From Christiangramia echinicola DSM 19838 (GTDB lineage Bacteria; Bacteroidota; Bacteroidia; Flavobacteriales; Flavobacteriaceae), in assembly GCF_000423065.1 (NCBI RefSeq), contig NZ_AUHG01000011.1, positions 744,001-808,000 of the forward strand: DNA of 64,000 nucleotides, in the 5' to 3' direction. Of this stretch, positions 1-64,000 are shown piece by piece. Both the position numbers and the translations under genes were made by a program. The notes under the pieces are model-generated. The model was not told the DNA's origin. It saw nothing but the letters and a program-made list of their open reading frames with translations, and did not search any database. How positions within the stretch are numbered: position 1 is the first letter of the stretch; each line of letters starts with the position of its first letter.

Positions 1-17
1 TTCAGCAGGCCTATTAA

Positions 18-707
18 CTAGAAATTAGGACTTAGATTATATTCCCCGTAGAATTGATCCAGAATTTCTATTACTTCATCCTCGGTATCCACAACCTGAA
101 CAAGATCTATATCTGCAGCGCTTATATTTTCAAAGTTGTCTAATAGTGTACTTTTTATCCAATCTACCAGGCCACTCCAGAATTCACTACCAACTAAGAT
201 AATTGGGAACTTGTCAATTTTATGAGTTTGAATAAGGGTGATCGCTTCAAATAATTCATCTAAAGTTCCAAATCCTCCAGGCATTACCACAAATCCCTGA
301 GAGTATTTTACAAACATTACTTTTCTTACAAAGAAGTAATCAAAATCAAGACTTTTATCGTTGTCTATATAAGGATTGTCATGTTGTTCAAAAGGAAGTT
401 CGATATTTAATCCTACAGAAGTTCCCCCTGCCAGATGAGCACCTTTATTACCAGCTTCCATAATACCCGGACCACCACCGGTAATTACTCCATAACCATG
501 ATCTACTATCTTTTTTGCCACTTTTTCTGCCAGTTTGTAGTATTTCATATCTGGCTTGGTTCTGGCTGAACCAAAAATAGATACACATGGGCCAATCTGA
601 CTCAGTTTTTCATAACCGTTCACAAACTCTCCCATTATTTTAAAAATAGCCCAGGAATCGTTGGTTTTTATCTCATTCCAGGCTTTATTCCTATTATGTG
701 TCTTCAT
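18..707 (-). CDS. LOG-family (TIGR00730) Rossmann-fold protein
   Basis: This 229-residue protein carries the family signatures GGGPGIMEAG (residues 77-86) and PGGFGTLDE (143-151), which form the nucleotide-binding and catalytic site. Characterised relatives (LOG, often misnamed lysine decarboxylase) release free bases from cytokinin or nucleoside monophosphates as phosphoribohydrolases. The bacterial physiological substrate is often unknown, so the specific reaction here is inference. The length is normal and no signal peptide is seen, so it should be cytosolic. It starts at an ATG 9 bp after the uvrA stop on the same strand, so the two are probably co-transcribed. Confidence 0.88.
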   Translation of the reverse strand: MKTHNRNKAWNEIKTNDSWAIFKIMGEFVNGYEKLSQIGPCVSIFGSARTKPDMKYYKLAEKVAKKIVDHGYGVITGGGPGIMEAGNKGAHLAGGTSVGLNIELPFEQHDNPYIDNDKSLDFDYFFVRKVMFVKYSQGFVVMPGGFGTLDELFEAITLIQTHKIDKFPIILVGSEFWSGLVDWIKSTLLDNFENISAADIDLVQVVDTEDEVIEILDQFYGEYNLSPNF

Positions 708-716
708 ATTTTTTGA

Positions 717-3548
717 TTAGTGTAATTCCTTTTTCAGGAATTTTGCAGTATAACTTTTTTTGTCTTTAATAATTTCCTCTGGTGTACCGGTTGCTACGAC
801 CTGTCCACCGCCTTTTCCACCTTCGTATCCAATATCGATAATATAGTCTGCCATCTTAATAACGTCCATATTATGTTCAATTATTAAAACTGTATTTCCT
901 TTATTGGTTAAAGTGTTAAGAACTTCCATTAAAACACGAATATCTTCGAAATGTAGTCCCGTGGTTGGCTCGTCTAATATATAGAAAGTATTTCCGGTAT
1001 CACGCTTAGAAAGTTCTGTAGCCAGTTTAATTCTTTGCGCCTCACCACCAGAAAGGGTTGTAGATTGCTGTCCCAGACTTATGTAGCCTAGACCAACATC
1101 TTGAATAGTTTTTAATTTTCTGTGAATTTTTGGAATGTTCTCGAAGTAAGGAATAGCCTCGTCTATGGTCATTTCTAATATATCTGAAATAGACTTTCCT
1201 TTATATCTTATTTCCAGAGTCTCCCTATTGAATCTTTTACCCTGGCAGGTTTCACATTCAACATAAACGTCTGGGAGGAAGTTCATCTCAATAACTCTTA
1301 GTCCGCCGCCTTTACAGGTTTCACATCTACCGCCTTTAACATTAAAGCTGAACCTTCCCGGTTTGTAGCCTCGAATTAAAGCTTCTGGAGTTTTGGCGAA
1401 AAGATTTCTTATTTCTGAAAATACTCCTGTATAAGTAGCAGGGTTAGACCTTGGCGTTCTACCTATGGGACTTTGATTAATATCAATGACCTTATCTATA
1501 TGGTCAAGACCTTTTATGCTTTTATATGGTTTCGGGATTTTAACGCCATTGAAATAATGGGCGTTCATGATAGGGTAGAGGGTCTCATTGATAAGAGTAG
1601 ATTTACCACTACCAGAAACCCCTGTTACTGCGATCATTTTACCCAAAGGAATACTGATATTTACCTTTTTCAGGTTGTTACCGGTGGCTCCTTTTAATTC
1701 TATTTTCTTACCGTTACCTTTTCTACGTTCTTTGGGTACAGGTATCTCTTTTTTTCCGCTTAAATAATCTGCCGTTAATGTATTATGCTTCATAAGTTCG
1801 GCTGGTGTGCCTTCACTTATGATCTCTCCACCATGTTTACCTGCCCGCGGACCAATATCAATCACATGATCTGCTCTTTCTATCATGTCCTTGTCGTGTT
1901 CCACAACAATAACGGTATTGCCTATATCGCGAAGGGATTCTAATGAGTTAATGAGCTTTTCATTATCTCTTTGATGCAGACCGATACTTGGCTCATCTAA
2001 AATATAAAGTACCCCAACCAGTTGAGATCCTATTTGCGTTGCCAGTCTAATTCTCTGCGCTTCACCTCCAGAAAGTGATTTAGAACCACGGTTAAGGTTT
2101 AAATAAGTAAGGCCAACATCTAATAAAAATTGAAGTCTTGTTCTAATCTCCTTTATAACTTCTTCGGCAATTAATAATTGCTTTTCTGAAAGGTCTTTCT
2201 CGAGACCATGGAACCACGCAAATAGATCACTAATATCAAGATACGCAAGGTCTGAAATATTCTTTTCATTGATCTTGAAATAGAGCGCTTCTTTTTTAAG
2301 TCTCGATCCTTCACATTCAGGACATATAACCTTGTCCATATATTCTTTAGACCAACGTCTTAAAGACGTTGAATCATTATTTCTATAGGTCGTTTCAATA
2401 AAGTTTGCGACTCCTTCAAAGTCTATTTTATAGTCCCTGGTTATACCTAAAGCTTTGGATTCCCGGGAAAATTTTTCTTTTCCACCATTAAGGATCATAT
2501 TCAAAGCTTCCTCAGGAATTTTTTTAACCGGATCTGTTAGTTTAAAATCGAATCGTTCGGCAATTAATTCCAGTTGAGAGAACACCCAGTTTTTTTTCTG
2601 AGGACCATGAGGTGCTAAAGCCCCATTTTTAATAGATTTAGTATTGTCTGGAATTATTTTATCAATATTCACCTGGTAAAGGCTTCCTATCCCGTTACAA
2701 TTGGGGCAGGCTCCTTTTGGGGAATTGAAAGAAAAGCTATTAGGTTCTGGGTTAGGGTAACTAATACCTGTTGTTGGACACATCAGGTTCCTGCTGAAAT
2801 ATCTGATATTACCCGTTTCCTGCTCCAGGATCATGAGTGTATCATCCCCGTGATACATGGCAGTTTTTATACTATCTGAAAGTCGCTTATCTGAATCTGG
2901 TTTATTCTCGATCTTAAGCCGGTCTATAACAATTTCTATATCATGGGTTTTGTATCTATCCAGTTTCATTCCCTTCTCGATATCTACAACTTCCTCGTCT
3001 GTTCTAACCTTAATAAATCCCTGTTTGGCAATCTGCTCAAATAATTCTCTGTAATGACCTTTACGACTTCTAACTACCGGAGCAAGGATGTTTACCTTTT
3101 TACCAGTAAAGTTTTCCTGAATCAATTCCTTGATCTGTGAATCGGTATAACTAACCATTTTTTCACCGGTCTTATAACTATAAGCTTCACCGGCTCTGGC
3201 AAAAAGTAAACGAAGAAAATCGTAAATCTCTGTTATAGTTCCTACTGTACTCCTGGGATTTTTACTGGTAGTTTTTTGTTCTATGGCGATCACTGGAGAT
3301 AAGCCTTCGATTTTATCTACATCAGGCCGTTCAAGACTGCCTAGAAATTGTCACGCATAGGCTGAAAAAGTTTCAATATAACGTCTTTGGCCCTCTGCGT
3401 ATATAGTATCGAATGCCAATGAAGATTTCCCTGATCCAGAAAGACCTGTGATCACCACAAGTTTTTCCCTGGGAATATTTACATCAATATTTTTAAGGTT
3501 GTGGACGCGTGCGCCCAGTACTTCAATTTTATCTTCGGTTTTTGCCAT
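717..3548 (-). pseudogene. uvrA: uvrA, excinuclease ABC subunit A, interrupted by in-frame TGA
   Basis: UvrA recognises DNA damage with UvrB in nucleotide excision repair. From the ATG at 3548 the frame runs through Walker [10 protein letters not shown] (about 35-43) and [11 protein letters not shown], then meets TGA at 3353-3351 (codon 66), where relatives have Arg in the SAYARQFLG motif. The same frame continues with QFLGSLERPDVDKIEG to the normal end, so this is a point nonsense change (CGA to TGA would suffice), not a frameshift. Downstream are intact zinc-finger CxxC pairs, two LSGGEAQRI signatures, Walker B motifs LDEPSIGLH and LDEPTTGLH, and the second Walker A TGVSGSGKST. Total length (about 943 codons) is normal. 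The GTG at 3293 is only the conserved Val of SPVIAIEQ and would make a protein lacking the first Walker A. A sequencing error, a true pseudogene or readthrough are all possible. A second uvrA elsewhere could compensate. Confidence 0.85.
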
Positions 3549-3931
3549 AAATTTTTTCAAGGTGGCAAAGTTACTTATTGTATTAATATATAAAAAGCTA
3601 ATACCAATCTACTGATGTTAAGGTTGCTGTAATTTTTGAGTGTTTGGCTATTAATTTTACCAGGGAGCTTATAAATTGAATCTTATAGATTGAAATTTAT
3701 AATGCTTTTAAATCTGAAAGTTATCCTTTAAACTTCTTTTTAAGTATTTGTGTGTCAGTATAATATTACCGGATTTTTTATCAATTATGGGGGGAATCAC
3801 TTATATTTGGTTCATCCAAAAATACCTTTCCCGAGTCTATTTCCTACGAATGTCCACGACATTCAACTATGTTAAGAATGCAAGCCCCCCTGTATTTCTG
3901 AAAAATATTTTATTTTATTTAATGCTGATTG
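3549..3931. other. Intergenic region between uvrA and the LuxR-type regulator
   Basis: About 380 bp separates two divergently transcribed genes, so it should hold both promoters. On the plus strand TATATTTG at 3802-3809 matches the Bacteroidota -7 box TAnnTTTG, but no clear TTTG -33 element lies 17-23 bp upstream. It would imply a 5' untranslated region of roughly 115 nt for the regulator. A short open frame at 3748-3969 runs through this region and into the regulator, and I do not regard it as a gene. No RNA gene is seen. Confidence 0.4.
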
Positions 3932-4942
3932 ATGATGGAAAAAAGACAATTATTAATTGTAAGCCGTAACCAGGAATTCATAGATAGACTAGTAGAACAG
4001 GTAAGTGTATATTTTGAAATTACTTCGGAAAAATCTATACATGTAGCTTATAATACTGCCTTAAACCTCTTACCGGATACTATATTCTTTGATAAGAATT
4101 CCTATAATAAAGCTTCCGACTTTAGAAATCTTAAAAATTTCAAATCCACTCATTTTCTAACAAAAAGTTTTTTGATCGTATACGGTAGCGATACAGACCT
4201 TTCAATTCTAAATAAGCGGTATAAAAATATTATAGACGAATTTGTATCAGATCAATTAAATATAGATCAAATCGTTGCTAAGATCCAGAGGGATACGAAA
4301 TGTAAAAACTATAATTACTGGCATGACTGTTTTATGGGCTTATTTAATCTCATGACCCAGCCAATTGTGCTTTTACAGCAGAATAATATCATAGCCATGA
4401 ATGATGCTTTCAAAAAAACATTTCGATTAGAGAAAATAGATGGACATAAACTAACTGATTTTGTGAATATTGAAAATAAAGCAAAGGTTAAAACAAGTCT
4501 ACGAAATTTTGCCAGGGGCAAACATATGAAGGCTGTAACCGCCACTTCGCTTTTGATCAATAATGATAAACTTAGAAATGCCAGAGTAAGTTTTTCTAAG
4601 TTAAGTAGAAACATCACAGATCAATTTATTATGATGATAGATTTCTCTGGTGAGGAAGATACGATGGATGATAGAATTGGAAGTCATGCAAATCAGGTAG
4701 AAAAATGTTTTAAAGAGAACAGTGAAATGGCAGAGTTTAGTTTTACTAAACGTGAAAAGGAAATTATTTCACTATTATGCCAGGGATACAAAACTAAAGA
4801 AATTTCAGATGCATTATTCATATCTCCAAAAACCATAGAAAAGCACCGCTCTAATATAATTAAGAGAACAAATTCTGAGACTATACTGGAAAGCATTGTT
4901 TACGCAATCAACCATAACCTAGTTGATTTGCCAAAATCTTAA
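3932..4942 (+). CDS. LuxR-type regulator with degenerate receiver-like and PAS-like regions
   Basis: The last 65 residues form a GerE/LuxR DNA-binding domain: FTKREKEIISLLCQGYKTKE followed by SPKTIEKHRSNIIKR. Residues 1-110 have the alternating strand/helix pattern of a response-regulator receiver (LLIVSRNQEF, then DTIFFDKNS and SFLIVYGSD), but the acidic pair after strand 1 is absent, so it may not be phosphorylated. Residues about 130-230 (QPIVLLQQNNIIAMNDAFKK) look PAS-like. These two N-terminal assignments are inference. Start codons are ATG at 3932 or 3935; a TTG at 3929 is less likely. It lies directly upstream of, and codirectional with, the lipoprotein array, making it a candidate regulator of that array, but nothing in the sequence proves this. 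Confidence 0.8.
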   Translation: MMEKRQLLIVSRNQEFIDRLVEQVSVYFEITSEKSIHVAYNTALNLLPDTIFFDKNSYNKASDFRNLKNFKSTHFLTKSFLIVYGSDTDLSILNKRYKNIIDEFVSDQLNIDQIVAKIQRDTKCKNYNYWHDCFMGLFNLMTQPIVLLQQNNIIAMNDAFKKTFRLEKIDGHKLTDFVNIENKAKVKTSLRNFARGKHMKAVTATSLLINNDKLRNARVSFSKLSRNITDQFIMMIDFSGEEDTMDDRIGSHANQVEKCFKENSEMAEFSFTKREKEIISLLCQGYKTKEISDALFISPKTIEKHRSNIIKRTNSETILESIVYAINHNLVDLPKS

Positions 4943-4943
4943 A

Positions 4944-4987
4944 TAAATTATAAAATACTGTTAAACAGGCGTTTATTTTATAATTAT
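4944..4987 (+). terminator. AT-rich inverted repeat after the LuxR-type gene
   Basis: An A/T-only stem begins 1 bp after the stop codon: ATAAATTATAAAATA pairs with TATTTTATAATTAT with a single bulged base, around a 16-nt loop that contains a small CTGTTAAACAG hairpin. The position suits a transcript end, but the stem has no GC and no clear T-tract, so the assignment is weak. Confidence 0.35.
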
Positions 4988-5155
4988 ACGGGTTTTCCCC
5001 CATGCGCCTCGATAACCGACTTTCATAAATTTACTGTGGATTTAAATAAAAGTACTTTTCCTACACCTTTTATTTGAAACTGTTCAATAACCCCCCAAAT
5101 CACTAATTTTTATTGTTTTGATACTTTACTTCCATGGGGAAGGTCTGTATATATA

Positions 5156-5205
5156 TTAACCATTCTAAATATTATTAACCAATACTTTCTATTATGAAAA
5201 CTTAA
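5156..5205 (+). pseudogene. Orphan leader plus MKT-stop stub (decayed paralogue start)
   Basis: TTAACCATTCTAAAT at 5156-5170 matches the leader upstream of the array genes, and the spacing to ATG (38 bp) matches the copy before the 5340 gene (40 bp). The ATG at 5194 starts MKT, as in the third paralogue, but is followed at once by TAA. It may be the remnant of a deleted fifth paralogue or a short leader peptide. I favour the remnant. Confidence 0.5.
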
Positions 5206-5299
5206 GTCACTCCCACAATTTCTAATTTTTCCCAAGTCTTTTATTTGATCCTAAGACCCTTTCTGTTATTCACTTCAGATAAGGTGATATAATAGTTTA

Positions 5300-5314
5300 T
5301 TAACCATTCTAAAT
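5300..5314 (+). promoter_or_regulatory. TTAACCATTCTAA leader, copy 2
   Basis: TTAACCATTCTAAAT lies 40 bp before the ATG at 5340, followed by an A/T-rich stretch with AAACC AAAAC tracts. It matches copies at 5156, 6782 and 8938, and in shorter form 31854. Its role (5' untranslated element, ribosome loading or RNA processing) is not shown by the sequence. Confidence 0.55.
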
Positions 5315-5339
5315 TTTTATAAACCAAAACTTTTTTATT

Positions 5340-6734
5340 ATGAAAAAAATTAATCTTTTTCTGGCATACTTTGCTGTAATGGCAATGGTATTAACCGGAT
5401 GTAGTAAGGATGATCCGGGAACAAGTAATGTTCCTGATTCAGCTGAAACAGCTACCCTTCAATTGGGACCGCTTTTAAATGATGCTGAAACTCGTGCTTT
5501 TCTGAAGCAGGAAGAACAGGACATTCCAGATTGTACAGGTGAAACTCCTGGGTTTGCCCAGTTGTCTATTATATATGGACCTGATGATACTGTAAAGGAA
5601 GATATAATAGTTGCTATTAAAGAAGATGATCAGGGATTATTCACTGCTTATTCTGAAGACCTTGAACTTCCTATACCTGCGGGCGAAACCACTATTTCGG
5701 TAACGCTTACAGAATTTGTGGTCTGGACCAATGTGGGGGGTAATCCCGGAGATGTTATTTGGGTTGCACCTATAGAGGGAAGTGACTATGCAGATTTTGT
5801 TGACCAGCCAGTTGGAGCGAATTTCACTTTCGATCTACGCGCTGGTTCTAAAAACTATGTAAATGTAGATGTAATATGTTATGATAATCGTGATGTCAAT
5901 CTGTATGGTTATCAATTCTTCACAATTACTCCTATACCTCTTATCGAATTTTGCATTTTTGGAAACTATTGTACTCCTGAAGGGAGACATTTCGTTGCTT
6001 CATACAGTGTGAATGTATATGAGAGTAATGATGGTGTAAAAGGAGAGCTTATCCATGCTCTACTAAATAATGTTATTGGAGAAGGTAGTGATGCTTATTC
6101 AGATCCATTATGTTTCTTCGTTCCGGACTTACCGAATGTAAATGATAATGATGAGGAGTATTATGTAGAAATCACCTTATTATCTGATACTCCTGGCTAT
6201 AATGGGCCGGATATTGAAATAGCTAACGGCCCAATTTCTGTTGCCGAGATCAAATTATTCTTCGGGGATAATGGAACTCTTGATTACTACCACTTCCAAT
6301 ATGGATGTGAGGACGGAGTACCACCACCATTTGGAGAGCCAGGGACCAAAAGATATAAGGCATGTATAAAATATCTTGATAGTGATGATGATATTGCAGG
6401 TTTTGCCTACCTGTCTTTAGATGGTACTACACTTACCGCCTCAACCTCCCTAGTAGGTCTTGAGCAGGGAGAAATGCATCCGCAACATATTCACGAAAAT
6501 ACATCGTGTGGAGATTATGGCCCTGTAGCCATTCCTCTAGATTTCGCTGATGGGACTTTTCCATCTGCAGATATTGTAGTAGGACCGTCAGTATTCCTGA
6601 ATTACTCAGAGGTAATACCAGGAGTGACATTGTCCAATCTTCAAGATAGAACTGTAGTTATTCACGGTAAAGTAGTAGACGACGAATATGTGGTGGGAGA
6701 ACCAGTGGCCTGTGGTGAACTTGAAGAATATTAA
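5340..6734 (+). CDS. Array lipoprotein 1, shared N-domain plus C-terminal HPQHIH domain
   Basis: The signal peptide ends in a lipobox (VLTGC), and the mature start CSKDD resembles the acidic Bacteroidota lipoprotein export signal, which predicts exposure on the cell surface. Residues about 35-215 form the domain shared by all four array proteins, with the hallmark AGSKNYVNVDVICYDNRDVN and conserved cysteines. A unique C-terminal part (about 340-464) contains HPQHIHENTSCGDYG and VVIHGKVVDD, reminiscent of CHRD or Cu/Zn-SOD-like beta domains with metal-binding histidines; this is a resemblance only. The function is unknown. It heads the array downstream of the LuxR-type gene and is followed by a hairpin at 6744. 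Confidence 0.82.
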   Translation: MKKINLFLAYFAVMAMVLTGCSKDDPGTSNVPDSAETATLQLGPLLNDAETRAFLKQEEQDIPDCTGETPGFAQLSIIYGPDDTVKEDIIVAIKEDDQGLFTAYSEDLELPIPAGETTISVTLTEFVVWTNVGGNPGDVIWVAPIEGSDYADFVDQPVGANFTFDLRAGSKNYVNVDVICYDNRDVNLYGYQFFTITPIPLIEFCIFGNYCTPEGRHFVASYSVNVYESNDGVKGELIHALLNNVIGEGSDAYSDPLCFFVPDLPNVNDNDEEYYVEITLLSDTPGYNGPDIEIANGPISVAEIKLFFGDNGTLDYYHFQYGCEDGVPPPFGEPGTKRYKACIKYLDSDDDIAGFAYLSLDGTTLTASTSLVGLEQGEMHPQHIHENTSCGDYGPVAIPLDFADGTFPSADIVVGPSVFLNYSEVIPGVTLSNLQDRTVVIHGKVVDDEYVVGEPVACGELEEY

Positions 6735-6743
6735 AAAAATCAG

Positions 6744-6778
6744 CAACCCGATTCAATGCACAGAATCGGGTTGTTTAA
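6744..6778 (+). terminator. Hairpin after array gene 1
   Basis: CAACCCGATT (6744-6753) pairs perfectly with AATCGGGTTG (6764-6773) around a 10-nt loop, followed by a TTTAAT run. It lies 10 bp after the stop and 8 bp before the next leader copy, leaving no room for a separate promoter, so partial termination or RNA processing is plausible. Confidence 0.7.
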
Positions 6779-6781
6779 TAA

Positions 6782-6796
6782 TTAACCATTCTAAAT
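6782..6796 (+). promoter_or_regulatory. TTAACCATTCTAA leader, copy 3
   Basis: TTAACCATTCTAAAT is placed 25 bp before the ATG at 6807 and directly after the hairpin of the previous gene. No TAnnTTTG promoter box is visible between hairpin and leader. Confidence 0.55.
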
Positions 6797-6806
6797 AAAA
6801 ATCATT

Positions 6807-8894
6807 ATGAGAATAATTAAAAATTACATGACCTTGATGGTTATGGTGCTTTTTCTCTTTACTTCCTGTTCTAAGGAAGAATCAGGAGAAGCAAACGATG
6901 TTTCCAGTGATTCGGCTACACTTTTCTTTGGGCCAATTCTGGATGACTTTAATAATCTAAATAGACAGCAGGAGCAGGAGGAAATTCCTGAATGCTCTAG
7001 TGATGATGCAGCATTTGCACAGATTATGTTAACCTACGGAGAGGATAATATTCCTGTTCAGGTGGTTGTGCCAATTTCAGAAGATGAAAACGGCCTCTTT
7101 ACCCTCTATGATGATAAATTGGAAATTCCAATCCCCAGCGGAGAGACTACGGTTTCTGTAACCTTAACAGATTTTGTGGTTTGGAATGATGATGGTGGTG
7201 AACCGGGAATACCTATTTGGGTAGCACCTAAAGAAGGAAGTGAATATGCGAAATTTGTTTCAGACCCATTATCAAATGAGTTTACATTAAGAGCGGGTTC
7301 AAAAAATTACGTAAATGTTGATGTGATTTGTTATGATGATCGTGATGTTAATCTTTATGGATATCAATTCTTTGATATAAACCCAGTACCACTTACTAAG
7401 TTATGTGTATTCGCTAATTATTGTATAACACCGGGAGGAAGAGATAGAGTAGCGAATTACACTTTTGATCTTTACACCTATTCGGGAGATTCTGTAGAAG
7501 ATAATCCAATTACCGATGAGAGTCTTTACACCCTGATAAATATGGGTAATGACACACCGACTACAGATTCAGATGGAGATACATATTACGCTGACCCACT
7601 TTGTATGGTAATACCTAAAGGAGATGATAACAATGCAGATGATGAATATTTGTATTGGGAAATGACTCTTGAAGATTGGGATGATTATTACGGAGAAGCA
7701 CCAGAAATTACTTTGTCAGGATATTTAACCTGGAACCAGGTTAAGAGTTATTATAATAACGACGGTACAATTGATTATATCCACCTTTTCTTTAATTGTG
7801 AGGAATGTCCAGAAGGAGATGGCACAGATGGAGATAATGATGGAGTGGAAGATTCGTGTGACAATTGTCCAGCTATTCCAAACTCAGATCAAGCAGACAG
7901 GGACAATGATGGAATTGGAGATGTTTGTGATCAATGTCCAGATGAGCCTGGAATAGGAGGATTTGGATGTCCAGATGACCCATGTATCGCAGGACCAGAC
8001 ACTGATGGAGATGGTATCAATGACGTATGCGATGTTTGTCCAGAAGGAGATGATAATGTAGATACAGATGGAGATGAAGTTCCTGATGCCTGTGATAACT
8101 GTCCTGAAAAGGCAAATGCAGACGGTCAGGAGATGGATAGAGATAATGATGGAGTAGGTGATGCCTGCGATGAGTGTCCTGATGATCCAGGAACCGGTGG
8201 CTTTGGATGTCCTGATGATCCTTGTATTTCTCAACCAGACCCAGACGGTGATGATGTTAGAGGAAATTGCGATAACTGTCCCAACGTTCCGAATCCTTTA
8301 CAGACCGATTCTGATAACGACGGAATAGGTGATGCATGTGACTTCTGTCCTGATGAGGCAAACGAAGATAACCTGGATTCTGATGGTGATGGAATTGGAG
8401 ATGTATGTGATTCATGTCCAAATGATTCTACCAATACTTGTAATGATGGAGAAAAAGGATGTGAAACTGCATGGATGTTTGGAGATCATACATTCACTAA
8501 TAAAGATAATGATGGGTTGAGTATAACCGCTAAGTGGGGTTGGGCTGAATATTTTGAAGTAGGCCAAAGTCCAGAGACATTTAATTTCTATGCTGGTGCG
8601 GGACAAAATAATACTAACAATGGATATTTAGCTGGTACTGTCGAGATATCAAAATCAGGATCAACACTTACAATTGAGGTAACCGCGGCGAATGATGTAG
8701 ATATTAGCGAAATAGCTATTTATACCAGCTATTTAAAACCAACTACAGCTTCACCAGGCCAGTTTGATAAACTCGATGACGTTCAGGGAGAGAAAGATTC
8801 CAGCCCGGGTCCTGTCAATACTTATACATTCGATTACCCTGGTAACGATCCTATTTGGATTGCCGTACACGGTGATGTTTGTGGAAAGGATTAA
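6807..8894 (+). CDS. Array lipoprotein 2 with thrombospondin type 3 repeats
   Basis: This is a 695-residue lipoprotein: signal peptide with lipobox LFTSC and a CSKEES mature start, again suggesting surface export. Residues about 30-210 carry the shared array domain (AGSKNYVNVDVICYDDRDVN). Residues about 334-548 are a run of thrombospondin type 3 repeats, with the D-x-D-G-D-G-x-x-D-x-C-D-x-C-P pattern that binds calcium in known TSP3 proteins. The last ~145 residues (from about CETAWMFGDHTF) form an unrecognised domain with no obvious counterpart in the window. Its role is unknown; a calcium-stiffened stalk presenting a C-terminal domain is a reasonable inference. Overlapping frames within the repeats are shadows. 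Confidence 0.85.
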   Translation: MRIIKNYMTLMVMVLFLFTSCSKEESGEANDVSSDSATLFFGPILDDFNNLNRQQEQEEIPECSSDDAAFAQIMLTYGEDNIPVQVVVPISEDENGLFTLYDDKLEIPIPSGETTVSVTLTDFVVWNDDGGEPGIPIWVAPKEGSEYAKFVSDPLSNEFTLRAGSKNYVNVDVICYDDRDVNLYGYQFFDINPVPLTKLCVFANYCITPGGRDRVANYTFDLYTYSGDSVEDNPITDESLYTLINMGNDTPTTDSDGDTYYADPLCMVIPKGDDNNADDEYLYWEMTLEDWDDYYGEAPEITLSGYLTWNQVKSYYNNDGTIDYIHLFFNCEECPEGDGTDGDNDGVEDSCDNCPAIPNSDQADRDNDGIGDVCDQCPDEPGIGGFGCPDDPCIAGPDTDGDGINDVCDVCPEGDDNVDTDGDEVPDACDNCPEKANADGQEMDRDNDGVGDACDECPDDPGTGGFGCPDDPCISQPDPDGDDVRGNCDNCPNVPNPLQTDSDNDGIGDACDFCPDEANEDNLDSDGDGIGDVCDSCPNDSTNTCNDGEKGCETAWMFGDHTFTNKDNDGLSITAKWGWAEYFEVGQSPETFNFYAGAGQNNTNNGYLAGTVEISKSGSTLTIEVTAANDVDISEIAIYTSYLKPTTASPGQFDKLDDVQGEKDSSPGPVNTYTFDYPGNDPIWIAVHGDVCGKD

Positions 8895-8908
8895 AAATTT
8901 TAAAATTT

Positions 8909-8940
8909 CATGCTCCGGAACCACTCCGGAGCATGTTTTA
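8909..8940 (+). terminator. Hairpin after array gene 2
   Basis: CATGCTCCGGA (8909-8919) pairs perfectly with TCCGGAGCATG (8925-8935) around a 5-nt loop, followed by TTTTA. The leader of the next gene begins at 8938, inside the T-tract. Confidence 0.75.
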
Positions 8941-8950
8941 ACCATTCTAA
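8938..8950 (+). promoter_or_regulatory. TTAACCATTCTAA leader, copy 4
   Basis: TTAACCATTCTAA starts only 2 nt after the stem of the preceding hairpin and lies 34 bp before the ATG at 8972. This tight hairpin-leader arrangement repeats what is seen at 6744-6796. Confidence 0.55.
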
Positions 8951-8971
8951 TTATTAACTAAAACTTTTATT

Positions 8972-9997
8972 ATGAAAACATTTAAATTTTATTTGGCAAC
9001 AATCGCCGTGTTCGCTCTGTTGCTCACTTCCTGTTCTAAGGATGAGGCAGGATCAGCTACCTCGGTATCAGATAATGTGGCAAGTTTAGCGCTTGGACCA
9101 ATCCTTCAGGGAGCAGATTTTAATAGACAACAGATTACTCCAGAAGATACTCCTGAGTGTTCAGGTCTGGATCCCGCTTTTGCACAAATAAGACTGGTTT
9201 ATGGAGATAGCGATACTGAAGTTATAACCATTGTGGCAATTCAAGAAGATGCTCAGGGATTATTCACTGAATATAGTGATGATCTGGAAATTCCTATTCC
9301 TATGGGAGAAACTACGGTATCTGTAACATTAACAGACTTTGTTGTATGGTCAGATGACGGTGGAAGTCCAGGTGAGATAATCTGGGTAGCTCCACGCGAA
9401 GGTAGCGAGTTCGATATGTTCGTTGATGATCCATTGGATAGTGACGAAATTATTCTAAGAGCTGGATCAAAAAATTACGTGAACGTAGATGTAATTTGCT
9501 ATGATGATCGTGATGTAAACCTATATGGTTACCAGTTCTTCGACATTACTCCAATTCCACTATATGACTTCTGTATTTTCGCGAACTATTGTTCAGATGA
9601 AGGAAGACACTATACTGCAGATTACACTTTAACTATATATGAGTATGACGCAGAAACTGAAACTGTAGGTGATCAAATTTTCATGGATACTCCTAATAAA
9701 GGAATGATGGAAGATGGAACTCATTGGGCAGATCCATTGTGTGCTGTGATTCCAGGTCCGGGGGATGCAGATTCAGATGAACCATATTTATATTTTGAAG
9801 CAACTTTAAGTGACTGGGCTCCTTATTATACTTCCGAAGATGACGATGAGGATATGATATCCGGAACTCTTACTTGGGATCTAGTTGAATCATTGCTAAA
9901 TAGAGATGGTGATGATGATACTACGAACTACTGGCATATTTTCTTTAATTGTGAAGAAGAAGATGGTCCTAGTGGTTCTGCTATAGAACCACAATAA
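8972..9997 (+). CDS. Array lipoprotein 3, shared domain only
   Basis: This is the shortest array member (341 residues), with lipobox LLTSC and CSKDEA at the mature N-terminus. Residues about 30-205 are the shared domain (AGSKNYVNVDVICYDDRDVN, IFANYC). The rest (EYDAETETVGDQIF through FFNCEEEDG) aligns with the middle part of array protein 4, and the chain stops where the others continue into TSP3 repeats or other modules. It therefore defines the minimal unit of the family. No enzymatic motif is seen. It is very acidic overall. It is flanked by strong hairpins on both sides. Confidence 0.82.
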   Translation: MKTFKFYLATIAVFALLLTSCSKDEAGSATSVSDNVASLALGPILQGADFNRQQITPEDTPECSGLDPAFAQIRLVYGDSDTEVITIVAIQEDAQGLFTEYSDDLEIPIPMGETTVSVTLTDFVVWSDDGGSPGEIIWVAPREGSEFDMFVDDPLDSDEIILRAGSKNYVNVDVICYDDRDVNLYGYQFFDITPIPLYDFCIFANYCSDEGRHYTADYTLTIYEYDAETETVGDQIFMDTPNKGMMEDGTHWADPLCAVIPGPGDADSDEPYLYFEATLSDWAPYYTSEDDDEDMISGTLTWDLVESLLNRDGDDDTTNYWHIFFNCEEEDGPSGSAIEPQ

Positions 9998-10012
9998 TAA
10001 TAGTTTACTAAG

Positions 10013-10044
10013 AACTAACCCGGAATTACCGGGTTAGTTTTTCT
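10013..10044 (+). terminator. Hairpin after array gene 3
   Basis: AACTAACCCGG (10013-10023) pairs perfectly with CCGGGTTAGTT (10029-10039) with an AATTA loop and is followed by a T-tract, giving a textbook intrinsic terminator. The next gene lacks the ACCATTCTAA part of the leader but keeps the AATTATAAACCAATTATT stretch before its ATG. Confidence 0.82.
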
Positions 10045-10080
10045 TAAAACTATTTCCCTATTAATTATAAACCAATTATT

Positions 10081-12138
10081 ATGAGATTTTTAATAAAATA
10101 TCTGGCATTGTTTGCCCTTATATCTCTATTATTTTCTTCTTGTTCTAAAGACGAAACAACAGATATAGCTACAGAAGTGTCAGAGGATGCCGCAAGCATT
10201 TATTTTGGACCTCTTTTGGCCGATTTAAACAATCAGCTAAACAGACAGCAGGAACAGAATATTCCAGAATGTTCTGGTGATGATCCAGTTTACGCTCAAA
10301 TAAAATTAACTTATGGAAATGATAATACTCCTGTAGAGGTTATTGTAGAAATTCTGGAAGATGATCAAGGGCTGTTTACAGCTTATGATGAAGCCTTAGA
10401 AATTCCTATACCATCTGGGGAAACAACAGTATCGGTTTCTTTGAATGAATTTATAGTATGGAACGAAATTGATGATGCGCCGGGAATACCTATATGGGTA
10501 GCACCAAAAAGCGGCAGTGAATATGCTAAATTCGTTTCTGATCCACTTTCTAACGTATTCTCGTTAAGAGCTGGATCCAAAAATTATATAAATGTAGATG
10601 TGATTTGCTATGACGATAGAGATGTAAATCTTTATGGCTACCAGTTTTTCGATATTAATCCAGTTCCTCTTTACGATCTATGCGTTTTTGCAAATTACTG
10701 TACTGATGACGGTAGACATTATACTGCCAATTATAACCTGTCTTTATATGAATATGATGCTGAAGCAGAAGATGGAAAAGGCCAAATGATTTATGCAAAT
10801 GAGACTCCTCAAATAGGTAATGATGAAGGAACTTATTGGGCAGATCCACTATGTGTAGTTATACCAGGTAGTGATGTTGCTTCCAATCTCCCATATTTGG
10901 TAATAGAAGTTTCGTTGCTTGACTGGGAAGGAAATTATATGGCAGAAGAGGATGATGAATCTACCATAACAGTAGAGTTATCCTGGAATATGATCAACAG
11001 TTTATTATCTAATGATGGAGTAAGTTCAGAGTATTGGCACTTCTTTTTTAACTGTCCTGAAAGTGATGGTCCGGGAGAATGTGATTTTGAAGATCCTGAA
11101 GCCGATTGTGATTCTGATGGAACAATCAATGGTGAAGATAATTGCCCTAATATTTCAAATCGCGATCAAGCCGATTTAGATGGTGACGACGTTGGAGATG
11201 TGTGTGATGATGATCGGGATGGAGATGGAACAGATAATGAATCAGACCCATGTCCAGACGATCCAAATGATGCCTGTGCTGACGAATGTGCAAATAGCGG
11301 TGGTGATACTGATGGAGATGGTATTTGTGATGATGATGATAATTGTCCAAGTGATGCAAATCCAGATCAGGAAGATTTAGACGGTGATGACGTTGGAGAT
11401 GCATGTGATGACGACCGAGATGGAGATGGAACAGATAATGAATCAGACCCATGTCCAGACGATCCAAATGACGCCTGTGTAGATGAATGCGCAAATAGTG
11501 GTGGAGATAGCGATGGAGATGGTATTTGTGATGATGATGATAATTGTCCTAATGATGCAAATCCGGGTCAGGAAGATTTAGATGGTGATGACGTTGGAGA
11601 TGTGTGTGATGATGACCGAGATGGAGATGGAACAGATAATGAATCAGACCCATGTCCAGACGATCCAAATGATGCCTGTGCGGAAGAATGTGCAAATAAT
11701 GGCGGAGATTCCGATGGAGATGGAATTTGCAATGATGATGATAATTGTCCAAATGAGAATCCAGATCTGGATTACGACATGGATGGTTGCGAAGACATAC
11801 CTGATTCTTGCGAATTCATTACTGATAATGATTGTAGCTTCCTTATTTGGGATCAAACTACCGCTTCAGGAGGGAATCCTATCTATGGAATTGATTTAGA
11901 TAATGAGAACATTGGTAGTGTAGAGATACAAATAAATGGAGATAGTGATGTCGAAATAGATTTCAATTTAGATATCGATTACTTATTAGATGATATCTAT
12001 ATAGTTCTTGATGACGGAACTACCAGATGTGCATCTAACCTCGGGCAAGGATTAAATAATTTTGTCTTTGAAGGTACATTCTCAGAGCAACAATCGATTT
12101 TAATCTACGCGAATGTTTGCCCGGCGACGGCAAACTAG
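10081..12138 (+). CDS. Array lipoprotein 4 with long TSP3-type repeats
   Basis: This 685-residue lipoprotein has lipobox LFSSC and a CSKDET mature start. The shared domain spans about 35-210. From about residue 338 to 560 it consists of aspartate-rich thrombospondin type 3 repeats, in which a 67-residue unit (beginning DLDGDDVGD) is repeated almost exactly three times, encoded by a 201-bp DNA repeat. The C-terminal ~110 residues (CSFLIWDQTTASGG onward) form an unrecognised domain with a beta-like pattern and a DDIYIVLDDG segment. Calcium binding by the repeats follows from the family; the biological role is unknown. It ends the array and is followed by a strong terminator at 12225. Confidence 0.85.
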   Translation: MRFLIKYLALFALISLLFSSCSKDETTDIATEVSEDAASIYFGPLLADLNNQLNRQQEQNIPECSGDDPVYAQIKLTYGNDNTPVEVIVEILEDDQGLFTAYDEALEIPIPSGETTVSVSLNEFIVWNEIDDAPGIPIWVAPKSGSEYAKFVSDPLSNVFSLRAGSKNYINVDVICYDDRDVNLYGYQFFDINPVPLYDLCVFANYCTDDGRHYTANYNLSLYEYDAEAEDGKGQMIYANETPQIGNDEGTYWADPLCVVIPGSDVASNLPYLVIEVSLLDWEGNYMAEEDDESTITVELSWNMINSLLSNDGVSSEYWHFFFNCPESDGPGECDFEDPEADCDSDGTINGEDNCPNISNRDQADLDGDDVGDVCDDDRDGDGTDNESDPCPDDPNDACADECANSGGDTDGDGICDDDDNCPSDANPDQEDLDGDDVGDACDDDRDGDGTDNESDPCPDDPNDACVDECANSGGDSDGDGICDDDDNCPNDANPGQEDLDGDDVGDVCDDDRDGDGTDNESDPCPDDPNDACAEECANNGGDSDGDGICNDDDNCPNENPDLDYDMDGCEDIPDSCEFITDNDCSFLIWDQTTASGGNPIYGIDLDNENIGSVEIQINGDSDVEIDFNLDIDYLLDDIYIVLDDGTTRCASNLGQGLNNFVFEGTFSEQQSILIYANVCPATAN
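11173..11757 (+). repeat. 201-bp tandem repeat (about 2.9 copies) inside array gene 4
   Basis: Near-identical units start at 11173, 11374 and 11575, each opening GATTTAGA(T/C)GGTGA, with a period of exactly 201 bp (67 codons). The third copy diverges after about 11745. The period is a multiple of three, so recombination between units would lengthen or shorten the protein stalk without breaking the frame. Confidence 0.88.
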
Positions 12139-12150
12139 TATTTAAATTAT

Positions 12151-12196
12151 AATCCGCATATATTATTTGACCGGGGGGTGACTAATTTTGCGGATT
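12151..12196 (+). other. Inverted repeat upstream of the array terminator
   Basis: AATCCGCA (12151-12158) pairs with TGCGGATT (12189-12196) around a 30-nt loop, shortly after the array's last stop codon. It has no T-tract, so it may be an accessory 3' structure rather than a terminator. Confidence 0.4.
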
Positions 12197-12224
12197 AATA
12201 CCCATTCCAATGTGGAATGTGTGG

Positions 12225-12257
12225 AGCTGTCCGGATTTATCCGGACAGCTTTTTTTT
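12225..12257 (+). terminator. Intrinsic terminator ending the lipoprotein array
   Basis: AGCTGTCCGG (12225-12234) pairs perfectly with CCGGACAGCT (12241-12250) around ATTTAT, followed by seven or more T. It lies about 87 bp after the stop of array gene 4. Confidence 0.88.
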
Positions 12258-12588
12258 ATAGTAAAAATTAAATTTGTTTTCGAGGTTAAATAAATATTCT
12301 ATGTTAGTTGCTGTAATTCAGTTGTTTAAAAGTAGGAGATGTCTTTCAAAAAATCTTAAACCCTTTTAAAGATAAGACCTTACAACGTTCATAAATATAT
12401 TTTCTTCGTCTAATTTTTTAACTCTATAAATAAAATCAGAATGGATAATAACCATATATGTAGGAATTTAATTGTTAAAAAATTAACTTAATGTGAAGTT
12501 AAAAATTTTGGTACAAACCTTGTAAATCACTGAATGAAAAATTGATAAGAATAGAATTATTAGAAACTTAAAATTAAAAGACCTACTT
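12258..12588. other. Intergenic region upstream of the first astacin gene
   Basis: This is about 330 bp of AT-rich DNA between the array terminator and the first astacin-like gene. It should contain that gene's promoter, but no convincing TTTG/TAnnTTTG pair was found. Just before the ATG is CCTACTTATGA, also found before the second astacin gene. Confidence 0.35.
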
Positions 12589-13635
12589 ATGAGAAAATTG
12601 AAATTATTCTTCTGGCTACCAGCTTTATCTATAATAGCTTGTAGCGATGACCCCGTAACAGAAGAGATTCCAGTTGAAAACCAAAACAAAATTGAAACCT
12701 CAAACGTAAATGATCCATTAGTTGAAGTAGCCTATCCTGACTCCAAAGGTACTATTACAGATATATATTATACCGGAATGAAATTGCCAGTGGAGAACGT
12801 AAATGGTAAGTATATTTATCAGGGAGATATCATTATTCCAAAATCAAAAGCTTCTAAGAGCCCTGTTCAATTGGTATATGAAAAAGGTGAAGCTCCTGCC
12901 CAAAAAAGTGTTGGACGTACCTCTGCTTACTGGACAGATAACACCGTATATTATGATATAGATGGTAGCTTACCTGATAAAGATCGTGTATACGATGCGA
13001 TAAGTCACTGGGAAGCTAATACTAATCTTGAATTCGTAAAGCGTTCTGGCCAGTCTAATTATATTTATTTCACTCCTGGTTCTGGCTGTTCTTCATACGT
13101 AGGGATGACTGGCGGGAAGCAGAATATTACGCTTGCAAGCGCATGTTCTACCGGAAATACAATTCACGAGATAGGTCATGCTGTTGGTCTATGGCACGAG
13201 CAGAGTCGTGTAGATAGAGATAAGCATATTACGGTTCACTTTAATAATATTCAGAGTGGTCGCGAATATAATTTTGAAACATATGCCAGCGCTGGATATG
13301 ATGGAGACGAATTTACTACCAATTTAGATTTCGGTTCAATAATGATGTATAGTCCTTATTCTTTTTCAAAGAATGGTGAACCTACTATAACTAGAAGAGA
13401 CGGATCTTTATACAGTGCGCAGAGAAGCGCGCTTTCTAGCGGCGATATCCAGGGTGTAAACTCTATGTATCCAACTGGAGGTGGTGGATCAACAGGTGGT
13501 AATAATTATATAAATGGTGAATACTATACGATCGAAGGCTTAACGGTATTAAGATATTTGGATGAATGGTGGTACGATACCAGATTTGGATGGAGAAAAG
13601 TAAAATTAGTCAACGGAAATTGGGAATGGGCTTAA
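12589..13635 (+). CDS. Astacin-like (M12A) metalloprotease lipoprotein 1
   Basis: The zinc site HEIGHAVGLWHEQSRVDRD begins at residue 193 and matches the astacin signature HExxHxxGxxHE. The Met-turn SIMMYSPYSFS follows about 55 residues later, and the conserved N-terminal ...WTDNTVYYDID and HWE motifs are present. A signal peptide with lipobox SIIAC and a CSDDP mature start predicts an envelope or surface lipoprotein. A pro-region lies between residues 20 and 105. After a glycine-rich linker the protein ends in a 40-residue tail (NGEYYTIEGLTVLRY) shared with the next gene. It lies immediately downstream of the lipoprotein array; array proteins could be substrates, but this is untested. Confidence 0.93.
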   Translation: MRKLKLFFWLPALSIIACSDDPVTEEIPVENQNKIETSNVNDPLVEVAYPDSKGTITDIYYTGMKLPVENVNGKYIYQGDIIIPKSKASKSPVQLVYEKGEAPAQKSVGRTSAYWTDNTVYYDIDGSLPDKDRVYDAISHWEANTNLEFVKRSGQSNYIYFTPGSGCSSYVGMTGGKQNITLASACSTGNTIHEIGHAVGLWHEQSRVDRDKHITVHFNNIQSGREYNFETYASAGYDGDEFTTNLDFGSIMMYSPYSFSKNGEPTITRRDGSLYSAQRSALSSGDIQGVNSMYPTGGGGSTGGNNYINGEYYTIEGLTVLRYLDEWWYDTRFGWRKVKLVNGNWEWA

Positions 13636-13647
13636 CCAAATAAGATA

Positions 13648-13685
13648 AAATCCCGGTTTGTTTTATCCTAACCGGGATTTTTTAT
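13648..13685 (+). terminator. Terminator after the first astacin gene
   Basis: AAATCCCGGTT (13648-13658) pairs perfectly with AACCGGGATTT (13670-13680) and is followed by TTTTAT, 12 bp after the stop. Confidence 0.85.
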
Positions 13686-13874
13686 GTGTAAATAAAATGT
13701 TAAAGCCACACAGTGTGTAGATAAGCTCCACAGTTAATTTTTTAGGATACTCGAAATTCAAAAATCCTATATTCGATAAAGAGTAAATTTAACCGATTAA
13801 ATACATTATTAATTTCACGGGGTGGTCGAAACCCAAAATTCAATCACTCTTTAAACCACTAAAAACTCCTACTT

Positions 13875-14975
13875 ATGAAAAATCTAAAGTATTTCTTAGC
13901 AGTGCCCTTACTGGCATTTATGTCCTGTAGTGATGATGAAATATCAAATTCTTTATCTCAGGAAAACGAGTTTGAAAAATTCCTTGCTGATGATCTTACT
14001 GAAATTGCTTTTCCCAATAAAACCGGAATTGTATCTGATGTCTATTTCGCAGGTAGAAAACTTCCAGTAGAAATGATTGAAGGGAAGTATGTATATCAGG
14101 GAGATATTTTTCTTTCTGAATCTAGTATTTCTAAAAGCCCGGTAGATTTAGTTTTGAAATCTAATGAAGAGCCTACCGAATTAAGTAAAAGTGTTGGCCG
14201 TACAAAATTCTTCTGGCCAGAGAATACAGTTTATTATGATATAGATCCTGCTTTGCCGAATCAGCAAAGAGTATCTGACGCTATTTCGCATTGGGAATCT
14301 AATACTGCGGTTAAGTTCGTTAGACGTTCTTCAGAATCTAATTACGTTTACTTTACTCCTGGAGGAGGTTGTTCCTCATATGTTGGAATGATAGGAGGAA
14401 GGCAGCCTATTACTCTCGCTGATGGTTGTTCTACAGGGAATACTATCCATGAAATAGGTCATGCTGTAGGATTATGGCATGAACAAAGTAGATCAGACAG
14501 AGATCAGACCATTACTGTTCATTTTGATAATATTATTTCTGGTAGAGAGCATAATTTTTATACTTATGTTCAAGCTGGGTATGATGGTGCAGACTATACT
14601 GCGGGACTGGACCTTGGTTCGTTAATGATGTATAGTTCGTATTCATTTTCAGCGAATGGACAGCCTACAATTACAAGGAAAGATGGTTCAGCATTCTCTG
14701 TACAACGCTCCCAACTTTCAGCCGGTGATCTTGAAGGAATAGAAGTGATGTATCCTGGTGCTACTACCCAGCCGGAACCAACTGAACCGGAGCCAACCGA
14801 ACCAGAGCCTACAGAGCCAGAGCCAACTAATCCTGAACCGGAGTATGTTAATGGTGAATGGTATGTTATTGAAGGTGTAATGGTGCTTAGAAAGGACGAC
14901 ACCTGGTATGTTGAAAAAGGAAAAAATTTAAAAGAAGTAGAGCTGATAAATGGAAGATGGAGATTTGTAAAATAA
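13875..14975 (+). CDS. Astacin-like (M12A) metalloprotease lipoprotein 2
   Basis: This is a clear paralogue of the preceding gene: HEIGHAVGLWHEQSRSDRD starts at residue 192, with Met-turn SLMMYSSYSFS. It has lipobox FMSC and a CSDDE mature start. The main difference is a proline/glutamate linker of repeated PTEPE units (about residues 298-316) between the catalytic domain and the shared 40-residue C-terminal tail (NGEWYVIEGVMVLRK). The two genes also share the CCTACTTATGA sequence at the start codon, so they probably arose by tandem duplication. It is followed by a bidirectional hairpin at 15002. Confidence 0.93.
   Translation: MKNLKYFLAVPLLAFMSCSDDEISNSLSQENEFEKFLADDLTEIAFPNKTGIVSDVYFAGRKLPVEMIEGKYVYQGDIFLSESSISKSPVDLVLKSNEEPTELSKSVGRTKFFWPENTVYYDIDPALPNQQRVSDAISHWESNTAVKFVRRSSESNYVYFTPGGGCSSYVGMIGGRQPITLADGCSTGNTIHEIGHAVGLWHEQSRSDRDQTITVHFDNIISGREHNFYTYVQAGYDGADYTAGLDLGSLMMYSSYSFSANGQPTITRKDGSAFSVQRSQLSAGDLEGIEVMYPGATTQPEPTEPEPTEPEPTEPEPTNPEPEYVNGEWYVIEGVMVLRKDDTWYVEKGKNLKEVELINGRWRFVK
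14773..14832 (+). repeat. Short in-frame repeat encoding the PTEPE linker
   Basis: About four copies of a 12-15 bp unit (CCAACTGAACCGGAG and variants) encode the PTEPEPTEPE linker of the second astacin. Copies differ mainly at third codon positions. A minus-strand open frame through it is a shadow. Confidence 0.7.
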
Positions 14976-15001
14976 TCTGAACCTTGCAGAATGAAGTATT
15001 T

Positions 15002-15028
15002 AAAAGGTCGGTTTAAAACCGGCCTTTT
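15002..15028. terminator. Bidirectional hairpin between convergent genes
   Basis: AAAAGGTCGGTTT pairs with AAACCGGCCTTTT with one G-T wobble and A/T tracts on both sides, so it can serve both the second astacin gene (plus) and the AcpH-like gene (minus), whose stop codon it almost touches. Confidence 0.8.
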
Positions 15029-15622
15029 CTATTTCTCATTAAGTTCCAAAATTTTTTCCTTGCTAAAGACAATGACTTCATCAAAGAAGATCTCGAATTC
15101 AAATTGAAAATCCTGATAATGTTCCTGTAGCTCTTTCGTTGCTAAATGCATATCAGATTTTCTTCCAGTTCTTCTATTCATTCCAGAAAGCACCTTTTCA
15201 ATACCTTCTATAGAAGCGTAACTCAAGAGCCAGTTATCATTGATCATATACGGCAGAAAACTTTTTACTTTTGAAGGTAAGATATCGAAGTTATTTTCTA
15301 ATAGAGCATAGAAATCAAGGGTGTACTTTTCTAATTGCGATCCAGAATATTTTCTCCAGTTGGCTGCCAGGAAGTGATCATAGAAAATATCTACGATAAT
15401 TCCGCTATAGTGACCATAGGTAGAGAAGAGTCTCTTAGTGCTTTGTTTGAAAACAGGATGTGTGTCTGTGTAATAATCTATCGCCCTGTGCAACACAATT
15501 CCTTTTTGAATTTCCTCTGGATATTTCAGGTATTTTTTCCCTTTAATAGAATCGGCCATGAAATTACCGATTTTAATTTGATCATTATCTCCAGATAAAT
15601 AGATATGGGCTAAAAAATTCAT
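15029..15622 (-). CDS. Acyl carrier protein phosphodiesterase family (AcpH-like)
   Basis: This 197-residue protein opens with MNFLAHIYLSG and continues GNFMADSIKG, GIVLHRAIDYYTDTHPVF and IVDIFYDHFLAANW, the arrangement of conserved His/Asp residues typical of the AcpH/DUF479 family. E. coli AcpH removes the 4'-phosphopantetheine arm from acyl carrier protein; in Bacteroidota the in vivo role is less tested. The length matches the family, and it is cytosolic by sequence. It is convergent with the second astacin gene and divergent from glmM. Confidence 0.85.
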   Translation of the reverse strand: MNFLAHIYLSGDNDQIKIGNFMADSIKGKKYLKYPEEIQKGIVLHRAIDYYTDTHPVFKQSTKRLFSTYGHYSGIIVDIFYDHFLAANWRKYSGSQLEKYTLDFYALLENNFDILPSKVKSFLPYMINDNWLLSYASIEGIEKVLSGMNRRTGRKSDMHLATKELQEHYQDFQFEFEIFFDEVIVFSKEKILELNEK

Positions 15623-15695
15623 TTAGGGAAGATACAAATTAAAGAATACCGGGGTTAATTTTTGTTAACTTTTAGAGAGTAACTTTATAGCCATG

Positions 15696-15703
15696 TATAT
15701 TTG
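15696..15703 (+). promoter_or_regulatory. Possible -7 box for glmM
   Basis: TATATTTG matches the Bacteroidota consensus TAnnTTTG and lies 59 bp before the glmM ATG. The nearest TTTTTG (15659-15664) is too far upstream (31 bp) to be a standard -33 element, so the call is tentative. Confidence 0.4.
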
Positions 15704-15761
15704 TGAAATATTGAATACCCTACATTTTAGGAGTAAATCATAGAAAAATAATAAATCAAGA

Positions 15762-17147
15762 ATGACATTAATAAAATCTATTTCCGGAATACGAGGAACC
15801 ATTGGAGGTAAAACAGGCGAAAATTTAACACCTTTAGATACTGTAAAATTTGCCGCGGCTTATGGTACGTGGCTAAAAGCACAATCTAATACCGAAAAAC
15901 TGAAAGTGGTTGTTGGTAGAGATGCCAGAATCTCCGGGAAAATGATCCAGGAGCTTACTATGAATACTTTAACCGGCTTAGGAATAGATGTAATTGATCT
16001 TGGTTTATCTACAACGCCTACAGTCGAAGTTGCTGTGCCATTAGAAAAAGCAGATGGCGGAATAATTCTTACTGCCAGTCACAATCCTAAACAATGGAAC
16101 GCCTTGAAACTATTAAATAGTAAAGGGGAGTTTTTAGACGGTGAAGCAGGAGCAAAGATTCTTGAGATCGCAGAGCAGGAAGGTTTTAATTTTGCAGATG
16201 TGGATGATCTCGGTGAAATTTCAGTGATCGAGGACTATATAGAAAAACATATAGATGAAGTTTTAAAATTGAAACTGGTAGATGCAGATAAGGTTGCAAA
16301 GGCAAATCTAAAAGTTGCTGTAGACGCCGTGAATTCTACCGGTGGTATTGCGATTCCTGCATTATTAAAACGAATGGGCGTTGAGGTTATAGAACTTTAT
16401 TGTGAACCAAATGGTCATTTCCCGCATAACCCGGAGCCATTGAAAGAGCACTTAAAAGATATCTGTGAATTGGTAAAAAAAGAAAAGGCAGATTTCGGTA
16501 TTGTAGTAGATCCAGATGTAGACAGGCTAGCATTTATTGATGAAAATGGTGAGATGTTTGGAGAAGAATATACACTTGTTGCCTGTGCAGATTATGTGCT
16601 TTCCAAAACCCCTGGAAATACGGTAAGTAATTTATCTTCCTCCAGAGCTCTAAGAGATATAACCCAAAAGCACAAGGGTAATTATGAGGCCAGTGCGGTA
16701 GGAGAGGTGAATGTCGTTCAGCTTATGAAAGATAATAATGCTGTTATTGGTGGAGAAGGTAATGGAGGAATAATATATCCAGAAGCGCATTATGGTAGAG
16801 ATAGTCTTGTTGGATCAGCATTGTTCTTAACCTACTTGGCTGAAAATGGCAAGAAGGTTTCTGAGATCAGGAATGAGTATCCTTCCTATTATATGAGTAA
16901 GAATAAGATAGAACTAACACCAGATCTTGACGTTGACGGAATTCTGAAATCTGTAGAAAAAAGGCATTCTAAGGAAGAAATTTCTACCGTAGATGGTGTT
17001 AAGATCGATTTCCCTGAAAACTGGGTTCATCTTCGTAAATCTAACACAGAACCAATCATTAGAATTTATACTGAAGCTAAATCACAGAAGGAAGCTGATG
17101 ATCTAGCACAGAAAATGATTAAAGAGATTAAGGATATAATTTCTTAA
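15762..17147 (+). CDS. glmM: Phosphoglucosamine mutase
   Basis: GlmM interconverts glucosamine-6-phosphate and glucosamine-1-phosphate on the way to UDP-GlcNAc for peptidoglycan and lipopolysaccharide. The alpha-D-phosphohexomutase motifs are present: catalytic phosphoserine loop TASHNPKQWNALK (about 104-116), Mg-binding DPDVDRLAF (from about 250), sugar-binding GEGNGGIIYPEAHYGRD, and the C-terminal phosphate-binding RKSNTEPIIRIY. At 461 residues it has the normal length for Bacteroidota. A mutase with broader hexose specificity cannot be excluded. It overlaps the convergent acyltransferase gene by 4 bp. Confidence 0.92.
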   Translation: MTLIKSISGIRGTIGGKTGENLTPLDTVKFAAAYGTWLKAQSNTEKLKVVVGRDARISGKMIQELTMNTLTGLGIDVIDLGLSTTPTVEVAVPLEKADGGIILTASHNPKQWNALKLLNSKGEFLDGEAGAKILEIAEQEGFNFADVDDLGEISVIEDYIEKHIDEVLKLKLVDADKVAKANLKVAVDAVNSTGGIAIPALLKRMGVEVIELYCEPNGHFPHNPEPLKEHLKDICELVKKEKADFGIVVDPDVDRLAFIDENGEMFGEEYTLVACADYVLSKTPGNTVSNLSSSRALRDITQKHKGNYEASAVGEVNVVQLMKDNNAVIGGEGNGGIIYPEAHYGRDSLVGSALFLTYLAENGKKVSEIRNEYPSYYMSKNKIELTPDLDVDGILKSVEKRHSKEEISTVDGVKIDFPENWVHLRKSNTEPIIRIYTEAKSQKEADDLAQKMIKEIKDIIS

Positions 17148-18049
17148 TTAATTATTTCAGAATTTTCAGGAATGGGCTCATTGCGATGTTTCCATCGTTT
17201 ATGAGTCCATAAATAATATTCTGGTTTCTTTCTTATTTGACTCTCCAGGTATTCTACAAACTTTTTAGTGATAGCATGTTCTGGTTCGTTAGGAGCGTCT
17301 TCAGTTATAGGTTTTATGGTTGCTTCATAAAATCCACGTCCTTTTTTCTCTACGTGAAGATAGATGACCGCCATATCCAGTTTTCTGGCCATTCTGTCTG
17401 ATCCTTCAAAAACCGGTACGGTAATTCCCATAAAATCTATCCAGTATTTCGCACGACTAAGTTTGGGAGATTGATCAGCTATCATTGCATAATTTGCCAA
17501 AATCCCCTTCTCCTGATTATATCTTATTGTAGAAGTAGTTTCTTTAGTCGTGATCAAAGTTCCACCAAATCTTCCTCTAATTTTTTTTACCAGATTATCA
17601 AATCGTCTATTCTTAATTTGCTTATAGATACCGTAGGTTCTATATTTAAGACCATAAAGCTGTAAAGCATTTATCCATTCGTAACTGGCATAATGACCAA
17701 GCATTACAATTAGACTTTTATCCTGATTTTCCAGTTGTCTTAAATATTCCAGATTTGTAAAAGTGAATCGTTTTTCAATTTCCTTTTCTGAAATACTAAT
17801 ACTTTTTATCATCTCCAGAAACATGTCACACATGTGACTGTAGAATTTCTTCTGAATCTGTTTTATCTCATCTTCAGACTTTTCCGGAAACACCAGTTCC
17901 AGATTATTCCTTACCGTTTTTTTTCTGTAACCTATTATATGATAAACCAATACGAATACGAGATCCGAGACTATATAAAATAACCTGAATGGGAGAATGG
18001 AAATAAGCCATAGGATAGGGTAGATCAACCAGAAAACTAATCCTTGCAT
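17144..18049 (-). CDS. LpxL/HtrB-like lipid A acyltransferase family protein
   Basis: This 301-residue protein has an N-terminal hydrophobic anchor (LVFWLIYPILWLISILPFRL) and the acyltransferase core with the HX4(D/E)-type motif in GHYASYEW (about 118-125), followed by ADQSPK and MARKLDMAV-type conserved blocks. The family transfers secondary acyl chains to lipid A, or acylates other membrane lipids, at the inner membrane. The exact acceptor cannot be read from the sequence. It overlaps the end of glmM by 4 bp on the opposite strand and diverges from the rhomboid gene. Confidence 0.87.
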   Translation of the reverse strand: MQGLVFWLIYPILWLISILPFRLFYIVSDLVFVLVYHIIGYRKKTVRNNLELVFPEKSEDEIKQIQKKFYSHMCDMFLEMIKSISISEKEIEKRFTFTNLEYLRQLENQDKSLIVMLGHYASYEWINALQLYGLKYRTYGIYKQIKNRRFDNLVKKIRGRFGGTLITTKETTSTIRYNQEKGILANYAMIADQSPKLSRAKYWIDFMGITVPVFEGSDRMARKLDMAVIYLHVEKKGRGFYEATIKPITEDAPNEPEHAITKKFVEYLESQIRKKPEYYLWTHKRWKHRNEPIPENSEIIN

Positions 18050-18074
18050 AAAAATTCTTTCGGCAAATATATGG

Positions 18075-18082
18075 TATATTTG
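18075..18082 (+). promoter_or_regulatory. Possible -7 box for the rhomboid gene
   Basis: TATATTTG fits TAnnTTTG and lies 20 bp before the ATG at 18102, implying a very short leader. No standard -33 TTTG is seen at the expected distance. Confidence 0.45.
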
Positions 18083-18101
18083 AAATTAAACTTACGCAAA
18101 T

Positions 18102-18749
18102 ATGGGAGAATTAAGCCTTGCAACACTCGTTGTAATCGCCGTGAATGTTCTGGTTTCTTTTAAAGGTTTTAGTGATCAATCTTTTTTCAATAAATACAAA
18201 TTCAATATTGCCGATATAAAAGGAGGTTCAAAATTTCAAATTTTCACCTCCGGCTTTCTCCATGTAGATACGGGACATCTATTTGTTAATATGCTTACCC
18301 TGTTTTTTTTCGCCAATGTCTTAATCTATAATTTAGGATCTGTTGCATTTATAATTATTTACCTGGGTAGTTTGTTATTAGGAAACCTGCTTTCATTTTT
18401 CTTTCATAAGAACGATTATCAATATACGGCAGTTGGTGCAAGTGGTGCGGTGATGGGGGTTTTATATTCAGCAATTCTTTTACAACCAGATATGACCCTG
18501 GGTCTATTCTTTGTTATTCCTGTCCCGGCCTATATCTTCGGAATTGGCTATCTATTATATACTATTTACGGTATGAAACGCAGGACAGACAATATTGGTC
18601 ATGATGCTCATTTTGGCGGTGCGACAGGAGGTTACCTCTTAACCATGCTTTTTGCTCCGTGGGTATTTGAAACTCACCTGCTCATGGTTATTTTACTGGC
18701 AATCCCTATCGTTATTCTTTTTTTTCTGCAAAGAACAGGTTATTTATAG
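18102..18749 (+). CDS. Rhomboid-family intramembrane serine protease
   Basis: The catalytic serine motif GASGAVMG (Ser about 114) and the catalytic histidine in HDAHFGGATGGYL (about His170) are both present, within a six-helix membrane protein of 215 residues. The L1-loop region (GFLHVDTGHLFVNMLTLFFF) with HxxxN is also there. Such proteases cleave transmembrane segments in the inner membrane; the substrate is unknown. The SIMPL gene follows 47 bp downstream on the same strand and may share a transcript. Confidence 0.93.
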   Translation: MGELSLATLVVIAVNVLVSFKGFSDQSFFNKYKFNIADIKGGSKFQIFTSGFLHVDTGHLFVNMLTLFFFANVLIYNLGSVAFIIIYLGSLLLGNLLSFFFHKNDYQYTAVGASGAVMGVLYSAILLQPDMTLGLFFVIPVPAYIFGIGYLLYTIYGMKRRTDNIGHDAHFGGATGGYLLTMLFAPWVFETHLLMVILLAIPIVILFFLQRTGYL

Positions 18750-18796
18750 TTTGGTACTCTTCTTGGTTATATTCAATAAAACTAAAAACTATTTAT

Positions 18797-19483
18797 ATGA
18801 AAAAAGTATTATTTATTCTAACGCTGATTGCTGCTTTTCCGGCAATAGCTCAACAGAATATGGAAAGACCTGTAGTTAACGTTACCGGGGAAGGTACCGT
18901 AAAAGTAGAACCTGATGAGGTGCTTATTAAATCCCGAATAGAACATGAAGGTTCTTCTGCTGCCGAAGTTAAAAAGCAAAATGATGAGGTGGTGAATAAG
19001 GTGATCAAATACCTAAAATCACAGAATATAGATGAGAAGAATATTCAGACCGATTATATGAATCTGAATAAACGTTACGACTATAACGATAAAACCTATA
19101 GCTATGTAGCTAACCAGGCAATTTCTATAAGCCTGGATGATATAAAGGATTACGAAAGGATCATGAAAGGTCTATTAGAAAATGGACTTAATAGGATTGA
19201 TGGAATTCAATTCAAGTCTTCTGAAATGGAAAAATACGAAAGGGAGGCTAGAAAAAAAGCTGTTCTGGACGCGCAAAATAAAGCCAGGCAACTATCTGAA
19301 CCATTAGGACAGGAAGTTGGGAAAGCAGTTTCAATTAGTGAAATGGATTACCGAAATTCTCAACCTGTTTATAGAATGGATGAAGCTGTAGAAATGAGTG
19401 CAGCTAAAGGCAGTCAGGAAACGATTGCTCCCGGCGAATTAGAGATAAAGATAAAAGTAAATGTAGGCTTTGAGCTGAAATAA
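18797..19483 (+). CDS. SIMPL (DUF541) domain periplasmic protein
   Basis: A signal peptide (MKKVLFILTLIAAFPAIAQ) precedes a SIMPL domain: VNVTGEGTVKVEPDEVLIKS, a central alpha segment (KKQNDEVVNKVIKYLKS), the conserved aromatic stretch, and the C-terminal beta-strand LEIKIKVNVGFELK. The family is periplasmic or surface-associated and forms oligomers; its molecular role is poorly defined. The length of 228 residues is usual. A perfect palindromic terminator overlaps the stop codon. Confidence 0.9.
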   Translation: MKKVLFILTLIAAFPAIAQQNMERPVVNVTGEGTVKVEPDEVLIKSRIEHEGSSAAEVKKQNDEVVNKVIKYLKSQNIDEKNIQTDYMNLNKRYDYNDKTYSYVANQAISISLDDIKDYERIMKGLLENGLNRIDGIQFKSSEMEKYEREARKKAVLDAQNKARQLSEPLGQEVGKAVSISEMDYRNSQPVYRMDEAVEMSAAKGSQETIAPGELEIKIKVNVGFELK

Positions 19484-19509
19484 AAAAAGCGCCAATTGGC
19501 GCTTTTTTT
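19482..19509. terminator. Perfect palindromic bidirectional terminator
   Basis: A7-GCGCCAATTGGCGC-T7 is fully self-complementary, with A and T tracts on either side, between the SIMPL gene (plus) and the TlpA-like gene (minus, stop at 19528). Confidence 0.93.
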
Positions 19510-19527
19510 AGTATTTCTAGGCTTGAA

Positions 19528-20649
19528 TTATTTTAATAATTCTCCAATTTTATTAGCAAGAGCATCTCCTCTTAAATTCTTAGCTACAATAACTCCATTC
19601 TCGTCCAGAATGAAAGTAGCAGGAATAGAACGCACTCTATATTGTTTGGCAACAGGCTCATTCCAGAATTCCAGATTAGAAACGTGACTCCACTGTTCCA
19701 GATTATCATCTTCAATTGCTTGTAACCATCTGTCTTTTTGACCCGGTCTATCAAGAGATACACTAATAATATTCAATCCCTGGTCTTTATATTTATTATA
19801 GGTACGTACTAGGTTAGGATTCTCAATTCGGCAAGGTTTGCACCATGCGGCCCAAAAATCTACAATAGTAACTTTTCCTAAGTTTTCGTCTAAAGATAAC
19901 TGCTCTCCATCTGGAGTAGGAGCTGTAAATTCAGGAGCTTTACTTCCAACTTCAGCCGCAAGACTATTGTCTAAATTTTGTTTTAATGATTTAGCCAGTG
20001 GAGTTTCTTTAATTCTATCTGAAACCTCAGTATACATATCTCTAACTTCAGACGAAGAATGAGTTCTCATATTAAGCATATCTGTTAATAACATGATAGA
20101 GACATAAGAATCTTTATTTCTATTGAATAGCTCTTTCTTAAAGGTTTTATCATTATCTCGTAATTCGGTTTGAGCTTCTCTTAAATTATTAAGGGTAGCA
20201 GTGTCTTTTTCACTTGCAGCGCGACGCATATCGGTTTGCATCCCAACCATTTTGCTGTTTAGCTCCTTTAAATGTTCCAAATATTCGGCAAGAGCTTTAT
20301 TTTCTTTACCTCCCGAAATTTCGGTATTTCTTAGACTGTCTTTATTTATATCAAATCTTATTTCTTGATTTTCAGCAATAAAAACTACATTACCATTAAC
20401 CCCTTCAAATCCCAGAAAGCTTAAACTAGGAAGATCCTGATCTTCCATGTCTATTTCGAATTTACCATCCTGAATGGTCGCAGTGTCAATTGGTTTTAGA
20501 CTTCGAGTAGATTCATCTCTCTCAGAAATATAAACCTTGGTGCCGTTATCTAGGCCATCAATTGTTCCGCTTAAATAGTAGCCTTTATCCTCCTGGCATC
20601 CCGTTAGTATTAAAGCGAAACCAAAAATCAATATTGCTATTTTCTTCAT
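19528..20649 (-). CDS. TlpA-like thioredoxin lipoprotein with DUF4369-type N-domain
   Basis: This 373-residue lipoprotein has lipobox LILTGC and a CQEDKG mature start. Residues about 25-120 form the beta-rich domain commonly found before TlpA modules in Bacteroidota (YYLSGTIDGLDNGTKVYISE), then a helical linker, then a thioredoxin fold from about residue 230 with the redox motif WAAWCKPC (Cys270, Cys273) and a cis-proline region VRSIPATF. It probably reduces disulfides in the periplasm; the partner protein is unknown. It is monocistronic by context. Confidence 0.9.
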   Translation of the reverse strand: MKKIAILIFGFALILTGCQEDKGYYLSGTIDGLDNGTKVYISERDESTRSLKPIDTATIQDGKFEIDMEDQDLPSLSFLGFEGVNGNVVFIAENQEIRFDINKDSLRNTEISGGKENKALAEYLEHLKELNSKMVGMQTDMRRAASEKDTATLNNLREAQTELRDNDKTFKKELFNRNKDSYVSIMLLTDMLNMRTHSSSEVRDMYTEVSDRIKETPLAKSLKQNLDNSLAAEVGSKAPEFTAPTPDGEQLSLDENLGKVTIVDFWAAWCKPCRIENPNLVRTYNKYKDQGLNIISVSLDRPGQKDRWLQAIEDDNLEQWSHVSNLEFWNEPVAKQYRVRSIPATFILDENGVIVAKNLRGDALANKIGELLK

Positions 20650-20785
20650 TTGTTAAAGTATTTTTCACAAAAATAAAGAACTACATTCTCATAGTAGATC
20701 AATATTTATAAATTATTGTTAATTTAAATGTAGTTAGCTTTAATCGGCTTCCATAACTTTTAATTTTACCTTAAATTATCCGGTT

Positions 20786-23152
20786 ATGATGCAGCAATTA
20801 AAAGAGTTTCCTTTAGATATAAAGATCAGTTTCCATAAGGTTATTGAACAGTATAAAAAGGAGGTGAATGAAATCGAAAGCAGTATTTCCAGGAAATACA
20901 TGGAAGATATGTTGGCATATATATCAGATTATCCTGAATTATCTGAAGGATTTGAAAATCTGGATCTTCTTAAAAAATTCAAAGAGCCAATAGAGATTTT
21001 ACTTGATGACCTTTTTCCTAATATATTAACCAATAATGAGATTAAAGCTGCAGCGGTTCCGTTTCACGATATCCTCTTCAATAAATCCAAAAGACTTAAG
21101 CAGATTCTTAAAAATGCCGGGGAAGACTTTCAGCTTTCTTTTCGAAATACAGATGAAGAGCTTATCTATATATTTGCCTGTATACAGGTGCTTAAGCAAT
21201 ACTATGGCTATAATATAGATGTTTCAAGGCCTCTATATTATGACATTCCAGATGAAAACGGAATTCGAAGACATTATAGAATCGCCATGAATGCCGATTT
21301 TGTGGAGATCATTAAAAAGGATAGTGCGCCTGATATTTCTGAGAGTGATGTAGATCAATTACTACAGAATGTAGATGACTTAAAATTATGGAAGGAAAAA
21401 ATTCCTCCTGGTAGTTATATTTTTAAAGGTTTTACCATCGTGAATCTTACAGATGTTACGATAGATGACGCTATTTCAGAATTAAAAACCACGCTTTTAT
21501 TTGAAGAAGTAAATGAAACTGAAGAGTTGCAAAAACTTCAGGAGATCTTCAGGTCTATTTATAAGATTTCAGACTTGCGAGTTGGTTTTACTGTTTTTAA
21601 TCATAAAGACATGGTTTTTGAACGTATGGATAATGGTGAAGCAACGAGCTTTATTCTAGATGATAAATTGGTTAACGACTGTGAAACCGGGATCTGTAAA
21701 AGCGGGTTTCAGAAATTAATAGATGATAATTCATACTTCAGCATTTCAAATGTAGATGATTATGTAAAAGAGAATGATAATCTGCTTGCCAAAAACCTTC
21801 AAAAGAATAAGGTTAAAAGCTGTTTGCTTGCACCTATTGCTAAGAACGGAAGATTACTGGGCGTTCTGGAACTGGTTTCTCAAAGAAAGAATGAACTCAA
21901 CAGCATTAATGCTATTAAGCTGGACGATATTCTACCTTATATAGTTACTACCGTAGAGCGTAATCGTAACGATTTTGAAAACAGGGTGAAAGCTGTTATT
22001 CAAAGTGAGTGTACCTCGATACATCCAAGTGTACTGTGGGTTTTTGAAAAAGAAGCAAAGAAGTTTATTCGGGATCTGGATAAGGACGGCCTGGCTTCAT
22101 TTAAGGATATTACCTTTAAAGATGTTTTCCCGCTATATGGACAAATTGATATAGTAGCCTCTTCTGAAGCTAGAAATGATGCGATCAAAGAAGATCTTCT
22201 GGATCAACTTGACATTATTCTGGATATTATTAAAAAGGCTTATGAAATTGAAGAATTGCCTATTTATGACCAGGTAAAATACCGGATCTCAGATTTTAAA
22301 GAGGAACTTCTTGATAAGCTTAACGCAAGTAGTGAGCAAGAGGTTTTTAATCTTCTGAAGAAGGAAGTGAATCCGTTAATGAGTCATTTAAAAAAGCAAT
22401 CAGACGAAATTAGAAAGCTGGTTGATGATTACTCCAAAATGCTAAATCCTGAAACCGGCCTGGTATATAATCACCGCAAGAAGTACGATGATACGGTTCA
22501 GCAGATCAACCGTACCATGTCCAGGTATATTGATAAAAAACAGGTGCAGGCACAGGGCATATATCCCCATTATTTTGAAAGATATAAGACCGATGGGGTA
22601 GACCATAACATGTATATAGGAGCTTCCATGGCTAATCAACGTCCATTTAACAAGGTCTATTTATTCAATTTAAGACTCTGGCAATTAAGCACTATGTGTG
22701 AAATGGAAAATCGTTTCTACCAGTTACAGGAAAATACTCCGATAAAATTAGAAGCAGCCTCTTTGATCCTCGTTTATAATAGCACTATGTCTATTAGGTA
22801 TAGAATGGATGAAAAGAAATTTGATGTTGACGGTACTTATAACGCGCGGTACGAGATCATTAAAAAACGAATAGATAAAGCCTTTGTGAAGGGGACTGAA
22901 GAAAGAGTAACCCAGAAAGGTAAAATGACCATTGTTTATTCTCAGGGTAGTGATGAACGAGAATATCTGCAATACATCAAATATCTACAGGCTAAGAATT
23001 ATTTTGGTGATGAGGTAGAATTGCTAGACCTGGAAGATGTACAGGGGGTTGTTGGTTTAAAAGCCATCCGGGTGAATATACTTTATACCCCGGATAGCAA
23101 TCATCCTGAAAAGATCATTAATTATGATGATCTAATGGAAGAATTACATTAG
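20786..23152 (+). CDS. Large GAF-domain protein
   Basis: This 788-residue soluble protein has a GAF-like sensor segment around residues 240-400 (VNDCETGICKSGFQKLI, VKSCLLAPIAKNGRLLGVLE). The flanking N- and C-terminal regions are mainly helical and unrecognised. Similar long GAF proteins are widespread in Flavobacteriia without known function. No HTH, kinase, GGDEF or phosphodiesterase domain is visible, so how it outputs a signal is unclear. It overlaps the convergent HD/Pycsar-effector gene by 9 bp. Start is ATG 20786 or 20789. Confidence 0.75.
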   Translation: MMQQLKEFPLDIKISFHKVIEQYKKEVNEIESSISRKYMEDMLAYISDYPELSEGFENLDLLKKFKEPIEILLDDLFPNILTNNEIKAAAVPFHDILFNKSKRLKQILKNAGEDFQLSFRNTDEELIYIFACIQVLKQYYGYNIDVSRPLYYDIPDENGIRRHYRIAMNADFVEIIKKDSAPDISESDVDQLLQNVDDLKLWKEKIPPGSYIFKGFTIVNLTDVTIDDAISELKTTLLFEEVNETEELQKLQEIFRSIYKISDLRVGFTVFNHKDMVFERMDNGEATSFILDDKLVNDCETGICKSGFQKLIDDNSYFSISNVDDYVKENDNLLAKNLQKNKVKSCLLAPIAKNGRLLGVLELVSQRKNELNSINAIKLDDILPYIVTTVERNRNDFENRVKAVIQSECTSIHPSVLWVFEKEAKKFIRDLDKDGLASFKDITFKDVFPLYGQIDIVASSEARNDAIKEDLLDQLDIILDIIKKAYEIEELPIYDQVKYRISDFKEELLDKLNASSEQEVFNLLKKEVNPLMSHLKKQSDEIRKLVDDYSKMLNPETGLVYNHRKKYDDTVQQINRTMSRYIDKKQVQAQGIYPHYFERYKTDGVDHNMYIGASMANQRPFNKVYLFNLRLWQLSTMCEMENRFYQLQENTPIKLEAASLILVYNSTMSIRYRMDEKKFDVDGTYNARYEIIKKRIDKAFVKGTEERVTQKGKMTIVYSQGSDEREYLQYIKYLQAKNYFGDEVELLDLEDVQGVVGLKAIRVNILYTPDSNHPEKIINYDDLMEELH

Positions 23153-24328
23153 ATAGAACGCAAGAATAAATGCGATCACAGAGACAATGATCCCGGTCAT
23201 AAATACCGTATAGGTTAACCTGAGCAGGAAATACTTTCTGTGGAGTACTTTTCCCAGTAAATGTAAATCCAGCATAAGCATTTCGTAAACGTAGTCTTTA
23301 TCCTTGATAAGCTTATTCATTCCCCATTTAAACTGATCAAATGGCATTTTATGGTAATTACCGAAAAACAGGAGGTTTACATTTCTGTTCTTTACCTGCT
23401 CCTTGGTGAATTCTCCACTGGTTACATTTGGTCTTGTGGAAAGTATCGATAGGATGATCGAAGCTACACTGAAAAGCACTAAAATAAGACTGGGGATAAG
23501 CAAATGCTTATTGGATTCTGCCTCCAGTTTAGGGATAAGATTTGCCAGGGCTAAAGAAATAATAATGGCGTTAACAGATAATAGAATGTTAGCCTTGGTA
23601 TCTGCAATATCACTCAGTTTGATGTGATTTCTCAAAGTAACTCTGAAAAGGGTCTGGATACTCCTTTCCGGGTTTTCATTCTTATATTTAGCCTTCATGC
23701 GAGCTTTATGCTCTTCTTTATTCAATTTCTTCTCCTGCTTATTTTTACTTTCAATAAGTTCCAGCAGGTTGTCTTCTTTTTTCGGTTTCCAATTTTTGAT
23801 AGCATAATCTGTATAATACTGATGTTTTTCAGTAAATACCATGATGTTCTCCTCGAGCCATTCAGCATTTGTGAAATTCTTAATATTATGAAGTTCCAGC
23901 TCCTGTCTTAGAAATTCACTGGTCTCTTCAAAATAATCCTTTCCGAAGTGAGAAGAGTCTGCATCTCTTATGATCTTTTCTCCAATACATTCAGGAATGT
24001 TCGAGAACTTCGTCGCCAAAATGTATTTTTTTACCTTTTCTATTAACTCTTCAGTAGCATTATGCTCATTTAAAAAGGATTCTGCTATCTCGGCGCTTTT
24101 TACTTCATGCCCCTTGTATTTATGGATATATCCTGTGTCATGCAGCCATGCTGCAAGGATTAGAGCCTCTTCCTCTTTAACATTAATTTCAGAATTATCG
24201 ATTAATTCTTTAGTACTTTTAACCACACGCTGCGTATGCTGGTAGTTATGATAAATAAAGGTGTTTGGCAGTTTATCTTTAAATAATTCTTCAACAAATT
24301 TATCAGCTTTCTCTATGAGATTATTCAT
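23144..24328 (-). CDS. HD-domain protein fused to a Pycsar-effector-like (PycTM/DUF5706) membrane domain
   Basis: Residues 1-190 are an HD domain with metal-ligand pattern YHNYQHTQRVVK (His27, His31), LHDTG (His63-Asp64) and RDADSSH (Asp122/124), as in nucleotide phosphohydrolases. A charged linker (about 195-220) leads to a C-terminal membrane module with RVTLRNHIKLSDIADTKANI, hydrophobic segments at about 244-264, 275-295 and 367-393, and KEQVKNRNVNLLFFGNYHKM, resembling the membrane effector of Pycsar anti-phage systems. Canonical Pycsar effectors are paired with a pyrimidine cyclase; none is seen within this window. The fused HD could degrade a cyclic nucleotide signal. The domain calls are from recognition, not search. 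Confidence 0.8.
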   Translation of the reverse strand: MNNLIEKADKFVEELFKDKLPNTFIYHNYQHTQRVVKSTKELIDNSEINVKEEEALILAAWLHDTGYIHKYKGHEVKSAEIAESFLNEHNATEELIEKVKKYILATKFSNIPECIGEKIIRDADSSHFGKDYFEETSEFLRQELELHNIKNFTNAEWLEENIMVFTEKHQYYTDYAIKNWKPKKEDNLLELIESKNKQEKKLNKEEHKARMKAKYKNENPERSIQTLFRVTLRNHIKLSDIADTKANILLSVNAIIISLALANLIPKLEAESNKHLLIPSLILVLFSVASIILSILSTRPNVTSGEFTKEQVKNRNVNLLFFGNYHKMPFDQFKWGMNKLIKDKDYVYEMLMLDLHLLGKVLHRKYFLLRLTYTVFMTGIIVSVIAFILAFYLM

Positions 24329-24385
24329 ACATGAAGTTCTTAAGTGGAACGACCAAATTACAAAAAAAATTGAGCATAATTTTCT

Positions 24386-27300
24386 ATGAAAAAAGTTAAA
24401 CTTTTAGCCCCAATCTTCTTAGTTTTCCTAGCTTTTTCCTGTGCTACGGTAGAACCTAAATATCGCGATGGAGAAGCAAAATCAGACTTTAATTATCCTG
24501 AAAATAAAGAAATAGAAAAATCTTTCTATCTCCTTGGAGATGGTGGGTATTCACCCCCGGGAGGATCTTCTCTTGGTTTAATAGCATTTAAAACCTATTT
24601 GGATTCAGTAAATAAGGATGAGAATTATACTATTTTCCTGGGAGATAATATTTATCCTGATGGGATGCCTCCAAAAAGCTCTTCTGAGCGTGAGGCGGCA
24701 GAATATCGTCTGGATGCGCAACTTGATGCTATCGAGAATTATAAGGGGAAGGTTGTTGTAATCCCAGGAAATCATGACTGGTATAATGAAAAATTAGATG
24801 GTCTTGAAAGACAAAAGGACTACTTAAAAGAAAGGTTTGAAGATGACCTTATTTGGAGCCCGGAAATTGGTTGCGGACTAGAATCAATTGAGGTTTCAGA
24901 AAATATTCAGCTTATTGTGATAGATTCACAATGGTATTTAGAGGATTGGGATAGAAATCCGAGAATAAATGATAATTGTGATCAGATCAAAACCAGGGAA
25001 GCAATGTTCCTTGAACTGGAATCTGAAATTAAAAAGAATCAGAATAAAACTGTTCTTCTTGCCTTACATCATCCTATTTACACAAACGGAGTTCATGGAG
25101 GTCAGTATACTATAGACAGGCATATTTACCCTTCGCAGAAGAAGATCCCTTTACCAATTCTTGGATCACTTGCCACTTTAATCAGGACAACCGGGGGAGT
25201 GTCTATTCAGGATGCTCAAAATAATCGCTACAAGTCATTGGCCAACAGGTTATCCACGATTGCGCAGGGTAGTGAGAGGCTTATCTTTGCGTCTGGTCAC
25301 GAACATTCTTTGCAATATATAGAACATGATAGTGTAAAGCAGATCGTATCCGGGTCTGGATCAAAGGCATCTTATGCTACTTTGAGTAATGATGGTGTTT
25401 TTGCATATAACGGTCAAGGATTTGCTGTTTTAGATATTTTTAAAGACGGATCATCATGGATAAGTTTTTACGGAAATCAGGATAATAAGCCTAAATTATT
25501 ATTTCAGAAGGAAGTCCTTAAAACGCCTGTTCCTTTTGAATTTAAAGATTATCCAGAAAGTTTCCCTGGAACTAAGACCACTTCCATTTACAAAGAAACC
25601 GAAACCGATAAAAGTCCTGTTCATAAAACTGTCTGGGGAGAGAGATACCGTAAATTATATGGTACAGATGTGACTTTTAAAGTAGCAGATCTTGATACCC
25701 TTTATGGCGGATTAGAAGTAGTACGAGAGGGTGGAGGTCACCAAACCGTATCCCTTAGGGTAAAAGACAGTGCAGGCCGTGAATACAACATTAGAAGGGT
25801 TAGAAAAGATGCCCTTAGATTTTTACAGAATGTGGCGTTTAAGAATCAACCTGTTGAAAGTAAACTTGAAAATACGGTAGCAGAAAATTTGCTGACAGAC
25901 TTTTATACGGCGGCACACCCATATGGCTTTCTGGCAATTCCAACTTTGAGCAGAGCAGCCGGAGTTTATCATACGAACCCTCAGGTTTTTTATTTACCTA
26001 AACAAAAAGCACTAGGAAAGTATAATTCCATACATGGTGATGATATTTATATGATCGTTGAAAGACCTGAAGAAGGTTGGACCGGTTACGAGTCTTTTGG
26101 AAGCCCAGATCATGATATTGTTAGCACGGCCGATATGATCGAAAGGTTAAGAAGGGATGAGAAATATACTTTGAATGAATCAGCCTATGTAAGAGCAAGA
26201 ATCTTTGATATGCTTATTGGAGATTGGGATAGGCACCAGGATCAATGGCGTTGGGCTGAAATTGAAGATGAAGAAGGGAAACATCATTTTGAACCTATTC
26301 CTAGAGATCGGGATCAGGTATTTTCTAATTTCGATGGTGCCTTTTTCGGAACGCTAAGGGCGCTTACCGGTTTTGCTAATCAGTTCGCGGTATATGGAGA
26401 CGATATTACCGATGTAGAGTGGTTCAATATTGCCGCGATGGGGCTGGATAGGTCGCTGTTGCAGAATAAAGGTAAATTAACCTGGATAGAGCAGGCAGAA
26501 TTTATTAAGAATAATGTAACCGATGAGGATATAGAAGAAGCTTTTTCAAAATTACCTGAAGAAACAAGGGGCGAAACTACCCAGGATTTAATTAACAATC
26601 TTAAAGGCCGTCGAAATAATATTGTTGACATTGCTGAAAGGTATTATGATCATTTAGCAAATCTTGCCATTGTTACAGGAACCGATAAGGATGACTTTGT
26701 AGATATTGAAAGGCTTGAAAACGGTGAAACTCGAGTTACCATTTCCAGAAATAAGGATGGTGAAAGAGCTGAAAAATTAAGTGATAAAAATTACAAGTAC
26801 GAAGAGACCAAAGAAATCTGGGTATATGGATTAGATGATGACGACAGGATTTTTGTAAAAGATAATGGTCCTTCCAAGATCTTTGTTCGGGTAATTGGTG
26901 GGCAAAACAACGACGTCTACAATATAGATGGTGGGAAAAATCTTAAGATCTATGATCATAAGTCTTTACCAAATACTATTGAGAAAACAGGTGATGCGAG
27001 ACTTCGTTTAACCGATAATTACGAGATTAATACCTATGATAAGGATAAAAAGACATTTGCTTCAGGCTCTATTCTTCCGGAAATAGGCTATAATCCAGAT
27101 CACGGATTTAATTTCGGCTTGGAGTATGTAAAGTCTATCAATAAATTTAAAAGGAATCCATTTACTTCGCAGCATACATTTTCCGGGGAAGTTCATTCAT
27201 CAACGAATGGTTTTGCTCTGGCATACGAAGCTGAATTTGCAAGTATAATTGGAAAATATAACCTGCAATTGGGGGCAAATTTCGCAAGTCCTCAATTTTC

Positions 27301-28105
27301 TGAAAATTTCTTCGGATTTGGTAATGAAACTGAAAATTTCGAGGAAAACTTGGGACTTAGCTATAACAGAGTGGGCTTAAGCAAATATGGCGTAAAAGCA
27401 GCATTAGTTAATAAAACTCCTTTTGGTAGCTTTTTCGGTTTCACGGCAAGCTTTGAAGGGATCGAAGTTCAGGATGAAGAAGGAAGATTTATTTCTGAAG
27501 ATTTTACTACCACAGATCCCGATTTCTTCGAAAGAAAATACTTTGCCGGACTTGATGCTATGTATAGATATGAAAGCTATGATGATGTACTGAACCCAAC
27601 AAGAGGGATGCTTTTCGAGCTGAATCTTGGTGCGAAAATCAATACAACAGATCCTGGCAGACAATATGGTTATTTTAAGCCATATATGGGATTTTATAAC
27701 GCTCTAACAAATAATAGAAAGTTAGTAATTAAAACCAGGGCCGAAGCTCATATTAATATTGGTAAAGAGTATGAATTCTACCAGGCGGCACAATTAGGAG
27801 CAGATAGCGGTCTTAGAGGTTACAGGTTAGAAAGGTATACAGGGAAAAGTTCATTTGGAACAGGTGCAGATCTGCGATATTCTTTTAATACCGTGAAGAC
27901 TAGTTTCCTGCCATTTCAACCTGGTATTTACGTCGGCTATGATTTAGGAAGAGTATGGGTGGATTCTCAAAACAGTGATAAGTGGCATGACAGCTACGGA
28001 GGTGGAATTTGGATTAATAGTGCCGATGCTATACAGGGAAATTTCAGCCTTTTCGCTGGTGAAGAAGGAACAAGATTTCAATTTGGAATAGGCCTGAAAT
28101 TTTAG
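24386..28105 (+). CDS. Calcineurin-like phosphoesterase / middle domain / Omp85-type barrel fusion lipoprotein
   Basis: This 1239-residue protein starts with a lipoprotein signal (FLAFSC). Residues about 45-320 are a metallophosphoesterase: LLGDGGY, FLGDNIYPDG, IPGNHDWY (about 128), LALHHPIYTNGVHGG (about 228) and SGHEHS (about 304). A middle domain (about 430-790) contains IGDWDRHQDQWRW and PRDRDQVFSNFD, whose Asp/His pattern recalls kinase-like folds such as HipA or Fam20; this is speculative. From about residue 890 to the C-terminal Phe is a beta-barrel with the D15/Omp85 motif GLRGYRLERY and DVLNPTRGMLFE. The protein probably sits in the outer membrane with its enzymatic part in the periplasm or outside. 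It diverges from the HD gene by 57 bp. Confidence 0.87.
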   Translation: MKKVKLLAPIFLVFLAFSCATVEPKYRDGEAKSDFNYPENKEIEKSFYLLGDGGYSPPGGSSLGLIAFKTYLDSVNKDENYTIFLGDNIYPDGMPPKSSSEREAAEYRLDAQLDAIENYKGKVVVIPGNHDWYNEKLDGLERQKDYLKERFEDDLIWSPEIGCGLESIEVSENIQLIVIDSQWYLEDWDRNPRINDNCDQIKTREAMFLELESEIKKNQNKTVLLALHHPIYTNGVHGGQYTIDRHIYPSQKKIPLPILGSLATLIRTTGGVSIQDAQNNRYKSLANRLSTIAQGSERLIFASGHEHSLQYIEHDSVKQIVSGSGSKASYATLSNDGVFAYNGQGFAVLDIFKDGSSWISFYGNQDNKPKLLFQKEVLKTPVPFEFKDYPESFPGTKTTSIYKETETDKSPVHKTVWGERYRKLYGTDVTFKVADLDTLYGGLEVVREGGGHQTVSLRVKDSAGREYNIRRVRKDALRFLQNVAFKNQPVESKLENTVAENLLTDFYTAAHPYGFLAIPTLSRAAGVYHTNPQVFYLPKQKALGKYNSIHGDDIYMIVERPEEGWTGYESFGSPDHDIVSTADMIERLRRDEKYTLNESAYVRARIFDMLIGDWDRHQDQWRWAEIEDEEGKHHFEPIPRDRDQVFSNFDGAFFGTLRALTGFANQFAVYGDDITDVEWFNIAAMGLDRSLLQNKGKLTWIEQAEFIKNNVTDEDIEEAFSKLPEETRGETTQDLINNLKGRRNNIVDIAERYYDHLANLAIVTGTDKDDFVDIERLENGETRVTISRNKDGERAEKLSDKNYKYEETKEIWVYGLDDDDRIFVKDNGPSKIFVRVIGGQNNDVYNIDGGKNLKIYDHKSLPNTIEKTGDARLRLTDNYEINTYDKDKKTFASGSILPEIGYNPDHGFNFGLEYVKSINKFKRNPFTSQHTFSGEVHSSTNGFALAYEAEFASIIGKYNLQLGANFASPQFSENFFGFGNETENFEENLGLSYNRVGLSKYGVKAALVNKTPFGSFFGFTASFEGIEVQDEEGRFISEDFTTTDPDFFERKYFAGLDAMYRYESYDDVLNPTRGMLFELNLGAKINTTDPGRQYGYFKPYMGFYNALTNNRKLVIKTRAEAHINIGKEYEFYQAAQLGADSGLRGYRLERYTGKSSFGTGADLRYSFNTVKTSFLPFQPGIYVGYDLGRVWVDSQNSDKWHDSYGGGIWINSADAIQGNFSLFAGEEGTRFQFGIGLKF

Positions 28106-28128
28106 GTTTTATTTAATCTATAGTATAA

Positions 28129-28157
28129 AAATAGCCCTGTATTTACAGGGCTATTTT
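28129..28157. terminator. Bidirectional hairpin between phosphoesterase fusion and MscS genes
   Basis: AAATAGCCCTGT (28129-28140) pairs perfectly with ACAGGGCTATTT (28145-28156), with A-rich and T-rich flanks, between convergent genes. Confidence 0.87.
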
Positions 28158-28178
28158 ATTGTGGCTGATGATTAAAAA

Positions 28179-29057
28179 TCAACCATTTTTATTTAGGTCT
28201 AATTTATTACTGAAGTTGATAGTGCGTATAGGGAATGGGATGTTAACACCTTTACCATCGTAAGCTTTCTTAATGGCAATAATTGCCTCGTGTTGTGCTA
28301 CTAGCAAATCCCTGTTATTAGTAGCATCTATCCAGAATCTAACAACAAAATTAATCGAGCTATCTCCAAATCCATTATAAAGAAATTCAACTTCTTCATT
28401 TCCTCTTTGTTGAAATTTATCCTTAATTACTTCTAAGGTAAGGTCACGAACCATCTCAAGATCAGATTCATATCCTACTCCACAATCAACAAAGACACGT
28501 GACCTTGCGGTCCTGGTGAAATTCTTAAATGGTTCCTCAACAATTTTAGAATTGGGAATCACCACATAATTATTGTCAGATTGCTTTACAACTATATTTC
28601 TCAGATTTATTTCGGTTACAGTACCTGCATATCCATTTGTTTCGACCCAGTCACCAATTTGAAGTTCGGGTAAAAAACTTAATATAAGACCCGAAAAGGT
28701 ATTGTTCAAAGTGCCCTGAAGGGCTAAACCTATTGCGAGACCTACAACTCCAGCACCAGCAAGAACAGAGGTTAGAACTTTATCTAAATTCAGAAGTCCC
28801 AGAGCAATAAAAAAGCCAATAAGAATTACGATCGCTTTTATAACCTTAACGACCATCAGCCTAATGGAATCCTGCTTGATGTGTTTTCTGGTGATTCTTT
28901 CAAAAAGTCGCCCAATGTATTTGGCTATAAATATGAAAAGGACAAATACAACTATGGCTAAAAGAAAATTAGGCAGACCCAGGATTAAAGAATCCAGCCA
29001 TCCGCCTAATTTGTCCCATATACCTTTTATTGATTCTTGGAAGTCGAAATCCTGCAT
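28179..29057 (-). CDS. MscS-family small mechanosensitive channel
   Basis: This 292-residue protein has three N-terminal membrane segments, the pore-lining third one reading SVLAGAGVVGLAIGLALQGT, followed by the conserved beta domain start LNNTFSGLILSF and the cytoplasmic vestibule (IRNIVVKQSDNNYVVIPNSK-type sequence). It opens under hypo-osmotic stress to release solutes. Length and motif order are normal for MscS. The dps gene ends 13 bp upstream on the same strand, suggesting a stress-related operon. Confidence 0.93.
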   Translation of the reverse strand: MQDFDFQESIKGIWDKLGGWLDSLILGLPNFLLAIVVFVLFIFIAKYIGRLFERITRKHIKQDSIRLMVVKVIKAIVILIGFFIALGLLNLDKVLTSVLAGAGVVGLAIGLALQGTLNNTFSGLILSFLPELQIGDWVETNGYAGTVTEINLRNIVVKQSDNNYVVIPNSKIVEEPFKNFTRTARSRVFVDCGVGYESDLEMVRDLTLEVIKDKFQQRGNEEVEFLYNGFGDSSINFVVRFWIDATNNRDLLVAQHEAIIAIKKAYDGKGVNIPFPIRTINFSNKLDLNKNG

Positions 29058-29070
29058 ATGTTATTTCTTA

Positions 29071-29565
29071 TTATTTAACTGGCTTATGTTGTTCACTGGT
29101 TTTCATTTTCCAGGCATCCAGCATCCAACTTGTTTTTTCCAGTTCACGGATATAAGCACCAATAAGATCTATAGTACCTTCATCATCTCCAGCATCTGCA
29201 ATTTCGACAACTTTTCTCATTTGTTTCAGAAGTAGCCCATGATCCTCTAGTAATAATTCGATCATTTTACTGTCTGAAATATCTGAAGGAGCCTCTTTTA
29301 AATTAGAATCTTTTAGATAATCACTAAGATTGCTGGTAGGTTGATACCTTAAAGTTAATATTCTTTCGGCGATTTCATCAACCTTCAATTTTGCATCATC
29401 ATATAGTTCTTCGAACTTCTCATGCAGATCAAAAAAGTTTTTTCCTATAACGTTCCAGTGGAAGTTACGGAGTTTTTGATAGTATATATGATAATCGGCT
29501 AAAAGTATATTCAGCTCTTCTACTGTATTTTTCGTTTTATTTGAATCTAGACCTAAGTAATTCAT
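29071..29565 (-). CDS. dps: Dps-family ferritin-like protein
   Basis: This 164-residue protein has the Dps ferroxidase pattern: NFHWNV (His36), FFDLHEKFEELYDD (His48, Glu52) and DEIAERI. Dps oligomers oxidise and store iron and protect DNA under starvation or peroxide stress. The length matches the family. It is transcribed ahead of the mscS-like gene with 13 bp between them. No regulatory motif was identified in the 98 bp upstream. Confidence 0.92.
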   Translation of the reverse strand: MNYLGLDSNKTKNTVEELNILLADYHIYYQKLRNFHWNVIGKNFFDLHEKFEELYDDAKLKVDEIAERILTLRYQPTSNLSDYLKDSNLKEAPSDISDSKMIELLLEDHGLLLKQMRKVVEIADAGDDEGTIDLIGAYIRELEKTSWMLDAWKMKTSEQHKPVK

Positions 29566-29663
29566 AGTTTTTATTTATCGTTTTTTTAATTTCAATACAA
29601 ATTTACAATGAGAGTTGGATTTTGCCAATTCTCAGGCTTACTTTAATAGAAGTTTAACTTAGG

Positions 29664-29984
29664 CTAGTCCAGTTCTCTATGGTCCTTCAAATCTAATTTA
29701 TCAAGCATTCTTTTGGAAACCTGACCACTTGAAACACCATATCCATCTACCAGAACTCCTTTGTGATTATCTGAAGTAGTAATAGCATAAAGTATAGCAT
29801 TATCATCAGGATTACTCATGCCTTCAAATCTTAATACTTTATCAACTTCAAATTCTTCTACACCAAAAGTTTGCTTTTTAGACTTCAACTCGATCTCTTC
29901 ATCAAGCAGGTTGAAATCTTCCTCGTATCCTTCCTCTAATTTTAATTTATTAATCGCTTGGGATAATGTACCGTAATCTTTCAT
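29664..29984 (-). CDS. Conserved hypothetical small acidic protein
   Basis: This is a 106-residue soluble protein, starting MKDYGTLSQAINKLK, with the stretch FEVDKVLRFEGMSNPDDNAI and GVLVDGYGVSSGQVS. Similar flavobacterial proteins are often labelled phosphoribosylpyrophosphate synthetase, but nothing in the sequence (no PRPP loop) supports that, so I leave the function open. It sits between dps and the DCC-family gene on the same strand, a context suggesting a stress role. Confidence 0.7.
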   Translation of the reverse strand: MKDYGTLSQAINKLKLEEGYEEDFNLLDEEIELKSKKQTFGVEEFEVDKVLRFEGMSNPDDNAILYAITTSDNHKGVLVDGYGVSSGQVSKRMLDKLDLKDHRELD

Positions 29985-30095
29985 TTTAATTGAATTTTAT
30001 TTCAGAATCAAATTACACTGAAAGCGTGATTTTAGCAAAAAGTGCACGGTGTTTAGGATAAGTTTAACTCCGCAGTAAGGGCTTGAGCTGGGAGG

Positions 30096-30233
30096 TTATT
30101 CGCCTTTATCTTTTGAAGAAAATAATCCTAAAGGGAATAGAACTAATAAAAAGAAATACCATCCGGTAACCAGCCCTATAATTGTAATTATGGCAGCGAT
30201 GATATAAAACCAGTAGGATTTTGGTAGTTTCAT
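30096..30233 (-). CDS. 45-residue hydrophobic membrane protein
   Basis: A short frame encodes a protein beginning MKLPKSYWFYIIAAIITI and ending SSKDKGE, with one or two hydrophobic segments (about residues 8-38) and a charged tail. Its ATG overlaps the TGA of the upstream DCC-family gene in an ATGA arrangement, a strong sign of translational coupling. The function is unknown; it could be a small partner or membrane anchor for the DCC protein. Confidence 0.65.
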   Translation of the reverse strand: MKLPKSYWFYIIAAIITIIGLVTGWYFFLLVLFPLGLFSSKDKGE

Positions 30234-30694
30234 AAAAGAATAAGAATTGCAATAATTATGATCAGGTAAAAAAGCCAGTAGGGTTGAAGCTTTTTAGGGT
30301 TAGAACCAAATAGGATTTTCGTTAATTTAAAATAAAAGCTTCTATTCTTCGCAATATGATTATAGGCATGATCGCTTAAATGGCGAAACCAGACATTTGA
30401 TCTGTAAAAGCGGTGCTGAGTTTTTACTCCTGTATGCCATATAGATCTATAAGCTGAGTCTGGTCCACTATACATCTTACCGTCGGTTTCAATAAGTCTA
30501 CTTGCCTTTTTAAATTCTTTAATTGGTATATCAGGGAAGTTAGAAGCATATTCCTGAAAGGTTTTAAAAACAATCATACCTTCAGTCTTATCTTCCCACC
30601 TGGTTTTCCAAAACTTACAAAAGCCACATTTCCCATCCCAAATTAAAATATTTTCGGAAGGAGGATTTTCGGTATGGTGGAACTTTTTAAACAA
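30230..30694 (-). CDS. DCC-family (DUF393) thiol-disulfide oxidoreductase-like protein
   Basis: The signature DGKCGFCKFWK (Cys23, Cys26) follows a short N-terminus and strand ENILIWDG, as in DUF393/DCC proteins, which have a predicted thioredoxin-like redox function. A C-terminal hydrophobic segment (about 138-154, LFYLIIIIAILILL) suggests membrane attachment. The start is a TTG at 30694, because an in-frame stop lies just upstream and the next ATG is well inside the domain. It overlaps the 45-residue membrane protein by ATGA. Confidence 0.82.
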   Translation of the reverse strand: MFKKFHHTENPPSENILIWDGKCGFCKFWKTRWEDKTEGMIVFKTFQEYASNFPDIPIKEFKKASRLIETDGKMYSGPDSAYRSIWHTGVKTQHRFYRSNVWFRHLSDHAYNHIAKNRSFYFKLTKILFGSNPKKLQPYWLFYLIIIIAILILL

Positions 30695-30808
30695 CTTTTA
30701 TTCTTTTCTTTGTAAATGACCAGAAAAGTCTGGTATCTAACAAATCTAAAAAATCTTTAGTAGTTGGTTTTCTGTACTTTTAAAATTTTATAATTAATTT
30801 CCCTACAT

Positions 30809-31816
30809 ATGAAGAGCAAGATCACTTTAAAGGAATTGGCAAAACTTTTAAATGTTAGTGTTTCCACTGTTTCTAAAGCTTTGCACGACAGCCCTGAAAT
30901 AAGCCCGAAAACTGCTGAAAGGGTAAAGGAACTTGCAAAACTTCATAATTACAGGCCTAATCCGGTTGCGGTAAATTTGAAAAAAAGTAAGACTGGAACT
31001 ATTGGGGTAGTGATTCCTAATATTTCGAATAGTTTTTTTGCCCGGGTACTTTCAGGAATGGAGGCTGAAGCTCAAAAACATGATCAACAAGTTATTACTT
31101 ATATTTCAAATGAATCTCTGGAACGTGAAAAGCAAATATGTGATTTATTGACGTCTGGAATGGTTGATGGCGTATTGATCGCAGTTTCAGAGGAAACTCA
31201 GAAGAAGCAGGCGTATGATCATTTATATGCTCTTTTAGATTACGATATACCAGTTGTTATTTATGACAGAATCAATTTAGGTTTACCTGCCGATAAAATT
31301 GGAGTGGATGATGAAAAAAGTTTTTATGAGGCAACTCAATTCTTTAGAACGAAAGGTTTACATAAAGTGGGTCTGGCTTCCGCCATACATCATGTAGGCA
31401 TTGGGCAGTTAAGGATTAAAGGTTATGAACAGGCTATGCAGGATGAAGAAGATTTACATATGGTAACAAGTACGAAGCCTGTAGATTTAAAGAATAAGAT
31501 TAGAGATCTAATCGTTTCAGAGAAAATAGAAGCACTACTGTGCACAGATTTTGAAAGCGCAATTTTAGCGACTCGCGTTGCGTATGAGGAAAATATTAAG
31601 ATTCCGGAGGATCTTAAGCTGATTGGTTATATAAGCAGAGAGGTTGCTCAGTACTTAACACCGTCAATTAGTTACATTGAACAGCATCCAAGAGAACTGG
31701 GTATTAAAGCTGTAGAAGTTTTGAATAATAGACTCGACGGTAAATATAAGACCGGTGAATTTGAGGAGAAAATAATCGCGACTACTTTAGTTCATTTGGA
31801 GTCGACGGGGTTTTGA
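30809..31816 (+). CDS. LacI-family transcriptional regulator
   Basis: The helix-turn-helix at residues 4-25 (TLKELAKLLNVSVSTVSKAL) and hinge region (NYRPNPVAVNLKKSKTGTIG) are followed by a periplasmic-binding-protein-like sensor (GVVIPNISNSFFARVLSGME to the C-terminus). Such regulators respond to sugars or nucleosides and usually repress nearby genes. Ligand and operator are not evident; no clear palindromic operator was found upstream. The neighbouring O-acylation and polysaccharide genes are possible targets. Confidence 0.93.
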   Translation: MKSKITLKELAKLLNVSVSTVSKALHDSPEISPKTAERVKELAKLHNYRPNPVAVNLKKSKTGTIGVVIPNISNSFFARVLSGMEAEAQKHDQQVITYISNESLEREKQICDLLTSGMVDGVLIAVSEETQKKQAYDHLYALLDYDIPVVIYDRINLGLPADKIGVDDEKSFYEATQFFRTKGLHKVGLASAIHHVGIGQLRIKGYEQAMQDEEDLHMVTSTKPVDLKNKIRDLIVSEKIEALLCTDFESAILATRVAYEENIKIPEDLKLIGYISREVAQYLTPSISYIEQHPRELGIKAVEVLNNRLDGKYKTGEFEEKIIATTLVHLESTGF

Positions 31817-31841
31817 AATTCATTAATTTACTATAGATTTG
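31811..31841 (+). promoter_or_regulatory. Bacteroidota-type promoter for the MBOAT gene
   Basis: TTTTG (31811-31815) and TAGATTTG (31834-31841) are separated by 18 bp, matching the flavobacterial -33 TTTG / -7 TAnnTTTG consensus and spacing. The -33 element overlaps the last codons of the LacI gene. Transcription would begin near 31848, just before the leader at 31854. Confidence 0.75.
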
Positions 31842-31853
31842 CCCATCCGAAAA

Positions 31854-31866
31854 TAACCATTCTAAT
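31854..31866 (+). promoter_or_regulatory. TAACCATTCTAA leader before the MBOAT gene
   Basis: TAACCATTCTAAT lies a few bases after the inferred start site of the promoter at 31811-31841 and 46 bp before the ATG at 31900. It is the same element as in the lipoprotein array 20 kb away, here with a visible promoter, which suggests it is the very 5' end of the transcript. Confidence 0.55.
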
Positions 31867-31899
31867 CATTTGAAATTTTTAGATTTTAAAAGAAAATGA

Positions 31900-33348
31900 A
31901 TGTTATTTAATTCCCTTGATTTTGCGATCTTTTTACCGCTCGTTTTCATTCTATATTGGTTTGTATTTAACAAAAGTTTGAAATGGCAGAACTTACTGGT
32001 GGCGGCAGCCAGTTACTTATTCTATGGTTGGTGGGATTGGCGTTTTCTTTCTCTTATATTTTTTAGCACTCTCGTAGACTATTTCGTAGGCAGAAATCTG
32101 GGGATTGTAAGTAATAAATTACATCGGAAAATTTTACTCTGGATTAGTATTATTGTAAATCTAGGATTTCTGGGATTCTTTAAATATTATAATTTTTTTC
32201 TGGATAACTTCAAATCAGCCTTTAGTATAGCGGGTTATGAGTTAAATGCTAACTCATTGAATATTATATTACCAGTAGGAATTAGTTTCTATACATTCCA
32301 AACTTTAAGTTATACGATAGATGTCTATAAGAATCGACTTGAGCCGGCAAAGGATTTCATTTCCTTTACTGCTTTTGTAAGCTTCTTTCCTCAACTTGTT
32401 GCCGGACCTATTGAACGTGCTACTAATTTACTTCCACAATTTAACAGGAGTCGAAAATTTGAGTATTCCAAAGCTGTTGATGGGATGCGTCAGATTGGGT
32501 GGGGCTTATTCAAAAAAGTTGTGATTGCAGATAACTGCGCAGTCTATGCTAATCATATCTTTGAGAACTCTGCAGATATGTCTGGGAGTACCTTACTCTT
32601 AGGTGCTATTTTCTTCACTTTTCAGATATATGGTGATTTTTCAGGCTATTCAGATATAGCGATTGGAACTGCTCGCTTATTTGGTTTCAACTTAATGCAG
32701 AATTTTGCGTTTCCATATTTTTCCAGAGATATTGCAGAATTTTGGCGTCGCTGGCATATTTCTTTATCTACATGGTTCAGGGATTATTTGTATATTCCTC
32801 TGGGAGGAAGTCGTGGAGGAACCTGGATGAAAGTGCGCAATACCTTCATTATATTTATAGTAAGCGGTTTCTGGCATGGGGCTAACTGGACCTTTATCGT
32901 ATGGGGAGCATTAAATGCTATTTATTTTTTGCCTTTGCTTCTTACAAAGAGAAATAGACAGAATATGGAGGACGTGGCTCAAAATTCTTATCTACCTTCC
33001 TTAAAAGAATTATGGCAAATGGGATTGACTTTTAGCTTAACGGTAATTGCTTGGGTATTTTTTAGAGCAGAAAATTTAGGACACGCGATTAGTTATTTGG
33101 GAGGAATGTTCTCAAAGTCCATGTTTAGTGTACCTTATTATCAGGGGATTGGTTATGCAAAATTTATTATTCCATTGTTATTTATATTCATAATTGTTGA
33201 ATGGTTAGGTAGAAGGAATCAGTTCGCTTTGGAAAAATTATTCTTAAATCAATCGTCATTTATTCGTTTAATGCTTTATTATACGATTGCTATATTAATT
33301 TTTCTCAATGCTGGTGAAGAGCAACAATTTATTTATTTCCAATTTTAA
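31900..33348 (+). CDS. MBOAT-family O-acyltransferase (AlgI-like)
   Basis: This 482-residue multi-span membrane protein has the AlgI/DltB-type core: FPQLVAGPIERATNLLPQF, YGDFSGYSDIAIGTARLFGF, DIAEFWRRWHISLSTWFRDY, and the catalytic histidine in FWHGANWTF (about His326). These enzymes move acetyl (acyl) groups across the inner membrane to extracytoplasmic polysaccharides. With the following SGNH-like gene, 3 bp away, it forms the usual O-acetylation pair. It has its own promoter and leader. The acceptor is probably the polysaccharide made by the downstream locus. Confidence 0.92.
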   Translation: MLFNSLDFAIFLPLVFILYWFVFNKSLKWQNLLVAAASYLFYGWWDWRFLSLIFFSTLVDYFVGRNLGIVSNKLHRKILLWISIIVNLGFLGFFKYYNFFLDNFKSAFSIAGYELNANSLNIILPVGISFYTFQTLSYTIDVYKNRLEPAKDFISFTAFVSFFPQLVAGPIERATNLLPQFNRSRKFEYSKAVDGMRQIGWGLFKKVVIADNCAVYANHIFENSADMSGSTLLLGAIFFTFQIYGDFSGYSDIAIGTARLFGFNLMQNFAFPYFSRDIAEFWRRWHISLSTWFRDYLYIPLGGSRGGTWMKVRNTFIIFIVSGFWHGANWTFIVWGALNAIYFLPLLLTKRNRQNMEDVAQNSYLPSLKELWQMGLTFSLTVIAWVFFRAENLGHAISYLGGMFSKSMFSVPYYQGIGYAKFIIPLLFIFIIVEWLGRRNQFALEKLFLNQSSFIRLMLYYTIAILIFLNAGEEQQFIYFQF

Positions 33349-33351
33349 TAA

Positions 33352-34257
33352 ATGAGAAAATTTCTAATAAGATTATTATTTTTAAGCCTTCCGTTGATAT
33401 TGTTTCTATTTATGGGGGAGTTAGCTTTAAGGAACATTCCAAATGATTATTCTTTTAAACGGGCATACCTTGATAAAAATTCCCAAAATTTAAAAACACT
33501 GGTTTTAGGAAGTTCCCATTTTTATAGAGGAGTCAATCCTGCATTGCTTGAACAACCAGCATTTAATGCTGCCATGGTTTCACAATCTCTTGATTACGAT
33601 CTTAAAATATTAGAAAATTACGACTCAGAATTTCAAAATTTAGAAACAATAATCCTACCTATCTCTTACTTTTCACTTTTTGGTTCGCTTGAAACTGGAG
33701 TTGAAAGCTGGAGAGCTTCGTTTTATAATATTTACTATGGAATCGGAAATCCAGTAAAATTCGAGGTTTTTAACAAAAAAGGTAGTCAAACGCTTTCTAA
33801 AGTTTTTGATTTTTATTACTCAGATATTAAATTCAAATTGGCTGATTCATTGGGCTGGGGTCGGCGAAACATAAATGTTTTGCCTGAAGAATTAGAGTCT
33901 TTAGGATTGCGAGCAGCTCAAAGACATACCAAGAAGAATTTTAATTTACTGCCATTCCAATTGAAAAATTTTAAAGAAATAATCCAGATAGCTAATAAAA
34001 ATAATTGGAAGCTTATCTTAGTTACTCCTCCAGCTTACCATAGTTATGTTGCTAACCTAAATAAGAAACAACTTGATCTTACTATTAAATATTGTAAAGA
34101 AATGGAAGAAGATTTTGATAATGTATACTATTATAATTTTTTGCAAAATAATTCTTTCAGTTCATCTGACTTTTATGATGCTGATCACTTAAATCAAGAT
34201 GGGGCAAATAAATTTTCTCAAATGTTGAATATGAAAATTCAAGAGACTCCCCAGTAA
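33352..34257 (+). CDS. SGNH-hydrolase-like protein paired with MBOAT (AlgJ/AlgX-like role)
   Basis: This 301-residue protein has an N-terminal membrane anchor (FLIRLLFLSLPLILFLFMGE) and an extracytoplasmic part with a serine-motif equivalent LGSSHFYRG (about 52-60) and the C-terminal Asp/His pair in DADHLNQDGANKF (about 277-289). This matches the SGNH fold of partner proteins that transfer the acyl group to the polysaccharide after MBOAT transport. The family assignment rests on motif layout and gene pairing. The gene starts 3 bp after the MBOAT stop. Confidence 0.78.
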   Translation: MRKFLIRLLFLSLPLILFLFMGELALRNIPNDYSFKRAYLDKNSQNLKTLVLGSSHFYRGVNPALLEQPAFNAAMVSQSLDYDLKILENYDSEFQNLETIILPISYFSLFGSLETGVESWRASFYNIYYGIGNPVKFEVFNKKGSQTLSKVFDFYYSDIKFKLADSLGWGRRNINVLPEELESLGLRAAQRHTKKNFNLLPFQLKNFKEIIQIANKNNWKLILVTPPAYHSYVANLNKKQLDLTIKYCKEMEEDFDNVYYYNFLQNNSFSSSDFYDADHLNQDGANKFSQMLNMKIQETPQ

Positions 34258-34400
34258 ACCTTTTTAATAAGAAGGAAATTAAAGTTTTAGTAAGGCCTGT
34301 GATATGAAATGTAAATGGACTGGTAGCTTGTAAATGAATACTAATTAAAGCATATAATCTGCAGTAAAAACAGGAATCATTGTGAGCCGCAGAACACTTC

Positions 34401-35390
34401 TTAAAAATTTAATCTGCGTTTTATTTTTTGCAAAGTACCAGGCTTATTTCGATTTTGTTTTAATTCCTCTTCGTATTTATTGCATGTACCAAAGAGCGGT
34501 CTTCTAACTTTGCCCTCTGCGTCCTGATTAAATATATTACTAAAAAACATAATTAAATTTTCAAATTTTAAATGTTGGGGAATCTTGTTATTTGGAAACG
34601 CAGGGGCGTTCAGAATTTTTAAATATAACTCCTCATCCTGGTCAACTTTCCTTACATATTCGACCACCTTCTCAAAATTCCTGAAATTATGACAATTTAT
34701 AAAGGCTTCCGGATTAAAGTCTCTGGTAATATCAGGATCGCCCCAGTATATAGGGATGGTATCAGTTATAAAGGCGTGCATGATTTTTTCAGTAACATAA
34801 CCAGGGGTGGAGGTGTTCTCAAAGGCAATACTAAACTTACATGACCTCTGAAAGTCTAGCTTGGTATACATCCAGTCTTCAGCAAAGCGTTCTCCAACAT
34901 CAAAATTCATATTGTTGAGGTGTATGCCGGGGGAAGATACCTGTTTGTATTCATTTAATGCCTGAAAGAACTCATCACGGGCCGGATGGGCCTGGGCATT
35001 CGCATAGATGAAATTGCAAAAGTTTTGTTTCTGTGTTAGAAATTCATTGCTGAATGATTTAGGTATTGTCAACTTTTCAAATTGATCCCTAAAAAAGAGA
35101 TAATTAGGGAGTCTCAAATACCTGTCATTAAATTGTAGATGATGGAACCCTATGGCATAATCACACAGATTAAAGTCGGGTACTAAATTCTCTCCAGTAT
35201 AAAAAATCCTCGCACAATTAAAATTTAAGAATTCCTTTTCGTGACAGCTGTAAATAAGGAAATCTGGATATCCAGGGTCAACTTCTAATCTGAAATGTGG
35301 ATTAAGCAAATCTAAGAGGATATTATCATAGGGATCGAATCCTTTATAGAAATCGGTAAACCAGATCTTAATCGTTTGTTCGTGTTCCAT
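34401..35390 (-). CDS. GT10-family (alpha-1,3/4-fucosyltransferase-like) glycosyltransferase
   Basis: The central-to-C-terminal part has the GT10 signature: KFSIAFENTSTPGYVTEK (about 184-201), IMHAFITDTIPIYWGDPDI and FNPEAFINCHNF. Family members transfer fucose or related deoxysugars from GDP- or UDP-donors. No GDP-fucose synthesis genes are visible in this window, so the donor is uncertain. The protein is 329 residues and soluble or peripheral. It is on the opposite strand to the rest of the locus and diverges from the first flippase gene. Confidence 0.88.
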   Translation of the reverse strand: MEHEQTIKIWFTDFYKGFDPYDNILLDLLNPHFRLEVDPGYPDFLIYSCHEKEFLNFNCARIFYTGENLVPDFNLCDYAIGFHHLQFNDRYLRLPNYLFFRDQFEKLTIPKSFSNEFLTQKQNFCNFIYANAQAHPARDEFFQALNEYKQVSSPGIHLNNMNFDVGERFAEDWMYTKLDFQRSCKFSIAFENTSTPGYVTEKIMHAFITDTIPIYWGDPDITRDFNPEAFINCHNFRNFEKVVEYVRKVDQDEELYLKILNAPAFPNNKIPQHLKFENLIMFFSNIFNQDAEGKVRRPLFGTCNKYEEELKQNRNKPGTLQKIKRRLNF

Positions 35391-35486
35391 ATTTTTAAAA
35401 TTAAAGCTAAGTAATTTTTCTTAGCCATTATAGAGCCTATCGGGATTATTAGAAAAAGATTAACTTAGCCGCGCTAAACATGTTTA

Positions 35487-36941
35487 ATGTCTTTAAGAAA
35501 GCAGGCTGTATTCGGACTGATGTGGACTTTTGCCCAGCAATTTGGGAATCAGCTTATTGGGTTTTCAGTTTCCCTGGTACTGGCTCGTATTCTCCTTCCC
35601 GAAGAATTTGGTTTAATAGCTATGATCGCCGTTTTTGTTGCTGTGGGAAACGGGCTGTTGGATAGTGGTTTAAGTAAATCCCTGATTAGAGACGGCGATG
35701 CTGATAATTCTGACTACTCCACAGTATTCTTTTTTAACCTTTTTGCGGGGTTGTTGATTTATCTTCTTGCTTTCATTTCTGCTCCCTTGATCTCTCAATT
35801 TTATGACTATCCAATTCTGACAAACATTATCAGAGTATATTGTCTAAGTTTTCTTTTTACAGCGGCAACTTCTGTACAACTGGCCAGGCTTACCAAAGAA
35901 ATGAAGTTTAGAACTCAAACCCTTGTAGCCTTACCTGCAGCGGTGATTGCTGGAATACTAGGTATTGTTCTGGCTATTAAGGATTTTGGAGTATGGAGCC
36001 TGGTATATAGTAGCTTAGTTAATGCTATTGTCAGCTGTATTTTGATCTGGAAATATTCAGGTTGGTATCCATCGTTAAGTTTTAATACCGCAAAATTTAA
36101 GAAACATTGGGATTATGGCTATAAACTTGGTCTAGCGGACCTATTGAATAGATTTTTCAATAATATTTTTTTGGTGATTATTGGGAAATATTTTTCAGCA
36201 GCACAATTAGGGTTTTATAGTCGGGCGGAAACTATGAAGCAGTTTCCGGTATCTAATCTGGACCGTGCTTTAAATAAGGTTAGTTTTCCTTTGTTTATAG
36301 AGATTAAAGATGATCCACGAAGACTTAGGGTGGCCTTTAAGAAACTTTTAAAAATGGTCATCTTCGTTGTGAGTCCTGTTTTGCTAATTCTGGCTGCCAT
36401 GGCTGAACCGCTGTTCCGTTTTTTCTTTACCGAAAAGTGGCTTCCGTCAGCACCTTATTTTCAGGTGCTTTGTTTAAGTGGTTTGCTCTTTCCTTTACAT
36501 TCCTATAACCTGGGGATTTTAAACATATATGGAAGAAGCGATCTTTTTTTAAAATTGGAAGTCTACAAGAAATTCCTGATTGTTTTAGTAATTTTACTGG
36601 CAATCCCATTTGGAATATATGGTTTGCTATGGGGGCAGGTCGCACTTTCACTAGTTGCATTTTTTATTAATGCAAAATATACTCAGAAGTATATTTTTTA
36701 TTCGCCGTTACGTCAATTATGGGATATAGTTCCATTTTTCATGGTTGCTTCTTTTAGTGCCTTGCTGGTATGGGGTATAGATTATTGTTTTCTGAAAATT
36801 TTCTCAGATTTAATCCGCCTTTTAAGTGGAATAACTATTGGAGCTAGCTTTTATTTATTAATATCGAAGATATGCAAGTTTGAACAGTTGTCACAACTTT
36901 ATGACTTAACAAATGGCAAAATTAAAAGAAACCTCAATTGA
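35487..36941 (+). CDS. Wzx-like oligosaccharide flippase 1 (MOP superfamily)
   Basis: This 484-residue protein has about 12 hydrophobic segments and the WzxC/polysaccharide-biosynthesis signature near the N-terminus (MSLRKQAVFGLMWTFAQQFG, ARILLPEEFGLIAM), with conserved GFYSRAETMKQ in the middle. Such proteins flip undecaprenyl-linked repeat units to the periplasmic face. It is closely related to the second flippase at 47589 (same opening, TEKWLP and YFQ motifs), so the window carries a paralogous pair. A shorter overlapping frame at the start is a shadow. Confidence 0.9.
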   Translation: MSLRKQAVFGLMWTFAQQFGNQLIGFSVSLVLARILLPEEFGLIAMIAVFVAVGNGLLDSGLSKSLIRDGDADNSDYSTVFFFNLFAGLLIYLLAFISAPLISQFYDYPILTNIIRVYCLSFLFTAATSVQLARLTKEMKFRTQTLVALPAAVIAGILGIVLAIKDFGVWSLVYSSLVNAIVSCILIWKYSGWYPSLSFNTAKFKKHWDYGYKLGLADLLNRFFNNIFLVIIGKYFSAAQLGFYSRAETMKQFPVSNLDRALNKVSFPLFIEIKDDPRRLRVAFKKLLKMVIFVVSPVLLILAAMAEPLFRFFFTEKWLPSAPYFQVLCLSGLLFPLHSYNLGILNIYGRSDLFLKLEVYKKFLIVLVILLAIPFGIYGLLWGQVALSLVAFFINAKYTQKYIFYSPLRQLWDIVPFFMVASFSALLVWGIDYCFLKIFSDLIRLLSGITIGASFYLLISKICKFEQLSQLYDLTNGKIKRNLN

Positions 36942-37037
36942 GAAAATCAAAATTTCCCCTAATTATTGATTTTAGAATCATTCTTAACGTTTTTGCAGCT
37001 TTAAGGTTTCTTTAGTAAACTTGGAAGATTAATATTT

Positions 37038-37045
37038 TATATTTG
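37038..37045 (+). promoter_or_regulatory. Possible -7 box for the UDP-sugar operon
   Basis: TATATTTG fits TAnnTTTG and lies 35 bp before the ATG at 37080, at the head of a long same-strand series of genes. A -33 element at proper distance is not obvious. Confidence 0.5.
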
Positions 37046-37079
37046 CAGCTATTTAAAATGTTAAAATTTCTGAATTTTC

Positions 37080-38078
37080 ATGATCGATTTCTCAAAGGAA
37101 AAAGTATCCGGTAAAATAGTTCTTGTGACCGGAGGAGCAGGTTTTATTGGCTCTAATCTATGTGAGCTTTTAATAGCGCTTAACGCCAAAGTAATATGTC
37201 TGGATAATTTTGCCACAGGACATAGGCATAATCTGGAGACTTTTCGGGATAATCCTAATTTCACCCTTATAGAAGGAGATATTCGAGACTTGGAAATCTG
37301 TAAAAGAGCTTGTGAAGGAGTGAATTATGTTCTTCATCAGGCTGCATTAGGTTCGGTGCCCAGATCTATAAATGATCCCATTACCAGTAACGAAGTAAAT
37401 ATTTCAGGTTTTCTGAATATGTTGGTGGCAGCAAGGGATGCCGGGGTTATACGATTTGTATATGCTGCAAGTTCATCTACATATGGAGATTCAGTAAAAC
37501 TACCCAAGATTGAACAGGAAATTGGGAAACCACTTTCTCCCTATGCTATTACTAAATATGTAAATGAATTATACGCGGATATCTTTCAGAAGGCTTATGG
37601 TTTTGATACTATAGGTTTAAGATATTTTAATGTATTTGGAAGAAAACAAGATCCCAATGGAGCTTATGCCGCAGTTATTCCAAAATTCGTTATGCAATTC
37701 ATGAAGTATGAAAGTCCGGTGATTAACGGCGATGGTACCTATTCCCGTGATTTTACTTATATAGACAATGTTCTTCAAATGAATTTACTGGCAATGACCA
37801 GTAATAACCCAAAGGCGGTAAACGAGGTATATAATACAGCAGTGGGTGACAGAACCAACCTGGTAGAGCTCACACAATTGCTTAAAAAACACCTTTCAGA
37901 ATATGATGCTGAAATAGCAAAGGTGCAAGTTAAACACGGTCCTAACCGACCTGGAGATATTCCACATTCTCTGGCCTCAATAGAAAAAGCTGAAAAACTC
38001 TTGGATTATAAGCCAAGTCATAAAATTGAGGATGGAATAAAGGAAGCAGTATCCTGGTATTGGAAAAACCTTAAATAA
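37080..38078 (+). CDS. NAD-dependent epimerase, WbpP/TviC-like (UDP-GlcNAc or uronate 4-epimerase)
   Basis: An extended SDR enzyme with NAD-binding [10 protein letters not shown] (from about 17), active-site SSSTYG and YAITK (Tyr155, Lys159), and sugar-site motifs [20 protein letters not shown] and RDFTYIDNV. The sequence style matches WbpP/TviC, which epimerise UDP-GlcNAc (or UDP-GlcNAcA) at C4. The following gene is a WbpO/TviB-like dehydrogenase, so together they probably make UDP-GalNAcA. Strict substrate preference cannot be read from the sequence. Confidence 0.88.
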
Positions 38079-38092
38079 AAATCAATATAAAT

Positions 38093-39379
38093 ATGTCAGA
38101 TAAAAAAATTGCCATCATTGGTCTTGGTTATGTGGGTTTACCTCTTGCAAGATTGTTTGCTACCAAATATCCGGTGGTAGGCTTTGATATTAACATAGCG
38201 CGGGTTAAAGAATTAATGGCTGGTCACGATTCCACCCTGGAGGTAGAAGATGATGTATTGCAATCGGCTTTAATTCAAAAGGAAGGATTGCAAAATGGGA
38301 ATGGACTATTTTGTTCTACCCAACTTGAAGATATTACAAATTGTAATTACTATGTAGTTACTGTTCCCACGCCGGTTGATAAAAATAATCGCCCTGATCT
38401 TACACCGCTATATAAAAGTAGTGAAACTGTAGCTAAAGTACTTAAAAAGGGAGATATAGTGATATATGAATCTACGGTTTATCCGGGTGTGACAGAAGAT
38501 GAATGCGTACCCGTACTTGAAAAGCATAGCGGTCTGGTATTTAACGAGGATTTCTATGTGGGGTATTCTCCGGAAAGAATTAATCCGGGAGACAAAGAAC
38601 ATACCGTAGATAAAATATTAAAAGTCACAGCTGGTTCTACTCCGGAAACAGGAAAGAAAGTGAATGAATTGTATGCGGAAGTGATTACCGCGGGGACCCA
38701 TTTGGCCCCTACTATTAAGGTAGCAGAGGCTGCCAAGGTTATAGAGAATTCACAGCGAGATATCAATATTGCTTTTGTCAATGAGCTTGCGAAAATTTTC
38801 AATATGATGAATATTGATACTCAGGCAGTACTTGAAGCGGCAGGAACAAAGTGGAATTTTTTACCTTTTAAACCAGGTTTGGTTGGAGGTCATTGTATAG
38901 GAGTTGATCCTTATTATTTAGCACAGAAAGCTCAAGAAATTGGCTATCATCCGGAAATTATTCTTGCCGGAAGAAGAATGAATGATTCGATGGGACAATA
39001 TGTGGCTTCGGAAGTTGTTAAGCTAATGTTGCAAAATGACCTTAAGGTAAAAGGCGCTAAAATTTTGGTGTTGGGAATAACCTTCAAGGAAAATTGTCCT
39101 GATGTTAGAAATACCAAGGTCGTAGATGTAATTAAAAATTTGAAAGAATACGGAGTAGAAGTGACCATCTATGATCCTTTGGCTAATCCGGCAGAGGTGA
39201 AACATGAATACGGGCTTGAAACCATAAACAAAGTGCCTAAAGGAAGTTATGACGCTATTGTATTAACTGTTGCTCACAAAGAATTTTTGGAATTAGATTT
39301 ACAGAAATTAAAAAATAATAGTTCTGTCGTATATGATGTAAAGGGAGTATTGGGGGACAAATGTGACCGAAAATTGTAA
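38093..39379 (+). CDS. Nucleotide sugar dehydrogenase, WbpO/TviB-like
   Basis: This 428-residue UDP-sugar 6-dehydrogenase has NAD-binding GLGYVGLPLA (11-20), the nucleotide-sugar motif GYSPERINPGD, and catalytic cysteine in GGHCIGVDPYY (Cys268). The GHC-type motif and general sequence fit the UDP-GlcNAc/UDP-GalNAc dehydrogenase branch rather than UDP-glucose dehydrogenase. The reaction is a two-step NAD-dependent oxidation of C6 to a uronate. It follows the epimerase gene by 14 bp. Confidence 0.88.
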   Translation: MSDKKIAIIGLGYVGLPLARLFATKYPVVGFDINIARVKELMAGHDSTLEVEDDVLQSALIQKEGLQNGNGLFCSTQLEDITNCNYYVVTVPTPVDKNNRPDLTPLYKSSETVAKVLKKGDIVIYESTVYPGVTEDECVPVLEKHSGLVFNEDFYVGYSPERINPGDKEHTVDKILKVTAGSTPETGKKVNELYAEVITAGTHLAPTIKVAEAAKVIENSQRDINIAFVNELAKIFNMMNIDTQAVLEAAGTKWNFLPFKPGLVGGHCIGVDPYYLAQKAQEIGYHPEIILAGRRMNDSMGQYVASEVVKLMLQNDLKVKGAKILVLGITFKENCPDVRNTKVVDVIKNLKEYGVEVTIYDPLANPAEVKHEYGLETINKVPKGSYDAIVLTVAHKEFLELDLQKLKNNSSVVYDVKGVLGDKCDRKL

Positions 39380-39382
39380 TTT

Positions 39383-40777
39383 ATGAAGATTAAAAATATT
39401 TGCTGCATTGGAGCAGGATACGTTGGAGGTCCAACGATGGCGGTGATCGCGCAAAAGTGTCCCGAAATCAATGTTACGGTTGTAGATATAAATGAAAATA
39501 GGATTGCGGCATGGAATGATGAAGATGTAGAGAATATTCCGATTTATGAGCCGGGTTTATCGGCAGTGGTGAAAGAGGCTAGAGGTAGAAATCTATTTTT
39601 TTCAACAGATGTTGAAGCTGCGATAGATTCGGCTGATATGATCTTTATCTCGGTGAATACCCCTACCAAAACCTATGGAATTGGTAAAGGGATGGCTGCG
39701 GACCTAAAATTTATTGAACTTTGTGCGCGTCAGATAGCAAGAGTTTCAAAGAATGATAAAATAGTCGTAGAAAAATCTACACTGCCGGTACGTACTGCCG
39801 AAGCTTTAAAAAATATCCTTGATAATACAGGGAATGGGGTAAATTATCAGATACTTTCCAATCCTGAGTTTTTAGCGGAAGGAACCGCGGTGGATGATTT
39901 GATGAACCCTGACAGGGTTTTAATTGGAGGTGACATTAATACTGAAGTTGGGAATGAGGCTGTTCAGGCTCTTGTTGACATATACGCACATTGGATACCT
40001 AGAGAAAAAATTTTAACTACTAATGTGTGGTCTTCGGAACTCTCGAAACTTACGGCAAATGCATTTCTGGCGCAAAGAGTATCCAGTATTAACGCGATGT
40101 CTGAATTATGTGAAAAGACAGGAGCAGATGTAAATGAGGTAGCCAAAGCTGTTGGAATGGATTCCAGGATTGGTCAAAAATTTCTGAAATCTTCTGTCGG
40201 ATTTGGGGGAAGTTGTTTTCAGAAAGATATCCTGAACTTGGTTTATATTGCCAAATCCTTTGGTTTAAATGAGGTGGCAGATTACTGGCATCAGGTAATC
40301 ATCATGAACGATCATCAAAAAAAGAGATTTGCTTCAAACATTGTTAAAACTTTATTCAATACCGTATCCGGGAAAAAGATAGCCTTTTTAGGCTGGGCTT
40401 TTAAAAAGGATACAAATGATACCCGTGAATCATCCGCGATTTATGTTGCAGATTATCTATTAAATGAACAGGCCGAGATTGTAGTTTATGACCCAAAAGT
40501 AAAAAGGGAACAGGTATATGCTGATTTAGATTATTTAAATAGCAGAAGTGAAGATGAAAATAGACAGCGTGTTCGGGTAGTAAATGACCCCTATGAGGCT
40601 TGTAAAGGTTCTCATGCTGTGGCAGTATTAACTGAGTGGGATGAATTTGAAAATTACGACTGGCAAAAAATATATGATGATATGCTTAAACCAGCATTTT
40701 TATTTGACGGTAGGAAATTATTGGAAAGAAAGAAAAAAGAAGAAATAGGTTTTGAATTTTATGCAATAGGATCTTAG
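39383..40777 (+). CDS. ugd: UDP-glucose 6-dehydrogenase (animal-type)
   Basis: This 464-residue protein begins [20 protein letters not shown], characteristic of the eukaryote-like UGDH branch, and has the active-site [14 protein letters not shown] (Cys278) and the loop [12 protein letters not shown]. It oxidises UDP-glucose to UDP-glucuronate with two NAD. The extra length relative to bacterial Ugd fits this branch. It lies 3 bp after the previous dehydrogenase, so the operon provides two different uronic acid precursors. Confidence 0.92.
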
Positions 40778-40779
40778 CG

Positions 40780-41574
40780 ATGAATGAAAATTTAAATATA
40801 GCGATTGGAGCTGCCATAGAAGCAGGAAATGTGATCATGAAAGTCTATGGTAGTGAAGATTTTAAAGTGGAGAACAAAGATGATGATTCGCCCTTGACGC
40901 AAGCAGATCTTAGAGCGAATGCAGTGATCAATTCATATTTGAATAATACAAGTATTCCAATAATTAGTGAAGAAAACAAGCAAACAGATTTTGATCAACG
41001 TAAAAACTGGACAAATTGTTGGATCGTAGATCCTTTGGATGGAACCAAAGAATTTATAAAAAGGAATGGTGAATTCACTGTAAACATAGCATATATAGCT
41101 AATAACTTACCAAAATTAGGGGTGATCTACGTACCGGTACAAAAGACTATTTATTATGCTGATGGAAGCTCAGCCTGGAAACAGATTTTAAAAACTACTG
41201 ATCCTTTGTCTTTCGCACATGCAGATTCAACCCGAATTGCACCAGAAAAGCTTGAAGGTAAGATTCGAGTTGTGGGAAGTAGATCTCATATGAATGAGGA
41301 TACTAAAGCATATATTTCTAACCTGGAACAAAATTCAACCGATGAAATTGAGGTTGTCTCTAAGGGAAGTTCTTTAAAATTCTGTTTAGTAGCCGAGGGC
41401 AATGCTGATGTATATCCAAGGTTTGCACCAACCATGGAATGGGACACGGCCGCTGGTCAGGCTATATGCTCTGCAGCGGGTCTTAAAGTTATAGACAGGT
41501 TAACCGGTGAGGAGATGAGATACAACCGGGCGAATCTTTTAAATAATCATTTTTCGGTTTCGACAATTGGCTAA
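40780..41574 (+). CDS. cysQ: 3'(2'),5'-bisphosphate nucleotidase
   Basis: An inositol-monophosphatase-fold enzyme of 264 residues with metal-binding ISEENK, DPLDGTKEF (from Asp84) and the C-terminal WDTAAGQAI. CysQ hydrolyses PAP, the inhibitory by-product of sulfotransferases and of PAPS reduction, to AMP. Its place at the head of DUF2061-cysC-cysD-cysN and near three sulfotransferases points to recycling PAP from polysaccharide sulfation. It follows ugd with a 2-bp gap and overlaps the next frame. Confidence 0.92.
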   Translation: MNENLNIAIGAAIEAGNVIMKVYGSEDFKVENKDDDSPLTQADLRANAVINSYLNNTSIPIISEENKQTDFDQRKNWTNCWIVDPLDGTKEFIKRNGEFTVNIAYIANNLPKLGVIYVPVQKTIYYADGSSAWKQILKTTDPLSFAHADSTRIAPEKLEGKIRVVGSRSHMNEDTKAYISNLEQNSTDEIEVVSKGSSLKFCLVAEGNADVYPRFAPTMEWDTAAGQAICSAAGLKVIDRLTGEEMRYNRANLLNNHFSVSTIG

Positions 41575-42028
41575 CACCTATAAAAGACATATCGCCAAAA
41601 CTGTAACCTGGAGGGTGATTGGTACCATAGATACCATAATACTTTCCTGGATAATTACAGGGAATCCTTATACAGGGATGAAAATTGGTTTTTCAGAAGT
41701 GATAACCAAAATGGTATTGTATTATTTTCATGAACGTATTTGGTTCAATATTAAGGCTGGTGTCACTAAAAACGGAGATAGTCGTAAGAGGCATATTGCG
41801 AAAACTATTACCTGGCGTTGTGTTGGGACCATAGATACTATGTTGCTGGCTTGGTGGATTTCTGGAAATCCTTTTACCGGATTAAAAATAGGAGCTGTAG
41901 AGTTGATCACTAAAATGATCCTTTACTACCTGCATGAAAGAGCCTGGTATAAATATGATTTTGGTCTGCAGCAGCGGAGAAGTAAGAAATTAAAGAAAGA
42001 TAAAGAATTACATTATAGTGATGAATAA
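41567..42028 (+). CDS. Tandem DUF2061 membrane protein
   Basis: Two copies of the short DUF2061 unit are present: RHIAKTVTWRVIGTIDTIIL (about 7-26) and RHIAKTITWRCVGTIDTMLL (about 76-95), each followed by a glycine-containing hydrophobic segment and ITKM..LYY.HER.W. The function is unknown, but genes of this family often sit inside sulfate-assimilation operons, so a role in sulfate activation or transport is possible. The likely start is TTG at 41567, overlapping the cysQ stop by 8 bp; no ATG fits the conserved N-terminus. Confidence 0.82.
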   Translation: MANTYKRHIAKTVTWRVIGTIDTIILSWIITGNPYTGMKIGFSEVITKMVLYYFHERIWFNIKAGVTKNGDSRKRHIAKTITWRCVGTIDTMLLAWWISGNPFTGLKIGAVELITKMILYYLHERAWYKYDFGLQQRRSKKLKKDKELHYSDE

Positions 42029-42617
42029 TATTGTTCCACATACATTTAATATCGATCGAATGGATCGAAACAAGCTCAAAGGTCATAATTCTTTTGTAAT
42101 TTGGTTTACTGGCCTATCTGGGTCTGGTAAATCTACCCTCGCCAATATGGTTGAAAAAGAACTTTATCAAAAGGGAATACATACTTTCTCTTTAGATGGT
42201 GATAATGTGCGAAGTGGTTTGAATAATAATTTGGGCTTTGCTCGGGAAGATCGCGAAGAAAATTTGCGTAGGATTGCAGAGGTAGCTAAATTATTTGTTG
42301 ATTCTGGAAACGTAGTTATTGCGTCCTTTATTTCTCCTTTAAGTTCAGATAGAAATTTTATAAAGAATATTATTGGGAGCAAGGATTTTGTCGAAGTTTT
42401 TGTAAATACACCCCTGGAAGTTTGTGAATCACGAGATGTAAAGGGACTTTATAAAAAGGCTCGTATTGGAGAAATTAAAAATTTTACTGGAATTGATGCT
42501 CCATATGAAGCACCATTTTCACCTGAAGTAGAAGTTAAAACAGATCTTGAAGATGCTGAAGTTTCCGTATCCAGGATCGTGGAATATGTAAAGAACAAAT
42601 TAGAAATAAAGAAGTAA
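42021..42617 (+). CDS. cysC: Adenylylsulfate kinase
   Basis: This APS kinase phosphorylates APS to PAPS. It has Walker [10 protein letters not shown] (about 31-39), SLDGDNVRSGLNNNLGF with the APS-binding Asp/Arg, REENLRRIAEVA, and the KGLYKKARIGEIKNFTGID motif. At 198 residues the length is normal. ATG at 42021 is preferred to a GTG 3 bp upstream; it overlaps the DUF2061 stop by 8 bp and cysD by 1 bp (TAATG). Its dedicated kinase activity is what is needed for sulfotransferases rather than plain cysteine synthesis. Confidence 0.94.
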   Translation: MNNIVPHTFNIDRMDRNKLKGHNSFVIWFTGLSGSGKSTLANMVEKELYQKGIHTFSLDGDNVRSGLNNNLGFAREDREENLRRIAEVAKLFVDSGNVVIASFISPLSSDRNFIKNIIGSKDFVEVFVNTPLEVCESRDVKGLYKKARIGEIKNFTGIDAPYEAPFSPEVEVKTDLEDAEVSVSRIVEYVKNKLEIKK

Positions 42618-43522
42618 TGAGTAAATATTATCTGAATTACCTGGATGAACTGGAGTCTGAAGCAATTTTTATTTTGCGTGAAGTCTGGGCTCAATTTGAA
42701 AACCCTGTAATCCTTTTTTCAGGCGGGAAAGATTCAATTTTAGTTACCCATCTGGCAAAAAAAGCTTTTTACCCAAGTAAGATACCATTTGCTTTGATGC
42801 ATGTGGATACTGGACATAATTTTCCTGAAACTATCAAATTCAGAGATGATTTAATCGAAAGTCTTGGTGCTAAGCTTATTGTGGGGTCAGTCCAGAAATC
42901 TATAGATCAGGGTAGAGTCGCGGAAGAAAAGGGTAAAAATGCTACTCGAAATGCTTTGCAAATCACTACACTTCTCGATGCAATTGAAGGGAATAAGGTG
43001 GATTGCGCAATAGGAGGCGGAAGAAGAGATGAAGAAAAAGCCAGGGCTAAAGAGCGTTTTTTCTCTCATCGAAATGATTTTGGTGAATGGGATCCAAAAA
43101 ATCAAAGGCCCGAATTGTGGAATTTGTTAAACGGAAAACAATTTGAAGGAGAACATTTCAGAGCCTTTCCAATAAGTAACTGGACCGAGATGGATGTTTG
43201 GAACTATATCAAAAGAGAGAATATTAGTATTCCATCACTTTATTTTGCTCATGAAAGAGAAGTTGTTTTCAGAAGTAATTCCTGGATCCCGGTTTCGGAA
43301 TACCTTAAGTTGGAGGATGGAGAAAAGATCGAAAAGAAAAAGATTCGATTTAGAACCTTAGGAGATATTACCATAACAGGTGGAATTGAATCTGAAGCGG
43401 ACACATTAGACAAGATAGCCGATGAGGTTTCGGCAATGAGAAAGACTGAAAGGGGTGATCGTTCTGATGATAAGCGTTCTGAAACAGCGATGGAAGACCG
43501 TAAAAAGCAAGGTTATTTTTAA
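42617..43522 (+). CDS. cysD: Sulfate adenylyltransferase subunit 2
   Basis: CysD is the PP-loop catalytic subunit that makes APS from sulfate and ATP together with the GTPase CysN. The loop LFSGGKDSI (about 33-41) and the conserved GRRDEEKARAKER, FRAFPISNWTEMDVW and RFRTLGDITITGGIES motifs are all there. Length (301 residues) is typical. It starts in a TAATG overlap with cysC and is separated from cysN by a palindrome. Confidence 0.95.
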   Translation: MSKYYLNYLDELESEAIFILREVWAQFENPVILFSGGKDSILVTHLAKKAFYPSKIPFALMHVDTGHNFPETIKFRDDLIESLGAKLIVGSVQKSIDQGRVAEEKGKNATRNALQITTLLDAIEGNKVDCAIGGGRRDEEKARAKERFFSHRNDFGEWDPKNQRPELWNLLNGKQFEGEHFRAFPISNWTEMDVWNYIKRENISIPSLYFAHEREVVFRSNSWIPVSEYLKLEDGEKIEKKKIRFRTLGDITITGGIESEADTLDKIADEVSAMRKTERGDRSDDKRSETAMEDRKKQGYF

Positions 43523-43530
43523 TCAAAAGC

Positions 43531-43560
43531 CTACGTCACTCTGAACTAGTTTCAGAGTCT
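43531..43560. repeat. Small palindrome (REP-like) between cysD and cysN
   Basis: ACTCTGAA (43538-43545) pairs perfectly with TTCAGAGT (43551-43558) around CTAGT, within CTACGTCACTCTGAACTAGT. The form resembles dispersed small palindromes of flavobacterial genomes (CGTCA..CTGAA..TTCAG..TCT). It could also lower or stabilise cysN transcript levels. Only one copy is seen here. Confidence 0.5.
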
Positions 43561-43598
43561 TATAAATTATACTAGAAAACGTTTAGCAAAAAAAAATA

Positions 43599-44855
43599 AT
43601 GGAAATCAATAATAATCAATTACTTAGATTCACCACCGCTGGAAGTGTCGATGATGGAAAAAGTACTCTCATCGGGCGACTTCTATTTGATTCAAAATCA
43701 ATTTTTGAGGATCAGTTAGAATCTGTTACAAATACCAGCGCTAAAAAAGGTCACGATGGAGTTGATCTGGCACTTTTTACTGACGGTTTGAAAGATGAAA
43801 GAGAACAAGGTATAACCATTGATGTAGCTTACCGGTACTTTACCACCCCAAAGCGAAAATTTATTATAGCCGATACTCCTGGACATATTCAGTATACCAG
43901 GAATATGGTAACTGGTGCCTCTACTGCAAATGCAGCTTTAATCCTTATCGATGCCCGTCATGGGGTTATCGAACAAACTAAAAGGCACTCATTTATAGCT
44001 TCTTTATTGAATATTCCACATTTAATTGTTTGTATCAATAAAATGGACCTCGTTGATTTTTCTGAAGAAAAGTATAATGAGATCATTACTCAATTTGAGG
44101 AATTTTCATCAAAACTACTAGTAAAAGATGTTCGTTTTGTGCCAATGAGTGCGCTTTTAGGTGATAATGTAGTGAATCGCTCAGAAAATATGAACTGGTA
44201 CGGCGGAGGAACTTTATTAAGTATTTTGGAAACTTTACATATTAGCAGTGATATTAATAAGATAGATGCAAGGTTCCCGGTACAAACAGTATTACGGCCA
44301 CAAAGTGATGAGCACAGAGATTATAGGGGTTATGCAGGTAGGGTAGCCAGCGGTATATATAGGACCGGAGATGAGGTAGCTGTATTACCATCAGGCTTTA
44401 CATCAAAAATAAAATCTATGAACGCTGGAGAAAATGAAATTGAAGAAGCTTTCGCTCCCATGTCTATCTCCATGACTTTGGAAGATGATATTGATGTAAG
44501 CCGTGGTGATATGATTGTGAAGAAAAATAATCAGCCGGAAGGAGAACAGGAGTTTGATGTAATGCTATGTTGGTTAAATAATGATCCGGCAAAGCCACGT
44601 GCCAAATACACGGTGATGCATACTTCCAACGAGCAAAGAGCCATGATCAAAAATGTCGTTTATAAGATTGATATTAATACTTATAATAGAAATACAGAAG
44701 ATAAAGACTTATCCATGAACGATATCGCTAGAGTAACCATTAGGACCACACACAGAATTATGCTGGACTCATACAGAGATAACAGGAATACCGGTAGCAT
44801 TATCTTAATAGATGAAAATACCAATGAAACCGTTGCGGCGGGAATGATTGTTTAA
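43599..44855 (+). CDS. cysN: Sulfate adenylyltransferase subunit 1 (GTPase)
   Basis: An EF-Tu-like GTPase that drives APS formation by CysD. G1 is GSVDDGKSTL (about 15-24), G3 DTPGHIQYTRNM, G4 NKMDL and G5-like SALLGDN; the Mg-binding REQGITIDVAYRYF is present. At 418 residues it lacks the fused CysC domain of NodQ-type proteins, which fits the separate cysC in this operon. It is the last sulfate-activation gene before the first sulfotransferase, 5 bp downstream. Confidence 0.95.
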   Translation: MEINNNQLLRFTTAGSVDDGKSTLIGRLLFDSKSIFEDQLESVTNTSAKKGHDGVDLALFTDGLKDEREQGITIDVAYRYFTTPKRKFIIADTPGHIQYTRNMVTGASTANAALILIDARHGVIEQTKRHSFIASLLNIPHLIVCINKMDLVDFSEEKYNEIITQFEEFSSKLLVKDVRFVPMSALLGDNVVNRSENMNWYGGGTLLSILETLHISSDINKIDARFPVQTVLRPQSDEHRDYRGYAGRVASGIYRTGDEVAVLPSGFTSKIKSMNAGENEIEEAFAPMSISMTLEDDIDVSRGDMIVKKNNQPEGEQEFDVMLCWLNNDPAKPRAKYTVMHTSNEQRAMIKNVVYKIDINTYNRNTEDKDLSMNDIARVTIRTTHRIMLDSYRDNRNTGSIILIDENTNETVAAGMIV

Positions 44856-44860
44856 ATTTT

Positions 44861-45646
44861 ATGAAATTTATCTCAATCTTAGGTTACGACCGGAGTGGAA
44901 CTACATTTTTAGGCAGTTATTTAAATCATATCAATGGCGATATTTTTTATGCCGGCGAGATTGATAAGGGTATTAGAATATTCTTCTCCGGATCTAATAA
45001 AAAATGTACCTGTGGAAATATTTATGCTGAATGTCCTGTCTGGGGCAAGATATTTCCTTTTTTAGATCCAGATAATATTGATTTAGAGTTTATATCAAAT
45101 AAAATTTTTGAATTAACAGGCGCAAGTGTGATTGTAGATTCTTCTAAAAGCTTTAAATATATTAGAAAGTTTAAAAAACATTTTAAAGGGAGATATTTAA
45201 GTATACATCTTAAAAGAAATCCTAAAGCAGTGATATTATCCCGAATGAATTTAAGAAAAAGGCGGGTAAATAAAGGAACACATCCAAAACCGTATATTGC
45301 TAAAAAATATAATTTGATGATGATTTTTGATAGCTTGGAATGGTGTTACGAAAATATCTGGTTTGAAAAATTCAAAGATGAAGATACCAACCTGGATTTA
45401 ACCTATGATTTTTTTGGTTCGGAACTGCCTTCTAAAATCCTCAAATTTTTAGAGATTAACAATTTAGACCAGTTAGGAAATGAAAAAGTCGTTAATCATA
45501 TAGTGTTTGGTAACAAGGGGAGGTTAAATTTTAGATGGAAAGTGGAAATTAACCATACTTGGAAAAATGATTTGAATAAATTTCAAAAGCTGAGCGTAGA
45601 TTTATTTACATATCCAACGCGCAGGATTTATAACTATTCTTTTTAA
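44861..45646 (+). CDS. Sulfotransferase 1
   Basis: The 5'-phosphosulfate-binding loop GYDRSGTTFLGS lies at residues 8-19 and the 3'-phosphate-binding region HLKRNPKAVILSRMN near 125-139, the usual arrangement in PAPS-dependent sulfotransferases. A small cysteine cluster (KKCTCGNIYAECPVW) lies between them. At 261 residues it is compact. Immediate position after cysN (5-bp gap) strongly supports PAPS use. The acceptor is probably a lipid-linked or nascent polysaccharide in the cytoplasm; this is inference. Confidence 0.88.
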   Translation: MKFISILGYDRSGTTFLGSYLNHINGDIFYAGEIDKGIRIFFSGSNKKCTCGNIYAECPVWGKIFPFLDPDNIDLEFISNKIFELTGASVIVDSSKSFKYIRKFKKHFKGRYLSIHLKRNPKAVILSRMNLRKRRVNKGTHPKPYIAKKYNLMMIFDSLEWCYENIWFEKFKDEDTNLDLTYDFFGSELPSKILKFLEINNLDQLGNEKVVNHIVFGNKGRLNFRWKVEINHTWKNDLNKFQKLSVDLFTYPTRRIYNYSF

Positions 45647-45678
45647 GAAAAATTTCTAAAATTTAATTAGGTAAACTT

Positions 45679-46722
45679 ATGAAGGTATTAATTACGGGAG
45701 GGGCTGGATTTATTGGTTCTCATTTGGTGCGATTATTAGTTAATAAATATCCGAATTACAAAATATTTAATCTAGATACATTGACTTATGCAGGTAATTT
45801 AGAGAATTTAAAGGACATCGAGAATGCTGAGAATTATCATTTTTTAAAAGCGAATATTAATAATTCAAATGAAATAAATGAACTATTCGAAACTCACCAA
45901 TTTAATAAAGTTATTCATTTAGCAGCCGAGTCGCACGTAGATCGATCTATATCAGATCCCTTAACTTTTGTTCGTACCAATGTTATTGGTACCATGAATT
46001 TACTCAATGCTGCATTGGAAACCTGGAAAGCTGATTTTAATGATAAATTGTTCTATCATATTAGTACGGATGAGGTTTACGGAACATTGGGAAAAGAAGG
46101 TTTATTTACTGAAACAACATCATACGATCCTAATTCACCATATTCGGCTTCCAAGGCCAGTAGTGATCATTTTGTACGTGCTTATGGTGAAACCTATGGT
46201 CTACCTTATATCATATCGAACTGCTCAAACAATTATGGTCCCAATCAATTCCCGGAAAAATTAATTCCTCTCTTTATTAATAATATTATTGAAGAAAAAG
46301 GACTGCCGGTTTATGGAGACGGTAAATATACTAGGGATTGGTTATATGTGAAAGATCATGCTATCGCAATAGATCTTGCATTTCATATAGGTAGAATTGG
46401 AGAAACCTATAATATCGGTGGATTTAACGAATGGCAAAATATAGAACTTATTAAGTTGCTATGTGTAATTATGGATACTAAATTGAATAGGGAAAAAGGC
46501 AGTTCAGCCAAGCTTATCAGTTTTGTAAAAGATAGGCCTGGGCACGATAAGCGTTATGCTATAGATGCTTCTAAAATAAATAAAGAATTAGGTTGGGAGC
46601 CATCTGTAACCTTTGAACAAGGTCTTGTGAAAACAATAGATTGGTATTTGGAAAATAATGAGTGGCTCACAAATGTCACTAGTGGTACATATAAAGATTA
46701 TTATAAAAAACAATATTCATAA
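45679..46722 (+). CDS. rfbB: dTDP-glucose 4,6-dehydratase
   Basis: This SDR enzyme has [10 protein letters not shown] (from about 6), [12 protein letters not shown], the catalytic triad region [10 protein letters not shown] and [10 protein letters not shown] (Tyr155, Lys159), and [19 protein letters not shown]. It converts dTDP-glucose to dTDP-4-keto-6-deoxyglucose. The usual rfbC and rfbD are not in the window. With rfbA and a DegT-type aminotransferase nearby it more likely feeds a dTDP-amino-deoxysugar than rhamnose. Confidence 0.94.
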
Positions 46723-47588
46723 TGAAAGGAATCATTTTAGCAGGAGGATCTGGAACTCGTTTATATCCAATAACCATTGCGGTAAGCAAGCAATTATTGC
46801 CAGTCTATGATAAACCCATGATTTATTACCCCCTTTCAGTATTAATGCTCGCGGGAATACGAGAAATTTTATTTATTACCACTCCTCACGATCAAGCATC
46901 TTTTAAAAAATTATTAGGTGATGGATCGGAATTAGGATGTAATTTTGATTATGCCATTCAAGATGAGCCGAATGGTCTTGCAGAAGCTTTTATAATAGGT
47001 AAAGAATTTATAGGGCATGATAAGGTAGCTTTGGTTTTGGGAGATAATATTTTTTATGGTAACGGTTTTGGAAGTTTACTACGAAGTAAAATTAACCTAA
47101 AGGGAGCTTCTATATTTGCATATCCTGTGAAAGACCCACAACGCTATGGTGTTGTCGAATTTAATAATGATAACAAGGCTATAAGTATTGAGGAGAAGCC
47201 AGAAAAACCAAAATCCAGATATGCTGTTCCAGGCCTTTACTTTTATGATAATAAAGTGGTTGAATATGCGAAAAATGTCCAACCCTCAGCTAGGGGTGAA
47301 AAAGAAATATCTGCCTTAAATCAAATGTACTTGGACGACGGAGCATTAGAAGTAGGTGTAATGACCCGCGGTATGAGCTGGTTTGATACCGGTACAGTAG
47401 AATCTTTAGATGATGCGACCGAATTTATTAGAGTAATACAAAACAGACAAAGCGCCATGATAGGATGTATTGAAGAAGTGGCCTATCAAAGAGGGTTTAT
47501 AGAAAGATCTACATTAATTGAACTCTCTGGTAAATACGGCAAATCTAAATACGGTGAGTATTTAAAAGAATTGGCTAAGTCTTTATAG
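46722..47588 (+). CDS. rfbA: Glucose-1-phosphate thymidylyltransferase
   Basis: The nucleotidyltransferase signature [11 protein letters not shown] (about 8-18), [20 protein letters not shown] and [10 protein letters not shown] are all present in a 288-residue protein of standard length. It makes dTDP-glucose from dTTP and glucose-1-phosphate. It overlaps rfbB by one base (TAATG), confirming co-translation. Confidence 0.95.
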
Positions 47589-49034
47589 ATGTCCCTAAGA
47601 AAGCAAGCTACCTCAGGTTTTGTTTGGACTTTTGCTCAGCAATTTGGAAATCAAATTATAGGATTTATTATTTCAGTAATTTTAGCAAGGTTATTATTGC
47701 CTGCTGAATTTGGGTTAATTGGAATGATTGCAATATTTGTTTCTGTAGGGAAGGTCTTAATTGCTTCAGGACTTACACAATCATTAATTAGGAGCGAAAA
47801 TCCTGATCAGGAAGATTATTCAACGGTTTTTTATTTTAATCTTCTTGCAAGTATTTTAATTTATTTGATAATTTATCTTTCGGCTCCCTGGATTGCTGCT
47901 TTTTACAATCAAGATATTCTAACTGGAATCATACGCTTGTTTTGTGTAACATTTATAATTGATGCATTCGCTTCAGTTCAAACTACGAGGTTAACCAAAT
48001 TAATGAACTTTAAAACACAAGCTATCATCGCCATTCCAGCAACTATTTTTGGAGGAATTGTGGGAGTTGCGCTCGCTTATTCAGGCTTTGGGGTTTGGAG
48101 TTTAGTATGGAGTAATATATCAAGCTCTGTAGTATTAAGTGTACAGTTATGGATATATTCAAAATGGGCACCGAGTTTAGTCTTTAATATTGAAAAATTT
48201 AAGCAGCATTTTAATTTCGGTTATAAAATTACCTTATCGAGTTTATTAAATAAACTCTTTAGCAATATTTACCTCATTCTAATAGGACGCTATTTTTCTG
48301 CTAGTCAAGTTGGTTTTTATACTAGAGCAGAGACTATGAAACAATTACCAGTTACAAACATTTCTAATGCTTTAAATAAGATCACTTATCCCTTATTTGC
48401 ATCGATACAAAATGATAATATAAGACTGAAACGGGTTTATAAGCAACTTATGCAAATGGTTGTATACATTGTCGCGCCTACTTTAGTTTTTTTAGCTGTC
48501 TTGGCAGAACCTTTCTTTAGATTATTATTTACAGAGAAGTGGTTGCCAGCTGTTCCATACTTTCAAATTTTATGTATCACAGGGATACTTTACCCAATCC
48601 ATGCATACAATTTAAATGTCTTAAAAGTCAAGGGAAGAAGTGACCTTTATTTAAAATTAGCCATTATTAAGAAATCACTTATGGTCATTGCCGTATTGGT
48701 AGGGTTACAATTTGGAATCTATGGTTTGTTATACACCCAGGTAATTTTATCTTTTAGTGCATTTGTTATTAATGCTTATTACACTGATAGATTTATAAAT
48801 TATTCAGCTTTTCAACAATTTAAAGATATTTTTCCAATAATAATTGTCTCATGCCTTGCTGGTATGTCAATATTTTTACTAGATAATTTTTTACATAATT
48901 TTCTAGATATTTTCAGAATAATTTTCGGAGGGATTTTAGGTGTTTCAATTTATTTAATTCTGAGTTCTATTTTGAAATTATCCAGTTTGTATGAAATCAA
49001 AAAGATTATTTTCAAAAAAATAAATTTTAAATAA
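47589..49034 (+). CDS. Wzx-like oligosaccharide flippase 2 (MOP superfamily)
   Basis: A 481-residue multi-span protein with the same opening as the first flippase (MSLRKQATSGFVWTFAQQFG), GFYTRAETMKQLPVTNI and FTEKWLPAVPYFQ. It begins directly after the rfbA stop. Since its AT content is visibly higher and third-position choices differ from the first copy, it is probably an older paralogue or separately acquired gene rather than a recent tandem duplication. It would export undecaprenyl-linked units made by the downstream transferases. Confidence 0.9.
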   Translation: MSLRKQATSGFVWTFAQQFGNQIIGFIISVILARLLLPAEFGLIGMIAIFVSVGKVLIASGLTQSLIRSENPDQEDYSTVFYFNLLASILIYLIIYLSAPWIAAFYNQDILTGIIRLFCVTFIIDAFASVQTTRLTKLMNFKTQAIIAIPATIFGGIVGVALAYSGFGVWSLVWSNISSSVVLSVQLWIYSKWAPSLVFNIEKFKQHFNFGYKITLSSLLNKLFSNIYLILIGRYFSASQVGFYTRAETMKQLPVTNISNALNKITYPLFASIQNDNIRLKRVYKQLMQMVVYIVAPTLVFLAVLAEPFFRLLFTEKWLPAVPYFQILCITGILYPIHAYNLNVLKVKGRSDLYLKLAIIKKSLMVIAVLVGLQFGIYGLLYTQVILSFSAFVINAYYTDRFINYSAFQQFKDIFPIIIVSCLAGMSIFLLDNFLHNFLDIFRIIFGGILGVSIYLILSSILKLSSLYEIKKIIFKKINFK

Positions 49035-49066
49035 AGGTACTTCATACTGTTAATTTTTATAAAATC

Positions 49067-49819
49067 ATGGAGTGGATCGAAATTTTAGGACCATCGGGTA
49101 TAGGAAAATCATTTTTCTTAAAATCTCTTATAAGTGAAAGGAATAAAGAATCTAATTGGTTAAGCATTGAAGAAATTAAACTAAAATGGGTTTTAAAAAA
49201 TTCAAAAAAAGAGGGCTTAGTTGCATCACTAATCAAATTATATCTTCGTCAAGATTTTGTTAATAGTGAAAAAAGCAATTTAACAGAAATTTTATTGGAT
49301 AGAAAAAATGCGTATCTAAAAGAAGCTGAGATTTTTGAAGAATTACTTAAGACCTATATAAACCATTATATAGATCTGGATATATGCTTTAAAGAAAAAT
49401 CATATAGAATTTCCCTATTTCATAAAATTATTGAGAATCTGTGCTTACAAGATTATTATAATATTAAAAATCCAATTGTAATGGATGAAGGACCACTAAG
49501 TCATCATCCGGATTTAATTAGGGTTGATTGGGATAATCAAAAAACTTTACCTAACGGTCTGATATTTTGTAGTTTATCTGTTGAAAAAAATCTTTCTAGA
49601 ATTTATAAAAGAAAAAATGAAGGTAGGCTAGCTCCACTCCATCATGGTCTAGATAAACCAGACTTAATTAAACACATTGAAGAAAAACATCATAATTATT
49701 TAACCAAGCAGAAAATTTTGATGACCTTAGGAATACCGTTTATCGAAATTAATTTAGATAATGTTGAACCAAATATACTAGTTAAGGCCCAAAATTTTAT
49801 AAAGAATGTCACCAAATAA
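49067..49819 (+). CDS. P-loop protein of unknown function
   Basis: This 250-residue protein opens with MEWIEILGPSGIGKS, a clear Walker A (residues 8-15), and later has VMDEGPLSHHPDLI, which resembles a small-molecule kinase acceptor/lid region. No ABC signature or second strong motif is present, so a sugar or nucleotide kinase-like role, or phosphotransfer in polysaccharide assembly, is only inference. It is translated into the aminotransferase gene with a 14-bp overlap. Confidence 0.7.
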   Translation: MEWIEILGPSGIGKSFFLKSLISERNKESNWLSIEEIKLKWVLKNSKKEGLVASLIKLYLRQDFVNSEKSNLTEILLDRKNAYLKEAEIFEELLKTYINHYIDLDICFKEKSYRISLFHKIIENLCLQDYYNIKNPIVMDEGPLSHHPDLIRVDWDNQKTLPNGLIFCSLSVEKNLSRIYKRKNEGRLAPLHHGLDKPDLIKHIEEKHHNYLTKQKILMTLGIPFIEINLDNVEPNILVKAQNFIKNVTK

Positions 49820-50891
49820 TATTATACCAGTAACAAAAACATTTTTTCCACCAATTCAGGAATACCATGTTCAATTAGATCGTATTTGGAAAAATGAATG
49901 GTTGACTAATCGCGGGGAATTGGTAAAAGAATTAGAGGCTAATTTAAGGTCTTATTTAGATGTGCCAAACATTACCTCAACCACTAATGGTACGCTCCCT
50001 ATACAAATTGCTCTCAAAGTACTAGCCAAGGGAGGAGAAGTTATTACAACTCCTTTTAGCTATGTAGCAACAACTTCTGCAATTGTTTGGGAGAACTGCA
50101 CTCCGGTTTTTGTGGATATCCATCCTGAATTCTTAACCATAGATGAGACAAAGATTGAAGCTGCTATTACATCAAAAACAACAGCTATCTTGGCTACACA
50201 TGTCTTTGGAAATCCTTGTAATGTTGACATGATAGAAAAAATAGCGTTGAAGTACAATTTAAAGGTGATTTATGACGCTGCTCATGGTTTTGGAGTGGAG
50301 TACGAAAGAAAAAGTTTGTTTAATTACGGAGATGTGAGTACGTGTAGTTTTCATGCCACTAAAATTTTTCATACAGGAGAAGGAGGAGCATTTGTTTGTC
50401 AAAACGATGAGCTTAATAAGGAATTATACTATCATCATAATTTTGGACATGCTGGTCCAGCGGAATTTCATGGTTTAGGTATAAATGCCAAAATGAGTGA
50501 ACTTCAAGCAGCCATGGGACTAAGTGTTATGCCTTACATGGCGAAAATTTTTTCCGAGCGTAAAAACGTTGTTGATTTTTATGACGAAAATTTAAATTTC
50601 AATAATTTGGAAAAAATGAAAATCCGGAGTAATACAAAATGGAATTATAGCTATTATCCTATTATTTTTAATTCTGAGGAAGCCTTACTTAAAGCACAGG
50701 ATAATTTAAATCGGGAAAATATTTTTCCTAGAAGGTATTTTTATCCTTCTTTAAATCTGTTAAATTATGTCGAAAACATCTCTATGAGTGTATCTGAATC
50801 CATTTCACGAAGAGTATTATGTCTACCTTTATATTTTGGAATCAAATCAGAGGAATTGAATCGAATTACAAATAAAATTAATTCTATATGA
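49806..50891 (+). CDS. DegT/DnrJ/EryC1-family sugar aminotransferase
   Basis: A PLP enzyme of 361 residues with TTNGTLPIQIAL, TTPFSYVATTSAI, YDAAHGFG and the Schiff-base lysine in CSFHATKIFHTGEGG (Lys186). It transfers an amino group to a nucleotide keto-sugar. With rfbA and rfbB nearby, the substrate is probably dTDP-4-keto-6-deoxyglucose (VioA-like product dTDP-Qui4N) or a 3-keto isomer; the exact position cannot be decided here. It overlaps both neighbours (14 bp, then ATGA). Confidence 0.9.
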   Translation: MSPNNIIPVTKTFFPPIQEYHVQLDRIWKNEWLTNRGELVKELEANLRSYLDVPNITSTTNGTLPIQIALKVLAKGGEVITTPFSYVATTSAIVWENCTPVFVDIHPEFLTIDETKIEAAITSKTTAILATHVFGNPCNVDMIEKIALKYNLKVIYDAAHGFGVEYERKSLFNYGDVSTCSFHATKIFHTGEGGAFVCQNDELNKELYYHHNFGHAGPAEFHGLGINAKMSELQAAMGLSVMPYMAKIFSERKNVVDFYDENLNFNNLEKMKIRSNTKWNYSYYPIIFNSEEALLKAQDNLNRENIFPRRYFYPSLNLLNYVENISMSVSESISRRVLCLPLYFGIKSEELNRITNKINSI

Positions 50892-51775
50892 CAGATGCTC
50901 ACCCACTTTTTATATTAGGAAATCCCAGATCTGGAACTTCTTTATTTAGAATAATGCTCACCAGCCATCCAAATATTTGTATACCACCAGAGTGTGGCTT
51001 TATTCAATGGTGGTATAGTAAATATAAAAATTGGTCTAAAACAGATTCCACAAATGAAATTAGAGTTACAAGTTATATTGAAGATTTAAAATCCTCTAAA
51101 AAAATTGAGACATGGAATTTAGACTTTTCAGATTTACATAAATTAATTGTAAAAAGCATGGCTTCGAATTACGCAGAATTATCTTTCTGTGTATTACAAC
51201 AATTTTGTTCTCAGCAGAATAAGAATGCAATTTATTTAGGTGACAAGAATAACTATTATATTCATCATTTAGATATTATAAGGGAGATATATCCTACCGC
51301 GAAATATTTAGCAATAGTTAGAGATGGTAGAGATGTGGCTTGCTCTTATAAGAATTTGAAAAACCTTAAAAGTACTTCAAAATATAAACCGATACTACCC
51401 ACTGAAATCGGTGAAATAGCTGAAGAATGGCGAGAGAATAACTTAAAATTACTCAATTTTGGTGAAATGATTGGGACGAAAAACTTTACCTTTATAAGGT
51501 TTGAGGATTTATTAACAAATAGTGAAGGAACGCTGCAATCCATATGTAGTTTTTTACAAATCGATTATAATATTGAAATGTTGAAATATGCAGAGAATAA
51601 TATTAATAATAAAATAGAACCAGATAAATTAGTCGATTGGAAAAAGAAAACTTTTCTACCCCCAGATTCCTCTAGTATAGGTAAATATAAGTATGAATTA
51701 ACAAGAAACGAGATAGAGACATTTCAATCTGTCAATTCTGATTTAATTGATTTATTAGGTTATGATAAAATATAA
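50888..51775 (+). CDS. Sulfotransferase 2
   Basis: The classic PAPS loop GNPRSGTSLFRIML (about 11-24) is followed by HPNICIPPECGF, and the 3'-phosphate site reads LAIVRDGRDVACSYKNLK (about 139-156). It is 295 residues long and soluble by sequence. It couples by ATGA to the aminotransferase and overlaps the next GT2 frame by 14 bp, so it is firmly part of the polysaccharide operon. A role sulfating a sugar of the repeat unit is likely. Confidence 0.9.
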   Translation: MTDAHPLFILGNPRSGTSLFRIMLTSHPNICIPPECGFIQWWYSKYKNWSKTDSTNEIRVTSYIEDLKSSKKIETWNLDFSDLHKLIVKSMASNYAELSFCVLQQFCSQQNKNAIYLGDKNNYYIHHLDIIREIYPTAKYLAIVRDGRDVACSYKNLKNLKSTSKYKPILPTEIGEIAEEWRENNLKLLNFGEMIGTKNFTFIRFEDLLTNSEGTLQSICSFLQIDYNIEMLKYAENNINNKIEPDKLVDWKKKTFLPPDSSSIGKYKYELTRNEIETFQSVNSDLIDLLGYDKI

Positions 51776-52676
51776 AGTTAGTGTTAGATTAATCACTTTT
51801 AATCATAGTCAATTTATTGAAAAATCTATTGAAGGGGTTTTAATGCAACAATCCAATTTTTTGATTGAGCTTATTATTGGAGATGATTTTTCTACCGACA
51901 ATACAAGGGATTTAATTGCAAATTATAAAAGCACTAAAAACGTACATATAAAATTCTTGGATAGACCTTTTAAAGGAGAATATTTCTATGAAAGAGAAAA
52001 GAATGGCAGGCTGTATAATTTTGCTAATACTGTTTCTAATTGTACAGGTGAATATATTGCACTTTTAGATGGCGATGATTACTGGACAGATCCTTACAAA
52101 TTGCAGAAGCAAGTTGATTTTTTGGAAAATGATCTAAATTTTTCGGCATGTTTCACTGATGCTATTGTTTATAATGAGCATTCCAAAGAGAAATCTAATT
52201 ATTTAAATAAAAATAAAAAAAGATCAACTTTTCACACAGAAGATATTATTAAAGGAGGTGGGGGATTATTTCCTACTGCATCCTTAGTTTTTCGAAACTT
52301 AATTCATGATTTTCCTAATTTCTTTTATGAAGCAAAATCTGGAGATCGTGCCCTGAGTTTGCTATTATCAGTTCACGGAAGTTTTTACTGCATGGGAGAT
52401 GTAACCTGTGTTTACCGAGTTCATAACGGAGGGATATTTTCAAATATTATTGAAAAAAAAGAAAAGAGAAATGATATAACTAGGAACAATATAAAGTTAC
52501 TTCAAGATTTTGATATTCATTCAAACTTTGTATTTACCAAGATAATTAAACAAACAATTTCCAACCTTTCTAAGAAAGTATTAATTAATAGTAAGTCCGA
52601 ATTAAAAATGAGTCTTATTAGGAACTTAACTTTGAGAGACTTTCTATCTTATATTAAAAATTTTAATCTTAAATGA
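51762..52676 (+). CDS. GT2-family glycosyltransferase A
   Basis: An inverting GT-A enzyme with N-terminal VSVRLITFNHSQFIEKSIEG, the nucleotide-binding IIGDDFSTDNT and the metal-binding LLDGDDYWTDPYKLQKQVDF (D-x-D type), 304 residues. GT2 enzymes transfer sugars from UDP- or dTDP-donors to lipid-linked acceptors at the inner membrane. The acceptor and donor cannot be told from the sequence. The start ATG overlaps the sulfotransferase end by 14 bp and its stop overlaps the next ATG. Confidence 0.9.
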   Translation: MIKYKVSVRLITFNHSQFIEKSIEGVLMQQSNFLIELIIGDDFSTDNTRDLIANYKSTKNVHIKFLDRPFKGEYFYEREKNGRLYNFANTVSNCTGEYIALLDGDDYWTDPYKLQKQVDFLENDLNFSACFTDAIVYNEHSKEKSNYLNKNKKRSTFHTEDIIKGGGGLFPTASLVFRNLIHDFPNFFYEAKSGDRALSLLLSVHGSFYCMGDVTCVYRVHNGGIFSNIIEKKEKRNDITRNNIKLLQDFDIHSNFVFTKIIKQTISNLSKKVLINSKSELKMSLIRNLTLRDFLSYIKNFNLK

Positions 52677-53545
52677 TTTCAATAACTATACCAACCTATA
52701 ATCGCGCTAAATTTCTACCCAGGGCAATAAGCAGTATTTTAAATCAAAGTAATCAAAATTGGGAGTTAATTATTTCTGATGATGGTTCCACCGATGATAC
52801 TGAAGCGGTTGTGGGAAAATATTTAAGTGATCCCAGAATAAAATACTTGAAAAATTCCAATGCTGGCGCTACCGCAGCACGAAATTCAGGGGTTAAAGTA
52901 TCTACAGGTGATTTTATAACTTTTTTGGATAGTGATGATGAAGCAAAACCAAATTGGTTAGAAGCATTTCAGAAGGAAATAGAAAATGAAGCAGAAGTTG
53001 TATGTTGTGGATACGAGTATTTAGATCACAAGGGTAATTTAATTCGGGAGAATTATCCTATTGATATGGGGCCTTTATATAACAATCGTATCGGAAGATT
53101 TACTAATGGGGGGGTTTTCTTAATAAAAAAAGAATATTTTCAGAAAATTGGAGGTTATGATGAAAATGTAAAATCTGGACAACATTCAGAAATGGCAATT
53201 AGACTATTCCAAATTTTAGATCAGAATAAAATTGAAATTAAAAATATATATAAGCCTCTCATCAAAGTTCATGTTCATCAGGGACCCAAAATCAGATCAG
53301 ATCATAAAGCTATATTTTTGGGTAATAGTTATACTTTGAATAAACATGAAAGTTTATTTTCTAAACATAAATTGATCTACGCTAATTATCTCAGTGTTGG
53401 TGCCCATAGTGCAGTGAAAATTGAGAAATATGAGGAGGCTAAGAAATTATTTTATAAGGCCTGGAAATTGGACCCATTTAATATAAAGAGATTTGGAAGG
53501 TTAATAATAGTACAGTTTCCTTTTATGAGGAAGAAATTTTGGTAA
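52673..53545 (+). CDS. GT2-family glycosyltransferase B
   Basis: A second GT-A enzyme of 290 residues: ISITIPTYNRAKFLPRAISS, IISDDGSTDDT, AARNSGVKVSTGDFITFLDS followed by the DxD-like DSDDE. It starts in an ATGA overlap with the preceding GT2 gene, so the two are probably made in equal amounts and act on consecutive linkages. A 115-bp gap follows before the GT4 gene. Confidence 0.92.
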   Translation: MISITIPTYNRAKFLPRAISSILNQSNQNWELIISDDGSTDDTEAVVGKYLSDPRIKYLKNSNAGATAARNSGVKVSTGDFITFLDSDDEAKPNWLEAFQKEIENEAEVVCCGYEYLDHKGNLIRENYPIDMGPLYNNRIGRFTNGGVFLIKKEYFQKIGGYDENVKSGQHSEMAIRLFQILDQNKIEIKNIYKPLIKVHVHQGPKIRSDHKAIFLGNSYTLNKHESLFSKHKLIYANYLSVGAHSAVKIEKYEEAKKLFYKAWKLDPFNIKRFGRLIIVQFPFMRKKFW

Positions 53546-53660
53546 ATTATGTAACTGAATTTAATTTATAATTGAACGTAATTATTCCTAAGATAGCGCT
53601 AAATTTTGACTTAAATTTTCTTACAGGACAGCGTTTGCAATTCAATAAAGCCCGTCATTT

Positions 53661-54809
53661 ATGATTAAAAAATATTTAGCAGTACAGGATAGCCTTGGGA
53701 CTGGGGGTGCTGAACGTTCTAATGCCGAACTTTGGGATTATTTAAAAAAATGTAATGTACAGATTAAAATAATTGTCCTAAGACATAGAATAGAAGGCGT
53801 AGAAAAGGAAATTTTGGAAAAAGGATTTGACGTACATTTTTTGCAATCTGGAATTTTAATGCAGCAAGCAAAGACTATTGCAAAGATCATTGAAAATTTT
53901 GAACCAGATATAGTTCACTCTGTACTTTTTAAGGCATCGCTGCGTGTTCGCATGGCCAAATTATTCACCAGATTTTATCATATTGAAAGTTTGGTAACTA
54001 TGCCTTATGCAAAAATTAGATTGAATGACCCCAGTGCAAATAAATTTTATATTCAAATATTTCGAGGAATCGATTTAATTTCTAAATATTTTGGTGTAGA
54101 TCATTTTCACGCTAACGGTGAAACAGTAGCCAATCATTACTTTAAAAAACTACGAATAAAGAAATCGAAAATATCTGTAATTCCTAGAGGAAGAAAAGTG
54201 AATTACTGTCTTGATAATCCTGGCGTAATAGGCGGTTTGAGAAATGAATTTAATTCAAAAAATCATATCCAGATTATACATGTAGCACGACATGAATATC
54301 CGAAAGGCCAGGATATTTTATTAGATGCATTTGGTAGGTTAGTAAATATTAAGGAAAAATTTAAAGTCCTACTAGTTGGTCGAGATGGAAAATTAACTAA
54401 AAAGATTAAGCACAAAATTGAAGAATTTGGATTGGGCAATTCAATCCATATAGTCGGACATCGGGGGGATATTTATGAACTACTGGCCTCTTCTGATATT
54501 TTTGTTTTTCCTTCAAGATTTGAAGGTTTGCCTGGAGCTTTAATAGAGGCAGAAGCCGCGGGCCTTCCTATTATTTGTTCAGATATCCCGAATAATTTGG
54601 AAGTTATTGAAGAAAATAGAAATGCTTTGGTGTTTAAAAATGAAGACCCTGTAAGTTTAGCCGAAAATTTAAATAAATTAATTATGGATAAAGAAAAAAG
54701 GTTGGAAATGGGGAAAGAAAGTTTAAGAATTTATAAAGAGCGATTTCAAATCGAAACCGTAAATAAAAGAATGCTAAACCTATTTATTGATTTAACCAGT
54801 AAATATTAA
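53661..54809 (+). CDS. GT4-family glycosyltransferase C
   Basis: A GT-B retaining enzyme of 382 residues. The N-terminal donor-side glycine motif is DSLGTGGAERSNAEL (about 10-24) and the C-terminal GT4 signature is FPSRFEGLPGALIEAEAAGL with the catalytic glutamate pair E(x7)E. Such enzymes use nucleotide-sugar donors and act at the cytoplasmic face of the membrane. A 115-bp non-coding stretch before it may contain a promoter, though none with both boxes was recognised. Confidence 0.92.
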   Translation: MIKKYLAVQDSLGTGGAERSNAELWDYLKKCNVQIKIIVLRHRIEGVEKEILEKGFDVHFLQSGILMQQAKTIAKIIENFEPDIVHSVLFKASLRVRMAKLFTRFYHIESLVTMPYAKIRLNDPSANKFYIQIFRGIDLISKYFGVDHFHANGETVANHYFKKLRIKKSKISVIPRGRKVNYCLDNPGVIGGLRNEFNSKNHIQIIHVARHEYPKGQDILLDAFGRLVNIKEKFKVLLVGRDGKLTKKIKHKIEEFGLGNSIHIVGHRGDIYELLASSDIFVFPSRFEGLPGALIEAEAAGLPIICSDIPNNLEVIEENRNALVFKNEDPVSLAENLNKLIMDKEKRLEMGKESLRIYKERFQIETVNKRMLNLFIDLTSKY

Positions 54810-54819
54810 AATTTTTAAA

Positions 54820-55686
54820 ATGCGCCAATTGTTCTATGGATTCCTGCTTCCGTTTAATTCTATTTTTAAGTATTTCACAAAAGGTACCATAAAAGTTTTG
54901 GCATATCATGGTGTCAAAGATTCACAGGCCTTTGAATTACAATTAAATTATTTGTCTAGAGCATATAACGTAATTAGCTTAAAACAACTTAATCATCATA
55001 TAGAGACTAAACAAAAATTGCCGGTAAATTCTTTGCTAATTACTTTTGATGATGGAGATATATCCATTTTTAAAGAGGGATTACCTTTGTTGAAAAAATA
55101 TAATTTACCGGCCATTGTATTTGTGATCACAGACTTAATAAATAGCAAGAAAGCATTTTGGTGTAAACAAGTAGTAGAAACTTTACAAAAATCGGGAAAG
55201 ACTTATGTTGAAGCAAGGAAAAAAGTTAATCACCTGAAAAATATTCCTGAGTCTGAAAGAAAATCAGAATTGCAGAATATTCCTCAACTTGAAGATGAGC
55301 AATTTTCTACAGAAATGATTTTAAAACTGAAAAAAAATAATATTGAAATTGGAAATCATACCCATACACACCCTATGATAAATAATTGTAGTGTTGCAGA
55401 GATAGAACAGGAAATGAAAGAAAGTAGAAGAGTTTTTGAAAATCTGGGACTAAAAGAAAATTTTTCAAATTTTGCCTATCCCAATGGTAATTGGAATTTG
55501 GGTTCAGAAAAAGTTTTAATTGGTCAAGGTGTCAAAACGGCATTTTTATTTGATCATAAATTAAATAAAAAAATAATCAATCCTATGAGGATATCTAGAA
55601 TTAGAGTGAATACCTATACTCCTTTGAGAGAATTTAAAACTAAAGTTTCTGGACTGCATCCAATATTAATGCACCTCTTTAAATAA
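54820..55686 (+). CDS. Polysaccharide deacetylase (NodB/CE4 family)
   Basis: This 288-residue protein contains the NodB motif LLITFDDGD (about 71-79) and the metal-binding GNHTHTHPMI (His pair), plus FAYPNGNWN further on. It removes N- or O-acetyl groups from sugars. An N-terminal hydrophobic stretch suggests membrane attachment rather than a cleaved signal. With the MBOAT pair at 31900 it suggests that the polymer's acetylation is edited. It starts 10 bp after the GT4 gene. Confidence 0.9.
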   Translation: MRQLFYGFLLPFNSIFKYFTKGTIKVLAYHGVKDSQAFELQLNYLSRAYNVISLKQLNHHIETKQKLPVNSLLITFDDGDISIFKEGLPLLKKYNLPAIVFVITDLINSKKAFWCKQVVETLQKSGKTYVEARKKVNHLKNIPESERKSELQNIPQLEDEQFSTEMILKLKKNNIEIGNHTHTHPMINNCSVAEIEQEMKESRRVFENLGLKENFSNFAYPNGNWNLGSEKVLIGQGVKTAFLFDHKLNKKIINPMRISRIRVNTYTPLREFKTKVSGLHPILMHLFK

Positions 55687-55706
55687 TAAATGAAAGATTC
55701 AAAATA

Positions 55707-56594
55707 ATGTTGAATAATATAATTTATAAAAACAAATCTATTCTTCATAGGCTCACGGCAAGATTTAGAAAAAATTCACTTTATTCCAAGGTTTTAGAAA
55801 AAACGGGGTCTAAAAAAGAGAAACAAAAATGGATATTTATATTAGGCTGCTATAATTCTGGCACAACATTGTTGAATGAAATATTAGCACAGCATCCAGA
55901 AATTAGTGGATTACCAGATGAAGGAGTAATGCTAACCAATCAGTTGGTAAAACCGGAAGATTTTGGATGGAGAAGAATGTGGTCTCAGTGTGAAGCCAAA
56001 ATGGAAAACTCTTCTGTGAATAAAAATAAGAATGCTCATATAATTAAAAAACATTGGTCCCACTTTTATGAGCCAAATATTTTTTTTGTAGAAAAATCTA
56101 TATCTAATATTTGTCGAATACCCTTTTTTGCTGAAAATTTTAAGCCAGCCTATTTTATTCATATCGTTAGAAATGGATATGCGGCTGCAGAAGGCATTCA
56201 GCGTAAAGCCGAAATAATGGAGGATAATAAATTTCATGGAAATCAAAAGTATCCAATAGAAATATGCATTGAGCAATGGACACAAAGCTTGGATAAAATT
56301 GAAAAAGCTAAAATTGAAATGGAAAATTTTTTGGAAATAAGCTATGAAGAGTTATCTGAAGAGACTGTAAAAACTATGAATAAAATTACAGATTTTTTAA
56401 ATTTAAATAATTATCCTCCAGATTTTTTTCGAAAATCGTTTTTGATTCATGGTTCTAACAATAAAATTCGAAATATGAACAAGAAAAGTTTAAGTAATTT
56501 AAATACTCGAGATTTGGAAATAATAAATGAGAGAGCAAGTTTATATCTTTCGAAATATGGATACGATCTGATTACAGCAAGGAGTGATTCTTAA
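55707..56594 (+). CDS. Sulfotransferase 3
   Basis: The PAPS loop reads FILGCYNSGTTLLNEILAQH (about 44-63), with Asn in place of the usual Arg, followed by EISGLPDEGVML. The 3'-phosphate site IHIVRNGYAAAEGIQRKA lies near residue 151. Gene length is 295 residues. The DNA is notably AT-rich. Loop variation suggests a different acceptor from the other two sulfotransferases. It is codirectional with the surrounding operon. Confidence 0.85.
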   Translation: MLNNIIYKNKSILHRLTARFRKNSLYSKVLEKTGSKKEKQKWIFILGCYNSGTTLLNEILAQHPEISGLPDEGVMLTNQLVKPEDFGWRRMWSQCEAKMENSSVNKNKNAHIIKKHWSHFYEPNIFFVEKSISNICRIPFFAENFKPAYFIHIVRNGYAAAEGIQRKAEIMEDNKFHGNQKYPIEICIEQWTQSLDKIEKAKIEMENFLEISYEELSEETVKTMNKITDFLNLNNYPPDFFRKSFLIHGSNNKIRNMNKKSLSNLNTRDLEIINERASLYLSKYGYDLITARSDS

Positions 56595-56692
56595 ATCCTT
56601 TATGGAAGATTAAATTGAACGAAATTTCTGAGTTTGATTTATCAAATAAATTTTACTTAATCATTTATTCTAAAATATAACCAAATTTTAGT

Positions 56693-58420
56693 ATGTCTAA
56701 AATAATCTATGTCGTTAATAGGAAAGAAATTATTTCGGATTCCGAAGTAAATCAAATTTCAAAGATTTGTAATACTATAACAGCCAATAACATTAAAGCA
56801 AGTTCTGCGAAAACTTTTAAGGATGATAAAATAGCGTATGGATTATCTAATCCAAGTAACTTAATAGAAATGAATTCTTCTAACATTTTTTTTGGACAGT
56901 CCTTTGGTTCACTTAAAAATTGGGATAAATTGGATGAACCTAGTCCAGATGGAAATTATGTTATTTTTAGAACCGATGAAAAAAAAATTCAAATCATATC
57001 TGATATACTTGGATCTAAAGCTTTATGGTATTATTTTGATGATAAAAAATTCATTGCTTCTACCTCTCAAAGAGCTATAATACAATATTTAGGAAATTTT
57101 GAATTTAATAAAAGAATTATTCCCTGGATGTTATGTAATGGACTATTAGGACCTGGAGAGTCATGGGATGCTAATCTTTCACTCCTTCCACCAGATAGTG
57201 TCTTAACTTTAGATAGGAATACTTGGATGACAACTATAAATTCCAACCCAGTATCGTTTAAACCCAATAATAAATTAGATAGAATAAATCAGGAAGAATT
57301 TAATAATCTAGTTCAATCTGTTTTATCTGAATTGAAATTAGATTATTCTAAATGGAAAATAACTTTGTCGGGAGGTTATGATAGTAGAGGTATTTTATAC
57401 AGTTTAAAAAGAAAAGATTGCAATAATGTAACAATAAATTCTTTAACATGGGGCCTTGATAAAAATCAAAGCATACCAGGGAATGATGCTTTTATAGCAA
57501 AAAAAATAGCAGATAAACTGGAAATCCGGCATAGTTTTTTTCAAACAGATTTTTCAACTGATGAATCTCTAGATAATATTATAACAAGATTTTTAGAAAA
57601 TGGTGAAGGTAGAATCGATCATATAGGAGGTTATATGGACGGATTTAAAATTTGGAAAACCTTATTTGAAAGTGGTGTTGGTGGGATTATTCGAGGGGAT
57701 GAAGCTTTTGGTTCTTATAATTTTATTTCTGAATACCATTTAAAAAATTTTATTGGTCTAACTTTACCAGAGGATTATGAGAACCTCAAAAGTGAAATTT
57801 TTTTTTCAGAATTTAATGTCAGGTATCCAGAGCAATTAAAGCAAAAAAGTACCGAATCTACAGACGCATGGAGAGACAGATTATATCAACAATATTTAAT
57901 TCCCATATTTTTATCCGCATTAGAAGATATAAAGCAACCCTATTTAGAGCAAATAAATCCATTATTGTCAAGACGAATTATTCATTTCGTTAGGGAACTT
58001 CCCGATCATTTGAGAACGGAGAAAAAGATATTTAAGAATTATGTAAATCACTTTAAACCCTCTTTTAAATATGCAAGGGCGCCAGCCATTGAATCGAAAG
58101 TAGAGATTTTTAGGGATAAATCTATGGTTAAGCTTATTACTACGGAACTTGAATCTAATACAGCAAATTTAATTTTTTCAGAGAAATTTATCAAAACAGT
58201 ATTATCACAGATTCAGATGAAATCCGGGGAAAATAATAAATCCGGATCCCTTATTTCTAATCTAAAATCACTCATACCAAAAGAAATCAAAAAAAGAATT
58301 TTGAAAGAACTATTTACAGCTAAAATTGATATGAACAAAGTAGCATTTAGAATGTTTCTTATAGTTCGAATGTATAAATTATTAAATAAAGATTCTAAGG
58401 TACTTTCGAATATGAGATAA
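56693..58420 (+). CDS. Asparagine-synthetase-like amidotransferase lacking the N-terminal Cys
   Basis: The C-terminal part is an ATP-pyrophosphatase domain with WKITLSGGYDSRGI (PP-loop, about 222-235) typical of asparagine synthetase B. The N-terminal part keeps the class II glutaminase-type pattern (DGNYVIFRTD, LGSKALWYYFDD) but starts MSKIIYVVNRK, so the catalytic Cys2 needed to use glutamine is missing. It might use free ammonia. In polysaccharide loci such proteins amidate uronic acids (as WbpS does for GalNAcA); that link here is inference, backed by the uronate genes at 37-40 kb. Length is 575 residues. Confidence 0.85.
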   Translation: MSKIIYVVNRKEIISDSEVNQISKICNTITANNIKASSAKTFKDDKIAYGLSNPSNLIEMNSSNIFFGQSFGSLKNWDKLDEPSPDGNYVIFRTDEKKIQIISDILGSKALWYYFDDKKFIASTSQRAIIQYLGNFEFNKRIIPWMLCNGLLGPGESWDANLSLLPPDSVLTLDRNTWMTTINSNPVSFKPNNKLDRINQEEFNNLVQSVLSELKLDYSKWKITLSGGYDSRGILYSLKRKDCNNVTINSLTWGLDKNQSIPGNDAFIAKKIADKLEIRHSFFQTDFSTDESLDNIITRFLENGEGRIDHIGGYMDGFKIWKTLFESGVGGIIRGDEAFGSYNFISEYHLKNFIGLTLPEDYENLKSEIFFSEFNVRYPEQLKQKSTESTDAWRDRLYQQYLIPIFLSALEDIKQPYLEQINPLLSRRIIHFVRELPDHLRTEKKIFKNYVNHFKPSFKYARAPAIESKVEIFRDKSMVKLITTELESNTANLIFSEKFIKTVLSQIQMKSGENNKSGSLISNLKSLIPKEIKKRILKELFTAKIDMNKVAFRMFLIVRMYKLLNKDSKVLSNMR

Positions 58421-58647
58421 AATGATTTTCTTATTTTACATAGCACATTTTTTTTAATTATTTAATGAAATTCAAGATTCAGGTTCATTAATTTAAGAAT
58501 TAGAAAGAATTAAATACATTTTATTAATAATTTTTAAAGGGTTATTATACTTATTAAGAATTGAAGAAAAGCTACTTAGTATTATTATTTATCAATTCAA
58601 ATTTAAGGTAATATGAGACTATTATTTAATAAACAAAATTTCGAATA
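58421..58647. other. AT-rich intergenic region before the tandem GT4 gene
   Basis: This 227-bp stretch is almost entirely A/T and carries no recognisable hairpin or gene. It separates the amidotransferase from the tandem GT4 gene and may contain a promoter, but no TTTG/TAnnTTTG pair was identified. Confidence 0.3.
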
Positions 58648-60873
58648 TTGAAAATCCTTCAATTAGTTACAAAACGTCAATATCGCGGAGCAGAGGTGTT
58701 TGCTGCCAATTTAAGCAAAGAGCTTATTCAACTTGGACATACCATAATTTTTGCAGGTCTTTACAAAAATGAAACTAATATTCTTGAAGTTGAGGGAGCA
58801 AGAAATATCGATTTATCGAAGGGCAAACGCGTTGGTTTTTCCTGGTCATTAGTTCGAAGTCTTGTAAAATTGATAAAACAAGTAGATCCAGACGTGATTC
58901 AGTGCAATGGAAGTGATACATTGAAGTATATGATTGCGGCTAGTTATATAGTAAAGCAAAAACCTATCGTATACCGTAATATTAGCACTATAAGTGAGTG
59001 GTTGGGGTCTGATATAAAACTTTCAGTTTATAAGAAGATTTTTTCTAAAGTAGATCATGTAACCTCTGTTGGTTCAGAATCTATTCAGGATCTTATAAAC
59101 ACCTTAGATTATCCGAAAAATAAAACATCGGTGATTCGTAGAGGTATTCCTAATATTAAAATTGACCAAACTGGAAACGCCGAAAAATTGCGAAATGAAT
59201 TAGGTTTAACCCCTAACGCAAGAGTGGTGATGCACGTAGGGAATTTTAGCCCTGAAAAAAATCATGTGTTTCTACTCGATATTTTTAATGAATTAAAAGA
59301 TACTAATCCCGATATTAAGCTGGTTTGCGTTGGAGATGGAATTACCTTTGAAACGATTCAAAATAAAATAAAGCAGAGAGGCTTAGAGGACACTGTCTAT
59401 CTTTTAGGTTTCAGGAAAGACATTCCCGCGCTGTTATCGGCTGCAGATTGCGTTGTTCTTTCTAGTTTGGTAGAAGGAGTGCCAGGTGTGATCCTAGAGG
59501 CTGCGGTACAAGGAAAACCTTCTATAGCTACTAATGTTGGTGGTGTAAAAGAAGTCTTGATAAATAATAAAACAGGGTTTATAATTGACGACTTTGACAA
59601 ACCTTTATTTCGCACCAAAATTACCGAGCTATGCAGAAACGACGAGCTAACTAGGAAATTAGGAGAAAGCGCAAGAGAATTGGTGATAGAGGAGTTTAAT
59701 CCGCAGAAAAATGCAAGAAAATTTGAAAATCTGTATGCCAATTTAGCTGGAATTTCGATAGATAAGAAAGATTTTCCACCCACACTTAAAATTTTACAAC
59801 TCATTCAAAAAAAGCAATATCGAGGGGCAGAAATTTTTTGTTGTCAACTTTCTAATGAGTTACTCGAAAAAGGACATGAAGTACTCATATATAGTGTGTT
59901 CGATGGAAGTGCTAATTTACCTTTCAACGGAAATGTTTATACATTGGATGGCAATCAGAATTATCGATATGGTGATTATAAGGGTTGGAAAGCTATCTCC
60001 AATATTATTAACAATTTTAAACCCGATGTGATTCAAGCTAATGCCTCAGATACTTTAAAATATGCTGTGTTTTCTAGAATGATCTTTGGTTGGAAAACTC
60101 CAATTATTTTTAGAAATGCCAGTCTTACCAGTTATTATATTCATAATACACTCTCCAGAAGTTTAAATAAGTTTCTTTTTCAGAGAGTGAATGCTATAAT
60201 TTCTGTTTCTGAATCTTCCCGGGAAGATCTTATTAATTTATTTCCTTTTACAATGGATAAAAGTGAAGTAGTTACCAATGGTGTATCCCCAATAGAGCAA
60301 GAAGAAATCGAAAACCCTTATCGTCCTGAAGACATCAATATCGTCCATGTAGGGTCTTTAACTCCAGAGAAAAATCATTTTGAATTAGTTCGTATTTTTG
60401 AGAAATTTCTTCAATTAAAAAAAAGAGGCTTTCTGCATATAATTGGAGAAGGCTATTTAAAGAAAGATATTGAAGCATATATTGCCTCAAAGAACCTTAA
60501 CCATCGTATAAAATTATATGGCGAAAAGGCAAATCCTGAGAATTATATTAAGTTTGCTGAAATTTTAGTATTACCTAGTCTTATTGAAGGGCTTCCAGGA
60601 GTTATCTTAGAAGCTATGTTCTACGGTACTGTTGTTATAGCCTATGACGTTGGCGGGGTATCTGAATTGTTAAATGATAATACGGGATATCTGATATCCA
60701 AAAATGATCCAGATGCATTTGTGAAAGCTATGATTCAATCTTTAACCGACGAGAGGTTTTTAAAACAGGAAAATGCAAAAAAAATTGTCCATACTCAATT
60801 TAATAACCGCATTTTGGTAGATCAGTTTCTGCGTATCTATTATAAGACCATAGATAGATTTGCAACTTCATAA
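58648..60873 (+). CDS. Tandem GT4-GT4 fusion glycosyltransferase
   Basis: This 741-residue protein consists of two complete GT4 enzymes joined end to end. Half 1 (about 1-372) opens KILQLVTKRQYRGAEVFAAN; half 2 (from about 380) opens KILQLIQKKQYRGAEIFCC. Both have SPEKNH/TPEKNH donor loops and the GT4 signatures LVEGVPGVILEA and LIEGLPGVILEA followed by GGVKEVL/GGVSELL. The two halves are similar but diverged, so it is an old internal duplication. The start is TTG at 58648; no in-frame ATG fits. It may add two like sugars in succession. Confidence 0.92.
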   Translation: MKILQLVTKRQYRGAEVFAANLSKELIQLGHTIIFAGLYKNETNILEVEGARNIDLSKGKRVGFSWSLVRSLVKLIKQVDPDVIQCNGSDTLKYMIAASYIVKQKPIVYRNISTISEWLGSDIKLSVYKKIFSKVDHVTSVGSESIQDLINTLDYPKNKTSVIRRGIPNIKIDQTGNAEKLRNELGLTPNARVVMHVGNFSPEKNHVFLLDIFNELKDTNPDIKLVCVGDGITFETIQNKIKQRGLEDTVYLLGFRKDIPALLSAADCVVLSSLVEGVPGVILEAAVQGKPSIATNVGGVKEVLINNKTGFIIDDFDKPLFRTKITELCRNDELTRKLGESARELVIEEFNPQKNARKFENLYANLAGISIDKKDFPPTLKILQLIQKKQYRGAEIFCCQLSNELLEKGHEVLIYSVFDGSANLPFNGNVYTLDGNQNYRYGDYKGWKAISNIINNFKPDVIQANASDTLKYAVFSRMIFGWKTPIIFRNASLTSYYIHNTLSRSLNKFLFQRVNAIISVSESSREDLINLFPFTMDKSEVVTNGVSPIEQEEIENPYRPEDINIVHVGSLTPEKNHFELVRIFEKFLQLKKRGFLHIIGEGYLKKDIEAYIASKNLNHRIKLYGEKANPENYIKFAEILVLPSLIEGLPGVILEAMFYGTVVIAYDVGGVSELLNDNTGYLISKNDPDAFVKAMIQSLTDERFLKQENAKKIVHTQFNNRILVDQFLRIYYKTIDRFATS

Positions 60874-60882
60874 ATTTTAAGA

Positions 60883-61989
60883 ATGAATAGAATAAAAATT
60901 CTTCATATTATAAAATCATTAGGGCGGGGTGGAGCAGAAATGTTACTTCCGGAAACCCTGAATATTCATAATACTTCAAAATTCGATTTTCATTTTATCT
61001 ATTTCCTTCCATGGAAAAATCAAATGGTTGGTGAAATAGAAAAGAATGGAGGAAAAGTTACCTGTCTTTCTTCAAAGAACAATATTCAACTTATGGGAAA
61101 GGCCCCTGATGTGATTAAATACTGTAAAAAAAATAATATAGACATTATCCACTGTCATTTACCCTGGGCGGGTTTTTTAGGAAGGCTTGTGCATTTTCGC
61201 ACTAAAATTCCTATGGTTTATACGGAACATAACATGCAGGAACGTTACCACCCGGCAACCAAAATACTTAACAAAAAAACGTTCAATTCCCAGAGTTTAG
61301 GTATTGGGGTCTCTGAAGATGTTACAAACTCCATAAAAAAGAATATTGATCCAAAAATACCAGTAATAACCATCCTAAATGGTGTTAATACAGCAAAATA
61401 TAAACGGAATAGTGAGGATATTCAAGTACGAATGCAACATAATATTCCAGATGATGCTATTGTGGTTGGCTTGGTTTCAGTTTTTAGATTTCAGAAGCGA
61501 ATAAAAGAGTGGTTACAAGTTTTTAAAAATTTTTCAGGTTCCAATAATAGGGCTTATGGTTTAATTGTGGGAGCCGGACCATTGGAAGATGAAATTCAAC
61601 AGGAGCTGGAAAGACTTGGTCTTAAAGATAAAGTTGTGATGCCTGGACTTCAGGAAAATACGCGGCCTTATTTTAATGCGATGGATGTATTTATGATGAG
61701 TTCATCTTTTGAAGGATTGCCTATTGCATTACTGGAAGCCATGAGTATGGAATGCGCAGTAGTGAGTACAGATGCTGGAGGTATTAAAGAGGTTATCAGG
61801 AATGGTGTGGATGGTATAACTGTTGAAGTTGACCATTGGCAGGACCTTTCTAAGGTACTAGAGGAAATAGCAGACAACAGGGAATTACTGAGGAAATATC
61901 AAATTGCAGCTCGTAATAGGGTCATTGAAGAGTTTAGTTTAAAGGCTATGGTAGGAAATTTGGAGGAAGAGTATTTTAAACTGGCATAA
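60883..61989 (+). CDS. GT4-family glycosyltransferase D
   Basis: A 368-residue GT-B enzyme with N-terminal IKILHIIKSLGRGGAEMLLP (3-22), HCHLPWAGFLG, TEHNMQERY and the GT4 C-terminal signature MSSSFEGLPIALLEAMSMEC followed by DAGGIKEVI. It begins 9 bp after the tandem GT4 gene and likely acts on the same repeat unit. The sequence is closer to the general GT4 group than to either half of the tandem enzyme. Confidence 0.92.
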   Translation: MNRIKILHIIKSLGRGGAEMLLPETLNIHNTSKFDFHFIYFLPWKNQMVGEIEKNGGKVTCLSSKNNIQLMGKAPDVIKYCKKNNIDIIHCHLPWAGFLGRLVHFRTKIPMVYTEHNMQERYHPATKILNKKTFNSQSLGIGVSEDVTNSIKKNIDPKIPVITILNGVNTAKYKRNSEDIQVRMQHNIPDDAIVVGLVSVFRFQKRIKEWLQVFKNFSGSNNRAYGLIVGAGPLEDEIQQELERLGLKDKVVMPGLQENTRPYFNAMDVFMMSSSFEGLPIALLEAMSMECAVVSTDAGGIKEVIRNGVDGITVEVDHWQDLSKVLEEIADNRELLRKYQIAARNRVIEEFSLKAMVGNLEEEYFKLA

Positions 61990-61991
61990 TT

Positions 61992-62924
61992 ATGATAATC
62001 AGAGAAGCAAAAGAAGATGATCTTAGTTCAATTTTACGAGTTTTAAAAGCAAGCCTGGGAGAGACTTCATCAAAGAAGACTGAAAACGTTTGGAAATATA
62101 AACATATCGATAATCCTTTTGGTAAAAGCCTGATTCTTCTTGCTGAAGAAGATAATGAAATTATTGGAGTCAGGGCTTTTATGCGCTGGCAGTGGCAAAA
62201 GGGTTCAAAAATCTTTCATGCAGTTAGAGCTGTCGATACAGCAACACATCCAAAACATCAGGGTAAAGGGGTATTCAGAAAACTAACCTTAAAGGCTCTA
62301 GAATTAGCAGAGGAAAGAGGTGAGTATTTCGTATTTAATACGCCTAATAGCCAGAGTAAACCAGGTTATTTGAAAATGGGATGGAGAGAAGTGGATAAAT
62401 TGAAAATTCAATTACGGCCCTTAAATCCTTTTATGATAAATAGTTCTACATTTGATTATGGGGTTGCTGGCAATATATCTAGAAGCCAAGAATTAATTAA
62501 ATTTTATTCTGTTAGTCAAAGAGCCACAGGCAAATTTTTCACCCCGAAATCGCTTAAATATTTAATATGGCGTTATGTTGACAATCCTCTTCAACAATAT
62601 ATGGTTTTTTTTGATAAAAATTATTTTATTGCTGGTTATGTCAAACAAAGAGGAAAAATTAGTGAGTTAAGAATTTCTGAACTTATAGTTTCTACTGGCG
62701 CAAGAAAACAAGCCAAATCAGTTATAATAAGTATGATTAAAACTTCGGGAGCACATATTTTAAGTTTGGCATCAAATGACGAAATTAGTTTTAAAACCAG
62801 TATTATGGGTGGTTTTGGCCCTATGTTAACTATAAAAGATATTAGTTTACCTAGCGAAGATAAGCAGGAAATATTTGACTTATCCCGCTGGAATTATAGT
62901 ATTGGAGACCTTGAATTGTTTTAG
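61992..62924 (+). CDS. GNAT-family acyltransferase
   Basis: The N-terminal half has the GNAT acetyl-CoA motif A, VDTATHPKHQGKGVFRKLTL (about 81-100), followed by ALELAEERGEYFVFNTPNSQ. The C-terminal half (about 170-310) is less clear, possibly a second, divergent GNAT-like repeat. In this locus it could acetylate the amino group made by the DegT aminotransferase, though GNATs for dTDP-Qui4N are usually shorter, so this is only a suggestion. It starts 2 bp after the GT4 stop. Confidence 0.8.
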   Translation: MIIREAKEDDLSSILRVLKASLGETSSKKTENVWKYKHIDNPFGKSLILLAEEDNEIIGVRAFMRWQWQKGSKIFHAVRAVDTATHPKHQGKGVFRKLTLKALELAEERGEYFVFNTPNSQSKPGYLKMGWREVDKLKIQLRPLNPFMINSSTFDYGVAGNISRSQELIKFYSVSQRATGKFFTPKSLKYLIWRYVDNPLQQYMVFFDKNYFIAGYVKQRGKISELRISELIVSTGARKQAKSVIISMIKTSGAHILSLASNDEISFKTSIMGGFGPMLTIKDISLPSEDKQEIFDLSRWNYSIGDLELF

Positions 62925-62926
62925 TA

Positions 62927-64000
62927 ATGTTAGGAACCTTAGTTTTATTGTTAATACTTTTTGGTATAAACCAGGCAGTTTATAACGGTCTGAGTAAAAA
63001 ACATAGCTGGTTTTCTAAAGGTTTAATGAATAATTTATTTCTTTACCATTTATTTTTCTTTGGAGTTTACTATACTTATGCAGCATTCAACAGGTCAGAT
63101 TCTAAAGCTTATTTTGAGAGACCTCAATTAATAGATGACTGGTTTTCTTTCTACGGAACCAGTACAACATTTATAGATTTTTTGTCCTGGCCATTTATAA
63201 ATTTCTTGAGCTTTAATTATGAGATGGCCATGTTGCTATTTTCTTGGTTAGGATATCTTGGGTTTGTTTATGCTTATATGTTTTTTAGGGAAAACATTCC
63301 TATAAAAATTAATGTATTCAAAAATTTTGATTTTTTAGTTCTAACTCTTTTTCTTCCAAATATGCATTTCTGGACTGCTTCGCTAGGAAAGGGAGCACCA
63401 ATATTTTTGGGTTTAATGATGTTTGCATATGCTATTAAAAAACCGAAATCTAGGTTATTCACCTTAATTCTAGGATCTATTCTCATATATTTTATCAGAC
63501 CACATGTTTTTCTTTTTGTAGCTGCCGGTACGGTTTTAGGGTATATGACCGGACGGGAAAAAATTTCTTTCGGAAAAAAATTAATGATATATGCTGGGAT
63601 GATTGGTGGGTTACTGCTGGTGCAAGATCAAATATTAGGAATGGCTGGCTTGGAAGATTCTGAAAATTTGGTTTCAGATTTTGAGGATTTTTCTGAGGAT
63701 CGAGCGGGTGGATTAAGTAATTCTGGTTCGGGTGTGGCCATCGCAAATTATCCTTTGCCCTTAAAATTGTTTACGTTTTGGTTTAGGCCTTTATTCTTTG
63801 ATGCTCCTGGGTTATTGGGATTAATAGTTTCAGTTGAAAACCTCATTTATTTATTGCTGTTTTTCAAAATATTAAAGAAGGATTTTATTTCTTTCCTTAA
63901 AAGTTCGCCTGTTACTGTAAAAATGAGTTTAACCTTATTTCTTCTTTCTTCCTTTGCTTTAACCTTTGTAATGTCTAATCTGGGAATAATCATGCGACAG
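62927..64000 (+). CDS. Wzy-like polysaccharide polymerase, partial (cut by window edge)
   Basis: An open frame starts at ATG 62927, 2 bp after the GNAT stop, and runs without a stop for 358 codons to the right edge. It is strongly hydrophobic with many membrane segments (LGTLVLLLILFGINQAV, then NFLSFNYEMAMLLFSWLGYL), and a short extracytoplasmic stretch RAGGLSNSGSG. The segments MHFWTASLGKGAPIFLG and FRPLFFDAPG, ending SNLGIIMRQ, fit Wzy/EpsG-like O-antigen or capsule polymerases. The assignment is by general architecture and locus context. Confidence 0.75.
   Translation, partial: MLGTLVLLLILFGINQAVYNGLSKKHSWFSKGLMNNLFLYHLFFFGVYYTYAAFNRSDSKAYFERPQLIDDWFSFYGTSTTFIDFLSWPFINFLSFNYEMAMLLFSWLGYLGFVYAYMFFRENIPIKINVFKNFDFLVLTLFLPNMHFWTASLGKGAPIFLGLMMFAYAIKKPKSRLFTLILGSILIYFIRPHVFLFVAAGTVLGYMTGREKISFGKKLMIYAGMIGGLLLVQDQILGMAGLEDSENLVSDFEDFSEDRAGGLSNSGSGVAIANYPLPLKLFTFWFRPLFFDAPGLLGLIVSVENLIYLLLFFKILKKDFISFLKSSPVTVKMSLTLFLLSSFALTFVMSNLGIIMRQ

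Follow-up and report, generated by a model that had tools for sequence, protein, structure and literature searches.

The window analyzed here, a 64,000-nucleotide stretch of the Christiangramia echinicola DSM 19838 genome (contig NZ_AUHG01000011.1, positions 744,001 to 808,000), holds a polysaccharide locus in which a collinear block on the forward (+) strand opens with an ORF that we take to encode an NAD-dependent epimerase of the nucleotide-sugar 4-epimerase type (37080 to 38078). Next come ORFs for a presumed WecC-like UDP-sugar dehydrogenase (38093 to 39379) and a presumed UDP-glucose dehydrogenase-like protein (39383 to 40777), the latter ending 2 bp 5′ of cysQ. Both dehydrogenase genes are kept beside the same cassette in two other genomes, G007 and G031, where it is also preceded by an epimerase homologue (81% and 90% identical, respectively). 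The cassette itself consists of cysQ, encoding a PAP phosphatase (40780 to 41574; motif DPLDGT), a gene for a small helical protein with a double DUF2061 (41567 to 42028; PF09834, 4.7e-44, in two stretches), the APS kinase gene cysC (42018 to 42617; P-loop GLSGSGKS), and cysD (42617 to 43522; motif SGGKDS) and cysN (43599 to 44855) for the small subunit and the GTPase subunit of ATP sulfurylase, the latter unfused to APS kinase. From cysQ through cysD the ORFs overlap; a gap of 76 bp separates cysD from cysN, and only 5 bp separate cysN from the first of three sulfotransferase genes, ST1 (44861 to 45646). This arrangement, with ST2 and ST3 downstream, is as the initial annotation described it, and Pfam confirms the families.

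Beyond ST1, the block continues with the dTDP-sugar precursor genes rmlB and rmlA (45679 to 47588; PF16363/PF01370 and PF00483), a Wzx-type flippase (47589 to 49034; PF13440, 8.7e-92), a DegT/StrS sugar aminotransferase (49806 to 50891; PF01041, 2.3e-82), ST2 (50888 to 51775), two GT2 and one GT4 glycosyltransferases with a polysaccharide deacetylase (51762 to 55686, assigned by profile search), and the sulfotransferase-like ST3 (55707 to 56594). An asparagine-synthase-like protein is encoded 3′ of ST3 (56693 to 58420; no Pfam match, and a TIGR01536 score of 30.1 bits, far below the cut-off of 267.1). Genes that we presume to be Wza/Wzc-like would serve export together with the flippase, and no sulfate permease was found in the collinear block by ORF list and Pfam. 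Scanning the window for what we assume to be the Bacteroidetes-type promoter pattern returned 3 sites against 3.2 expected by shuffling, so we make no claim about promoters.

Pfam matches of the cassette proteins were to Inositol_P, DUF2061 (two repeats), APS_kinase, PAPS_reduct (CysD), and GTP_EFTU (CysN), and NCBIfam scores exceeded the cut-offs for CysQ (TIGR01331, 255.6 bits against 228.8), CysC (TIGR00455, 256.3 against 138.7), CysD (TIGR02039, 404.2 against 396.6), and CysN (TIGR02034, 547.9 against 336.1). Under stricter equivalog models, CysQ fell below the cut-off (NF008182, 236.1 against 379), and CysD (NF009214, 411.5 against 413) and CysN (NF003478, 584.6 against 590) fell narrowly below theirs. 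An AF2 model of the DUF2061 protein (pLDDT 84.9) has five helices, arranged as two hairpins and a C-terminal helix; a fold search against the PDB gave 23 matches at E ≤ 10, with a best E of 5.3 and none at E ≤ 0.001.

The three sulfotransferases differ in how clearly they belong to their families. ST2 and ST3 match Sulfotransfer_3 well above the cut-off of 27 bits (117.5 bits, 1.3e-33, and 84.8 bits, 1.3e-23, respectively), while ST1 lies just past that of Sulfotransfer_1 (23.3 against 22 bits), with no match in NCBIfam or, with E allowed up to 1, in the PDB, and a single-sequence AF2 model of pLDDT 31. A search of 129 other genomes found no close homologue of ST1, three of them giving weak matches to parts of it, and its first PAPS motif (RSGTT) recurs in four distant relatives. 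Under the motif definition that we assumed (a 5′ loop with Arg and a 3′ loop of Arg-x7-Ser), both PAPS motifs are intact in ST1 (RSGTT and RNPKAVILS) and ST2 (RSGTS and RDGRDVACS). In ST3 the 5′ loop reads NSGTT, with N replacing R, and the 3′ loop, RNGYAAAEG, lacks the Ser; similar changes occur in its nearest relative, from Salinimicrobium catena (L122). ST3 is therefore doubtful as a classical PAPS enzyme, judging by these motifs. Of the three PAPS loops reported in the initial annotation, those of ST1 and ST2 stand and that of ST3 is altered in both parts, and the three acceptor positions suggested there are not readable from the sulfotransferase sequences. The altered motifs of ST3, and the scarcity of close homologues of ST1 and ST3 in most of 130 genomes, would also fit a reading in which the sulfotransferases act on something other than the polymer, for example a lipid or a small molecule, with ST3 being no sulfotransferase at all. 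We regard this as rather improbable, however, given that all three genes are flanked, within one block, by genes for glycosyltransferases and sugar nucleotides, and that the order DegT-ST2-GT2 recurs in Xanthovirga aplysinae (L171), adjoining cysC-cysD-cysN-cysQ, and near the cassette in another genome (G042), with one extra ORF between ST2 and GT2.

We asked how cysC and sulfotransferases are distributed among 130 Flavobacteriaceae genomes. With cysC counted at matches of at least 161 bits and 19 genomes with only matches of 32 bits or less not counted as positive, cysC was found in 65 genomes, Sulfotransfer_3 in 55, and both in 54; that is, cysC was present in 54 of the 55 genomes with Sulfotransfer_3 against 11 of the 75 without it (Fisher p = 5.7e-24). 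Among 20 path-disjoint pairs differing in cysC, which represent one pairing of our own choice on the best CysH gene tree rather than on a species tree, the sulfotransferase tracked cysC in 14, opposed it in none, and was the same in 6 (sign test p = 1.2e-4); the 4 pairs on well supported branches ran in the same direction and were not significant. All five cassette genes occurred together in 34 of 40 cysC loci of other Flavobacteriaceae genera (a comparison that took in 40 of 64 such genomes), and in 50 of 71 named cysC-type loci two or more genes matched the glycan genes found in this region of the window. It could be argued that an assimilatory operon came to lie in the polysaccharide locus by chance, since no ATP sulfurylase was found in the genome outside the window, so that this one should supply assimilation. 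Yet the recurrence of the same five genes in other genera and the close tracking of sulfotransferases by cysC make so accidental a placement scarcely credible. This context agrees with the initial annotation's proposal of a sulfated polysaccharide, with the polymer of the locus as the probable sulfate acceptor.

The initial annotation also saw no PAPS reductase or sulfite reductase and considered the pathway dedicated to sulfation rather than cysteine synthesis. Within the window the former is correct, but the genome search that it proposed found cysH and cysI adjoining each other on another contig (C7), near ORFs that we take to be metY, metX, hom, and a metH-like gene, so a genome lacking cysH and cysI is ruled out. 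Of the two proteins in the genome that match PF01507, one is the CysD of the window and the other the CysH encoded on C7, which leaves no second CysD; no Sat was found in a search of the same genome, and cysC is the single APS kinase match. A second ATP sulfurylase is thereby ruled out within the limits of the assembly (99.85% complete, not closed). With neither another CysD nor Sat found, the CysDN of the window stands as the sole ATP sulfurylase detected and completes an assimilatory sulfate reduction set whose cysH and cysI lie on C7; on this gene content, it should also feed cysteine synthesis. A cassette reserved for sulfation would suit its position inside a polysaccharide locus, 5 bp 5′ of ST1, and the placement of its CysD on the type B side of the CysD tree, apart from the cysH-linked type A (56 rows, 20 of type A and 36 of type B, without type A CysD from genomes with both operons). 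However, the presence of cysH and cysI without a further CysD or Sat contradicts such dedication unless an ATP sulfurylase was missed or reduced sulfur is all that the strain uses, and we consider it very unlikely for the cassette as a whole. It fails for CysDN in particular, whereas it may hold for CysC, and perhaps for CysQ, because most genomes with a CysH of the type seen here have no detectable APS kinase.

This CysH (219 aa) belongs to a clade with an FRPYE P-loop and without Fe-S cysteines: its sole Cys residues are Cys74 and Cys215, and the Cys-Cys and C-x-x-C cluster ligands are absent. In textbooks, enzymes of this family with an Fe-S cluster use APS and those without one use PAPS. 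A CysH that uses PAPS, with CysC, CysQ, and the rest of the cassette all serving both cysteine synthesis and sulfation, would be in keeping with this rule, with the presence of cysC in the genome, and with database scores. The nearest solved structures in the PDB are PAPS reductases, and the best NCBIfam scores, each under its cut-off, are to PAPS reductase models (TIGR02057, 101.7 against 254.2 bits; NF002537, 126.5 against 154), compared with 56.8 against 235.3 for the Fe-S APS reductase model TIGR02055. Nevertheless, 40 of the 60 genomes with FRPYE CysH have no detectable APS kinase, which suggests that this CysH type reduces APS directly, unless those 40 have an APS kinase of an unrecognized kind; by contrast, 22 of 23 genomes with FGxxx CysH have cysC. 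Also speaking against PAPS use, one P-loop residue is Glu in FRPYE CysH, Asp in an Fe-S type of cysC-less genomes, and Ser in FGxYS. Salinimicrobium catena, the source of the ST3 relative, has an Fe-S CysH. Both the E. coli PAPS reductase (111.9 against 100.4 bits) and the Fe-S APS reductase 2goy (41.2 against 28 bits) score higher with the FGxYS profile than with the FRPYE profile, and the latter weakly matches 4bwv (1.9e-9), which we take to be the moss enzyme APR-B. Because the P-loop motif switched once on the CysH tree, its link with cysC amounts to one event, and a test on independent pairs has no power. A literature search on P-loop and substrate specificity in these reductases returned, among the matches listed, none on the topic by title. 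The available part of one report describes moss APR-B, a CysH-family enzyme without the two Cys pairs, as reducing APS (PMC2275785). On balance, we see a PAPS-using CysH as a serious but distinctly less likely possibility.

We instead favor, as the probable reading, a model in which APS is the branch point. CysD and CysN would form APS from sulfate and ATP, CysC would convert it to PAPS, PAPS would serve the sulfotransferases as donor for sulfating sugars in the polymer that the neighboring genes build, and the leftover PAP would be cleared by CysQ. CysH and then CysI would also draw on the APS of CysDN, the sole ATP sulfurylase found, yielding sulfide for homocysteine and cysteine, with the Fe-S-free FRPYE CysH probably acting straight on APS. 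Extending this to the family, we think it somewhat better than an even chance that FRPYE CysH, across 60 Flavobacteriaceae genera, represents a bacterial Fe-S-free APS reductase family that freed APS kinase from cysteine synthesis; cysC would hence have been lost many times and retained chiefly where PAPS is required by a sulfotransferase system, and in C. echinicola a sulfation cassette would have ended up providing all ATP sulfurylase activity, with APS as a genuine branch point. The model predicts that cysC and cysD deletions differ in phenotype, and it makes the rule pairing Fe-S with APS and its absence with PAPS testable in bacteria. Bacterial polysaccharides that carry sulfate attract interest as glycosaminoglycan-like materials, and the cassette flags flavobacteria likely to produce them.

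Sulfation loci of this sort are already known from the sulfated capsules of Vibrio and Cobetia; what merits attention in the present case is an ATP sulfurylase that is the sole one found and is shared by both pathways, along with the DUF2061 partner and the candidate Fe-S-free bacterial APS reductase family. The last resembles moss APR-B (PMC2275785, available part) in lacking the Cys pairs, with APS as the candidate substrate in the FRPYE clade. Within Flavobacteriaceae, the type A assimilatory operon DUF2061-cysH-cysD-cysN likewise places DUF2061 before the ATP sulfurylase genes, but its CysD belongs to the opposite part of the tree, its DUF2061 is single, and cysH takes the place of cysC, whereas the window has a type B CysD and a double DUF2061. 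In Cobetia marina KMM 1449, cysD, cysQ, and cysN/cysC accompany sulfotransferases in the cluster, and CysQ is described as a PAP phosphatase; in that cluster cysN is fused to cysC and the operon has a sulfate permease, whereas in the window the two genes are separate and the block has no permease (PMC11766843, in the portion available). The capsular polysaccharide of Vibrio sp. KMM 8419 contains a sulfated sugar shown by NMR, and cysC, cysN, and cysD lie with sulfotransferases inside its polysaccharide cluster, as in the window; export there is by an ABC transporter (PMC11641403, in the portion available), whereas here a Wzx flippase and presumed Wza/Wzc-like proteins would take this role. The presence of DUF2061 in the window is a further difference. 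The Vibrio cluster also duplicates cys genes that its host has in a separate assimilatory set (PMC11641403), a feature absent in C. echinicola, where the CysDN of the window is the sole copy found.

In the source genome (3.5 Mb in 18 contigs, 99.85% complete), a plus-strand gene run from 37080 opens with UDP-sugar genes and continues through cysQ (40780-41574), a double DUF2061 gene (41567-42028), cysC (42018-42617), cysD (42617-43522), cysN (43599-44855), and a first sulfotransferase gene, ST1 (44861-45646). On the same strand, rmlB, rmlA, a Wzx flippase gene, and a DegT aminotransferase gene follow in that order before the second sulfotransferase gene, ST2 (50888-51775), and glycosyltransferase genes and a deacetylase gene lie between it and the third, ST3 (55707-56594). 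Intergenic gaps are -14 to 115 bp throughout 37080-58420. Past the window, the plus-strand run goes on, broken by two minus-strand ORFs, to genes that we take to be Wza-, Wzc-, PglC-, and PglF-like. CysQ, CysC, CysD, and CysN pass NCBIfam cut-offs with their motifs intact; together with the ORF coordinates, this confirms the initial annotation's placement of the cassette and three sulfotransferase genes within a polysaccharide locus. The G+C content of the cys genes (37%) versus that of the three sulfotransferase genes (29 to 30%) fits what is expected for a conserved cassette with exchangeable cargo. A single 741-aa ORF at 58648-60873 comprises two tandem GT4-type glycosyltransferase units.

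The initial annotation had also seen no PAPS reductase or sulfite reductase and judged that the pathway looked reserved for sulfation. The absence holds within the window but not genome-wide: the search for cysH and cysI that it had proposed recovered both on another contig, as CysH (219 aa; PF01507 profile) and CysI (697 aa; PF01077 profile), adjoined by ORFs that are presumably cysG-, metY-, metX-, homoserine dehydrogenase-, and metH-like. Only two proteins in the genome match PF01507, this CysH and the window's CysD. No Sat was found in the source genome; of 14 control genomes, 5 gave a positive result in the same search. APS kinase is present in one copy. For CysDN, a role dedicated to sulfation is at odds with these results. 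No ATP sulfurylase other than the window's CysDN was found in this genome, which also has cysH and cysI; CysDN would therefore be expected to supply both routes and, judging by gene content, should serve cysteine synthesis as well as sulfation.

Across 130 Flavobacteriaceae genomes, one per genus, we distinguished a cysH-linked cysD operon (type A) from a cysC-linked one (type B), the window's type. We sorted CysD into the two types manually, by position and by profile range, among the matches listed (about 81 bits or more), which gave type A in at least 53 genomes, type B in at least 57, and both in at least 5. Gene names in the fetched loci follow the best BLAST hit among the source genome's own proteins. 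None of the 20 type A loci fetched came from a genome with cysC; in all of them cysH was upstream of cysD and cysN and a single DUF2061 upstream of cysH (19 by gene caller and G125 by a separate match), while cysI was downstream in 16. For type B, 40 loci were fetched out of the 64 other cysC genomes; all five genes (cysQ, DUF2061, cysC, cysD, and cysN) were present in 34, and 31 of these kept the gene order of the window, in some cases interrupted by additional called ORFs. The remaining six comprised one locus without DUF2061, two with cysQ-DUF2061-cysC only, two with cysQ-cysC only, and one with cysC only. In a CysD tree of 56 rows, the 20 A and the 36 B sequences formed separate groups (SH-aLRT support 100), and the window's CysD fell within B, closest to G031 and G007. 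Among 80 named loci matched by the window's CysD, including those of Salinimicrobium, Salegentibacter, Aequorivita, Winogradskyella, Mesonia, and Psychroflexus, cysC lay shortly upstream of cysD in 71, with all five cassette genes in 38 and at least two matches to this region's glycan genes in 50; the other nine had no cysC shortly before cysD (eight) or no CysD called (one). Salegentibacter agarivorans has a CysD with 95% identity to the window's, and a locus of this species (L127) holds two cysQ-cysC-cysD-cysN sets inside 13 kb. Four loci (L065, L069, L070, and L075, from G025, G045, G060, and G096) have a lone single DUF2061 before cysH with cysD and cysN not adjoining, like a type A operon whose ATP sulfurylase genes were lost. 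Locus L008 has two membrane-protein ORFs (26-1126 and 8402-9640), similar to each other by eye and, we presume, resembling polysaccharide polymerases; the pair could reflect two polymers or a duplication.

DUF2061 lies directly upstream of cysH in type A (single copy) or of cysC in type B (double copy), and it still directly precedes cysC in two type B loci with no cysDN downstream (L109 and L116). Its position appears to follow whichever enzyme consumes APS. An AF2 model of the window's protein (pLDDT 84.9) has two helical hairpins and a C-terminal helix, with no match at E ≤ 0.001 in a PDB fold search. Four open-access papers mention DUF2061, each a single time.

The source genome's CysH has matches in 99 of the 130 genomes, of which 98 were compared (the omitted one, G101, matched at 2.9e-4). 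CysH of the Fe-S-free kind occurs in 83 of the 98, with the P-loop FRPYE in 60, FGxxx in 23, and no other form. Of the 23 genomes with the FGxxx form, 22 have cysC, and the one that does not, G088, is 87% complete; the 60 with the FRPYE form divide into 40 lacking cysC and 20 having it. Four cysC-less genomes (G020, G023, G043, and G127) have an Fe-S type of CysH in which the P-loop place ends in ED, and a second Fe-S type occurs in 11 genomes, 10 with cysC. At one aligned position, FRPYE has Glu where the first Fe-S type has Asp and FGxYS has Ser. Since CysH and CysDN without APS kinase should mean APS reduction, we infer that FRPYE CysH is probably an APS reductase without an Fe-S cluster. 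Several points count against this reading. The P-loop motif changed once on the CysH tree, and its link with cysC is therefore a single event. Sequence searches put the source CysH closest to PAPS reductases. The FGxYS profile also outscores the FRPYE profile on a PAPS reductase and on an Fe-S APS reductase alike, so similarity as a whole does not settle which substrate is used. The source genome's own CysH is of the FRPYE form, and its nearest counterpart (76%) is in G111, which lacks cysC. The source genome's combination of FRPYE CysH and cysC with type B as the sole kind of CysDN recurs in G000, G030, G031, G060, G100, G104, and G113, with an additional Fe-S CysH in G030. Among the genomes assigned type B CysD, only G094 has no detectable cysC; its CysH is of the FRPYE form. 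Moss has a described Fe-S-free APS reductase, and there are hints of such enzymes in algae (PMC2275785); among the papers listed by our searches of the open-access literature, outside which most subscription journals lie, we saw no report from Bacteroidota.

We scored cysC as present in 65 of the 130 genomes, excluding 19 of 84 with matches of 32 bits or less, and Sulfotransfer_3 in 55 (54 above cut-off). They occur together in 54 genomes (Fisher p = 5.7e-24, n = 130), with Sulfotransfer_3 alone in one (G005) and cysC alone in 11. Because the genera are related, the link was also tested by pairing genomes on a gene tree of CysH with 83 rows. A single pairing on the best tree yielded 20 pairs in which cysC differed; the sulfotransferase went along in 14 of them, went the other way in none, and did not differ in 6 (p = 1.2e-4), but well supported branches alone gave only 4 pairs, not significant. 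ST1 and ST3 are rare, matching in 4 and 7 of the 130 genomes, respectively, their own included. The initial annotation's three sulfotransferases with PAPS loops stood in part: judged by motifs and matches, one is a clear candidate, another is probable, and one is doubtful. ST2 is of the typical kind, and its solved relatives include the CurM sulfotransferase. ST1 (RSGTT and RNPKAVILS) had no match in PDB or NCBIfam searches; four distant relatives (22 to 37% identical, one a fragment) also have its RSG, CxC...C pattern, and DSSK. Both PAPS loops are altered in ST3 (NSGTT and RNGYAAAEG), and a Salinimicrobium relative (52% identical) has the same kind of changes. The DegT-ST2-GT2 order recurs beside a cysC-cysD-cysN-cysQ set in Xanthovirga aplysinae (L171), of another class (Cytophagia), an arrangement that suggests a possible moving sulfation module.

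What merits further attention here is the shared ATP sulfurylase and the FRPYE CysH clade. Among the papers listed by our literature searches, none showed a characterized sulfated-polysaccharide cluster of this kind in Flavobacteriaceae. In its pairing of PAPS genes with sulfotransferases, the locus is like the capsule clusters of a Vibrio (PMC11641403) and a Cobetia (PMC11766843), in each of which the sulfated structure was solved by NMR; such clusters are already published, and the present locus adds another case.
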